Source: Deroplatys truncata
Taxonomy: Eukaryota; Arthropoda; Insecta; Mantodea; Mantidae
Assembly: GCA_030765065.1 (NCBI GenBank)
Contig: CM060989.1
Coordinates: 42,895,501-42,959,500, forward strand
DNA length: 64,000 nucleotides
Direction of reading: 5' to 3'
In this document: positions 1 to 64,000 of the stretch, piece by piece
Position numbering within the stretch: the first letter of the stretch is position 1
How the letters are laid out: each line of letters starts with the position of its first letter
The notes under the pieces: generated by a model
Seen by the model: the letters and a program-made list of their open reading frames with translations, nothing else
Databases searched by the model: none
Told to the model about the DNA's origin: nothing
Translations under genes and position numbers: made by a program

Positions 1-2056
1 TACGGTTCTCATCCATTTTTCTTTGCCTTCTGTAGAAATACTAATCCACCTCTGCACCTAGTATCACCATTCCCCGCTAACATATTTATAGCAAATTTAT
101 TTTACTCCCCTACCAATATTCGCCATAATCCCATATCCTTACAGTCTTTCATCTCATTTTTGCTTATTCCCTATTGGCAAAGGTGCAAAATCATATTCTC
201 ATATCCTGTGGTTCTTGGACACTCGGTTCCCTTACATTAGATTACAAGCACATTCACTATGTTATATATACTTCCAGACTCCGTGGTGGATAGGGAATAA
301 TCCTGGCTAGAGAGAAATTCCCTCCACCTGGGCAGGAATTCAACCCGAGGCCTCTCGCACAGCAGGCAGGTGCTCTATCAACTGATCGAGGAGGCCAGCC
401 TAGCTTTAGTGCTTTAACATCTTGAGTGCAGCTTACGGTTCTCATCCTTTTTTCTTTGCTTTCTGTAGAATTACCAATCCACCTCTGATCCTAGTATCTC
501 CATTCCCCGCTAACACATTTATAGCAAAATTATTGTACTCCCCTAACTATTTTCTCCATAATCCCATATCCTTACAGTCTGTCATCTCATTTATGCTTAT
601 TCCCTATTGGCAAAGGTGCAAAATCGTATTCTCTTATCCTGTGGTTCTTGACTTTCGGTTCCCTAACGTTAGATTACAAGCACATTCACTACCTTATATA
701 TACTTCCAGACTCCGTGGTGGATAGGGAATAATCCTGGCTAGAGAGAAATTCGCTCCACCTGGGCAGGAATTCAACACGAGGCCTCTCGCACAGCAGGCA
801 GGTGCTCTACCAACTGATCTAGGAGGCCAGCCTAGCTTTCTCCTTTAACATCTCGTGTGCAGCTTACGGTTCTCATCCATTTTTCTTTGCCTTCTGTAGA
901 AATACTAATCCACCTCTTCACCTAGTATCTCCATTTCCCGCTAACATATTTATAGCAACATTATTGTACTCCCCTAAATATTTTCTCCATAATCCCACGT
1001 CCTTACAGTCTGTCATCTCATTTATGCTTATTCCCTACTGGCAAAGGTGCAAAATCGTATTCTCTTATCCTGTGGTTCTTGAGTTTCAGTTCCATAACGT
1101 TAGATTACAAGCACATTCACTATCATATATACTTCCAGACTCCGTGGTGGATAGGAAATGATTCTGGCTTGAGAGAAATTCCCTCCACCTGGGCAGGAAT
1201 TCAACCCGAGGCCTCTCACACAGCAGCCAGGTGCTCCACTAACTGATCTAGGAGGCCAGCCCAGCTTTACTCGTTTAACATCTCGAGTGCAGCTTACGGT
1301 TCTCATCCTTTTTTCTTTGCTTTCTGTAGAAATACCAATCCAGCTCTGCTCCTAGTATCTCCAATCCCCGCTAACATAGTCATAGCAAAATTACTTTACT
1401 CCCCTACCTATTTTCTCCATAATCCCATATCCTTAGAGTCTGTCTTCTCATTTATGCTTATTCCCTATTGGCAAAGATGCAAAATCGTATTCTCTTATCC
1501 AGTGGTTCTTGGACTTTCGGCTCCCTAACATGAGATTAGAAGCACATTCACTATCTTATATATATACTTCCAGACTCCGTGGTGGATAGGGAATAATCCT
1601 GGCTAGAGAGAAATTCCCTCCACCTGGGCAGGAATTCTACCCGAGGCCTCTCGCACAACAGGCATGAGCTATAACAACTGAACTATGAGGCCATTCTTCC
1701 TTTTCTCCTTTATCATCTCCTCGTGTGCAGCTTACGGTTCTCATCCATTTTTCTTTGCCTTCTGTAGAAATACTAATCCACCTCTGCACCTAGTATCTCC
1801 ATTCCCCGCTAACATATTTATAGCAAAATTATTTTACTCCCCTACCAATTTTCGCCATAATCCCATATCCTTACAGTCTGTCATCTCATTTATGCTTATT
1901 CCCTATTGGCAAAGGTGCAAAATCGTATTCTCTTATCCTGTGGTTCTTGGACTTTCGGTTCCCTTACATTAGATTACAAGCACATTCACTATCTTATATA
2001 TACTTCCAGACTCCGTGGTGGATAGGGAATAATCCTGGCCAGAGAGAAATTCCCTC

Positions 2057-2128
2057 CACCTGGGCAGGAATTCAACCCGAGGCCTCTCGCACAGCAGGCA
2101 GGTGCTCTACCAACTGATCTAGGAGGCC
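2057..2128 (-). other. tRNA-like module, type A (anticodon-position GCT)
   Basis: On the - strand, numbering from the G at 2128, the sequence falls into tRNA register. It has T8, a D arm with A14, G18, G19 and A21, a seven-base anticodon loop with T33 and GCT at 34-36, a five-base variable loop, G53, T54, T55, A58 and C61. The A-box-like TAGATCAGTTGG is at 2110-2121 and the B-box-like GGTTGAATTCC at 2067-2077. Defects are clear. The D stem has an A11/G24 mismatch, the anticodon stem a C28/A42 mismatch, the acceptor stem only three Watson-Crick pairs plus a wobble, and position 56 is G instead of C. It is therefore a tRNA fossil or SINE-type head, not a working tRNA. The short variable loop argues against true Ser identity. 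One such module is present per monomer; this is a representative of the commonest type. Confidence 0.75.
2067..2121 (-). promoter_or_regulatory. Internal Pol III promoter remnants (A box and B box)
   Basis: The A-box-like element (2110-2121) has one departure from the TRGYNNARNNGG consensus: A at the Y position. The B-box-like element (2067-2077) departs from RGTTCRANNCC only by G in place of the invariant C (tRNA position 56). Spacing between the two is that of a short-variable-loop tRNA. Substitution of C56 is known from yeast tRNA genes to weaken TFIIIC binding strongly, so activity is doubtful even though the layout is kept. The first TTTT run on the same strand is about 200 bp downstream, near 1919, in GCAAAATCG of the + strand. 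Confidence 0.45.
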
Positions 2129-4240
2129 AGCCTAGCTTTACTCCTTTAACATCTCGAGTGCAGCTTACGGTTCTCATCCTTTTTTCTTTGCTTTCTGTAG
2201 AAATACCTATCCACCTCTGCTCCTAGTATCTCCAATCCCCGCAAACATATTCATAGCAAAATTATTTTACTGCCCTACCTATTTTCTCCATAATCCCATA
2301 TCCTTAGACTCTGTCATTTCATTTATGCTTATTCCCTAATGGCAAAGGTGCAAAATCGTATTCTCTTATCCTGTGGTTCTTGGACTTTCGGTTCCATAAC
2401 GTTAGATTACAAGCACATTCACTATCTTATAGATACTTCCAGACTCCGTGGTGGATAGGGAATAACTCTGGCTAGAGAGAAATTCCCTCCACCTGGGCAG
2501 GAATTCAATCCGAGGCCTCTCGCACAGCAGGCAGGTGCTCTACCAACTGATCTAGGAGGCCAGCCTAGGTTTTCTCCTTTAACATCTCGTGTGCAGCTTA
2601 CGGTTCTCATCCATTTTTCTTTGCCTTCTGTCGAAATACTAATCCACATCTGCACTTAGTATGTCCATTTCCCGCTAACATATTTATAGCAAAATTATTT
2701 TACTCCCCTACCAATTTTCGCCATAATCCTATATCCTTACAGTCTGTCATCTCAGTTATGCTTATTCCCTATTGGCAAAAGGTGCAAAATCGTATTCTCT
2801 TATCCTGTGGTTCTTGACTTTCGGTTCCCTAACGTTAGATTACAAGCACATTCACTACCTTATATATACTTCCAGACTCCGTGGTGGATAGGGAATAATC
2901 CTGGCTAGAGAGAAATTCCCTCCACCTGGGCAGGAATTCAACCCGAGGCCTCTCACACAGCAGGCAGGTACTTCACCAACTGGTCTAGCAGGCCAGCCTA
3001 GCTTTACTCGTTTAACATCTCCAGTGCAGCTTACGGTTCTCATCCTTTTTTCTTTGCTTTCTGTAAAAATACCAATCCACCTCTGCTTCTAGTATCTCCA
3101 ATGCCCGCTAACATATACAGAGCAAAATTATTTTACTCCCCTACCAATTTTCTCCATAATCCCATATCCTTAGAGTCTGTCTTCTCATTTATGCTTATTC
3201 CCTATTGGCAAAGATGCAAAATCGTATTCTCTTATCCTGTGGTTCTTGGACTTTCGGTTCCCTAACATGAGATTAAAACCACATTCACTATCTTATATAT
3301 ACTTCCAGACTCCGTGGTGGATAGGGAATAATCCTGGCTAGAGAGAAATTCCCTCCACTTGGGCAGGAATTCAACCCGAGGCCTCTCGCACAACAGGCAT
3401 GAGCTATAACAACTCAACTATGAGGCCATCCTTCCTTTTCTCCTTTAACATCTCCTCGTGTGCAGCTTACGGTTCTCATCCATTTTTTTGCCTTCTGTAG
3501 AAATACTAATCCACCTCTGCACCTAGTATCTCCATTTCCCGCTAACATATTTATAGCAAAATTATTTTACTCCCCTACGAATTTTCGCCATAATCCCATA
3601 TCCTTACAGTCTGTCATCTCATTTATGCTTATTCCCTATTGGCAAAGGTGCAAAATCGTATTCTCTTATCCTGTGGTTCTTGGACTTTCGGTTCCCTTAC
3701 ATTAGATTACAAGCACATTCACTATCTTATATATACTTCCAGACTCCGTGGTGGATAGGGAATAATCCTGGCTAGAGAGAAATTCCCTCCACCTGGGCAG
3801 GAATTCAACCCGAGGCCTCTCGCACAGCAGGCAGGTGCTCTACCAACTGATCTAGGAGGCCAGCCTAGCTTTACTCCTTTAAAATCTCGAGTGCAGTTTA
3901 CGGTTCTCATCCTTTTTTCTTTGCTTTCTGTAGAATTACCAATCCACCTCTGCTCCTAGTTACTCCAATCGCCGCTAACATATTCATGGCAAAATTATTT
4001 TACTGCCCTACCTATTTTCTCCATAATCCCATATCCTTAGAGTCTGTCATCTCATTTATGCTTATTGCCTATTGTCAAATATGCAAAATCGTATTTTCTT
4101 ATCCTGTGATTCTTGGATCTTCGGTTCCCTAACATTAGATTACAAGAACATTCACTATCTTATAAATACTTCCAGACCCGTGGAGGATAGGGAATAATCT
4201 TGGCTAGAGAGAAATTCCCTCCACCTGGGCAGGAATTCAA

Positions 4241-5175
4241 CCCAAGACCTATTGCACAGCAACAAGGTGCACTAACAACTGATCTAGAAGGCTAGGCTTC
4301 CTTTTCCTGTCGGTTAAAGTAATCTGGGTATGGTTCTCAACTCCTTTTTTCCTTTGGTACTAAAGTTGTAATTTGATCCTTATTGTAATCTTTGCCATAT
4401 CTCCAGTGTCCCTATATCTCCTATTCTATTTTTACCTGCTTTTCTACATCGCTTGCATTCTGTTCTAGTAGCTAGCATATGAACCCCGTTCCTACTATCG
4501 CCCTCGACCTTGCTATCCCTTCCCACCATGTTTCTACTTCCTAGGGTTTTAACGCTTTCACGGATAAGTAACATTTTTCCGTCTTCTGTAGTCAAACATA
4601 TATACCAGAACCGTTAATTTCACTGCCTTAGTATGACTTTCCTTCTTGTTTTTTTTTAACTGTAATATAGCTAATTCTCCTGGTGCTTATCTCAGTAACC
4701 CTAAAGCTCACATGGGCAGGGTCGCTACTCCCTGAGTAACGCTATCTCACTAGAGAGTCTTTACCTGTTACCCTTTTCATTTCCCATTAACATCCTTATA
4801 GCTACCATTTTCCACTGTTAATTTCTGCATGTTTGCTGCGAAGACCTTTTTCTCATTACACTAACTCCTTACATTATACTTTGTCTGTCGCCGCAAATTG
4901 ACATATTCCTTACCTCTACTCCTTAGATTCTCTCCATTAGTATACCTATCCTTCCTTCTTCCTCAGTTGTACCAAAGCTACTTCTCTGGCGTATATCTCG
5001 GTAACCGCTATAATTGGTTATTATTCTTTACATATATCTTACGTTTCACTTGCATCTGATCACACCCAGGTTACTACTACATTTTTTATATTTTAATAGA
5101 GCTTGTAGCTCTTCTTGTCCCTTCACCCTTATATTAAGTTTTCCCCATGCTACCTCTACTCTACCTCCCGCTAAC
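4241..5175. repeat. Long diverged block 1 (left family, subtype alpha)
   Basis: The regular monomer switches at CCCAAGACCTATTGCACAGC into about 935 bp of different sequence and returns to monomer sequence at about 5176. Its first bases are a decayed tRNA-like module (type D). The next stretch, around GGTTCTCAACTCCTTTTTTC (4332-4351), still resembles the monomer opening; beyond that similarity fades. Private features are TCGACCTTGC (others have GATCTTGC), a short deletion in CCACCATGTTTC, and a CTCTGGCGTATATCTCGG variant shared in part with block 8. No gene is recognised. A small - strand open frame at 4380-4595 is broken in several sister blocks. Confidence 0.9.
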
Positions 5176-7276
5176 TCTTTAACATATCCTCATGTGCAGC
5201 TGATGTTTTTCATCCATTTTTCTTTGCTTTCTGTAGAAATACTAATTCACCTCCGCTCCTAATATCTCCATTCTATGCTAACATATTTATAGCAAAATTA
5301 TTCCTCTCCCATACCTATTTTCTCCATAATCCTATATCATTACAGTCTGTCATCTCATTTATGCCTATTCCCTATTGCCAGAAGTGCAAAATCGTATTCT
5401 ATTATGCTGTGGTTCTTGGACTTTCGGTTCCCTAACATTAGATAACAAGCACATTCGTTATCTTATATATACTTCGAGACTCCGTGGTGGATAGGGAATA
5501 ATCCTGGCTAGAGAGAAATTCCCTCCACCTGGGCAGGAATTCAACCCGAGGCCTCTCGCACAGCAGGCAGGTGCTCTACCAACTGATCTAGGAGGCCAGC
5601 CTAGCTTTTCTCCTTTAACATCTCGTGTGCAGCTTACGTTTCTCATCCTTTTTTCTTTGCTTTCTGTAGAATTACCAATCCACCTCTGATCCTAGTACCT
5701 CCATTCCCCGCTAACATATTTATAGCAACATTATTGTACTCCCCTAACTATTTTCTCCATAATCCCATATCCTTACAGTCTGTCATCTCATTTATGCTTA
5801 TTCCCTATTGGCAAAGGTGCAAAATCGTATTCACTTATCTTGTGGTTCTTGACTTTCGGTTCCTTAACGTTAGATTACAAGCACATTCACTATCTTATAT
5901 ATACTTCCAGACTCCGTGGTGGATAGGGAATAATCCTGGCTAGAGAGAAATTCCCTCCACCTGGGCAGGAATTCAACCCGAGGCCTCTCGCACAGCAGGC
6001 AGGTGCTATAACAACTGAACTATGAGCCCAGCCTTCCTTTTCTCCTTTAACATCTCCTCGTGTGCAGCTTACGGTTCTCATCCATTTTTTTGCCTTCTGT
6101 AGAAATACTAATCCACCTCTGCACCTAGTATCTCTATTCCCCGCTAACATATTTGTAGCAAAATTATTTACTCCCCTACCAATTTTCGCCATAATCCCAT
6201 ATCCTTTTATTCTGTCATCACATTTATGCTTATTCCCTATTGGAAAAAGTGCAAAATTGTATTCTCTTATCCTGTCATTCCTGGACTTTCGGTTCCCTAA
6301 CATTAGATTACAAGCACATTCATTATCTTATATACACTTCCAGACTCCGTGGTGGATAGGGAATAATCCTGGCTAGAGAGAAATTCCCTCCACCTGGGCA
6401 GGAATTCAACCCGAGGCCTCTCGCACAACAGGCATGAGCTATAACAACTGAACTATGAGGCCATTCTTCCTTTTATCCTTTATCATCTCCTCGTGTGCAG
6501 CTTACGGTTCTCATCCATTTTTCTTTGCGTTCTGTATAAATACTAATCCACCTCTGCACCTAGTATCTCCATTCCCCGCAAACATATTTATAGCAAAATT
6601 ATTTTACCCCCTTCCAAAGTTCCGCATAATCCCATATCCTTACAGTCTGTCATCTCATTTATGCTTATTCCCTATTGGCAAAGGTGCAAAATCGTATTCT
6701 CTTATCCTGTGGTTCTTGGACTTTCGGTTCCCTAACATTAGATTACAAGCACATTCACTATCTTATATATACTTCCAGGTTCCGTGGTGGATAGGGAATA
6801 ATCCTGGCTAGAGAGAAATTACCTCCATCTAAACAGGAATTCAACCCGAGGCCTCTCGCACAGCAGGCAGGTGCTCTACCAACTGATCTAGGAGGCCAGC
6901 CTAGCTTTACTCGTTTAACATCTGGAGTGAGGCTAACGGTTCTCATCCTTTTTTCATTGTTTTCTGTAGAAATACCAATCCACCTCTGCTCCTAGTATCT
7001 CCAATGCCCGCTAACATATACATAGCAAAATTATTTTACTCCCCTACCAATTTTCTCCATAATCCCATATCCTTAGAGTCTGTCTTCTCATTTATGCTTA
7101 TTCCCTATTGGCAAAGATGCAAAATCGTTTCTCTTATCCTGTGGTTCTTGGACTTTCGGTTCCCTAACATTAGATTACAAGCACATTTATTATCTTATAT
7201 ACACTTCCAGACTCCGAGGTGGATAAGGAATAATCCTGGCTAGAGAGAAATTCCCTCCACCTGGGCAGGAATTCAA
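5176..7276. repeat. Regular satellite array, segment 2 (5 tRNA-like landmarks)
   Basis: Five monomers, with GACTCCGTGGTGG landmarks near 5480, 5910, 6345, 6782 and 7215. The first monomer has the variant core TTCTATGCTAACATATTTAT with ATTCC and CCTATATCATTACAG (5270-5350), a form that left of the LINE is seen mainly right after a long block. The 6060-6300 copy has a shortened T run and carries ATTCTGTCATCACATTT, a sub-variant that recurs at 8820 and 31810-32700. Confidence 0.93.
6391..6462 (-). other. tRNA-like module, type B (anticodon-position GTT)
   Basis: This variant module reads TAGTTCAGTTGT in the A-box position, restoring the pyrimidine that type A lacks but losing G19. The D-loop/stem is TTATAGCTC, and the loop CTGTTGT places GTT at anticodon positions 34-36. 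The B-box half is as in type A, including G at position 56. On the + strand it is recognised by GGCATGAGCTATAACAACTG followed by AACTATGAGGCC. It is common left of the LINE (for example ending near 1692, 9932, 11234, 14268, 19914, 24690, 28592, 29890, 33864 and 34731). Hybrids with the type A anticodon arm end near 6040, 8630 and 32495. Confidence 0.65.
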
Positions 7277-8212
7277 ACCAAGACCTATTGCACAGCAACA
7301 AGGTGCACTAACAACTGATCTAGAAGGCTAGGCTTCCTTTTCCTGTCGGTTAAAGTAATCTGCGTATGGTTCTCAACTCCTTTTTTCCTTTGGTACTAAA
7401 GTTGTAATTTGATCCATATTGTAATCTTTGCCATATCTCCAGTGTCCCTATATCTCCTATTCTATTTTTACCTGCTTTTCTACATCGCTTGCATTCTGTT
7501 CTAGTAGGTAGCATATGAACCCCGTTCCTACTATCGCCCTCGATCTTGCTATCCCTTCCCACCATCTGTTTCTACTTCCTAGGGTTTTAACGCTTTCACG
7601 GATAAGTAACTTTTTTCCGTCTTCTGTAGTCAAACATGTATACCAGAACCGTTAATTTCACTGCCTTAGTATGACTTTCCTTCTTGCTTTTTTTAACTGT
7701 AATATAGCTAATTCTCCTGGTGCTTATCTCAGTAACCCTAAAGCTCACATGGGCAGTGTCGCTACTCCCTGAGTAACGCTATCTCAGTAGAGAGTCTTTA
7801 CCTGTTACCCTTTTCATTTCCCATTAACATCCTTATAGCTACCATTTTCCACTGTTAATTTCTACATGTTAGCTGCGAAGACCTTTTTCTCATGACACTA
7901 ACTCCTTACATTATACTTTGTCTGTCGCCGCAAATTGATATATTCCTTACCTCTACTTCTTAGATTCTCTCCATTAGTATTCCTATCCTTCCTTCTTCCT
8001 CAGTTGTACCAAAGCTACTTCTCAGGCGTATATCCCGGTAACCGCTAAAATGGTTATTATTCTTTACATATATCTTACGTTTCACTTGCATCTGATCACA
8101 CCCAGGTCACTACTACATTTTTTTTATTTTAATAGAGCTTGTAGCTCTTGTTGTCCCTTCACCCTTATATTAAGTGTTCCCCATGCTACCTCTGTCTCTA
8201 CCTCCCGCTAAC
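7277..8212. repeat. Long diverged block 2 (left family, subtype alpha-like)
   Basis: This block begins with AAACCAAGACC, a one-base change from the usual AACCCAAGACC. Private variants include GTAGGTAGCATATG, CATGTTAGCTGCG, CATGACACTAAC, TTGATATATTCC and a two-base loss at CGCTAAAATGG. No coding sequence is recognised. It is followed by a monomer with the TTCTATGC core variant, as block 1 is. Confidence 0.9.
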
Positions 8213-11200
8213 TCCTTAACATATCCTCATGTGCAGCTGATGTTTTTCATCCATTTTTCCTTGCTTTCTGTAGAAATACTAATTCACCTCCGCTCCTAGT
8301 ATCTCCATTCTATGCTAACATATTTATAGCAAAATTATTCCACTCCCTTACCTATTTTCTCCATATTCCTATATCATTACAGTCTGTCATCTCATTTATG
8401 CCTATTCCCTATTGCCAAAAGTGCAAAATCGTATTCTCTTATGTTGTGGTTCTTGGACTTTCGGTTCCCTAACATTAGTTAACAAGCACATTCGTTATCT
8501 TATATATACTTCCAGACTCCGTGGTGGATAGGGAATAATCCTGGCTAGAGAGAAATTCCCTCCACCTGGGCAGGAATTCAACCCGAGGCCTCTCGCACAG
8601 CAGGCAGGTGCTATAACAACTGAACTATGAGCCCAGCCTTCCTTTTCTCCTTTAACATCTCCTCGTGTTCAGCTTACGGTTCTCATCCATTTTTCTTTTC
8701 CTTCTGTAGAAATACTAATCCACCTCTGCACCTAGTATCTCTATTCACCGCTAACATATTTATAGCAAAAGTATTTTACTCCCCTACCAATTTTCGCCAT
8801 AATCCCATATCCTTACATTCTGTCATCACATTTATGCTTATTCCCTATTGACAAAGGTGCAAAATCGTATTCTCTTATCCTCTCATTCTTAGACTTTCAA
8901 TTCCCTAACATTAGATTACAAGCACATTCATTATCTTATATACACTTCTAGAGTCCGTGGTGGATAGGGAATAATCCTGGCTAGAGAGAAATTCCCTCCA
9001 CCTGGGCAGGAATTCAACCCGAGGCCTCTCGCGCAGCGGCAGGTGCTCTACCACCTGATCGAGGAGGCCAGCCTAGCTTTACTACTTTAATATCTTGAGT
9101 GCAGCTTACGGTTCCCATTCTTTTTTCTTTGCTTTCTGTAGAATTACCAATCCATCTCTGATCCTAGTATCTCCATTCCCCGCTAACATATTTAAAGCAA
9201 AATTATTGTACTCCTCTAACTATTTTCTCCATAATCCCATATCCTTACAGTCTGTCATCTCATTTATGCTTATTCCCTATTGGCAAAGGTCAAAATCCTA
9301 TTCTCTTATACTGTGGTTCTTGACTTTCGGTTCCCTAACGTTAGATTACAAGCACATTCACTATCTTATATATACTTCCAGACTCCGTGGTGGATAGGGA
9401 ATAATCCTGGCTAGAGAGAAATTCCCTCCACCTGATCAGGAATTCAACCCGAGGCCTCTTACACAGCAGGCAGGTGCTCCACCAACTGATCTAGGAGGCC
9501 AGCCTAGCTGTACTCCTTTAACATCTCGAGTGCAGCTTAGGGTTCTCATCCTTTTTTCTTTGCCTTCTGTAGAAATACCAATCCACCTCTGCTCCTAGTA
9601 TCTCCAATCATCGCTAACATATTCATAGCAAAATTATTTTACTCCTCTACCTATTTTCTCCATAATCCCATATCCTTAGAGTCTGTATTCTCATTTATGC
9701 TTATTCCCTATTGGCAAAGATGCAAAATCGTATTCTCTTATCCTGTGGTTCTTGGACTTTCGGTTCCCTAACATGAGATTAAAAGCACATTCGCTATCTT
9801 ATAAATACCTCCAGACTCCGTGGTGGATAGGGAATAATCCTGGCTAGAGAGAAATTTCCTCCACCTGGGCAGGAATTCAACCCGAGGCCTCTCGCACAAC
9901 AGGCATGAGCTATAACAACTGAACTATGAGGCCAGCCTTCCTTTTCTCCTTTAACATCTCCTCGTGTGCAGCTTACGGTTCTCATCCATTTTTCTTTGCC
10001 TTCTGTAGAAATACTAATCCACCTCTGCACCTAGTATCTCCATTCCCCGCTAACATATTTATAGCAAAATTATTTTACTCCCCTACCAATTTTCGCCATA
10101 GTCCCATATCCTTGCAGTCTGTCATCTCATTTATGCTTATTCCCTATTGGCAAAGGTGCAAAATCGTATTCTCTTATCCTGTGGTTCTTGACTTTCGGTT
10201 CCATAACGTTAGATTACAAGCAAATTCACTATCTTATAAATACCTCCAGACTCCGTGGTGGATAGGTAATAATCCTGGCTAGAGAGAAATTCCCTCCACC
10301 TGGGCAGGAATTCAACCCGAGGCCTCTCTCACAGCAGGCAGGTGCTCTACCAACTGATCTAGGAGGCCAGCCTAGATTTTCTCCTTTAACATCTCGTGTG
10401 CAGCTTGCGGTTCTCATCCTTTTTTCTGTGCCTTCTGTAGAAATACTAATCGAGCTCTGTACCTAGTATCTCCATTCCCCGTTAACATATTTATAGCAAA
10501 ATTATTTTTCTCCCCTTCCAATTGTCGCCATAATCCCATATCCTTACAGTCTGTCATCTCATTTATGCTTATTCCCTATTGGCAAAGGTGTAAAATCGTA
10601 TTCTCTTATCCTGTGGTTCTTGGACTTTCGGTTCCTTAACATTAGATTACAAGCACTTTCACTATCTTATATATACTTCCAGACTCCGTGTTGGATAGGG
10701 AATAATCCTGGCTAGAGAGAAATTCCCTCCATCTGGACAGGAATTCAACCCGAGGCCTCTCGCACAGCAGGCAGGTGGTCTGCCAACTGATCTAGGAGGC
10801 CAGCCTAGCTTTTCTCCTTTAACATCTCGTGTGCAGCTTTCGGTTCTCATCCTTTTTTCTTTGCTTTCTGTAGAAATACCAATCCACCTCTGCTCCTAGT
10901 ATCTCCAATGCCTGCTAACATATACATAGCAAAACTATATTACTCCCCTACCAATTTTCTCCATAATCCCATATCCTTAGAGTCTGTCTTCTCATTTATG
11001 CTTATTCCCTATTGGCAAAGATGCAAAATCGTATTCTCATATCCTGTGGTTCTTGGACTTTCGGTTCCCTAACATGAGATTAAAACCACATTCACTATCT
11101 TATATATACTTCCAGACTCCGTGGTGGATAGGGAATAATCCTGGCTAGAGAGAAATTCCCTCCACCTGGGCAGGAATTCAACCCGAGGCCTCTCGCACAA

Positions 11201-12048
11201 CAGGCATGAGCTATAACAACTGAACTATGAGGCAATCCTTCCCTTTCTCGTTTAACATCTCCTCGTGTGCAGCTTACGGTTCTCATCCATTTTTCTTTGC
11301 CTTCTGTACAAATACTAATCCACCTCTGCACCTAGTATCTCCATTCCCCGCTAACATATGTATAGCAAAATTATTTACTCCCCTACGAATTTTCGCCATA
11401 ATCCCATATCCTTACAGTCTGTCATCTCATTTATGCTTATTCCCTATTGGCAAAGGTGCAAAATCGTATTCTCTTATCCTGTGGTTCTTGGACTTTCGGT
11501 TCCCTTACATTAGATTACAAGCACATTCACTATCTTATATATACTTCCAGACTCCGTGGTGGATAGGGATTAATCTGGCTAGAGATAAATTCCCTCCAGC
11601 TGGGCAGGAATTCAACCCGAGGCCTCTCGCACAACAGGCAGGTGCTCTACCAACTGATCTAGGAGGCCAGCCTAGCTTTACTCCTTTAACATCTCGAGTG
11701 CAGCTTACGGTTCTCATCCTTTTTTCTTTGCTTTCTGTAGAAATACCAATCCACCTCTGCTCCTAGTATCTCCAATCTCCGCTAACATATTCATAGCAAA
11801 ATTATTTTACTCCCCTACCTATTTTCTCCATAATCCCATATCCTTAGAGTCTGTCATCTCATTTATGCTTATTGCCTATTGTCAAATATGCAAAATCGTA
11901 TTTTCTTATCCTGTGATTCTTGGACCTTCGGGTCCCTAACATTAGATTACAAGAACATTCACTATCTTATAAATACTTCCAGACTCCGTGGAGGATAAAG
12001 AATAATCTTGGCTACAGAGAAATTCCCTCCACCTGGGCAGGAATTCAA
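8213..12048. repeat. Regular satellite array, segment 3 (9 landmarks)
   Basis: Nine monomers. The stretch 9370-10870 is near-identical to 24130-25620; the shared private string CACCTGATCAGGAATTC at 9430 and 24186 is a good marker. The monomers at 9100-9390 and 10190 carry the CTTGACTTTCGG and AACGTTAG variants. From about 11430 this segment enters the tract that is repeated at 17076. The last landmark (near 11990) is the GAGGATAAAGAATAATCTTGG form found before subtype-beta blocks. Confidence 0.93.
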
Positions 12049-12985
12049 CCCAAGACCTATTGCACAGCAACAAGGTGCACTAACAACTGATCTAGAAGGC
12101 TAGGCTTCCTTTTCCTGTCGGTTAAAGTAATCTGCGTATGGTTCTCAACTCCTTTTTTCCTTTGGTACTAAAGTTGTAATTTAATCCATATTGTAATCTT
12201 TGCCATATCTCCAGTGTCCCTATATCTCCTATTCTATTTTGACCTGCTTTTCTACATCGCTTACATTCTGTTCTAGTAGCTAGCATATGAACCCCGTTCC
12301 TACTATCGCCCTCGATCTTGCTATCCCTTCCCACCATCTGTTTCTACTTCCTAGGGTTTTAACGCTTTCACGGATAAGTAATATTTTTCCGTCTTCTGTA
12401 GTCAAACATATATACCAGAACCGTTAATTTCACTGCCTTAGTATGACTTTCCTTCTTGCTTTTTTAAACTGTAATATAGCTAATTCTCCTGGTGCTTATC
12501 TCAGTAACCCTAAAGCTCACATGGGCAGGGTCGCTACTCCCTGAGTAACGCTATCTCAGTAGAGAGTCTTTACCCGTTACACTTTTCATTTCCCATTAAC
12601 ATCCTTATAGCTACCATTTTCCTCTGTTAATTTCTACATGTTTGCTGCGAAGACCTTTTTCTCATTACACTAACTCCTTACATTATACTTTGTCTGTCGC
12701 CGCAAATTGACATATTCCTTACCTCTACTTCTTAGATTCTCTCCATTAGTATACCTATCCTTCCTTCTTCCTAAGTTGTACCAAAGCTACTTCTCAGGCG
12801 TATATCCCGGTAACCGCTATAATTGGTTATTATTCTTTACATATATCTTACGTTTCACTTGCATCCGATCACACCCAGGTCACTAATACATTTTTTTTAT
12901 TTTAATAGAGCTTGTAGCTCTTGTTGTCCCTTCACCCTTATGTTAAGTGTTCCCCATGCTACCTCTGTCTCTACCTCCCGCTAAC
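12049..12985. repeat. Long diverged block 3 (left family, subtype beta)
   Basis: Subtype beta is recognised by TAATTTAATCC, ATTTTGACCTGC, TTACCCGTTACACTTTT, CACTAATACATTTTT and the exit AAAATCTCCTCATGTGGAGC. Blocks 5 and 7 share all of these. Compared with block 5, I saw only isolated differences (TTACATTC here against TTGCATTC there; TTTTCCTCTG against TTTTCCACTG; GCATCCGATC against GCATCTGATC). Confidence 0.9.
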
Positions 12986-15086
12986 TCTTTAAAATCTCCT
13001 CATGTGGAGCTGATGTTTTTCATCCATTTTTCTTTGCTTTCTATAGAAATACTAATTCACCTCCGCTCCTAGTATCTCCATTCCCCGCTAACATATTTAT
13101 AGCAAAATTATTTTACTCCCCTACCAATTTTCGCCATAGTCCCATATCCTTGCAGTCTGTCATATCATTTATGCTTATACCCTATTGGCAAAGGTGCAAA
13201 ATCGTATTCTCTTATCCTGTGGTTCTTGGACTTTCGGTTCCCTAACATTAGATTACAAGCACTTTCACTATCTTATATATACTTCCAGACTCCGTGTTGG
13301 ATAGGGAATAATCCTGGCTAGAGAGAAATTCCCTCCATCTGGACAGGAATTCAACCCGAGGCCTCTCGCACAGCAGGCAGGTGCTCTACCAACTGATCTA
13401 GGAGGCCAGCCTAGCTTTTCTCCTTTAACATCTCGTGTGCAGCTTTCGGTTCTCATCCATTTTTCTTTGCCTTCTGCAGAAATACTAATCCACCTCTGAA
13501 CCTAGTATCTCTATTCCCCGCTAACATATTTATACCAAATTTATTTTCCTCCCCTACAAAATTTTCGCCATAATCCCATATCCTTACAGTCTGTCATAAC
13601 ATTTATGCTTATTCCCTATTGGCAAAGGTGCAAAACCGTATTCTCTTATCCTGTCATTCTTGGACTTTCGGTTCCCTTACATTAGATTACAAGCACATTC
13701 ATTATCTTATATACACTTCCAGACTCCGTGGTGGATAGGGAATAATCCTGGCTAGAGAGAAATTCCCTCCACCTGGGCAGGAAATCACCCCGAGGCCTCT
13801 CGCACAGCAGGCAGGTGCTCTACCAACTGATCGAGGAGGCCAGCCTAGATTTTCTCCTTTAAAATCTCGTGTGCAGCTTACGGTTCTCATCCATTTTTCT
13901 TTGCCTTCTGTAGAAATACTAATCGAGCTCTGTACCTAGTATCTCCATTCCCCGTTACAATATTTATAGCAAAATTATTTTTCTCCCCTACCAATTTTCG
14001 CTATAATCCCATATCCTTAGTGTGTCATCTCATTTAGCTTATTCCCTATTGGCAAAGGTGAAAAATCGTATTCTCTTATCCTGTGGTTCTTGGACTTTCG
14101 GTTCCCTAACATTAGATTACAAGCACATTCATTATCTTATATATTCTTCCAGACTCCGTGGTGGATAGGGAATAATGCTGACTAGAGAGAAATTCCCTCC
14201 ACCTGGGCAGGATTTCAACCCGAGGCCTCTCGCACAACAGGCATGAGCTATAACAACTGAACTATGAGCCATTCTTCCTTTTCTCCTTTATCATCTCCTC
14301 GTGTGCAGCTTACCGTTCTCATCCATTTTTCTTTGCCATCTGTAGAAATACTAATCCACCTCTGCACCTAGTATCTCCATTCCCCGCTAACATATTTATA
14401 GCAAAATTATTTTACTCCCCTACCAATTTTCGCCATAATCCCAAATCCTTACAGTCTGTCATCTTATTTATGCTTATTCCCTATTGGCAAAGGTGCAAAA
14501 TCGTATCCTCTTATCCTGTGGTTCTTGGACTTTCGGTTCCCTAACATGAGATTACAAGCACATTCACTATCTTATATATACTTCCAGACTCCGTGGTGGA
14601 TAGGGAAGAATCCTGGCTAGAGAGAAATTCCATCCACCTGGGCAGGAATTCAACCGTAGGCCTCTCACACAGCACGCAGGTGCTCCACCAACTGATCTAG
14701 GAGGCCAGCCTAGCTTTACTCGTTTAACATCTCAAGTGCAGTTTACGGTTCTCATCCTTTTTTCTTTGTTTTCTGTAGAAATACCAATCCACCTCTGCTC
14801 CTAGTATCTCCAATGCCAGCTAACATATACATAGCAAAATTATTTTACTCCCCTACCAATTTTCTCCATAATCCCATATCCTTAGAGTCTGTCTTCTCAT
14901 TTATGCTTATTCCCTATTGGCAAAGGTGCAAAATCGTATTCTCTTATCCTGTGGTTCTTGGACTTTCGGTTCCCTTACATTAGATTACAAGCACATTCAC
15001 TATCTTATATATACTTCCAGACTCCGTGGTGGATAGGGAATAATCCTGGCTAGAGAGAAATTCCCTCCACCTGGGCAGGAATTCAA
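12986..15086. repeat. Regular satellite array, segment 4 (5 landmarks)
   Basis: Five monomers, nearly all inside the duplicated tract: 12986-14910 matches 18632-20560. Shared private changes include a GTGTTGGATAGGG landmark (13290), CCGTTACAATATTTATAG (13950), CTTAGTGTGTCATC (14018) and CAACCGTAGGCCTC (14652). One base is missing in ATGAGCCATTC (14265) where the copy at 19910 has ATGAGGCCATTC. The last part after about 14910 departs from the copy. Confidence 0.93.
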
Positions 15087-16024
15087 CCCAAGACCTATTG
15101 CACAGCAACAAGGTGCACTAACAACTGATCTAGAAGGCTAGGCTTCCATTTCCTGTCGGTTAAAGTTATCTGCGTATGGTTCTCAACTCCTTTTTTCCTT
15201 TGGTACTAAAGTTGTAATTTGATCCATATTGTAATCTTTGCCATATCTCCAGTGTCCCTATATCTTCTATTCTATTTTTAAATGCTTTTCTACATCGCTT
15301 GCATTCTGATCTAGTAGCTAGCATGTGAACCCCGTTCCTACTATCGCCCTCGATCTTGCTATCCCTTCCCACCATCTGTTTCTACTTCCTACGGTTTTAA
15401 CGCTTTCACGGATAAGTAACATTTTTCCGTCTTCTGTAGTCAAACATATATACCAGAACCGTTAATTTCACTGCCTTATTATGACTTTCCTTCTTGCTTT
15501 TTTTAACTGCAATATAGCTAATTCTCCTGGTGCTTATCTCAGTAACCCTAAAGCTCACATGGGCAGGGTCGCTACTCCCTGAGTAAAGCTATCTCAGTAG
15601 AGAGTCTTTACCTGTTACCCTTTTCATTTCCCATTAACATCCTTATAGCTACCATTTTCCACTGTTAATTTCTACATGTTTGCTGCGAAGACCTTTTTCT
15701 CATTACACTAACTCCTTACATTATACCTTCTCTGTCGCCGCAAATTGACATATTTCTTACCTCTACTTCTTAGATTCTCTCCATTAGTATACCTATCCTT
15801 CCTTCTTCCTCAGTTGTACCAAAGCTACTTCTCAGGCGTATATCCCAGTAACCGCTATAATTGGTTATTATTCTTTACATATATCTTAGGTTTCACTTGC
15901 ATCTGATCACACCCAGGTCACTACTACATTTTTTTTTATTTTAATAGAGCTTGTAGCTCTTGTTGTCCCTTCACCCTTATATTAGGTGTACCCCATGCTA
16001 CCTCTGTCTCTACCTCCCGCTAAC
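15087..16024. repeat. Long diverged block 4 (left family, subtype gamma)
   Basis: Subtype gamma is marked by GGCTTCCATTTCC, TATCTTCTATTC, TTTTTAAATGC, GCATGTGAACC, ATACCTTCTCTGTCG, ATCTTAGGTTTC and TTAGGTGTACCCC. Block 6 has every one of these. One difference is CATTCTGATCTAG here against CATTCTGTTCTAG in block 6. No gene is recognised. Confidence 0.9.
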
Positions 16025-17694
16025 TCCTTGACATATCCTCATGTGCAGCTGATGTTTTTCATCCATTTTTCTTTGCTTTCTGTAGAAATACTAATCCACC
16101 TCTGCACCTAGTATCTCCATTCCCCGCTAACATATTTATAGCAAAATTATTTTACTCCCCTACCAATTTTCGCCATAGTCCCATATCCTTACAGTCTGTC
16201 ATCTCATTTATGCTTATACCCTATTGGCAAAGGTGCAAAATCGTATTCTCTTATCCTGTCATTCTTGGACTTTCGGTTCCCTAACATTAGATTACAAGCA
16301 CATTCATTATCTTATATACACTTCCAGACTCCGAGGTGGATAAGGAATAATCCTGGCTAGAGAGAAATTCCCTCCACCTGGGCAGAAAATCAACCCGAGG
16401 CCTCCTGCACAGCAGGCAGGTGCTCTACCAACCGATCTAGGAGGCCAGCCTAGCTTTACTACTTTAATATCTTGAGTGCAGCTTACGGTTCCCATCATTT
16501 TTTGTTTGCTTTCTGTAGAATTACCAATCCACCTCTGATCGTAGTATCTCCATTCCCAGCTAACATGTTTATAGCAAAATTATTGTACTCCCCTACCAAT
16601 TTTCTCCATAATCCCATATCCTTAGAGTCTGTCTTCTCATTTATGCTTATTCCCTATTGGCAAAGATGCAAAATCGTATTGTCTTATCCTGTGGTTACTG
16701 GACTTTCCGTTCCCTAACATGAGATTAAAACCACATTCACTATCTTATATATACTTCCAGACTCCGTGGTGGATAGGGAATAATCATGGCTAGAGAGATA
16801 TTCCCTCCACCTGGGCAGGAATTCAACCCGAAGCCTCTCGCAACACAGGCATGAGCTATAACAACTGAACTATGAGGCCATCCTTCCTTTTCTCCTTTAA
16901 CACCTCCTCGTGTGCAGCTTACGGTTCTCATCCATTTTTCTTTGCCTTCTGTAGAAATACTAATCCACCTCTGCACCTAGTATCTCCATTCCCCGCTAAC
17001 ATATTTATAGCAAAATTATTTTACTCCCCTACCAATTTTCGCCATAGTCCCATATCCTTACAGTCTGTCATCTCATTTATGCTTATTCCCTATTGGCAAA
17101 GGTGCAAAATCGTATTCTCTTATCCTGTGGTTCTTGGACTTTCGGTTCCCTTACATTAGATTACAAGCACATTCACTATCTTATATATACTTCCAGACTC
17201 CGTGGTGGATAGGGATTAATCTGGCTAGAGATAAATTCCCTCCAGCTGGGCAGGAATTCAACCCGAGGCCTCTCGCACAACAGGCAGGTGCTCTACCAAC
17301 TGATCTAGGAGGCCAGCCTAGCTTTACTCCTTTAACATCTCGAGTGCAGCTTACGGTTCTCATCCTTTTTTCTTTGCTTTCTGTAGAAATACCAATCCAC
17401 CTCTGCTCCTAGTATCTCCAATCTCCGCTAACATATTCATAGCAAAATTATTTTACTCCCCTACCTATTTTCTCCATAATCCCATATCCTTAGAGTCTGT
17501 CATCTCATTTATGCTTATTGCCTATTGTCAAATATGCAAAATCGTATTTTCTTATCCTGTGATTCTTGGACCTTCGGGTCCCTAACATTAGATTACAAGA
17601 ACATTCACTATCTTATAAATACTTCCAGACTCCGTGGAGGATAAAGAATAATCTTGGCTACAGAGAAATTCCCTCCACCTGGGCAGGAATTCAA
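16025..17694. repeat. Regular satellite array, segment 5 (4 landmarks, shortest run)
   Basis: Four monomers, the shortest spacing between blocks in the window (block starts 2608 bp apart, six monomer units). 16025-17060 matches 22103-23140, including TCGTAGTATCTCC and CATGGCTAGAGAGATATTCC. At about 17060-17130 it switches to the sequence found at 11430 onward, so this is a tandem-duplication junction. The copy at 17181-17363 repeats the private CTCCAGCTGGGCAGG of 11590. Confidence 0.93.
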
Positions 17695-18631
17695 CCCAAG
17701 ACCTATTGCACAGCAACAAGGTGCACTAACAACTGATCTAGAAGGCTAGGCTTCCTTTTCCTGTCGGTTAAAGTAATCTGCGTATGGTTCTCAACTCCTT
17801 TTTTCCTTTGGTACTAAAGTTGTAATTTAATCCATATTGTAATCTTTGCCATATCTCCAGTGTCCCTATATCTCCTATTCTATTTTGACCTGCTTTTCTA
17901 CATCGCTTGCATTCTGTTCTAGTAGCTAGCATATGAACCCCGTTCCTACTATCGCCCTCGATCTTGCTATCCCTTCCCACCATCTGTTTCTACTTCCTAG
18001 GGTTTTAACGCTTTCACGGATAAGTAATATTTTTCCGTCTTCTGTAGTCAAACATATATACCAGAACCGTTAATTTCACTGCCTTAGTATGACTTTCCTT
18101 CTTGCTTTTTTAAACTGTAATATAGCTAATTCTCCTGGTGCTTATCTCAGTAACCCTAAAGCTCACATGGGCAGGGTCGCTACTCCCTGAGTAACGCTAT
18201 CTCAGTAGAGAGTCTTTACCCGTTACACTTTTCATTTCCCATTAACATCCTTATAGCTACCATTTTCCACTGTTAATTTCTACATGTTTGCTGCGAAGAC
18301 CTTTTTCTCATTACACTAACTCCTTACATTATACTTTGTCTGTCGCCGCAAATTGACATATTCCTTACCTCTACTTCTTAGATTCTCTCCATTAGTATAC
18401 CTATCCTTCCTTCTTCCTAAGTTGTACCAAAGCTACTTCTCAGGCGTATATCCCGGTAACCGCTATAATTGGTTATTATTCTTTACATATATCTTACGTT
18501 TCACTTGCATCTGATCACACCCAGGTCACTAATACATTTTTTTTATTTTAATAGAGCTTGTAGCTCTTGTTGTCCCTTCACCCTTATGTTAAGTGTTCCC
18601 CATGCTACCTCTGTCTCTACCTCCCGCTAAC
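17695..18631. repeat. Long diverged block 5 (subtype beta copy)
   Basis: This is the downstream copy of block 3, 5646 bp away, sharing the beta markers including the GTGGAGCTGATG exit. It keeps the more common TTGCATTC and CATCTGATCACACC forms. No coding content is recognised. Confidence 0.9.
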
Positions 18632-21164
18632 TCTTTAAAATCTCCTCATGTGGAGCTGATGTTTTTCATCCATTTTTCTTTGCTTTCTATAGAAATACTA
18701 ATTCACCTCCGCTCCTAGTATCTCCATTCCCCGCTAACATATTTATAGCAAAATTATTTTACTCCCCTACCAATTTTCGCCATAGTCCCATATCCTTGCA
18801 GTCTGTCATATCATTTATGCTTATACCCTATTGGCAAAGGTGCAAAATCGTATTCTCTTATCCTGTGGTTCTTGGACTTTCGGTTCCCTAACATTAGATT
18901 ACAAGCACTTTCACTATCTTATATATACTTCCAGACTCCGTGTTGGATAGGGAATAATCCTGGCTAGAGAGAAATTCCCTCCATCTGGACAGGAATTCAA
19001 CCCGAGGCCTCTCGCACAGCAGGCAGGTGCTCTACCAACTGATCTAGGAGGCCAGCCTAGCTTTTCTCCTTTAACATCTCGTGTGCAGCTTTCGGTTCTC
19101 ATCCATTTTTCTTTGCCTTCTGCAGAAATACTAATCCACCTCTGAACCTAGTATCTCTATTCCCCGCTAACATATTTATACCAAATTTATTTTGCTCCCC
19201 TACAAAATTTTCGCCATAATCCCATATCCTTACAGTCTGTCATAACATTTATGCTTATTCCCTATTGGCAAAGGTGCAAAACCGTATTCTCTTATCCTGT
19301 CATTCTTGGACTTTCGGTTCCCTTACATTAGATTACAAGCACATTCATTATCTTATATACACTTCCAGACTCCGTGGTGGATAGGGAATAATCCTGGCTA
19401 GAGAGAAATTCCCTCCACCTGGGCCGGAAATCACCCCGAGGCCTCTCGCACAGCAGGCAGGTGCTCTACCAACTGATCGAGGAGGCCAGCCTAGATTTTC
19501 TCCTTTAAAATCTCGTGTGCAGCTTACGGTTCTCATCCATTTTTCGTTGCCTTCTGTAGAAATACTAATCGAGCTCTGTACCTAGTATCTCCATTCCCCG
19601 TTACAATATTTATAGCAAAATTATTTTTCTCCCCTACCAATTTTCGCTATAATCCCATATCCTTAGTGTGTCATCTCATTTAGCTTATTCCCTATTGGCA
19701 AAGGTGAAAAATCGTATTCTCTTATCCTGTGGTTCTTGGACTTTCGGTTCCCTAACATTAGATTACAAGCACATTCATTATCTTATATATTCTTCCAGAC
19801 TCCGTGGTGGATAGGGAATAATGCTGACTAGAGAGAAATTCCCTCCACCTGGGCAGGATTTCAACCCGAGGCCTCTCGCACAACAGGCATGAGCTATAAC
19901 AACTGAACTATGAGGCCATTCTTCCTTTTCTCCTTTATCATCTCCTCGTGTGCAGCTTACCGTTCTCATCCATTTTTCTTTGCCTTCTGTAGAAATACTA
20001 ATCCACCTCTGCACCTAGTATCTCCATTCCCCGCTAACATATTTATAGCAAAATTATTTTACTCCCCTACCAATTTTCGCCATAATCCCAAATCCTTACA
20101 GTCTGTCATCTTATTTATGCTTATTCCCTATTGGCAAAGGTGCAAAATCGTATCCTCTTATCCTGTGGTTCTTGGACTTTCGGTTCCCTAACATGAGATT
20201 ACAAGCACATTCACTATCTTATATATACTTCCAGACTCCGTGGTGGATAGGGAAGAATCCTGGCTAGAGAGAAATTCCATCCACCTGGGCAGGAATTCAA
20301 CCGTAGGCCTCTCACACAGCACGCAGGTGCTCCACCAACTGATCTAGGAGGCCAGCCTAGCTTTACTCGTTTAACATCTCAAGTGCAGCTTACGGTTCTC
20401 ATCCTTTTTTCTTTGTTTTCTGTAGAAATACCAATCCACCTCTGCTCCTAGTATCTCCAATGCCAGCTAACATATACATAGCAAAATTATTTTACTCCCC
20501 TACCAATTTTGTCCATAATCCCATATCCTTAGAGTCTGTCTTCTCATTTATGCTTATTCCCTATTGGCAAAGATGCAAAATCGTTTCTCTTATCCTGTGG
20601 TTCTTGGACTTTCAGTTCCCTAACATTAGATTACAAGCACATTCACTATCTTATATATACTTCCAGACTCCGTGGTGGATAGGGAATAATCTTGGCTAGA
20701 GAGAAATTCCCTCCACCTGGGCAGGAATTCAACCCAAGGCCTTTCGCACAGCAGGCAGGTGCTCTACCACCTGATCTAGGAGGCCAGCCTAGCTTTTCTC
20801 CTTTAACATCTCGTGTGCAACTTATGGTTCTCATCCATTTTTTTTGCCTTCTGTAGAAATACTAATCCACCTCTGCACCTAGTATCTCCATTCCCCGCTA
20901 ACATATTTATAGCAAAACTATTTTACTCCCCTACGAATTTTCGCCATAATCCCATATCCTTACAGTCTGTCATCTCATTTATGCTTATTCCCTATTGGCA
21001 AAGGTGCAAAATCGTATTCTCTTATCCTGTGGTTCTTGGACTTTCGGTTCCCTTACATTAGATTACAAGCACATTCACTATCTTATATATACTTCCAGAC
21101 TCCGTGGTGGATAGGGAATAATCCTGGCTAGAGAGAAATTCCCTCCACCTGGGCAGGAATTCAA
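18632..21164. repeat. Regular satellite array, segment 6 (6 landmarks, one extra monomer)
   Basis: Six monomers. It copies segment 4 up to about 20560, then has one additional monomer before block 6. The extra monomer carries GTGCAACTTATGGTTC (20815) and CTTTCAGTTCCC (20605), private variants otherwise seen at about 27985 and 28193. This suggests where the extra unit's sequence type belongs. Confidence 0.92.
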
Positions 21165-22102
21165 CCCAAGACCTATTGCACAGCAACAAGGTGCACTAAC
21201 AACTGATCTAGAAGGCTAGGCTTCCATTTCCTGTCGGTTAAAGTTATCTGCGTATGGTTCTCAACTCCTTTTTTCCTTTGGTACTAAAGTTGTAATTTGA
21301 TCCATATTGTAATCTTTGCCATATCTCCAGTGTCCCTATATCTTCTATTCTATTTTTAAATGCTTTTCTACATCGCTTGCATTCTGTTCTAGTAGCTAGC
21401 ATGTGAACCCCGTTCCTACTATCGCCCTCGATCTTGCTATCCCTTCCCACCATCTGTTTCTACTTCCTACGGTTTTAACGCTTTCACGGATAAGTAACAT
21501 TTTTCCGTCTTCTGTAGTCAAACATATATACCAGAACCGTTAATTTCACTGCCTTATTATGACTTTCCTTCTTGCTTTCTTTAACTGCAATATAGCTAAT
21601 TCTCCTGGTGCTTATCTCAGTAACCCTAAAGCTCACATGGGCAGGGTCGCTACTCCCTGAGTAAAGCTATCTCAGTAGAGAGTCTTTACCTGTTACCCTT
21701 TTCATTTCCCATTAACATCCTTATAGCTACCATTTTCCACTGTTAATTTCTACATGTTTGCTGCGAAGACCTTTTTCTCATTACACTAACTCCTTACATT
21801 ATACCTTCTCTGTCGCCGCAAATTGACATATTTCTTACCTCTACTTCTTAGATTCTCTCCATTAGTATACCTATCCTTCCTTCTTCCTCAGTTGTACCAA
21901 AGCTACTTCTCAGGCGTATATCCCAGTAACCGCTATAATTGGTTATTATTCTTTACATATATCTTAGGTTTCACTTGCATCTGATCACACCCAGGTCACT
22001 ACTACATTTTTTTTTATTTTAATAGAGCTTGTAGCTCTTGTTGTCCCTTCACCCTTATATTAGGTGTACCCCATGCTACCTCTGTCTCTACCTCCCGCTA
22101 AC
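21165..22102. repeat. Long diverged block 6 (subtype gamma copy)
   Basis: This is the downstream copy of block 4, 6078 bp away. It carries the gamma markers and a private CTTGCTTTCTTTAAC where block 4 has an unbroken T run. No gene is recognised. Confidence 0.9.
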
Positions 22103-25100
22103 TCCTTGACATATCCTCATGTGCAGCTGATGTTTTTCATCCATTTTTCTTTGCTTTCTGTAGAAATACTAATCCACCTCTGCACCTAGTATCTCCATTC
22201 CCCGCTAACATATTTATAGCAAAATTATTTTACTCCCCTACCAATTTTCGCCATAGTCCCATATCCTTACAGTCTGTCATCTCATTTATGCTTATACCCT
22301 ATTGGCAAAGGTGCAAAATCGTATTCTCTTATCCTGTCATTCTTGGACTTTCGGTTCCCTAACATTAGATTACAAGCACATTCATTATCTTATATACACT
22401 TCCAGACTCCGAGGTGGATAAGGAATAATCCTGGCTAGAGAGAAATTCCCTCCACCTGGGCAGAAAATCAACCCGAGGCCTCCTGCACAGCAGGCAGGTG
22501 CTCTACCAACCGATCTAGGAGGCCAGCCTAGCTTTACTACTTTAATATCTTGAGTGCAGCTTACGGTTCCCATCATTTTTTGTTTGCTTTCTGTAGAATT
22601 ACCAATCCACCTCTGATCGTAGTATCTCCATTCCCAGCTAACATGTTTATAGCAAAATTATTGTACTCCCCTACCAATTTTCTCCATAATCCCATATCCT
22701 TAGAGTCTGTCTTCTCATTTATGCTTATTCCCTATTGGCAAAGATGCAAAATCGTATTGTCTTATCCTGTGGTTACTGGACTTTCCGTTCCCTAACATGA
22801 GATTAAAACCACATTCACTATCTTATATATACTTCCAGACTCCGTGGTGGATAGGGAATAATCATGGCTAGAGAGATATTCCCTCCACCTGGGCAGGAAT
22901 TCAACCCGAAGCCTCTCGCAACACAGGCATGAGCTATAACAACTGAACTATGAGGCCATCCTTCCTTTTCTCCTTTAACACCTCCTCGTGTGCAGCTTAC
23001 GGTTCTCATCCATTTTTCTTTGCCTTCTGTAGAAATACTAATCCACCTCTGCACCTAGTATCTCCATTCCCCGCTAACATATTTATAGCAAAATTATTTT
23101 ACTCCCCTACCAATTTTCGCCATAGTCCCATATCCTTACAGTCTGTCATTTCATTTATGCTTATTCCCTATTGGCAAAGGTGCAAAATCGTATTCTCTTA
23201 TCCTGTGGTTCTTGACTTTCGGTTCCATAACGTTAGATTACAAGCACATTCACTATCTTATAAATACCTCCAGACTCCGTGGTGGATAGGTAATAATCCT
23301 GGCTAGAGAGAAATTCCCTCCACCTGGGCAGGAATTCAACCGGAGGCATCTGCACAGCAGGCTGGTTCTCTACCAACTGATCTAGGAGGCCAGCCTAGAT
23401 TTTCTCCTTTAACATCTCGTGTGCAGCTTGCGGTTCTCATCCGTTATTCTGTGCCTTCTGTAGAAATACTAATCGAGCTCTGTACCTACTATCTCCATTC
23501 CCCGTTAACATATTTATAGCAAAATTATTTTTCTCCCCTACCAATTTTCACCATAATCCCAAATCCTTACAGTCTGTCATCTCATTTAGCTTATTTCCTA
23601 TTGGCAAAGTTGCAAAATCGTATTCTCTTATCCTGTGGTTCTTGGACTTTCGGTTCCCTAACATTAGATTACAAGCGCATTCACTATCTTATATATACTT
23701 CCAGACTCCGTGGTGGATAGGGAATAATCCTGGCTAGGGAGAAATTCCCTCCACCTGGGCAGGAATTCAACCCGAGGCCTCTCGCACAGCGGGCAGGTGC
23801 TCTACCAACTGATCTAGGAGGCCAGCCTAGCTTTTCTACTTCAACATCTCGTGTGCAGCTTACAGTTCTCATCCATTTTACTTTGCCTTCTGTAGAAATA
23901 CTAATCCACCTCTGCACCTAGTATCTCCATTCCCCGCTAACATATACATAGCAAAATTATTTTACTCCCCTACCAATTTTCGCCGTAATCCCATATCCTT
24001 ACAGTCTATCATCTCATTTATGCTTATTCCCTATTGGCAAAGGTGCAAAATCGTATTCTCTTATCCTGCGGTTCTTGGACTTTCGGTTCCCTAACATTAG
24101 ATTACAAGCACATTCACTATCTTATATATACTTCCAGACTCCGTGGTGGATAGGGAATAATCCTGGCTAGAGAGAAATTCCCTCCACCTGATCAGGAATT
24201 CAACCCGAGGCCTCTTACACAGCAGGCAGGTGCTCCACCAACTGATCTAGGAGGCCAGCCTAGCTGTACTCCTTTAACATCTCGAGTGCAGCTTAGGGTT
24301 CTCATCCTTTTTTCTTTGCCTTCTGTAGAAATACCAATCCACCTCTAAACCTAGTATCTCCAATCATCGCTAACATATTCATAGCAAAATTATTTTACTC
24401 CTCTACCTATTTTCTCCATAATCCCATATCCTTAGAGTCTGTATTCTCATTTATGCTTATTCCCTATTGGCAAAGATGCAAAATCGTATTCTCTTATCCT
24501 GTGGTTCTTGGACTTTCGGTTCCCTAACATGAGATTAAAAGCACATTCGCTATCTTATAAATACCTCCAGACTCCGTGGTGGATAGGGAATAATCCTGGC
24601 TAGAGAGAAATTTCCTCCACCTGGGCAGGAATTCAACCCGAGGCCTCTCGCACAACAGGCATGAGCTATAACAACTGAACTATGAGGCCAGCCTTCCTTT
24701 TCTCCTTTAACATCTCCTCGTGTGCAGCTTACGGTTCTCATCCATTTTTCTTTGCCTTCTGTAGAAATACTAATCCACCTCTGCACGTAGTATCTCCATT
24801 CCCCGCTAACATATTTATAGCAAAATTATTTTACTCCCCTACCAATTTTCGCCATAGTCCCATATCCTTGCAGTCTGTCATCTCATTTATGCTTATTCCC
24901 TATTGGCAAAGGTGCAAAATCGTATTCTCTTATCCTGTGGTTCTTGACTTTCGGTTCCATAACGTTAGATTACAAGCAAATTCACTATCTTATAAATACC
25001 TACAGACTCCGTGGTGGATAGGTAATAATCCTGGCTAGAGAGAAATTCCCTCCACCTGGGCAGGAATTCAACCCGAGGCCTCTCGCACAGCAGGCAGGTG

Positions 25101-25937
25101 CTCTACCAACTGATCTAGGAGGCCAGCCTAGATTTTCTCCTTTAACATCTCGTGTGCAGCTTGCGGTTCTCATCCTTTTTTCTGTGCCTTCTGTAGAAAT
25201 ACTAATCGAGCTCTGTACCTAGTATCTCCATTCCCCGTTAACATATTTATAGCAAAATTATTTTTCTCCCCTTCCAATTGTCGCCATAATCCCATATCCT
25301 TACAGTCTGTCATCTCATTTATGCTTATTCCCTATTGGCAAAGGTGCAAAATCGTATTCTCTTATCCTGTGGTTCTTGGACTTTCGGTTCCCTAACATTA
25401 GATTACAAGCACTTTCACTATCTTATATATACTTCCAGACTCCGTGTTGGATAGGGAATAATCCTGGCTAGAGAGAAATTCCCTCCATCTGGACAGGAAT
25501 TCAACCCGAGGCCTCTCGCACAGCAGGCAGGTGGTCTGCCAACTGATCTAGGAGGCCAGCCTAGCTTTTCTCCTTTAACATCTCGTGTGCAGCTTTCGGT
25601 TCTCATCCTTTTTTCTTTGCTTTCTGTAGAAATACCAATCCAGCTCTGCTCCTAGTATCTCCAATCTCCGCTAACATATTCATAGCAAAATTATTTTACT
25701 CCCCTACCTATTTTCTCCATAATCCCATATCCTTAGAGTCTGTCATCTCATTAATGCTTATTGCCTATTGTCAAATATGCAAAATCGTATTTTCTTATCC
25801 TGTGATTCTTGGACCTTCGGGTCCCTAACATTAGATTACAAGAACATTCACTATCTTATAAATACTTCCAGACTCCGTGGAGGATAAAGAATAATCTTGG
25901 CTACAGAGAAATTCCCTCCACCTGGGCAGGAATTCAA
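22103..25937. repeat. Regular satellite array, segment 7 (9 landmarks)
   Basis: Nine monomers. 22103-23140 copies segment 5. After about 23205 the CTTGACTTTCGG and AACGTTAG variant type appears, and 24130-25620 copies 9370-10870. From about 25640 it follows the sequence after 11740. The landmark before the block is again of the AGGATAAAGAATAATC type. Confidence 0.93.
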
Positions 25938-26874
25938 CCCAAGACCTATTGCACAGCAACAAGGTGCACTAACAACTGATCTAGAAGGCTAGGCTTCCTT
26001 TTCCTGTCGGTTAAAGTAATCTGCGTATGGTTCTCAACTCCTTTTTTCCTTTGGTACTAAAGTTGTAATTTAATCCATATTGTAATCTTTGCCATATCTC
26101 CAGTGTCCCTATATCTCCTATTCTATTTTGACCTGCTTTTCTACATCGCTTGCATTCTGTTCTAGTAGCTAGCATATGAACCCCGTTCCTACTATCGCCC
26201 TCGATCTTGCTATCCCTTCCCACCATCTGTTTCTACTTCCTAGTGTTTTAACGCTTTCACGGATAAGTAATATTTTTCCGTCTTCTGTAGTCAAACATAT
26301 ATACCAGAACCCTTAATTTCACTGCCTTAGTATGACTTTCCTTCTTGCTTTTTTAAACTGTAATATAGCTAATTCTCCTGGTGCTTATCACAGTAACCCT
26401 AAAGCTCACATGGGCAGGGTCGCTACTCCCTGAGTAACGCTATCTCAGTAGAGAGTCTTTACCCGTTACACTTTTCATTTCCCATTAACATCCTTATAGC
26501 TACCATTTTCCACTGTTAATTTCTACATGTTTGCTGCGAAGACCTTTTTCTCATTACACTAACTCCTTACATTATACTTTGTCTGTCGCCGCAAATTGAC
26601 ATATTCCTTACCTCTACTTCTTAGATTCTCTCCATTAGTATACCTATCCTTCCTTCTTCCTCAGTTGTACCAAAGCTACTTCTCAGGCGTATATCCCGGT
26701 AACCGCTATAATTGGTTATTATTCTTTACATATATCTTACGTTTCACTTGCATCTGATCACACCCAGGTCACTAATACATTTTTTTTATTTTAATAGAGC
26801 TTGTAGCTCTTGTTGTCCCTTCACCCTTATGTTAAGTGTTCCCCATGCTACCTCTGTCTCTACCTCCCGCTAAC
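25938..26874. repeat. Long diverged block 7 (subtype beta)
   Basis: This is the third beta copy. Differences from blocks 3 and 5 are few: TAGTGTTTTAACG, AGAACCCTTAATTTC and TTATCACAGTAACC are private here, and CCTCAGTTGTACC replaces CCTAAGTTGTACC. No coding content. Confidence 0.9.
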
Positions 26875-29800
26875 TCTTTAAAATCTCCTCATGTGGAGCT
26901 GATGTTTTTCATCCATTTTTCTTTGCTTTCTATAGAAATACTAATTCACCTCCGCTCCTAGTATCTCCATTCCCCGCTAACATATTTATAGCAAAATTAT
27001 TTTACTCCCCTACCAATTTTCGCCATAGTCCCATATCCTTGCAGTCTGTCATATCATTTATGCTTATACCCTATTGGCAAAGGTGCAAAATCGTATTCTC
27101 TTATCCTGTGGTTCTTGGACTTTCGGTTCCCTAACATTAGATTACAAGCACTTTCACTATCTTATATATACTTCCAGACTCCGTGTTGGATAGGGAATAA
27201 TCCTGGCTAGAGAGAAATTCCCTCCATCTGGACAGGAATTCAACCCGAGGCCTCTCGCACAGCAGGCAGGTGCTCTACCAACTGATCTAGGAGGCCAGCC
27301 TAGCTTTTCTCCTTTAACATCTCGTGTGCAGCTTTCGGTTCTCATCCATTTTTCTTTGCCTTCTGCAGAAATACTAATCCACCTCTGCACCTAGTATCTC
27401 TATTCCCCGCTAACATATTTATACCAAATTTATTTTGCTCCCCTACCAATTTTCGCCATAATCCCATATCCTTACAGTCTGTCATAACATTTATGCTTAT
27501 TCCCTATTGGCAAAGGTGCAAAACCGTATTCTCTTATCCTGTCATTCTTGGATTTCGGTTCCCTTACATTAGATTACAAGCACATTCATTATCTTATATA
27601 CACTTCCAGACTCCGTGGTGGATAGGGAATAATCCTGGCTAGAGAGAAATTCCCTCCACCTGGGCAGGAATTCAACCCGAGGCCTCTCGCACAGCAGGCA
27701 GGTGCTCCACCAACTGATCTAGGAGGCCAGCCTAGCTTTACTCCTTTAACATCTCGAGTGCAGCTTACGGTTCTCATCCATTTTTCTTCGCCATCTGTAG
27801 AAATACTAATCCACCTCTGCACCTAGTATCTCCATTTCCCGCTAACATATTTATAGCAAAACTATATTACTCCCCTGCCAATTTTCGCCATAATTCCATA
27901 TCCTTACAGTCTGTCATCTCATTTATGCTTATTCCCTATTGGCAAAGGTGCAAAATCGTATTCTCTTATCCTGTGGTTCTTGGACTTTCAGTTCCCTAAC
28001 ATTAGATTACAAGCACATTCACTATCTTATATATACTTCCAGACTCCGTGGTGGATAGGGAATAATCCTGGCTAGAGAAAAATTCCCTCCACCTGGGCAG
28101 CAATTCAACCCGAGGCCTTTCGCACAGCAGGCAGGTGCTCTACCACCTGATCTAGGAGGTCAGCCTAGCTTTTCTCCTTTAACATCTCGTGTGCAACTTA
28201 TGGTTCTCATCCATTTTTCTTTGCCTTCTGTAGAAATACTAATCCACCTCTGCACCTATTATCTCCATTCCCCGCTAAGATATTCATAGCAAAATTATTT
28301 TACTCCTCTACCTATTTTCTCCATAATCCCATATCCTTAGAGTCTGTCTTCTCATTTATGCTTATTCCCTATTGGGTGAGATGCAAAATCGTATTCTCTT
28401 ATCCTGTGGTTCTTGGACTTTCGGTTCCCTATAATGAGATTAAAAGCACATTCACTATCTTATATATACTTCCAGACTCCGTGGTGGATAAGGAATAATC
28501 CTGGCTAGAGAGAAATTTCCTCCACCTGGGCAGGAATTCCACCCGAGGCCTCTCGCACAACAGGCATGAGCTATAACAGCTGAACTATGAGGCCAGCCTT
28601 CCTTTTCTCCTTTAACATCTCCTCGTGTGCAGCTTACGGTTCTCATCCATTTTTCTTTGCCTTATGTAGAAATACTAATCCACCTCTGCACCTAGTATCT
28701 CCATTCCCCGCTAACATATTTATAGCAAAATTATTTTACTCAACTACCAATTTTCGCCAGTCCCATATCCTTACAGTCTGTCATTTCATTTATGCTTATT
28801 CCCTATTGGCAAAGGTGCAAAATCGTATTCTCTTATCCTGTGGTTCTTGACTTTCGGTTCCATAACGTTAGACAACAAGCACATTCACTATCTTATAAAT
28901 ACCTCCAGACTCCGTGGTGGATAGGTAATAATCCTGGCTAGAGAGAAATTCCCTCCACCTGGGCAGGAATTCAACCCGAGGCCTCTGCACAGCAGGCTGG
29001 TGCTCTACCAACTGATCTAGGAGGCCAGCCTAGATTTTCTCCTTTAACATCTCGTGTGCAGCTTGCGGTTCTCATCCGTTTTTCTGTGCCTTCTGTAGAA
29101 ATACTAATCGAGCTCTGTACCTAATATCTCCATTCCCCGTTAACATATTTATAGCAAAATTATTTTTCTCCCTTTCCAATTTTCGCCATAATACCATATC
29201 CTTATAGTCTGTCATCTCATTTAGCTTATTCCCTATTGGCAAAGGTGCAAAATCGTATTCTCTTATCCTGTGGTTCTTGGACTTTCGGTTCCCTAACATT
29301 AGATTACAAGCACCTTCATTATCTTATATATTCTTCCAGACTCCGTGGTGGATAGGGAATAATCCTGGCTAGAGAGAATTTCCCTCCACCTGGGCAGGAA
29401 TTCACCCCGAGGCCTCTCGCACAGCAGGCAGGTGCTCTACCAACTGATCTAGGAGGCCAGCCTGGATTTTCTCCTTTAACATCTCGTGTGCAGCTTACGG
29501 TTCTCATCCATTTTTCTTTGCCTTGTGTAGAAATACTAATCCACCTCTGCACCTAGTATCTCCATTCCCCGCTAACATATTTATAGCAAAATTATTTTAC
29601 TCCCCTACCAATTTTCGCCATAATCCCATATCCTTAGAGTCTGTCTTCTCATTTATGCTTATTCCCTATTGGCAAAGATGCAAAATCGTATTCTCTTATC
29701 CAGTGACTCTTGGACTTTCGGTTCCCTAACATGAGATTAGAAGCACATTCACTATGTTATATATACTTCCAGACTCCGTGGTGGATAGGGAGTAATCCTG

Positions 29801-30707
29801 GCTAGAGAGAAATTCCCTCCACCTGGGCAGGAATTCTACCCGAGGCGTCTCGCACAACAGGCATGAGCTATAACAACTGAACTATGAGGCCATTCTTCCT
29901 TTTCTCCTTTATCATCTCCTCGTGTGCAGCTTACGGTTCTCATCCATTTTTCTTTCCTTCTGTAGAAATACTAATCCACCTCTGCACCTAGTATCTCCAT
30001 TCCCCGCTAACATATTTATAGCAAAATTATTTTACTCCCCTACCAATTTTCGCCATAATCCCATATCCTTACAGTCTGTCATCTCATTTATGCTTATTCC
30101 CTATTGGCAAAGGTGCAAAATCGTATTCTCTTATTCTGTGGTTCTTGGACTTTCGGTTCCCTTACATTAGATTACAAGCACATTCACTATCTTCTATATA
30201 CTTCCAGGCTCCGTGGTGGCTAGGGAATAATCCTGGCTAGAGAGAAATTCCTTCCACGTGGGCAGGAATTCAACCCGAGGCCTCTCTTACAGCAGGCAGG
30301 TGTTCTACCAACTGATCTAGGAGGCCAGCCTAGCTTTACTCCTTTAAACATCTCGAGTGCAGCTTACGGTTCTCATCCTTTTTTCTTTGCTTTCTGTAGA
30401 AATACCAATCCACCTCTGCTCCTAGTATCTCCAATCCCCGCTAACATATTCATAGCAAGATTATTTTACTCCCCTACCTATTTTCTCCATAATCCCATAT
30501 CCTTAGAGTCTGTCATCTCATTTATGCTTATTCCCTATTGTCAAATATGCAAAATCGTATTTTCTTATCCTGTGATTCTTGGACCTTCGGTTCCCTAACA
30601 TTAGATTACAAGAACATTCACTATCTTATAAATACTTCCAGACTCCGTGGAGGATAGGGAATAATCTTGGCTAGAGAGAAATTCCCTCCACCTGGGCAGG
30701 AATTCAA
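26875..30707. repeat. Regular satellite array, segment 8 (9 landmarks)
   Basis: Nine monomers. The first stretch, to about 27500, matches 12986-13600 and 18632-19250. Later monomers are mixed. CTATTGGGTGAGATGC at 28370 is a private patch change, and a loss of bases at CGCCAGTCCC (28755) shifts the monomer length slightly. 29640-29900 resembles 1430-1690, sharing TTATCCAGTG and AGATTAGAAGCAC. The final monomer lacks the AAAG form of the landmark. Confidence 0.92.
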
Positions 30708-31644
30708 CCCAAGACCTATTGCACAGCAACAAGGTGCACTAACAACTGATCTAGAAGGCTAGGCTTCCTTTTCCTGTCGGTTAAAGTAATCTGCGTATGG
30801 TTCTCAACTCCTTTTTTCCTTTGGTACTAAAGTTGTAATTAGATCCATATTGTAATCTTTGCCATATCTCCAGTGTCCCTATATCTCCTATTCTATTTTT
30901 ACCTGCTTTTCTACATCGCTTGCATTCTGTTCTAGTAGCTAGCAAATGAACCCCGTTCCTACTATCGCCCTCGATCTTGCTATCCCTTCCCACCATCTGT
31001 ATCTACTTCCTAGGGTTTTAACGCTTTCACGGATAAGTAACATTTTTCCGTCTTCTGTAGTCAAACATATATACCAGAACCGTTAATTTCACTGCCTTAG
31101 TATGACTTTCCTTCTTGCTTTTTGTAACTGTAATATAGCTAATTCTCCTGGTGCTTATCTCAGTAACCCTAAAGCTCACATGGGCAGGGTCGCTACTCCC
31201 TGAGTAACGCTATCTCAGTAGAGAGTCTTTACCTGTTTCCCTTTTCATTTCCCATTAGCATCCTTATAGCTACCATTTTCCACTGTTAATTTCTACATGT
31301 TTGCTGCGAAGACCTTTTTCTCATTACACTAACTCCTTACATTATACTTTGTCTGTCGCCGCAAATTGACATATTCCTTACCCCTACTTCTTAGATTCTC
31401 TCCATCAGTATACCTATCCTTCCTTCTTCCTCAGTTGTACCAAAGCTACTTCTCTGGCGTATATCCCGGTAACCGCTATAATTGGTTATTATTCTTTATA
31501 TATATCTGACGTTTCAGTTGCATCTGATCACACCCAGGTCACTACTACATTTTTTATATTTTAATAGAGCTTGTAGCTCTTGTTGTCCCTTCACCCTTAT
31601 ATTAAGTGTTTCCCATGTTACCTCTGTCTCTACCTCCCGCTAAC
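30708..31644. repeat. Long diverged block 8 (left family, subtype alpha)
   Basis: The closest relative in the window seems to be block 1, through CTCTGGCGTATAT and the TTTTTTATATTTTAATAG run. Private variants are GCTAGCAAATGAACC, CTGTTTCCCTTTTC, CATTAGCATCC and ATATCTGACGTTTCAG. This is the last left-family block before the LINE. Confidence 0.9.
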
Positions 31645-32885
31645 TCTTTAACATCTCCTCGTGTGCAGCTTACGGTTCTCATCCATTTTTTTTGCCTTCT
31701 GTAGAAATACTAATCCACCTCTGCACCTAGTATCTCTATTCCCCGCTAACATTTTTATAGCAAAATTATTTACTCCCCTACCAATTTTCGCCATAATCCC
31801 ATATCCTTACATTCTGTCATCACATTTATGCTTATTCCCTATTGGAAAAAGTGCAAAATCGTATTCTCTTATCCTGTCATTCTTGGACTTTCGATTCCCT
31901 AACATTAGATAACAAGCACATGCGTTATCTTATATATACTTCCAGACACCGTGGTGGATAGGGAATAATCCTGGCAGGAGAGAAATTCCCTCCACCTGAG
32001 CAGGAATTCAACCCGAGGCCTCTCGCACAGCAGGCAGGTGCTATAACAACTGAGCTATGAGCCCTGCCTTCCTTTTCTCCTTTAACATCTCCTCATGTGC
32101 AGCTTACGGTTCTCATCTATTTTTTTGCCTTCTGTAGAAATACTAATCCACCTCTGCACCTAGTATCTCTATTCCCCGCTAATATATTTATAGCAAAATT
32201 ATTTATTCCCCTACCAATTTTCGCCATAATCCCATATCCTTACATTCTGTCATCACATTTATGCTTATTCCCTATTGGAAAAGGTGCAAAATCGTATTCT
32301 CTTATCCTGTCATTCTTGGACTTTCGGTTCCCTAACATTAGATTACAAGCACATTCATTTACTTATATACACTTCCAGACTCCGTGGTGGATAGGGAATA
32401 ATCCTGGCTAGAGAGAAATTCCCTCCACCTGGGCAGGAATTCAACCCGAGGCCTCTCGCACAGCAGGCAGGTGCTATAACAACTGAACTATGAGCCCAGC
32501 CTTCCTGTTCTCCTTTAACATCTCCTCGTGTGCAGCTTACGGTTCTCATCCATTTTTTTGCCTTCTGTAGAAATACTAATCCACCTCTGCACCTAGTAAC
32601 TCTATTCCCCGCTAACATATTTATAGCAAAATCATTTTATTCCCCTACCAATTTTCGCCATAATCCCATATCCTTACATTCTGTCATCACATTTATGCTT
32701 ATTCCCTATTGGCAAAGGTGCAAAATCGTATTCTCTTATCCTGTCATTCTTAGACTTTCGGTTCCCTAACATTAGATTACAAGCACATTCATTATCTTAT
32801 ATACACTTCCAGACTCCGTGGTGGATAGGGAATATTCCTGGCTAGAGAGAAATTCCCTCCACCTGGGCAGGAATTCAACCCGACG

Positions 32886-33023
32886 CCTCTCGCACAGCAG
32901 GCAGGTGCTCTACCAACTGATCGAGGAGGCCAGCCTAGCTTAACTACATTTATACCTCTCGCACAGCAGGCAGGTGCTCTACCAACTGATCGAGGAGGCC
33001 AGCCTAGCTTAACTACTTTTATA
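32886..33023 (-). repeat. 69-bp tandem duplication of the tRNA-like anticodon/D-arm region
   Basis: Two direct copies of a 69-bp unit (32886-32954 and 32955-33023) begin CCTCTCGCACAGCAGGCAGG and run through CTGATCGAGGAGGCCAGCC to a TTAACTAC..TTATA end. The two differ by one base near the end (ACATT against ACTTT). The result is a monomer with two A-box-like elements and one B box. This is the only such internal duplication I noticed. Confidence 0.85.
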
Positions 33024-35056
33024 TCTTGAGTGCAGCTTACGGTTCCCATCCTTTTTTCTTTGCTTTCTAAAGAATTACCAATCCACCTCTGATCCTAGTA
33101 TCTCCATTCCCCGCTAACATATTTATAGCAACATTATTGTACTCCCCTAACTGTTTTCTCCATAATCCCATATCCTTACAGTCTGTCATCTCATTTATGC
33201 TTATTTCCTATTGGCAAAGGTGCAAAATCTTATTCTCTTATCCTGTGGTCCTTGGACTTTCGGTTCCCTAACGTTAGATTACAAGCACATTCACTATCTT
33301 ATATATACTTCCAGACTCCGTGGTATATAGGGAATAATCCTGGCTAGAGAGAAATTCCCTCCACCTGGGCAGGAATTCAACCCGAGGCCTCTCACACAGC
33401 AGCCAGGTGCTCCACCAACTGATCTAGGACGCCAGCGTAGCTTTACTCGTTTAACATCTCGAGTGCAGCTTACGGTTCTCATCCTTTTTTCTTTGCTTTC
33501 TGTAGAAATACCAATCCACCTCTGCTCCTATTATCTCCAATCCCCGCTAACATATTCATAGCAAAATTATTTTACTCCCCTACCTATTTTCTCCATAATC
33601 CCATATCTTAGAGTCTGTCTTCTCATTTATGCTTATTCCCTATTGGCAAAGATGCAAAATGGTATTCTCTTATCCTGTGGTTCTTGGACTTTCGGTTCCC
33701 TAACATGAGATTGGAAGCACATTCACTATCTTATATATACTTCCAGACTCCGTGGTGGATAGGGAATAATCCTGGTTAGAGAGAAATTCCCTCCACCTGG
33801 GCAGGAATTCTACCCGAGGCCTCTCGCACAACAGGCATGAGCTATAACAACTGAACTATGAGGCCATTCTTCCTTTTCTCCTTTATCATCTCCTCGTGTG
33901 CAGCCTACGGTTCTCATCCATTTTTCTTTGCCTTCTGTAGAAATACTAATCCACCTCTGCACCTAGTATCTCCATTCCCCGCAAACATATTTATAGCAAA
34001 ATTATTTTACTCCCCTACCAATTTTCGCCATAATCCCATATCCTTAGTCTGTCATCTTATTTATGCTTATTCCCTATTGGCAAAGGTGCAAAATCGTATT
34101 CTCTTATCCTGTGGTTCTTGGACTTTCGGTTCCCTAACATGAGATTAAAAGCACATTCACTATCTTATATATACTTCCAGACTCCGTGGTGGATAGGGAA
34201 TAATCCTGGCTAGAGAGAAATTCCCTCCACCTTGGCAGGAATTCAACCCGAGGCCTCTCACACAGCAGGCAGGTACTCCACGAACTGATCTAGGAGGCCA
34301 GCCTAGCTTTACTCGTTTAACATCTCCAGTGCAGCTTACGGTTCTCATCCTTTTTTCTTTGCTTTCTGTAGAAATACCAATCCACCTCTGCTCCTAGTAT
34401 CTCCAATGCCCGCTAACATATACATAGCAAAATTATTTTACTCCCCTACCCATTTTCTCCATAATCCCATATCCTTAGAGTCTTTTTTCTCGTTTATAGC
34501 TTATTCCCTATTGGCAAAGATGCAAAATCGTATTCTCTTATCCTGTGGTTCTTGGACTTTCGGTTCCCTAACATGAGAATAAAACCACATTCACTATCTT
34601 ATATATACTTCGAGACTCCGTGGTGGATAGCGAATAATCCTGGCTAGAGAGAAATTCCCTCCACCTGGGGAGGAATTCAACCCGAGGCCTCTCGCACAAC
34701 AGGCATGAGGTATAACAACTGAACTATGAGGCCATCCTTCCTTTTCTCCTTTAACATCTCCTCGTGTGCAGCTTACGGTTCTCATCCATTTTTCTTTGCC
34801 TTCTGTAGAAATACTAATCCACCTCTGCACCTAGTATCTCCATTCTATGCTAACACATTTATAGCAAAATTATTCCACTCCCTTACCTATTATCTCCATA
34901 ATCCTATATCATTACAGTCTGTCATCTCATTTATGCTTATTCCGTATTTGCAATGGTGCAAAATCGTATTCTCTTATCCAGTGGTTTTTGGACTTTCGGT
35001 TCCCTAACATTAGAATACAAGCACATTCACTATCTTATATATACTTCCAGACTCCG

Positions 35057-35069
35057 TGGTGGATAGGGA
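35057..35069. repeat. Target-site duplication, 5' copy (13 bp)
   Basis: TGGTGGATAGGGA is satellite sequence that occurs normally once per monomer in the ACTCCGTGGTGGATAGGG landmark. It immediately precedes the LINE. Confidence 0.85.
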
Positions 35070-35890
35070 GTGATCGCACCTTTTCTGTACGCGTTGGCAC
35101 GGCTCGTTCCGCCCCTCGGTGTATGCTTGCTGGTGTCCCACAGGGTGCAATTCTGGCCCCTTACCGTTTTGCTTTATTCACTCGGGATCCACCCTCCTCG
35201 CCGCAATGTCACGTCCTGATGTACGCCGACGACACAGCTCTTTACCACCATTGCCGTAATTTGCGTTATGGCCAACTGGCCCTCCAACGCTATGTCTCCA
35301 GCTTCCTGGATTGGCCTGCGCTTTTGCGGATAGCCATTGATGCCGCCAAGTGCCATTTTTTATTGTTCTCTAAGAAACTTAAGATTCCCGAGCTCTCTCT
35401 TCAGGTCGCTGGGCGGGCCTTACCGTATCGTCGGAAAAATCGATATTTGGGAATTACTCTCGATAGCACTCTTACTTGGCGCCCCCATCTTGCCCGTGTT
35501 CGTGCCCAGGGGAAGGCGCGACTTCACCTCTGTCAACAGATTTTCCGCAGCCGCTCCCTTGCTCTTCGGTCCAAGCTCATTCTTTACGCAGCCTTTATCC
35601 GCTCCTTTCTCCTTTATGCCTGTGTAGCCTGGGCTGGCATCCCGCAAGGTAGCTGGCAGGCGCTTCAGAGGATCCAGAATCTTAGTCTCCGCCGGAAGCT
35701 TCGTGTGCCCCTTATCACCACCAATCAGTCTATTCAAGCTGAGCTGCAGATGCCCACCCTGGAGGAAGTCACGCATGTTCGTGGCCGTCGTTTGTGGGCC
35801 GCCATTCGTCGACACTCCAACCCGTTGGTCAGGAACATCGGTACGGCCGAGCCTCGACACAGAAAGCACCGCCGTGTGCGTCAGTTTTAA
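35070..35890 (+). pseudogene. Reverse transcriptase, C-terminal fragment (Jockey-like LINE)
   Basis: The open frame actually starts at an ATG in the satellite at 34988 and runs 300 codons; residues 1-27 are satellite-encoded and the LINE part begins at residue 28. Visible motifs: GVPQG at residues 49-53 (RT motif B region), the catalytic YADD at 79-82 (codons 35222-35233), a conserved lysine at 121 in AAKC, and YLGITLD at 153-159, typical of the region following the palm in Jockey-clade enzymes. A basic C-terminus (RHRKHRRVRQF) ends the frame. The motif A aspartate, the endonuclease and any upstream frame are missing; full enzymes of this family are around 900 residues. The frame has no internal stop, which suggests a young insertion or a recently active source. 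Clade assignment is by motif pattern only; I saw no RNase H motif. Confidence 0.9.
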
Positions 35891-36230
35891 CCTTTTATAC
35901 TCCTCTTGTGCGCGCTCCCGCTGCGGCGGCTGTTCTTTTGCGTCGTGTGTATCAGTGCTATGGAATGTTCTATTTGGTGTAGCATAACATTTTGTATAAC
36001 CTTAACTACCTACTTGACTTTCTAGGCGGTGTACCGCCATGTTTGTGTTCTCTTGTGCATTACTTTTTTGGTTCAAGTGGGGCTGTTCTCCTGGGGGCGC
36101 TTGGCCGCCCAGGTATGGGTTCCTTTTCATTATTTTGTGTCATTGTATCTGTTTTGTATCATCTGATGTTATTTTAACCTATGAGGCTGCCTCTCTGTAC
36201 CAGCCACGGGGTGATTTCTGTTGAATAAAA
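35891..36230 (+). other. LINE 3' untranslated region
   Basis: This is non-coding sequence between the RT stop and the tail. It has two predicted hairpins: GGCGGTGTACCGCC (36025-36038, five- to six-pair stem) and an imperfect one at 36090-36113 built from CCTGGG and CCCAGG arms with a GGC/GCC extension. Structured 3' UTRs are used by some LINE reverse transcriptases to recognise their own RNA. No open frame here is convincing. Confidence 0.75.
36224..36229 (+). promoter_or_regulatory. Polyadenylation signal AATAAA of the LINE
   Basis: A canonical AATAAA lies seven bases before the first full tail repeat ends its ACTTGG, and about 27 bases before the insertion end. The position is appropriate for the end of a LINE transcript. 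Confidence 0.6.
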
Positions 36231-36251
36231 ACTTGGAAATACTTGGAAACT
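36231..36251 (+). repeat. LINE 3' tail of ACTTGGAAA-type repeats
   Basis: ACTTGGAAAT, ACTTGGAAA and a partial CTTGG follow one another directly up to the target duplication. There is no poly(A). Short tandem tails in place of poly(A) are known in several LINE groups. Confidence 0.75.
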
Positions 36252-36264
36252 TGGTGGATAGGGA
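36252..36264. repeat. Target-site duplication, 3' copy (13 bp)
   Basis: TGGTGGATAGGGA, identical to 35057-35069, then continues as AATAATCCTGGC, the normal next part of the satellite monomer. The flanks fit together to one uninterrupted monomer when the insert is removed. Confidence 0.85.
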
Positions 36265-38885
36265 ATAATCCTGGCTAGAGAGAAATTCCCTCCACATGGG
36301 CAGGAATTCAACCCGAGGTCTCTCGCACAGCAGGCAGGTGCTCTACCACCTGATCTAAGAGGCCAGCCTAGCTTTTCTACTTTAACATCTCGTGTGCAGC
36401 TTACGGTTCTCATCCATTTTTCTTTGCTTTCTGTAGACAAACTAATCCACCTGTGCTCCTAGTATCTACATTCCCGCTAACATATTTATAACAAAATTAT
36501 TTTACTCCCCTACCAATTTTCGCCATAATCCCATATTCTTACAGTCTGTCATCTCATTTATGCTTATTCCCTATTGGCAAAGGTGCAAAATCGTATTCTT
36601 TTATCCTGTGGTTCTTGGACTTTCGGTTCCCTAACATTAGCTTACAGCACATTCAATTTTGTATATATACTTCCAGACTCCGTTGTGGATAGGGAATAAT
36701 CCTGGCTAGAGAGAAATTCCCTCCACCCGGGCAGGATTTCAACCCGAGGCCTCTGGCACATCAGACAGGTGCTATAACAACTGAACTATGAGCCCAGCCT
36801 TCCTTTTCTGCTTTAACATCTCGTGTGCAGCTTACGGTTCTCATCATTTTTTCGTTGCTTTCTGTAGAAATACCAATCCACTTCTGCTCCTAGTATCTCC
36901 AATCCCCGCTAACATATTCATAGCAAAATTATTTTACTCCCCTACCCATTTTCTCCATAATCCCATATTCTTATAGTCTGTCATCTCATTTATGCTTATT
37001 CCCTATTGGCAATGGTGCAAAATCGTATTCTCTTATCCTGTGGTTCTTGGACTTTCGGTTCCCTAACATTAGATTACAAGCACATTCAATATCTTATATA
37101 TACTTCCAGACTCCGTGGTGGATAGGGAATAATCCTTGCTAGAGAGAAAATCCCTCCACCTGGGCCGGAATTCAACCCGGGGCCTCTCGCACAGCAGACA
37201 GGTGCCCTACCAACTGTTCTAGGAGGCCAGCCTAGCTTTTCTCCTTTAACATCTCGTGTGCAGCTTACGGTTCTCATCCATCTTTCTTTGCCTTCTGTAG
37301 AAATACTAATTCACCTCCGCTCCTAGCATCTCCATTCCATGCTAACACATTTATATCAAAATTATTCCACTCCCTTACCTATTATCTCCATAATCCTATA
37401 TCATTACAGTCTGTCATCTCATTTATGTTTATTCCCTATTGGCAATGGTGCAAAATCGTATTCTCTTATCCGGTGGTTCCTGGACTTTCGGTTCCCTAAC
37501 ATTAGAATACAAGCACATTCACTATCTTATATATACTTCCAGACTCCGTGGTGGATAGGGAATAATCCTGGCTAGAGAGAAATTCCCTCCACCTGGGCAG
37601 GAATTCAACCCGAGGCCTGTCGCACAGCAGGCAGGTGCTTTATCACCTGATCTAAGAGGCCAGCCTAGCTTTTCTCCTTTAACATCTCGTGTGCAGCTTA
37701 CGGTTCTCATCCATTTTTCTTTGCCTTTCTCTAGCAAACTAATCCACCTGTGCTCCTAGTATCTACATTCCCGCCAACATATTTATAACAAAATTATTTT
37801 ACTCCCCTACCTATTTTCTCCATAATCCCATATTCTTATAGTCTGTCATCTCATTTATGCTTATTCCCTATTGGCAAAGGTGCAAAATCGTATTCTCTTA
37901 TCCTGTGGTTCTTGGACTTTCGGTTCCCTAACATTAGATTACAAGCACATTCAATATCTTATATATACTTTCAGACTCCGTGGTGGATAGGGACTAATCC
38001 TGGCTAGAGAGCAATTCCCTCCACCTGGGCCGGAATTCAACCCGAGGCCTCTCGCACAGCAGGTAGGTGCTCTACCAACTGATCTAGGAGGCCAGCCTAG
38101 GTTCTCCTTTAACATCTCGTGTGCAGCTTACGGTTCTCATCCATTTTTCTTTGCATTCTGTAGAAATACTAATTCACCTCCGCTCCTAGCATCTCCATTC
38201 CACGCTAACATATTTATAGCAAAATTATTCCCCTCCCTTACCTATTATCTCCATAATCCTATATCATTACAGTCTGTCATCTCATTTATGCTTATTCCCT
38301 ATTGGCAAAGGTGCAAAATCGTATTCTGTTATCCTGTGGTTCTTGGAATTTCGGTTCCCTAACACTAGATTACAGGCACATTCACTATCTTATATATACT
38401 TCCAGACTCCGTGGTGGATATGAAATAATCCTGGCTAGAGAGAAATTCCCTCCACCTGGGCAGGAATTCAACCCGAGGCCTCTCGCACAGCAGGCAGGTG
38501 CTCTACCAACTGATCTAGGAGGCCAGCCTAGCTTTTCTCCTTTAACATCTCGTGTGCAGCTTACGGTTCTCATCCATTTTTCTTTGCCTTCTGTAGAAAT
38601 ACTAATCCACCTCTGCACCTAGTATCTCCATTCCCCGCTAACATATTCATAGCAAAATTATTTTACTCCCCTACCTATTTTCTCCATAATCCCATATCCT
38701 TAGAGTCTGTCATCTCATTTATGCTAATTCCCTATTGGTAAATATGCAAAATCGTATTTTCTTATCCTGTGGTTCTTGGACTTTCGGTTCCCTAACTTTA
38801 GATTACAAGCACATCCACTATCTTATATATACTTCCAGACTCCGTGGTGGATAGGGAATAATCCTGGCTAGAGAGAAATTCCCTC

Positions 38886-38957
38886 CACCTGGGCAGGAAT
38901 TCAACCCGAGGCCTCTCGCACAGAAGGCAGGTGCTCTACTAACTGATCTAATAGGCC
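38886..38957 (-). other. tRNA-like module, type C (anticodon-position TCT)
   Basis: This right-hand-array variant reads TAGATCAGTTAGTAGAGC in the D-arm region (G18 replaced by A) and has the loop CTTCTGT, which puts TCT at positions 34-36. On the + strand it is marked by CACAGAAGGCAGGTGC and CTGATCTAATAGGCCAGC. Related copies occur near 40253, 41553, 45025, 48922, 51083, 51510, 51951, 56284, 57571, 58869, 61909 and 62774. I saw none left of the LINE. The B-box half is identical to type A. Confidence 0.6.
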
Positions 38958-41900
38958 AGCCTACCATTTCTCCTATAACATCTCGTGTGCAGCTTACGGT
39001 TCTCATTCATTTTTCTTTGCCTTCTGTAGAAATACTAATCCACCTCTGCACCTAGTATCTCCATTCTATGCTAACACATTTATAGCAAAATTATTCCACT
39101 CCCTTACCTATTATCTCCATAATCCTATATCATTACAGTCTGTCATCTCATTTATGCTTATTCCCTATTTGCAATGGTGCAAAATCGTATTCTCTTATCC
39201 AGTGGTTCTTGGACTTTCGGGTCCCTAACATTAGAATACAAGCACATTCATTATCTTATATATACTTCCAGACTCCGTGATGGATAGGCAATAATCCTGG
39301 CTAGAGAGAAAATCCCTCCACCTGGGCCGGAATTCAACCCGAGGCCTCTCGTACAGCAGGCAGGTGCTCTACCAACTGATCTAGGAGGCCAGCCTAGCTT
39401 TTCTCCTTTAACATCTCGTGTGCAGCTTACGGTTCTCATCCATTTTTCTTTTCCTTCTGTATAAATACTAATCCACCTCTGCACCTAGTATCTCCATTCC
39501 CCGCTAACATACGTATGGCAAAATTATTTTACTCCCCTACGAATTTTCGCCATAATCCCAAATTCTTACTATCTGTCATCTCATTTATGCTTATTCCCTA
39601 TTGGCAAAGGTGCAAAATCGCATTCTCTTATCCTGACAATCTTGCACTTTCGGTTCCCTTACATTAGATTACAAGCACATTCACTATGTTATATATACTT
39701 CCAGACTCCGTGGTGGATAGGGAATAATCCTGGCTAGAGAGAAATTCCCTCCACCTGGGCAGGAATTCAACGCGAGGCCTCTCGCACAGCAGGTAGGTGC
39801 TCTACCAACTGATCTAGGAGGCCAGCCTAGCTTTTCTCCCTTAACATCTCGAGTGCAGCTTACGGTTCTCATCATTTTTTCTTTGCTTGCTGTAGAAATA
39901 CCAATCCACCTCTGCTCCTAGTATCTCCAATCTCCAATAACATATTCATAGCAAAATTATTTTACTCCCCTACCTATTTTCTCCATAATCCCATATCCTT
40001 AGAGTCTGTCTCCTCATTTATGCTAATTCCCTATTGGCAAATATGCAAAATCGTATTTTCTTATCCTGTGGTTCTTGGACTTTCGGTTCCCTAACTTTAG
40101 ATTACAAGCACATTCACTATCCTATATATACCTCCAGACTCCGTGGTGGATAGGGAATAATCCTGGCTAGAGAGAAATTCCCTCCACCTGGGCAGGAATT
40201 CAACCCGAGGCCTCTCACACAGAAGGAAGGTGCTCTACCAACTGATCTAATAGGCCAGCCTACCCTTTCTCCTCTAACATCTCGTGTGCAGCTTACGGTT
40301 CTCATCCATTTTTCTTTGCCTTCTGTAGAAATACTAATCCACCTCTGCACCTAGTATCTACATTCTATGCTAACATATTTATAGTAAAATTCTTCCACTC
40401 TCTTACCTATTATCTCCATAATCCTATATCATTACAGTCTGTCATCTCATTTATGCTTATTCCCTAATGGCAAAGGTGCAAAATCGTATTCTCTTATACT
40501 GTGGTTCTTGGACTTTCGGTTCCCTAACATTAGATTACAAGCATATTCATTATCTTTTATATACCTTCAGACTCCGTGGTGGATAGCGAATAATCCTGGC
40601 TAGAGAGAAATTCTCTCCACCTGGGCAGGAATTCAACCCGAGGCCTCTCGCACAGCAGGTAGGTGCTCTACCAACTGATCTAGGAGGCCAGCCTAGCTTT
40701 TCTCCTTTAACATCTCGTGTGCAGCTTACGGTTCTAATCCATTATTCTATGCCTTCTGTAGAAATACTAATTCACTTCCGCTCCTAGCATCTCCATTCCA
40801 CGCTAACATATTTATAGCAAAATTATTCCGCTCCCTTACCTATTATCTCCATAATCCTATATCATTACAGTCTGTCATCTCATTTATGCTTATTCCCTAT
40901 TAGCAAAGGTGCAAAATCGTATTCTCTTATCCTGTGGTTCTTGGAATTTCGGTACCCTAACATTAGATTACAAGCACATTCACTATGTTATATATACTTC
41001 CAGACTCCGTGGTGGATAGGGAATAATCCTGGCTAGAGAGAAAATCCCTCCACCTGGGCCGGAATTCAACCCGAGGCCTCTCGTACAGCAGGCAGGTGCT
41101 CTACCAACTGATCTAGGAGGCCAGCCTAGCTTTTCTCCTTTAACATCTCGTGTGCAGCTTACGGTTCTCATCCATTTTTCTTTTCCTTCTGTAGAAATAC
41201 TAATCCACCTCTGCACCTAGTATCTCCATTCCCCGCTAACATACGTATAGCAAAATTATTTTACTCCCCTACGAATTTTCGCCATAATCCCAAATTCTTA
41301 CTATCTGTCATCTCATTTATGCTTATTCCCTATTGGCAAAGGTGCAAAATCGCATTCTCTTATCCTGACAATCTTGCACTTTCGGTTCCCTTACATTAGA
41401 TTACAAGCACATTCACTATGCTATATATACTTCCAGACTCCGTGGTGGATAGGGAATAATCCTGGCTAGAGAGAAATTCCCTCCATCTGGGCAGGAATTC
41501 AACCCGAGGCCTCTCGCACAGAAGGCACGTGCTCTACCAACTGATCTTATAGGCCAGCATACTCTTTCTCCTTTAAGATCTCGTCTGCAGCTTATGGTTC
41601 TCATCCATTTTTCTTTGCCTTCTGTAGAAATATTAATCCACCTCTGCACCTAGTATCTCCATTCTATGCTAACATATTTATAGCAAAATTATTCCACTCT
41701 CTTACCTATTTTCTCCATAATCCTATATCATTACAGTCTGTCATATCATTTATGCTTATTCTCTAATGGCAAAGGTGCAAAATCGTATTCTCTTATACTG
41801 TGGTTCTTGGACTTTCGGTTCACTAACATTAGATTAAAAGCACATTCATTATCTTATATATACTTCCAGACTCCGTGGTGGATAGGGAATAATCCTGGCT

Positions 41901-42351
41901 AGAGAGAAATTCCCTCCACCTGGGCCGGAATTCAACCCGAGGCCTCTAGCACAGCAGGCAGGTGCTCTAACAATTGAACTATAAGGTCAGCCTTCCTTTT
42001 CGCCTATAACATCTCCTCGTGTGCAGCTTAGGGTTCTCATCCATTTTTCTTTGCTTTCTTTAAAGAAACTAATCGACCTGTGTTCCTAGAATCTCCATTC
42101 CCCGCTAACATATTTATAGCAAAATTATTTTACTCCCCTACCTATTTTCTCCGTAATCCCATATCCTTAGAGTCTGTCATCTCATTTATGCTTATTCTCT
42201 ATTGGCAAAGGTGCAAAATCGTATTCTCTTATCCTGTGGTTCTTGGACTTTCGGTTCCCTAACATAGATTAAAAGCACATTCACTATCTTATGTATACTT
42301 CCAGACTCCGTGGTGGATAGGGAATAATCCTGGCTAGAGAGAAATTCCCTC

Positions 42352-42423
42352 CACCTGGGCAGGAATTCAACCCAAGACCTATTGCACAGCAACCAGGTGC
42401 ACTAACAACCGATCTAGGAGGCT
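42352..42423 (-). other. tRNA-like module at block entry, type D
   Basis: On the - strand the module reads TAGATCGGTTGTTAGTGC in the D-arm region and GTTGCTGTGC in the anticodon loop, then GGTCTTGGGTTGAATTCC. The right half (B-box side) belongs to the regular monomer and the left half to the block, so the block boundary falls inside the tRNA-like module. All 13 blocks begin this way. Confidence 0.6.
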
Positions 42424-43307
42424 AGGCTTCCTTTCCTTGTCGGTTAAAGTAATCTGCGTATGGTTCTCAACTCCTTTTTTCCTTTGGTACTAAAGTTGTA
42501 ATATGATCCATATTGTAATCTTTGCCATATCTCCAGTGTCCCTATATCTCCTATTCTGTTTTTACCTGCTTTTCTACATCACTTGCATTCTTTTCTAGTA
42601 GCTAGCATATGAACCCCGTTCCTACTATCGCCCTAGATCTTGCTATCCCTTCCCAACTTCTGTTTCAGCTTCGTAGGGTTTTAACGCTTTCACGGATACG
42701 TAACATTTTTCCGTCTTCTGTAGTCAAACATATATACCAGAACCGTTAAATTCACTGCCTTAGTATGACTTTCCTTCTTGCTTTTTTAAACTGTAATATA
42801 GCTAATTCTCCTGGTGCTTATCTCAGTAACCCTAAAGCTAACATGGGCAGGGTCGCTACTCCCTGAGTAAGGCTATCTCAGTAGAGAGTCTGTACCTGTT
42901 ACCCTTTTCATTTCCCATTAACATCCTTATAGCTACCATTTTCCACTGTTAATTTCTACATGTTTGCTGCGAAGACCTTTTTCTCATTACACTAACTCCT
43001 TACATTATACTTTGTCTGTCCCCGTAAATTGACATATTCCTTACGTCTACTTCTTAGATTCTCTCCATTAGTATACCTATCCTTCCTTCTTCCTCAGTTC
43101 TACCAAAGCTACTTCTCAGGCGTAAATCCCGGTAACCGCTATAATTCGTTATTATTCTTTACATATATCTTACGTTTCACTTGCATCTGATCACACCCAG
43201 GTCACTGCTACATTTGTTTTATTTTAATAGAACTTGTAGCTCGTGTTGTCCCTTCACCCTTAAATTAAGTGTTCCCCATGCTACCTCTGTCTCTACCTCC
43301 CGCTAAC
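42371..43307. repeat. Long diverged block 9 (right family, subtype delta)
   Basis: Right-family markers are GCAACCAGGTGC, ATCACTTGCATTCTTTTC, CGCCCTAGATC, GGATACGTAAC, GTTAAATTCACTG and AGCTCATGTTTCTC (or CACCTCATG). Subtype delta adds CCCAACTTCTG, AAGCTAACATGGG, TGTCCCCGTAAATTG and GCGTAAATCCC. The tRNA-like start (type D, 42352-42423) has T33 and GCT at the anticodon position. No gene is recognised. Confidence 0.9.
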
Positions 43308-46300
43308 TCTTTAACATCTCATGTGCACCTCATGTTTCTCATCCATTTTTCTTTGCTTTCTGTAGAAATACTAATTCACCTCCGCTCCTAGTATCTCCAT
43401 TCTATGCTAACATATTTATAGCAAAATTCTTCCACTCTCTTACCTATTTTCTCCATAATCCTATATCATTACAGTCTGTCATCTCATTTATGCTTATTCC
43501 CTAATGGCAAAGGTGCAAAATCGTATTCTCTTATCCTGTGGTTCTTGGACTTTCGTTTCCTTAACATAGATTAAAAGCACATTCACTATCTTATATATAC
43601 TTCCAGACTCCGTGGTGGATAGGGAATAATCCTGGCTAGAGAGAAATTCCCTCCAACTGGGCAGGAATTCAACCCGAGGCCTCTCGCACAGCAGGTAGGT
43701 GCTCCACCAACTGATCTAGGAGGCCAGCCTAGCTTTTCTCCTTTAACATCTCGTGTGCAGCTTACGGTTCTCATCCATTTTTCTATGCCTTCTGTAGAAA
43801 TACTAATTCACTTCCGCTCCTAGCATCTCCATTCCACGCTAACATATTTATAGCAAAAGTATTTTACTCCCCTACCAATTTTCGCCATAATCCCATATCC
43901 TTAGAGTCTGTCATCTCATTTATACTTATTCCATATTGGCAAAGGTGCAAAATCGTATTCTCTTATACTGTGGTTCTTTGGATTTTCGGTTCCCTAGCAT
44001 TAGATTACAAGCACATTCAATATCTTTTATATACTTCCAGGCTCCGTGGTGGATAGGGAATAATCCTGCCTAGAGAGAAATTCCCTCCACCTGGGCAGGA
44101 ATTCAACCCGAGGCCTCTCGCACAGCAGGCAGGTGCTCTACCTACTGATCTAGGAGGCCAGCCTAGCATTTCTCCCTTAACATCTCGAGTGCACTTTACG
44201 GTTCTCATCATTTTTTCCTTGCTTTCTGTAAAAATACCAATCCACCTCTGCTCCTAGTATATCCAATCTCCAATAACATATTTATAGCAAAATTATTTTA
44301 CTCCCCTACCAATTTTCGCCATAATCCCATATCCTTAGAGTCTGTCATCTCATTTATACTTATTCCATATTGGCAAAGGTGCAAAATCGTATTCTCTTAT
44401 ACTGTGGTTCTTGGACTTTCGGTTCCCTAGCATTAGATTACAAGCACATTCATTATCTTTTATATACTTCCAGACTCCGTGGTGGATAGGGAATAATCCT
44501 GGCTAGAGAGAAATTCCCTCCACCTGGGCAGGAATTCAACCCGAGGCCTCTCGCACAGCAGGCAGGTGCTCTACCAACTGATCTAGGAGCCCAGCCTACC
44601 ATTTCTCCTTTAACATCTCGTGTGCAGCTTACGGTTCTCATCCATTTTTCTTTGCCTTCTGTAGAAATCATAACCCACCTCTGCACCTAGTATCTCCATT
44701 CACCGCTAACATATTTATAGCAAAATTATTTTACTCCCCTACCAATTTTCGCCATAATCCCATATTCTTACAGTCTGTCATCTCATTTATGTTTATTCCC
44801 TATTGGCAAAGCTGCAAAGTCGTATTCTCTTATCCTGTGGTTCTTGGGCTATCGGTTCCCTAACATTAGATTACAAGCACATTCAATATTGTATATATAC
44901 TTCCAGACTCCGTGGTGGATAGGGAATAATCCTGGCTAGAGAGAAATTCCCTCCACCTGGGCAGGAATTCAACCCGAGGCCTCTCGCACAGAAGGCAGGT
45001 GCTCTACTAACTGATCTAATAGGCCAGCCTACCATTTCTCCTCTAACATCTCGTGTGCAGCTTACGGTTCTCATCCATTTTTCTTTGCCTTCTGTAGAAA
45101 TACTAATCCACCTCTGCACCTAGTATCTCCATTCTATGCTAACACATTTATAGCAAAGTTATTCCACTCCCTTACCTATTATCTCCATAATCCTATATCA
45201 TTACAGTCTGTCATCTCATTTATGCTTATTCCCTATTTGCAATGGTGCAAAATCGTATTCTCTTATCCAGTGGTTCTTGGACTTTCGGTTACCTAACATT
45301 AGAATACAAGCACATCCACTATCTTATATATACTTCCAGACTCCGTAGTGGATAGGGAATAATCCTGGCTAGAGAGAAATTCCCTCCACCTGGGCAGGAA
45401 TTAAACCCGAGGCCTCTCGCACAGCAGGCAGGTGCTCTGCCACCTGATCTAAGAGGCCAGCCTAGCTTTTCTCCTTTAACATCTCGTGTGCAGCTTACGG
45501 TTCTCATCCACTTTTCTTTGCTTTCTGTAGAGAAACTAATCCACCTGTGTTCCTAGTATCAACTTTCCCGCTAACATATTTATAACAACATTATTTCACT
45601 TCCCTACCTATTTTCTCCATAATCCCATATCCTTAGAGTCTGTCCTCTCATTTATGCTTATTCCCTATTGGCAAAGGTGCAAAATCGTATTCTCTAATCC
45701 TGTGGTTCTTGGACTTTCGGTTCATTAACATTAGATTACAAGCACATTCAATATCTTAAATATACTTCCAGACTCCGTAGTGGATAGGGAATATTCCTGG
45801 CTAGAGAGAAATTCCCTCCACCTGGGCAGGAATTCAACCCGAGGCCTCTCGCACAGCAGGCAGGTGCTCTACCGACTGATCTAGGAGGCCAGCCTAGCTT
45901 TTCTCCCTTAACATCTGGAGTGCAGCTTACGGTTCTCATCATTTTTTCTTTGGTTTCTGTAGAAATACCAATCCACCTCTGCTCCTAGTATCTCCTATCT
46001 CCAATAACATATTCATAGCAAAATTATTTTACTCCCCTACCTATTTTCTCCATAATCCCATATCCTTAGATTCTGTCACCTCATTTATGCTAATTCTCTA
46101 TTGGCAAATATGCAAAATCGTATTTTCTTATCCTGTGGTTCTTGGACTTTCGGTTCCATAACTTTAGATTACAAGCACATTCACAATCCTATATATACTT
46201 CCAGACTCCGTGGTGGATAGGGAATAATCCTGGCTAGAGAGAAATACCCTCCACCTGGGCAGCAATTCAACCCGAGGCCTCTCGCACAGCAGGCAGGTGC

Positions 46301-49300
46301 TCTACCAACTGATCTAGGAGGCCAGCCTAGCTTTTCTCCTTTAACATCTCCTGTGCAGCTTACGGTTCTCATTCATTTTTCTTTGCCTTCTGTAGAAATA
46401 ATAACCCACCTCTGCACCTACTATCTCCATTCCCCGCTAACATATTTATAGCAAAGTTATTTTACTCCCCTACCAATTTTCGCCATCATCCCATATCCTT
46501 AGAGTCTGTCATCTCATTTATGCTTATTCCCTATTGGCAAAGGTGCAAAATCGTATTCTCTTATCCTGTGGATCTTGGACTTTCGGTTCCCAAACATTAG
46601 ATTAAAGCACATTCATTATCTTATATATAATTCCAGACACCGTGGTGGATAGGGAAGAATCCTAGCTAGAGAGAAATTCCCTCCACCTGGGCAGGTATTC
46701 AACCCAAGGCCTCTCGCTTAGCAGGCAGGTGCTCTAACAACTGAACTATAAGGTCAGCCTTCCTTTTCGCCTATAACATCTCCTCGTGTGCAGCTTAGGG
46801 TTCTCATTCATTTTTCTTTGCTTTCTTTAGAGAAACTAATCCACCTGTGCTCCTAGTATCCGCATTCCCCGCTAACATATTTGTAGCAAAATTATTTTAC
46901 TCCCCTACCAATTTTCGCCATCATCCCATATCCGTAGAGTCTGTCATCTCATATTTGCTTATTCCCTATTGGCAAAGGTGCAAAATCGTATTCTCTTATT
47001 CTGTGGTTCTTGGACTTTCGGTTCCCTAACTTTAGATAACAAGCACATTCACTATCTTATATATACTTCCAGACTCCGTGGTGGATAGGGAAGAATGCTG
47101 GCTAGAGAGAAATTCCCTCCACCTGGGCAGGAGTTTAACCCGAGGCCTCTCGCACAGCAGGCAGGTGCTCTACCTACTGATCTAGGAGGCCAGCCTAGCT
47201 TTTCTCCCTTAACATCTCGAGTGCAGCTTACGGTTCTCATCATTTTTTCCTTGCTTTCTGTAAAAATACCAATCCACCTCTGCTCCTAGTATATCCAATC
47301 TCCAATAACATATTCATAGCAAAATTATTTTACTCCCCTACCTATTTTCTCCATAATCCCATATCCTTAAAGTCTGTCACCTCATTTATGCTAATTCCCT
47401 ATTGGCAAATATGCAAAATCGTATTTTCTTATCCTGTGGTTCTTGGACTTTCGGTTCCATAACTTTAGATTACAAGTACATTCACTATCCTATATATACT
47501 TCCAGACTCCGTGGTGGATAGGGAATAATCCTGGCTAGAGAGAAATTCCCTCCACCTGGGCAGGAGTTTAACCCGAGGCCTCTCACACAGAAGGCAGGTT
47601 CTCTACCAACTGTTCTAATAGGCCAGCCTACCCTTTCTCCTCTAACATCTCGTGTGCAGCTTACGGTTCTCATCCATTTTTCTTTGCCTTCTGTAGAAAT
47701 ACTAATCCACCTCTGCACCTAGTATCTCCATTCTATGCTAGCATATTTTTGGCAAAATTATTCCACTCTCTTACCTATTTCCTCCATAATCCTATATCAT
47801 TACAGTCTGTCATATCATTTATGCTTATTCCCTAATGGCAAAGGTGCAAAATCGTATTCTCTTATACTGTGGTTCTTGGACTTTCGTTTCCCTAACATTA
47901 GATTAAAAGCACATTCATTATCTTATATATACTTCCAAACTCCGTGGTGGATAGGGAATAATCCTGGCTAGCGAGAAATTCCCTCCACCTGGGCAGGAAT
48001 TCAACCCGAGGCCTCTCGCACAGCAGGCAGGTGCTCTACCAACTGATCTAGGAGCCCAGCCTAGCATTTCTCCTTTAACATCTCGTGTGCAGCTTACGGT
48101 TCTCATCCATTTTTCTTTGCCTTCTGTACAAATAATAACCCACCTCTGCACCTAGTATCTCCATTCACCCGTAACATATTTATAGCAAAATTATTTTACT
48201 CCCCTAATAATTTTCGCCATAATCCCATATTCTTACAGTCTGTCATCTCATTTATGCTTACTCCCTATTGGCAAAGGCGCAAAATCGTATTCTCTTATCC
48301 TGTGGTTCTTGGGCTATCGGTTCCCTAACATTAGATTAGAAGCACATTCAATATTGTATATATACTTCCAGACTCCGTGGTGGATAGGGAATAATCCTGG
48401 CTGGAGAGGAATTCCCTCCACCTGGGCAGGAATTCAACCCGAGGCCTCTGGCACATCAGACAGGTGCTATAACAACTGAACTATGAGCCCAGCCTTCCTT
48501 TTCTCCTTTAACATCTCGTGTGCAGCTTACGGTTCTCATTATTTTTTCTTTGCTTTCTGTAGAAATACCAATCCACCTCTGCTCCTAGTATCTCCAGTCC
48601 CCGCTAACATATTCATAGCAAAATTGTTTTACTCCCCTACCTATTTTCTCCATAATCCCATATCCTTAGAGTCTGTCATCTCATTTATGCTAATTCCCTA
48701 TTGGCAAATATGCAAAATCGTATTTTCTTATCCTGTGGTTCTTGGACTTTCGGTTCCCTAACTTTAGATTACAAGCACATCCACTATCTTATATATACTT
48801 CCAGACTCCGTGGTGGATAGGGAATAATCCTGGCTAGAGAGAAATTCCCTCCACCTGGGCAGGAATTCAACCCGAGGCCTCTCGCACAGAAGGCAGGTGC
48901 TCTACTAACTGATCTAATAGGCCAGCCTACCATTTCTCCTCTAACATCTCGTGTGCAGCTTACGGTTCTCATCCATTTTTCTTTGCCTTCTGTAGAAATA
49001 CTAATCCACCTCTGCACCTAGTATCTCCATTCTATGCTAACACATTTATAGCAAAATTATTCCACTCCCTTACCAATTATCTCCATAATCCTATATCATT
49101 ACAGTCTGTGATCTCATTTATGCTTATTCCCTATTTGCAATGGTGCAAAATCGTATTCTCTTATCCAGTGGTTCTTGGACTTACGGTTCCCTAACATTAG
49201 AATACAAGCACATCCACTATCTTATATATACTTCCAGACTCCGTAGTGGATAGGGAATAATCCTGGCTAGAGAGAAATTCCCTCCACCTGGGCAGGAATT

Positions 49301-49734
49301 AAACCCGAGGCCTCTCGCACAGCAGGCAGGTGCTCTACCACCTGATCTAAGAGGCCAGCCTAGCTTTTCTCCTTTAACATCTCGTGTGCAGCTTACGGTT
49401 CTCATCCATTTGTCTTTGCTTTCTGTAGACAAACTAATCCACCTGTGTTCCTAGTATCAACTTTCCCGCTAACATATTTATAACAACATTATTTCACTTC
49501 CCTACCTATTTTCTCCATAATCCCAAATCCTTAGAGTCTGTCCTCTCATTTATGCTTATTCCCTATTGGCAAAGGTGCAAAATCGTATTCTCTAATCCTG
49601 TGGTTCTTGGACTTTCGGTTCCCTAACATAGATTAAAAGCACATTCACTATCTTATATATACTTCCAGACTCCGTGGTGGATAGGGAATAATCCTGGCTA
49701 GAGAGAAATTCCCTCCACCTGGGCAGGAATTCAA
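43308..49734. repeat. Regular satellite array, segment 10 (15 landmarks)
   Basis: Fifteen monomers. 44100-45240 matches 60990-62125, sharing CGAGTGCACTTTACGG and CATTTATACTTATTCCATAT. Two monomers (45319-45600 and 49217-49500) share GTAGTGGATAGGG, ATTAAACCCGAGG and TATCAACTTTCCCGC, copies 3898 bp (nine units) apart. Type C modules occur near 45025 and 48922, and a type B-like TCAGACAGGTGCTATAAC module near 48455. Confidence 0.93.
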
Positions 49735-50669
49735 CCCAAGACCTATTGCACAGCAACCAGGTGCAAAACAACTGATCTAGGAGGCTAGGCTTCCTTTCCT
49801 TGTCGGTTAAAGTAATCTGCGTATGGTTCTCAACTCATTTTTCCTTTGGTACTAAAGTTGTAATTTGATCCATATTGTAATCTTTGCCATATCTCCAGTG
49901 TCCCTATATCTCCTATTCTGTTTTTACCTGCTTTTCTACATCACTTGCATTCTTTTCTAGTAGCTAGCATATGAACCCCGTTCTTACTATCGCCATAGAT
50001 CTTGCTATCCCTTCCCACCTTCTGTTTCAGCTTCCTAGGGTTTTAACGCTTTCACGGATACGTAACATTTTTCCGTCTTCTGTAGTCAAACATATATACC
50101 AGAACCGTTAAATTCACTGCCTTAGTATGACTTTCCTTCTTGCTTTTTTTAACCGTAATATAGCTAATTCTCCTGGTGCTTATCTCAGTAACCCTAAAGC
50201 TCACATCAGCAGGGTCGCTACTCCCTGAGTAAGGCTATCTCAGTAGAGAGTCTTTACCTGTTACCCTTTATATTTCCCATTAACATTCTTATAGCTACCA
50301 TTTTCCACTGTTAATTTCTACATGTTTGCTGCGAAGACCATTTTCTCATTACACTAACTCCTTACATTATACTTTGTCTGTCGCCGCAAATTGACATATT
50401 CCTTACCTCTACTTCATAGATTCTCTCCATTAGTATACCTATCCTTCCTTCTTCCTCAGTTCTACCAAAGCTACTTCTCAGGCGTATATCCCGGTAACCG
50501 CTATAATTGGTTATTATTCCTTACATATATCTTACGTTTCCCTTGCATCTGATCACACCCAGGTCACTGCTACATTTTTTTTATTTTAATAGAACTTGTA
50601 GCTCTTGTTGTCCCTTCACCCTTAAATTAAGTGTTCCCCATGCTACCTCTGTCTCTACCTCGCGCTAAC
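49735..50669. repeat. Long diverged block 10 (right family, subtype epsilon)
   Basis: This block keeps CGCCGCAAATTG and GCGTATATCCC like the left family but has the right-family markers. Private changes are GGTGCAAAACAACTG, CTCATTTTTCCTTTGG (shortened T run), TTCTTACTATCGCCATAG, CACATCAGCAGGG, CCCTTTATATTTCC and CTCGCGCTAAC. Confidence 0.9.
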
Positions 50670-53627
50670 TCTTTAACATCTCCTCATGTGCAGCTCATGT
50701 TTCTCATCCATTTTTCTTTGCTTTCTGTAGAAATACTAATTCACCTCCGCACCTAGTATCTCCATTCTATGCTAACATATTTATAGCAAAACTATTCCAC
50801 TCCCTTACCTATTTTCTCCATAATCCCATATTAGTACAGTCTGTCATCTCATTTATGCCTATTCCCTATTGCCAAAGGTGCAAAATCGTATTCTCTTATG
50901 CTGTGGTTCTTGGACTTTCGGTTCCCTAAATTTAGATTACAAGCACATTCACAATCTTATATATACTTCCAGACTCCGTGGTAGATAGGGAATAATCCTG
51001 GCTAGACAGAAATTCCCTCCACCTGGGCAGGAATTCAACCCGAGGCCTCTCGCACAGAAGGCAGGTGCTCTACCAACTGATCTAATAGGCCAGCATACTC
51101 CTTCTCCTTTAACATCTCGTGTGCAGCTTACGGTTCTCATCCATTTTTCTTTGCGTTCTGTAGAAATACTAATCCACCTCTGCACCTAGTATCTCCATTC
51201 TATGCTAACATATTTATAGCAAAATTATTCCACTCTCTTACCTATTTTCTCCATAATCCTATATCATTACAGTCTGTCATATCATTTATGCTTATTGCCT
51301 AATGGCAAAGGTGCAAAATCGTATTCTCTTATACTGTGGTTCTTGGACTTTCGGTTCCCTAACTTTAGATTACAAGCACATCCACTATCTTATATATACT
51401 TCCAGACTCCGTGGTGGATAGCGAATAATCCTGGCTAGAGATTCCACCTGGGCAGGAATTCAACCCGAGGCCTCTCGCACAGAAGGCAGGTGCTCTACTA
51501 ACTGATCTAATAGGCCAGCCTACCATTTCTCCTCTAACATCTCGTGTGCAGCTTACGGTTCTCATCCATTTTTCTTTGCCTTCTGTAGAAATACTAATCC
51601 ACCTCTGCACCTAGTATTTCCATTCTATGCTAACACATTTATAGCAAAATTATTCCACTCCCTTACCTATTATCTCCATAATCCTATATCATTACAGTCT
51701 GTCATCTCATTTATGCTTATTCCCTATTTGCAATGGTGCAAAATCGTATTCTCTTATCCAGTGGTTCTTGGACTTTCGGTTCCCTAACATTAGAATACAA
51801 GCACATTCACTATCTTATATATACTTCCAGACTCCGTGGTGGATATGGAATAATCCTGGCTAGAGAGAAATTCCCTCCACCTGGGCAGGAATTCAACCCG
51901 AGGCCTCTCGCACAGAAGGCAGGTGCTCTACTAACTGATCTAATAGGCCAGCCTACCATTTCTCCTATAACATCTCGTGTGCAGCTTACGGTTCTCATTC
52001 ATTTTTCTTTGCCTTCTGTAGAAATACTAATCCACCTCTGCACCTAGTATCTCCATTCTATGCTAACACATTTATAGAAAAATTATTCCACTCCTTTACC
52101 TATTATCTCCATAATCCTATATCATTACAGTCTGTCATCTCATTTATGCTTATTCCCTATTTGCAATGGTGCAAAATCGTATTATCTTATCCAGTGGTTC
52201 TTGGACTTTCGGTTCCCTAACATTAGATTACAAGCACATCCACTATCTTATATATACTTCCAGACTCCGTGGTGGATAGGGAATAATCCTGGCTAGAGAG
52301 AAATTCCCTCCACCTGGGCAGGAATTCAACCCGAGGCCTCTCGCACAGCAGGCAGGTGCTCTACCTACTGATCTAGGAGGCCAGCCTAGCTTTTCTCCCT
52401 TAACATCTCGAGTGCAGCTTACGGTTCTCATCATTTTTTCTTTGCTTTCTGTAGAAATACCAATCCACCTCTGCTCCTAGTATCTCCAATCTCCAATAAC
52501 ATATTCATAGCAAAATTATTTTACTCCCCTACCTATTTTCTCCATAATCCCATATCCTTAGAGTCTGTCACCTCATTTATGCTAATTCCCAATTGGCAAA
52601 TATGCAAAATCGTATTCTCTTATCCTGACAATCTTGCACTTTCGGTTCCCTAACATTAGATTACAAGCACATTCACTGTCTTAAATATACTTCCAGACTC
52701 CGTGGTGGATAGGGAATAATCCTGACTAGAGAGAAATTCCCTCCACCTGGGCAGGAATTCAACCCGAGGCCTCTCGCACAGCAGGCAGGTGCTCTACCAA
52801 CTGATCTAGGAGGCCAGCCTAGCTTTTCTCCCTTAACATCTCGAGTGCAGCTTACGGTTCTCATCATTTTTTCTTTGCTTTCTGTAGAAATACCAATCCA
52901 CCTCTGCTCCTAGTATCTCCAATCTCCAATAACATATTCATAGCAAAATTATTTTACTCCCCTACCTATTTTCTCCATAATCCCATATCCTTAGAGTCTG
53001 TCACCTCATTTATGCTAATTCCCAATTGGCAAATATGCAAAATCGTATTTTCTTATCCTCTGGTTCTTGGACTTTCGGTTCCATAACTTTAGATTACAAG
53101 CAGATTCACTATCCTATATAAACTTCCAGACTCCGTGGTGGATAGGGAATAATCCTGGCTAGAGAGAAATTCCCTCCACCTGGGCAGGAATTCAACCCGA
53201 GGCCTCTCGCACAGCAGGCGGGTGCTCTACCAACTGATCTAGGAGGCCAGCCTAGCTTTTCTCCCTTAACATCTCGAGTGCAGCTTACGGTTCTCATTAT
53301 TTTTTCTTTGCTTTCTGTAGAAATACCAATCCACCTCTGCTCCTAGTATCTCCAATCTCCAATAACATATTCATAGCAAAATTATTTTACTCCCCTACCT
53401 ATTTTCTCCATAATCCCATATCCTTAGAGTCGGTCATCTCGTTTATGCTTATTCCCTATTGGCAAAGGTGCAAAATCGTATGCTCTTATCCTGTGGTTCT
53501 TGGACTTTCGGTTCCCTAACATAGATTAAAAGCACATTCACTATCTTATATATACTTCCAGACTCCGTGGTGGATAGGGAATAATCCTGGCTAGAGAGAA
53601 ATTTCCTCCACCTGGGCAGGAATTCAA
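50670..53627. repeat. Regular satellite array, segment 11 (7 landmarks)
   Basis: Seven monomers. One (51430-51450) has lost eight bases in CTAGAGATTCCACCTGG. Three consecutive units from 52243 to 53400 are nearly the same monomer (CTCGAGTGCAGC, CTCCAATAACATATTC, GTCACCTCATTTATGC), a local amplification. The unit at 51810-52060 resembles 38818-39070 and 56145-56400. Confidence 0.92.
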
Positions 53628-54563
53628 CCCAAGACCTATTGCACAGCAACCAGGTGCAATAACAACTGATCTAGGAGGCTAGGCTTCGTTTCCTTGTCGG
53701 TTAAAGTAATCTACGTATGGTTCTCAACTCCTTTTTTCCTTTGGTACTTAAGTTGTAATTTGATCCATATTGTAATCTTTGCCATATCTCCAGTGTCCCT
53801 ATATCTCCTATTCTGTTTTTACCTGCTTTTCTACATCACTTGCATTCTTTTCTAGTAGCTAGCATATGAACCCCGTTCCTACTATCGCCCTAGATCTTGC
53901 TATCCCTTCCCACCTTCTGTTTCAGCTTCCTAGGGTTTTAACGCTTTCACGGATACGTTACATTTTTCCGTCTTCTGTAGTCAAACATATATACCAGAAC
54001 TGTTAAATTCACTGCCTTAGTATGACTTTCCTTCTTGCTTTTTTTAACTGTAATATAGCTAATTCTCCTGGTGCTTATCTCAGTAACCCTAAAGCTCACA
54101 TGGGCAGGGTCGCTACTGCCTGAGTAAGCATATCTCAGTAGAGAGTCTTTACCTGTTACCCTTTTCATTTCCCATTAACATCCTTATAGCTACCATTTTC
54201 CACTGTTAATTTCTACATGTTTGCTGCGAAGACCTTTTTCTCATTACACTAACTCCTTACATTATACTTTGTCTGTCGCCGCAAACTGACATCTTCCTTA
54301 CCTCTACGTCATAGATTCTCTCCATTAGTATACCTATCCTTCCTTCTTCCTCAGTTTTACCAAAGCTACTTCTCAGGCGTATATCCCGGTAACCGCTAAA
54401 TTGGTTATTATTCTTTACATATATCTTACGTTTCACTTGCATCTGATCACACCCAGGTCACTGCTACATTTTTTTTATTTTAATAGAACCTGTAGCTCGT
54501 GTTGTCCCTTCACCCTTAAATTAAGTGTTCCCCATGCTACCTCTGTCTCTACCTCCCGCTAAC
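53628..54563. repeat. Long diverged block 11 (right family, subtype epsilon-like)
   Basis: Private changes are GGCTTCGTTTCC, CTACGTATGG, GGTACTTAAGTTG, GATACGTTACATT, GAACTGTTAAATTC, CTACTGCCTGAGTAAGCATATC, CAAACTGACATCTTCC and GAACCTGTAGC. It also shares CTTCATAG-like changes (TACGTCATAG) with block 10's TACTTCATAG. No gene is recognised. Confidence 0.9.
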
Positions 54564-57500
54564 TCTTTAACATCTCCTCATGTGCAGCTCATGTTTCTCA
54601 TCCATTTTTCTTTGCTTTCTGTAGAAATACTAATTCACCTCCGCTCCTACTATCTGCATTCTATGCTAACATATTTATAGCAAAACTATTCCACTCCCTT
54701 ACCCATTTTCTCCATAATCCCATATCATTAAGGTCTGTCATCTCATTTATGCCTATTCCCTATTGCCAAAGGTGCAAAATCGTATTCCCTTATGCTGTGG
54801 TTCTTGGACTTTCGGTTCCCTAACATTAGATAACAAGCACATTCATTATCTTATATATACTTCCAGACTCCGTGGTGGATAGGGAATAATCCTGGCTAGA
54901 GAGAAATTCCCTCCACCTGGGCAGGAATTCAACCAGAGGCCACTCGCACAGAAGGCAGGTGCTCTACCAACTGATCTAGGAGGCCAGCCTAGCTTTTCTC
55001 CTTTAACATCTCGTGTGCAGCTTACGGTTCTCATCCATTTTTCTTTGCCTTCTGTAGAAATACTAATCCACCTCTGCACCTAGTATCACCATTCCCCGCT
55101 AACATATTTATAGCAAATTTATTTTACTCCCCTACCAATATTCGCCATAATCCCATATCCTTACAGTCTGACATCTCATTTATGCTTATTCCCTATTGGC
55201 AAAGGTGCAAAATCATATTCTCATATCCTGTGGTTCTTGGACACTCGATTCCCTTACATTAGATTACAAGCACATTCACTATATTATATATACTTGCAGA
55301 CTACGTGGTGGATAGGGAATAATCCTGGCTAGAGAGAAATTCCCTCCACCTGGGCAGGAATTCAACCCGAGGCCTCTCGCACAGCAGGCAGGTTCTCTAC
55401 CAACTGACCTAAGAGGCCAGCCTAGCTTTTCTCCTTTAACATCTCGTGTGCAGCTTACGGTTCTCATCCATTTTTCTTTGCCTTCTGTAGAAATACTAAT
55501 CCACCACTGCACCTAGTATCTCCATTCCCAGATAACATATTTATAGCAAACTTATTTTACTCCCGTACCAATTTTCGCCATAATCCCATATTCTTACAGT
55601 CTGTCATCTCATTTATGCTTATTCCCTATTGGAAAAGGTGCAAAATCGTATTCTCTTATCCTGTGGTTCTTGGACTATCGGTTCCCCAACATTAGATTAC
55701 AAGCACATTGAATATTATATATATACTTCCAGACTCCGTGGTAGATAGGGAATAATCCTGGCTAGAGAGAAATTCCCTCCACCTGGGCAGGAATTCAACC
55801 CGAGACCTCTGGCACATCAGACAGGTGCTATAACAACTGAACTATGAGCCCAGCCTTCCTTTTCTCCTTTAACATCTCGTGTGCAGCTTACGGTTCTCAT
55901 CATTTTTTCTTTGCTTTCTGTAGAAATACCAATCCACCTCTGCTCCTAGTATCTCCAATCCCCGCTAACACATTCATAGCAAAATTATTTTACTCCCCTA
56001 CCTATATTCTCCATAATCCCATATCCTTAGAGTCTGTCATCTCATTTATGCTAATTCCCTATTGGTAAATATGCAAAATCGTATTTTCTTATCCTGTGGT
56101 TCTTGGACTTTCGGTTACCTAACTTTAGATTACAAGCACATCCACTATCTTATATATACTTCCAGACTCCGTGGTGGATAGGGAATAATCCTGGCTAGAG
56201 AGAAATTCCCTCCACCTGGGCAGGAATTCAACCCGAGGCCTCTCGCACAGAAGGCAGGTGCTCTACTAACTGATCTAATAGGCCAGCCTACCATTTCTCC
56301 TATAACATCTCGTGTGCAGCTTACGGTTCTCATTCATTTTTCTTTGCCTTCTGTAGAAATACTAATCCACCTCTGCACCTAGTATCTCCATTCTATGCTA
56401 ACACATTTATAGCAAAATTATTCCACTCCCTTACCTATTATCTCCATAATCCTATATCATTACAGTCTGTCATCTCATTTATGCTTATTCCCTATTTGCA
56501 ATGGTGCAAAATCGTATTCTCTTATCCAGTGGTTCTTGGACTTTCGGTTCCCTAACATTAGAATACAAGCACATTCATTATCTTATATATACTTCCAGAC
56601 TCCGTGATGGATAGGGAATAATCCTGGCTAGAGAGAAAATCCCTCCACCTGGGCCGGAATTCAACCCGAGGCCTCTCGTACAGCAGGCAGGTGCTCTACC
56701 AACTGATCTAGGAGGCCAGCCTAGCTTTTCTCCTTTAACATCTCGTGTGCAGCTTACGGTTCTCATCCATTTTTCTTTTCCTTCTTTCCACCTCTGCACC
56801 TAGTATCTCCATTCCCCGCTAACATACGTATGGCAAATTTATTTTACTCCCCTACAAATTTTCGCCATAATCCCAAATTCTTACTATCTGTCATCTCATT
56901 TATGCTTATTCCCTATTGGCAAAGGTGCAAAATCGCATTCTCTTATCCTGACAATCTTGCACTTTCGGTTCCCTTACATTAGATTACAAGCACATTCACT
57001 ATGTTATATATACTTCCAGACTCCGTGGTGGATAGGGAATAATCCTGGCTAGAGAGAAATTCCCTCCACCTGGGCAGGAATTCAACGCGAGGCCTCTCGC
57101 ACAGCAGGTAGGTGCTCTACCAACTGATCTAGGAGGCCAGCCTAGCTTTTCTCCCTTAACATCTCGAGTGCAGCTTACGGTTCTCATCATTTTTTCTTTG
57201 CTTGCTGTAGAAATACCAATCCACCTCTGCTCCTAGTATCTCCAATCTCCAATAACATATTCATAGCAAAATTATTTTACTCCCCTACCTATTTTCTCCA
57301 TAATCCCATATCCTTAGAGTCTGTCTCCTCATTTATGCTAATTCCCTATTGGGAAATATGCAAAATCGTATTTTCTTATCCTGTGGTTCTTGGACTTTCG
57401 GTTCCCTAACTTTAGATTACAAGCACATTCACTATCCTATATATACTTCCAGACTCCGTGGTGGATAGGGAATAATCCTGGCTAGAGAGAAATTCCCTCC

Positions 57501-59685
57501 ACCTGGGCAGGAATTCAACCCGAGGCCTCTCACACAGAAGGAAGGTGCTCTACCAACTGATCTAATAGGCCAGCCTACCCTTTCTCCTCTAACATCTCGT
57601 GTGCAGCTTACGGTTCTCATCCATTTTTCTTTGCCTTCTGTAGAAATACTAATCCACCTCTGCACCTAGTATCTACATTCTATGCTAACATATTTATAGT
57701 AAAATTCTTCCACTCTCTTACCTATTATCTCCATAATCCTATATCATTACAGTCTGTCATCTCATTTATGCTTATTCCCTAATGGCAAAGGTGCAAAATC
57801 GTATTCTCTTATACTCTGGTTCTTGGACTTTCGGTTCCCTAACATTAGATTACAAGCATATTCATTATCTTTTATATACCTTCAGACTCCGTGGTGGATA
57901 GCGAATAATCCTGGCTAGAGAGAAATTCTCTCCACCTGGGCAGGAATTCAACCCGAGGCCTCTCGCACAGCAGGTAGGTGCTCTACCAACTGATCTAGGA
58001 GACCAGCCTAGCTTTTCTCCTTTAACATCTCGTGTGCAGCTTACGGTTCTAATCCATTATTCTATGCCTTCTGTAGAAATACTAATTCACTTCCGCTCCT
58101 AGCATCTCCATTCCACGCTAACATATTTATAGCAAAATTATTCCGCTCCCTTACCTATTATCTCCATAATCCTATATCATTACAGTCTGTCATCTCATTT
58201 ACGCTTATTCCCTATTAGCAAAGGTGCAAAATCGTATTCTCTTATCCTGTGGTTCTTGGAATTTCGGTACCCTAACATTAGATTACAAGCACATTCACTA
58301 TGTTATATATACTTCCAGACTCCGTGGTGGATAGGGAATAATCCTGGCTAGAGAGAAAATCCCTCCACCTGGGCCGGAATTCAACCCGAGGCCTCTCGTA
58401 CAGCAGGCAGGTGCTCTACCAACAGATCTAGGAGGCCAGCCTAGCTTTTAACCTTTAACATCTCGTGTGCAGCTTACGGTTCTCATCCATTTTTCTTTTC
58501 CTTCTGTAGAAATACTAATCCACCTCTGCACCTAGTATCTCCATTCCCCGCTAACATACGTATAGCAAAATTATTTTACTCCCCTACGAATTTTCGCCAT
58601 AATCCCAAATTCTTACTATCTGTCATCTCATTTATGCATATTCCCTATTGGCAAAGGTGCAAAATCGCATTCTCTTATCCTGACAATCTTGCACTTTCGG
58701 TTCCCTTACATTAGATTACAAGCACATTCACTATGCTATATATACTTCCAGACTCCGTGGTGGATAGGGAATAATCCTGGCTAGAGAGAAATTCCCTCCA
58801 TCTGGGCAGGAATTCAACCCGAGGCCTCTCGCACAGAAGGCACGTGCTCTACCAACTGATCTTATAGGCCAGCATACTCTTTCTCCTTTAAGATCTCGGC
58901 TGCAGCTTATGGTTCTCATCCATTTTTCTTTGCCTTCTGTAGAAATATTAATCCACCTCTGCACCTAGTATCTCCGTTCTATGGTAACATATTTATAGCA
59001 AAATTATTCCACTCTCTTACCTATTTTCTCCATAATCCTATATCATTACAGTCTGTCATATCATTTATGCTTATTCCCTAATGGCAAAGTTGCAAAATCG
59101 TATTCTCTTATACTGTGGTTCTTGGACTTTCGGTTCACTAACATTAGATTAAAAGCACATTCATTATCTTATATATACTTCCAGATTTCGTGGTGGATAG
59201 GGAATAATCCTGGCTAGAGAGAAATTCCCTCCACCTGGGCCGGAATTCAACCCGAGGCCTCTCGCACAGCAGGCAGGTGCTCTAACAATTGAACTATAAG
59301 GTCAGCCTTCCTTTTCGCCTATAACATCTCCTCGTGTGCAGCCTAGGGTTCTCATCCATTTTTCTTTGCTTTCTTTAAAGAAACTAATCGACCTGTGCTC
59401 CTAGAATCTCCATTCCCCGCTAACATATTTATAGCAAAATTATTTTACTCCCCTACCTATTTTCTCCGTAATCCCATATCCTTAGAGTCTGTCATCTCAT
59501 TTATGCTTATTCCCTATTGGCAAAGGTGCAAAATCGTATTCTCTTATCCTGTGGTTCTTGGACTTTCTGTTCCCTAACATAGATTAAAAGCACATTCACT
59601 ATCTTATATATACTTCCAGACTCCGTGGTGGATAGGGAATAATCCTGGCTAGAGAGAAATTCCCTCCACCTGGGCAGGAATTCAA
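54564..59685. repeat. Regular satellite array, segment 12 (12 landmarks)
   Basis: Twelve monomers. 55023-55290 shares several private variants with the first 270 bp of the window. From 55967 it copies 38640 onward. A 12-bp deletion near 56785 (CCTTCTTTCCACC) separates it from the sister copy at 39455. The last monomers (58230-59685) recur at 62135-63590. Confidence 0.93.
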
Positions 59686-60965
59686 CCCAAGACCTATTGC
59701 ACAGCAACCAGGTGCACTAACAACTGATCTAGGAGGCTAGGCTTCCTTTCCTTGTCGGTTAAAGTAATCTGCGTATGGTTCTCAACTCCTTTTTTCCTTT
59801 GGTACTAAAGTTGTAATTTGATCCATATTGTAATCTTTGCTATATCTCCAGTGTCCCTATATCTCCTATTCTGTTTTTACCTGCTTTTCTACATCACTTG
59901 CATTCTTTTCTAGCAGCTAGCATATGAACCCCGTTCCTACTATCGCCCTAGATCTTGCTATCCCTTCCCAACTTCTGTTTCAGCTTCTTAGGGTTTTAAC
60001 GCTTTCACGGATACGTAACATTTTTCCGTCTTCTGTAGTCAAACATATATACCAGAACCGTTAAATTCACTGCCTTAGTATGACTTTCCTTCTTGCTTTT
60101 TTAAACTGTAATATAGCTAATTCTCCTGGTGCTTATCTCAGTAACCCTAAAGCTAACATGGGCAGGGTCGCTACTCCCTGAGTAAGGCTATCTCAGTAGA
60201 GAGTCTTTACCTGTTACCCTTTTCATTTCCCATTAACATCCTTATAGCTACCATTTTCCACTGTTAATTTCTACATGTTTGCTGCGAAGACCTTTTTCTC
60301 ATTACACTAACTCCTTACATTATACTTTGTCTGTCCCCGTAAATTGACATATTCCTTACCTCTACTTCATAGATTCTCTCCATTAGTATACCTATCGTTC
60401 CTTCTTCCTCAGTTCTACCAAAGCTACTTCTCAGGCGTAAATCCCGATAACCGCTATAATTCCATATTATTCTTTACATATATCTTACGTTTCACTTGCA
60501 TCTTATCACACCCAGGTCACTGCTACATTTTTTTTATTTTAATAGAACTTGTAGCTCGTGTTGTCCCTTCACCCTTAAATTAAGTGTTCCCCATGCTACC
60601 TCTGTCTCTACCTCCCGCTAACTCTTTAACATCTCCTCATGTGCACCTCATGTTTCTCATCCATTTTTCTTTGCTTTCTGTAGAAATACTAATTCACCTC
60701 CGCTCCTAGTATCTCCATTCTATGCTAACTTATTTATAGCAAAATTCTTCCACTCTCTTACCTATTTTCTCCATAATCCTATATCATTACAGTCTGTCAT
60801 CTCATTTATGCTTATTCCCTAATGGCAAAGGTGCAAAATCGTATTCTCTTATCCTGTGGTTCTTGGACTTTCGTTTCCTTAACATAGATTAAAAGCACAT
60901 TCACTATCTTATATATACTTCCAGACTCCGTGGTGGATAGGGAATAATCCTGGCTAGAGAGAAAT
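55967..60965. repeat. Long duplicated tract in the right array, copy 2
   Basis: It is paired with 38640-43650. Downstream, 60990-62125 continues as a match to 44100-45240 at a reduced offset (16884 bp), so one monomer is absent in this copy. Confidence 0.75.
59686..60622. repeat. Long diverged block 12 (right family, subtype delta)
   Basis: It shares all delta markers with block 9 and, with block 13, also has TTTGCTATATCTCC, TCTAGCAGCTAGC and CAGCTTCTTAGGG. Private changes include CCTATCGTTCC, ATCCCGATAACC, ATAATTCCATATTATTC and GCATCTTATCACACC. A 79-codon + strand open frame at 60344-60583 exists only because of this block's local changes and is not credible. Confidence 0.9.
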
Positions 60966-63590
60966 TCCCTCCACCTGGGCAGGAATTCAACCCGAGGCCT
61001 CTCGCACAGCAGGCAGGTGCTCTACCTACTGATCTAGGAGGCCAGTCTAGCATTTCTCCCTTAACATCTCGAGTGCACTTTACGGTTCTCATCATTTTTT
61101 CCTTGCTTTCTGTAAAAATACCAATCCACCTCTGCTCCTAGTATATCCAATCTCCAATAACATATTTATAGCAAAATTATTTTACTCCCCTACCAATTTT
61201 CGCCATAATCCCATATCCTTAGAGTCTGTCATCTCATTTATACTTATTCCATATTGGCAAAGGTGCAAAATCGTATTCTCTTATACTGTGGTTCTTGGAG
61301 TTTCGGTTCCCTAGCATTAGATTACAAGCACATTCATTATCTTTTATATACTTCCAGACTCCGTGGTGGATAGGGAATAATCCTGGCTAGAGAGAAATTC
61401 CCTCCACCTGGGCAGGAATTCAACCCGAGGCCTCTCGCACAGCAGGCAAGTGCTCTACCAACTGATCTAGGAGCCCAACCTAGCATTTCTCCTTTAACAT
61501 CTCGTGTGCAGCTTACGGTTCTCATCCATTTTTCTTTGCCTTCTGTAGAAATAATAACCCACCTCTGCACCTAGTATCTCCATTCACCGCTAACATATTT
61601 ATAGCAAAATTATTTTACTCCCCTACCAATTTTGGCCATAATCCCATATTCTTACAGTCTGTCATCTCATTTATGTTTATTCCCTATTGGCAAAGCTGCA
61701 AAATCGTATTATCTTATCCTGTGGTTCTTGGGCTATCGGTTCCCTAACATTAGATTACAAGCACATTCAATATTGTATATATACTTCCAGACTCCGTGGT
61801 GGATAGGGAATAATCCTGGCTAGAGAGAAATTCCCTCCACCTGGGCAGGAATTCAACCCGAGGCCTCTCGCACAGAAGGCAGGTGCTCTACTAACTGATC
61901 TAATAGGCCAGCCTACCATTTCTCCTCTAACATCTCGTGTGCAGCTTACGGTTCTCATCCATTTTTCTTTGCCTTCTGTAGAAATACTAATCCACCTCTG
62001 CACCTAGTATCTCCATTCTATGCTAACACATTTATAGCGAAATTATTCCACTCCCTTACCTATTATCTCCATAATCCTATATCATTACAGTCTGTCATCT
62101 CATTTATGCTTATTCCCTATTTGCAATGGTGCAAAATCGTATTCTCTTATCCTGTGGTTCTTGGAATTTCGGTACCCTAACATTAGATTACAAGCACATT
62201 CACTATGTTATATATACTTCCAGACTCCGTGGTGGATAGGGAATAATCCTGGCTAGAGAGAAAATCCCTCCACCTGGGCCGGAATTCAACCCGAGGCCTC
62301 TCGTACAGCAGGCAGGTGCTCTACCAACAGATCTAGGAGGCCAGCCTAGCTTTTAACCTTTAACATCTCGTGTGCAGCTTACGGTTCTCATCCATTTTTC
62401 TTTTCCTTCTGTAGAAATACTAATCCACCTCTGCACCTAGTATCTCCATTCCCCGCTAACATACGTATAGCAAAATTATTTTACTCCCCTACGAATTTTC
62501 GCCATAATCCCAAATTCTTACTATCTGTCATCTCATTTATGCATATTCCCTATTGGCAAAGGTGCAAAATCGCATTCTCTTATCCTGACAATCTTGCACT
62601 TTCGGTTCCCTTACATTAGATTACAAGCACATTCACTATGCTATATATACTTCCAGACTCCGTGGTGGATAGGGAATAATCCTGGCTAGAGAGAAATTCC
62701 CTCCATCTGGGCAGGAATTCAACCCGAGGCCTCTCGCACAGAAGGCACGTGCTCTACCAACTGATCTTATAGGCCAGCATACTCTTTCTCCTTTAAGATC
62801 TCGGCTGCAGCTTATGGTTCTCATCCATTTTTCTTTGCCTTCTGTAGAAATATTAATCCACCTCTGCACCTAGTATCTCCGTTCTATGCTAACATATTTA
62901 TAGCAAAATTATTCCACTCTCTTACCTATTTTCTCCATAATCCTATATCATTACAGTCTGTCATATCATTTATGCTTATTCCCTAATGGCAAAGTTGCAA
63001 AATCGTATTCTCTTATACTGTGGTTCTTGGACTTTCGGTTCACTAACATTAGATTAAAAGCACATTCATTATCTTATATATACTTCCAGATTTCGTGGTG
63101 GATAGGGAATAATCCTGGCTAGAGAGAAATTCCCTCCACCTGGGCCGGAATTCAACCCGAGGCCTCTCGCACAGCAGGCAGGTGCTCTAACAATTGAACT
63201 ATAAGGTCAGCCTTCCTTTTCGCCTATAACATCTCCTCGTGTGCAGCCTAGGGTTCTCATCCATTTTTCTTTGCTTTCTTTAAAGAAACTAATCGACCTG
63301 TGCTCCTAGAATCTCCATTCCCCGCTAACATATTTATAGCAAAATTATTTTACTCCCCTACCTATTTTCTCCGTAATCCCATATCCTTAGAGTCTGTCAT
63401 CTCATTTATGCTTATTCCCTATTGGCAAAGGTGCAAAATCGTATTCTCTTATCCTGTGGTTCTTGGACTTTCTGTTCCCTAACATAGATTAAAAGCACAT
63501 TCACTATCTTATATATACTTCCAGACTCCGTGGTGGATAGGGAATAATCCTGGCTAGAGAGAAATTCCCTCCACCTGGGCAGGAATTCAA
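60623..63590. repeat. Regular satellite array, segment 13 (7 landmarks)
   Basis: Seven monomers. It follows block 12 with sequence matching 44,100 onward, so one monomer present after block 9 is missing here. At about 62135-62160 it switches to a copy of 58230 onward, sharing TTGGAATTTCGGTACC, ACCAACAGATCTAGG and CAGATTTCGTGG. Confidence 0.93.
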
Positions 63591-64000
63591 CCCAAGACCT
63601 ATTGCACAGCAACCAGGTGCACTAACAACTGATCTAGGAGGCTAGGCTTCCTTTCCTTGTCGGTTAAAGTAATCTGCGTATGGTTCTCAACTCCTTTTTT
63701 CCTTTGGTACTAAAGTTGTAATTTGATCCATATTGTAATCTTTGCTATATCTCCAGTGTCCCTATATCTCCTATTCTGTTTTTACCTGCTTTTCTACATC
63801 ACTTGCATTCTTTTCTAGCAGCTAGCATATGAACCCCGTTCCTACTATCGCCCTAGATCTTGCTATCCCTTCCCAACTTCTGTTTCAGCTTCTTAGGGTT
63901 TTAACGCTTTCACGGATACGTAACATTTTTCCGTCTTCTGTAGTCAAACATATATACCAGAACCGTTAAATTCACTGCCTTAGTATGACTTTCCTTCTTG
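63591..64000. repeat. Long diverged block 13 (subtype delta, cut by window end)
   Basis: The first 410 bp of another delta block follow block 12 base for base as far as I could compare (GCTATATCTCC, TAGCAGCTAGC, CTTCTTAGGG). It starts 3905 bp, nine monomer units, after block 12. Confidence 0.9.

Follow-up and report, generated by a model that had tools for sequence, protein, structure and literature searches.

A 64,000-nt stretch of the mantis Deroplatys truncata (GCA_030765065.1, CM060989.1:42,895,501–42,959,500, forward strand), hereafter the window, carries tandem repeats with a tRNA-like module on the opposite strand. The question raised by this locus is where the module originated and whether it still acts as a Pol III promoter. 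As initially annotated, the repeat recurs every 433 bp, with TRF giving this period across positions 1–63706. A monomer profile gave 122 matches in the window, all on the + strand, of which 119 were near full length. The series is broken by 897-bp units and split by one 1,156-bp LINE fragment, and the array runs past both ends of the window. As estimated from samples rather than a reading throughout, it extends from ~42.8657 Mb to between 43.256 and 43.262 Mb of the contig (C15), or ~390 kb. Two arrays lie on this 134-Mb contig, at ~29.9–30.3 and 42.87–43.26 Mb, each roughly 0.35–0.4 Mb long. One array filling the whole 30–43 Mb interval was ruled out, as none of 13 sparse 1.2-kb probes at 30.30–42.83 Mb contained a monomer, an 897-bp unit, or the older satellite described below. 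The 433-bp series forms long head-to-tail non-coding arrays and is satellite DNA in that sense. The mean pairwise identity among the 119 monomers was 0.902, and far-apart monomers were 99–100% identical in runs (e.g., 13015, 18661, and 26904); this identity pattern is that of concerted evolution by unequal exchange. The coordinates of the features are collected in Table 1.

Table 1. Features of the repeat array in the window
Feature	Positions	Strand	Remarks
Array of ~433-bp B-SINE monomers	1..63658	+	TRF and 122 profile matches
Example monomer, 431 of ~433 bp	1734..2164	+	1–165 old-satellite B; ~162–399 reversed SINE; 400–431 link to next B
SINE part of example monomer, head and body	1895..2132	-	Coordinates mapped from consensus
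tRNA-like head of example monomer	2056..2128	-	60.7 bits, E 1.3e-18, SINE-head covariance model
Best SINE-head covariance model match	31992..32064	-	63.6 bits, E 1.2e-19
Best Rfam tRNA model match	61412..61469	-	23.7 bits; model positions 8–63 of 71
897-bp SINE-free unit, copy 1	4308..5204	+	Read as A-B'-A' of old satellite
897-bp SINE-free unit, copy 2	7344..8241	+	
897-bp SINE-free unit, copy 3	12116..13014	+	
897-bp SINE-free unit, copy 4	15153..16053	+	
897-bp SINE-free unit, copy 5	17762..18660	+	
897-bp SINE-free unit, copy 6	21231..22131	+	
897-bp SINE-free unit, copy 7	26005..26903	+	
897-bp SINE-free unit, copy 8	30775..31671	+	
897-bp SINE-free unit, copy 9	42438..43333	+	
897-bp SINE-free unit, copy 10	49802..50698	+	
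897-bp SINE-free unit, copy 11	53695..54592	+	
897-bp SINE-free unit, copy 12	59754..60651	+	
897-bp SINE-free unit, copy 13, cut by window end	63659..64000	+	

The tRNA-like module was matched 121 times in the window, always on the - strand, and 120 of these matches were full. Its columns fell into tRNA numbering, as had been proposed for about 120 monomers (of 120 copies, T8 in 117, A14 in 115, G18 in 111, G19 in 80 with T in 38, A21 in 109, T33 in 118, G53 in 118, T54 in 117, and T55, A58, and C61 in 116 each). The further claim that every unit carries the module needs correcting: it is absent from the 12 full and one cut 897-bp units, and the LINE fragment interrupts the series. The generic tRNA signal of the module is weak. 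In the window, ARAGORN with default settings called no tRNA, and the Rfam tRNA model gave no match at its gathering score, the best reaching 23.7 bits against a cut-off of 29; neither the score nor the closed cloverleaf of a functional tRNA gene was found. Under relaxed ARAGORN settings, the 120 modules were compared with 600 dinucleotide shuffles, and calls were obtained from 5/120 versus 1/600 at -ps90, 53/120 versus 27/600 at -ps80, 87/120 versus 162/600 at -ps70, and 98/120 versus 284/600 at -ps50. The covariance-model check suggested in the initial annotation stayed below the gathering score with the Rfam model and was positive with a SINE-head model, which was built from 13 dispersed heads outside the array (13 of 19 usable heads aligned). 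The latter gave 121 matches on the - strand of the window (E 1.2e-19 to 6.1e-7) and one on the + strand (E 0.032). Across array edges and probes totaling 26.8 kb, it had a single match, a relic module at the left edge. The module was confirmed as real, beyond chance.

The dispersed elements were sought with two patterns. A 42-bp SINE body pattern, allowing 3 mismatches, occurred at 6,947 genome sites compared with none for the reversed control; the satellite consensus differs from it at 7 of the 42 places, as counted by eye. All 30 inspected sites, chosen on the body alone, were SINE copies, and they served to build the dispersed consensus; since these loci match the pattern exactly, they represent better-kept copies. 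Dispersed copies sharing the head, named beforehand as a supporting observation, were thereby found. A head pattern occurred at 860 genome sites, part of them non-dispersed, and 8 of the 30 loci fetched (L029–L036) were the C15 satellite itself. Among the remaining 22 loci, 17 entered the first SINE profile and L012, L014, L019, L023, and L038 were left out. L014 has a SINE body with a different tail, and the other four have no SINE body; L023 resembles a true tRNA gene. The family has a tRNA-related head with A and B boxes (consensus B box GGTTCGATTCC), and an Rfam tRNA match lay at the SINE head in 8 of the 20 loci listed out of 30, the best at 29.9 and 29.4 bits against the cut-off of 29. 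By eye, A-rich ends were seen on dispersed copies, and target-site duplications of 11–13 bp were seen on three of the 30 (L055, L060, and L065). At the anticodon place, the SINE head has GCT, which would nominally indicate Ser; a short variable arm stands in the way of assigning this parent tRNA.

The similarity between satellite and SINE continues beyond the tRNA-like head. Monomer consensus positions ~162–399 were 84.2% identical to the dispersed SINE over 234 aligned bases of head and body, and the 17-copy SINE profile matched the monomer with 181.7 bits (E 5.7e-57), likewise spanning both. Relative to the dispersed SINE, the satellite lacks the final ~65 nt. Another origin, in which a tRNA gene was caught directly in a satellite with no SINE involved, would agree with the tRNA numbering of the module columns and the weak Rfam match. 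However, the satellite and the dispersed copies also share ~165 bp of the SINE body that follows the head; this reading was therefore rejected as extremely improbable. Of the two origins first considered, a tRNA gene or a tRNA-derived SINE, the SINE stands.

The rest of the monomer has another source. In a partition test, the profile of monomer positions 1–165 gave eight matches (E<1e-3) in 12 kb of flanking older satellite and none in 30 joined SINE stretches and 65.8 kb of their flanks. Conversely, the profile of positions 166–399 gave 30 matches in the 30 SINE stretches and none in the 12 kb of older satellite; three SINE-part matches (E<1e-3) in the control DNA were read as extra SINE copies in the flanks. 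Monomer positions 400–431, the final 32 bp, had no significant match of their own to the older satellite or the SINE. The older satellite is present at both sampled edges of the 43-Mb array, and no SINE was present in the 12 kb examined. As judged from these matches, the monomer is chimeric, with one part from an older satellite and another from a tRNA-derived SINE, present as a reversed, decayed copy. With its source SINE dispersed in the same genome, it belongs with SINE-derived satellites. The initial annotation had missed that no more than just over half of the monomer is SINE, with older satellite as the remainder. Satellites can disperse, and the dispersed SINEs might conversely be monomers that escaped from a pre-existing satellite. 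Nothing direct favored this view, to which we give almost no credence: the old-satellite (B) profile is missing from the 30 SINE stretches and their flanks, position 56 of the B box is C in 25 of 30 dispersed rows, most dispersed copies extend beyond the end of the satellite's SINE part, and some carry the target-site duplications mentioned above.

The second repeat of the window, the SINE-free 897-bp unit, had also been missed. It was considered as two diverged 433-bp monomers, but its alignment to the doubled monomer scored 15, within the range of shuffles (mean 13.4, maximum 19, n=200), and only short stretches matched (unit positions 471–509 and 871–895). The two halves of the unit are alike (score 28 versus a shuffle maximum of 24, n=200). 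A putative A-B'-A' arrangement of the old satellite fits better than a doubled monomer.

Forms between the older satellite and the 433-bp monomer were also present. Three ~1-kb A + B-SINE units of intermediate structure were located on another contig, C12 (97.911–97.9145 Mb), and a decayed B-SINE stub lies within the old satellite at the left array edge (L039:3247–3410). A midpoint-rooted tree was built from 51 rows, comprising 18 window copies (of the 119 near full length), the three C12 copies, and 30 dispersed copies; the 30-Mb array and the L039 stub were left out. The 21 satellite copies formed one branch (100/100), apart from the 30 dispersed copies, pointing to a single founding event for the satellite SINE copies sampled. 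As the C12 copies were grouped in only 28% of bootstrap trees, the order of C12-like before C15-like units is based on unit structure and not on the tree.

The shared SINE head and body, the old-satellite source of positions 1–165, the intermediates, and the single branch of sampled copies are demonstrated; we infer the order of events and the recombination mechanism from them. Very probably, the satellite is a SINE-derived chimera, in which a SINE came to lie reversed in part B of the old satellite and B-SINE was then amplified alone on C15. An older ~0.84–0.89-kb A+B satellite would have received a tRNA-derived SINE in its B part by insertion or fusion, the captured copy being without its 3' end. 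The A + B-SINE units would then have spread by the usual turnover of satellites, through unequal exchange and related recombination. Subsequently, the 433-bp B-SINE piece may have been freed from A and amplified alone into the two C15 arrays, with the 897-bp A-B'-A' units as probable remnants interspersed among the monomers. The B part is far diverged from the old satellite (best profile match 27.7 bits), which has several period variants (886 and 1,258), and the parental unit given above is therefore approximate.

For the first step, recombination between a satellite and a SINE copy, instead of SINE insertion, is a possible but rather unlikely route. The missing SINE 3' end and a short shared ATTCCCTAT-like stretch at the break, seen by eye only, are in its favor; insertion followed by deletion would give the same picture, and nothing counts against fusion itself. 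No target-site duplication was noticed at the satellite SINE copy, short of a systematic search; together with the missing 3' end, this makes insertion and fusion indistinguishable. The monomer is best conserved in a stretch that contains an inverted repeat, GGTGGATAGGGAAT / ATTCCCTCCACC, located just within the SINE body. It is improbable that the capture itself, for instance through this repeat or a remnant of Pol III factor binding, made B-SINE the winner over its parent satellite. If so, the SINE would not be a mere passenger: the repeat or remnant would have promoted breakage, slippage, or protein binding, and a new satellite, dominant on one contig, would trace back to a mobile element.

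The insertion or fusion model treats the tRNA module as a passenger, and the state of its promoter was consistent with this. TFIIIC makes base-specific contacts with the B box, and C56, which we take from yeast SUP4 mutants to be a critical base, is present in none of the 120 window copies (G in 116, T in 2, A in 2). It was likewise absent from the 30-Mb array (0/36), other samples of the 43-Mb array and its left edge (0/65 with a letter), and the C12 copies (0/3), whereas 25 of the 30 dispersed rows that have a letter there carry it. The damage to the B box probably dates from the founding copy or close to it. The annotated A and B boxes at tRNA spacing are kept as blocks in the 120 copies, while the B box lacks the C56 expected of an active type-2 Pol III promoter; the term Pol III promoter relic was apt in the sense of a relic. 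Selection on the module was not supported, as its mean conservation (0.934) was no better than that of the rest of the monomer (0.945; rank 239 of 360 windows, 119 monomers).

A still-active Pol III promoter or TFIIIC site, through which the array is transcribed or insulated, would suit the A-box-like and B-box-like blocks at tRNA spacing in 120 copies, 113 of which contain no run of at least four T in module columns 71–95. It is nevertheless very improbable in view of the universal loss of C56 in the window, the D-stem pair 11–24, which is mostly A.G (A11 in 94/120, G24 in 116/120), and the conservation, with consensus positions 361–380 within the module showing the lowest conservation of any 20-bp block in the monomer. 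The promoter looks dead, and the module is probably without function, judging from conservation and one base. This array shows that A-box and B-box blocks in a tRNA-like module, even when repeated from one monomer to the next, need not imply a working promoter.

Related systems have been described. According to Vassetzky et al. 2023, the SINE-derived satellites (sSats) of squamate reptiles are tandem repeats of part of a tRNA-related SINE, with up to 1000 units per locus and homogenised long arrays; in most, a SINE portion is repeated and a longer terminal unit reaches the SINE end, and variants without it occur (PMC10702118). The mantis array similarly consists of tandem units from a partial tRNA-related SINE with dispersed copies in the same genome. 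Unlike the sSats as described there, its monomer is in part older satellite, and that satellite, in place of the longer terminal unit, lies at the two sampled edges of the 43-Mb array (PMC10702118). The same source lists amphibian tRNA-like tandem repeats, namely, newt PolIII/TAN, Xenopus OAX (satellite I), Rana/polIII, and Hydromantes Hy/polIII, with units of ~200–360 nt in three of them, and its section on these calls the SINE-satellite cases inconclusive (PMC10702118). They share with the mantis array tandem units containing a tRNA-like segment, whereas the mantis genome has dispersed SINEs sharing head and body; moreover, newt PolIII/TAN is transcribable in vitro, whereas the B box of the mantis module lacks C56 (PMC10702118). 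As in Messor, where a mariner element (Mboumar) lies within satellite DNA, a mobile element resides in a satellite, but that element is a DNA transposon and the mantis element is a SINE, with parental, intermediate, and amplified forms in one assembly (PMC9659126). SINE-derived satellites are already known; the mantis array is a well-documented variant in which the SINE part is joined to an older satellite. Since the dispersed source, the SINE-free older satellite, the intermediates, and the amplified product all occur in one assembly, the route from mobile element to satellite component can be laid out as an ordered series of testable steps.

The 4.29-Gb genome (818 contigs) was searched with a 26-base pattern of the satellite head carrying a canonical B box, and 860 sites were obtained at up to three mismatches (reversed control, 0). 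When 30 of these sites were fetched, 8 were the satellite itself, and 17 of the other 22 were dispersed SINE copies. Dispersed copies with the same head, which the initial annotation had proposed to look for, thus exist, and the profile built from these 17 also matched the satellite monomer (consensus 399 down to 148, - strand, 181.7 bits, E 5.7e-57). Moreover, a second pattern, taken from the SINE body alone, from which the satellite consensus deviates at 7 places, gave 6,947 genome sites (reversed control, 0), and all 30 sites fetched matched the SINE profile.

In the consensus of these 30 copies, a tRNA-like head, whose B box reads GGTTCGATTCC, was followed by the body and then by an A-rich end. 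Target-site duplications of 11–13 bp were seen by eye in three dispersed copies, and of 20 loci (from the 30) scanned with the Rfam tRNA model, 8 matched at the head, 2 of them above the cut-off. Over 234 aligned bases, the SINE part of the satellite and the dispersed consensus shared 84.2% identity, while the copies behind that consensus averaged 89.7%; the satellite copy stopped ~65 nt short of the SINE's 3' end. Directly after the head, nt 83–87 of the dispersed consensus read TTTTT, a possible internal Pol III terminator; under a strict pattern, 15 of the 30 copies had at least four consecutive T there. The satellite consensus reads TTTCT at this site, and a T run of at least 4 occurred in module columns 71–95 in 7 of 120 copies.

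In the window, 121 module matches were found, all on the - strand and 120 of them full. The tRNA numbering proposed from the sequence held, with columns agreeing with tRNA positions at zero shift, except that the conserved G19 was weaker than stated (G in 80 of 120, T in 38). Generic tRNA tests gave a weak signal: ARAGORN at default made zero calls in the window, and Rfam gave zero matches at the gathering score and, with E up to 10, just two across all families, each to tRNA and on the - strand (23.7 and 21.0 bits). With relaxed ARAGORN, 120 modules versus 600 shuffles gave 5 versus 1 calls at -ps90, 53 versus 27 at -ps80, 87 versus 162 at -ps70 and 98 versus 284 at -ps50, a proportionally higher rate in the modules. 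The decisive evidence that the module exceeds chance was a covariance model that included cloverleaf pairs and was trained, independently of the window, on 13 dispersed SINE heads. It recovered 121 - strand modules at E 6.1e-7 or better against a single + strand match (E 0.032); applied to 26.8 kb taken from array edges and further probes, the model gave one match, a relic in the fetched stretch L039.

The remainder of the monomer was traced to a diverged older satellite at the array edges, with parts A and B. A profile of monomer positions 1–165 had 8 matches at E<1e-3 in 12 kb of the right edge and none in the SINE stretches. The profile of positions 166–399 matched the 30 SINE stretches 30 times and the same 12 kb of old satellite not once. 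The final 32 bp had no significant match to either. These matches indicate that the monomer is a chimera that joins old-satellite B to a SINE in reverse orientation and ends in a short link.

Period 433 extended across the window, which lies at C15:42,895,501–42,959,500 and is one stretch of a longer array. A profile built from the window gave 122 monomer matches, all on the + strand and 119 near full length. The series was broken at 13 places by an ~897-bp unit (12 full, one truncated by the window end), which also matched the old satellite and was read as A-B'-A'. One further break was a 1,156-bp insert, a retrotransposon fragment with no plain target-site duplication and with imperfectly similar monomer positions (~260–301) on either side. 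The 13 monomers preceding the 897-bp units formed their own class, with a mean identity of 0.938 within the class and 0.885 to other monomers (0.906 among those others), and the eleven lowest - strand scores of the SINE-head model all fell on such monomers. Both results are as expected if these monomers belong to an A-B'-A'-B-SINE unit, not to the amplified monomer.

Features of the array, its edges and related loci
Feature	Position	Remarks
Non-LTR retrotransposon fragment, 5'-truncated	window 35076–36231	inside a monomer; Pfam RVT_1, E 5e-10; terminates in AATAAAAA
Tandem duplication of 69-bp tRNA-module stretch	window 32886–33023	98% match; extra partial module
Inverted repeat GGTGGATAGGGAAT / ATTCCCTCCACC	monomer consensus 284–327 (e.g. 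window 2017–2060)	by eye, from consensus; in SINE body, best-conserved part of monomer
Strong hairpins	L061:189–318 (-); L054:2122–2216 (+)	fetched stretches; miRNA-model matches below cut-offs; perhaps inverted-repeat elements adjoining SINEs
Diverged older satellite	42.860 Mb; 43.262–43.282 Mb	array edges; periods 886 and 1,258 at right edge
Old-satellite edges of opposed C15 arrays	L083 (C15:29,900,001–29,901,200); L043/L050 (C15:43.270–43.282 Mb)	98.7% identity across 1,201 bp, inverted; separated by 13 Mb
B/SINE junctions on contig C12	97,912,279; 97,919,441; 97,926,603	steps of exactly 7,162 bp
Arrangement 1: old satellite without SINE	12 kb of right edge	
Arrangement 2: A + B-SINE units, ~1 kb	three on C12; left edge of C15 array	decayed stub at left edge
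Arrangement 3: tandem 433-bp B-SINE monomer		A-B'-A' units interspersed

The B/SINE junction pattern gave 1,367 sites (reversed control, 0); among the 100 matches listed, 97 lay on C15 and 3 on C12, where the copies seem to lie within a recent 7.2-kb tandem duplication. A tree with 51 rows placed 18 of the 119 window copies and the 3 C12 copies on a single branch (100/100 support), separate from the 30 dispersed copies. A single founding event with subsequent satellite turnover explains this branch and the three surviving arrangements. The event may have been an insertion by retrotransposition or a fusion; these are indistinguishable because the 3' end of the SINE is missing and no target-site duplication was noticed at the satellite copy. 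The likeness between the edges of the opposed C15 arrays may be due to inverted duplication or to an inversion with edges in common, or it may be an artefact of the assembly.

Mean conservation was 0.934 for the module versus 0.945 for the rest of the monomer, and the module ranked 239 of 360 among windows of the same size; the best-conserved window started at position 272, in the SINE body. Functional B boxes have C at position 56, and a change of C56 cripples the B box in yeast tRNA genes. Base-specific contacts of TFIIIC in the B box are described in PMC11724288. In the window, position 56 was G in 116 of the 120 modules, T or A in 2 each and C in none. C56 was likewise missing from all 65 modules with a letter there in other samples of the 43-Mb array and its left edge, from 36/36 sampled modules of the opposed array near 30 Mb (L029–L032, which come from that array too, carry T) and from 3/3 C12 copies, but C was present in 25 of 30 dispersed SINE rows with a letter there. 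This distribution suggests that the founding copy, or one close to it, had already lost the promoter.

Within the portions of the literature consulted, the review PMC12628747 contained no whole-word SINE or tRNA in a word search, and searches of open-access literature showed no monomer that joins a SINE to an older satellite while its genome also keeps parent and intermediate forms. Squamate SINE-derived satellites are documented in PMC10702118, which judged older amphibian cases inconclusive; the squamate work is cited in the review PMC12692304, and satellites containing mobile elements are recorded in PMC9659126. Thus, SINE-derived and element-bearing satellites are known, while a chimera of a SINE and an old satellite with coexisting parent and intermediates appears new within the open-access literature searched.
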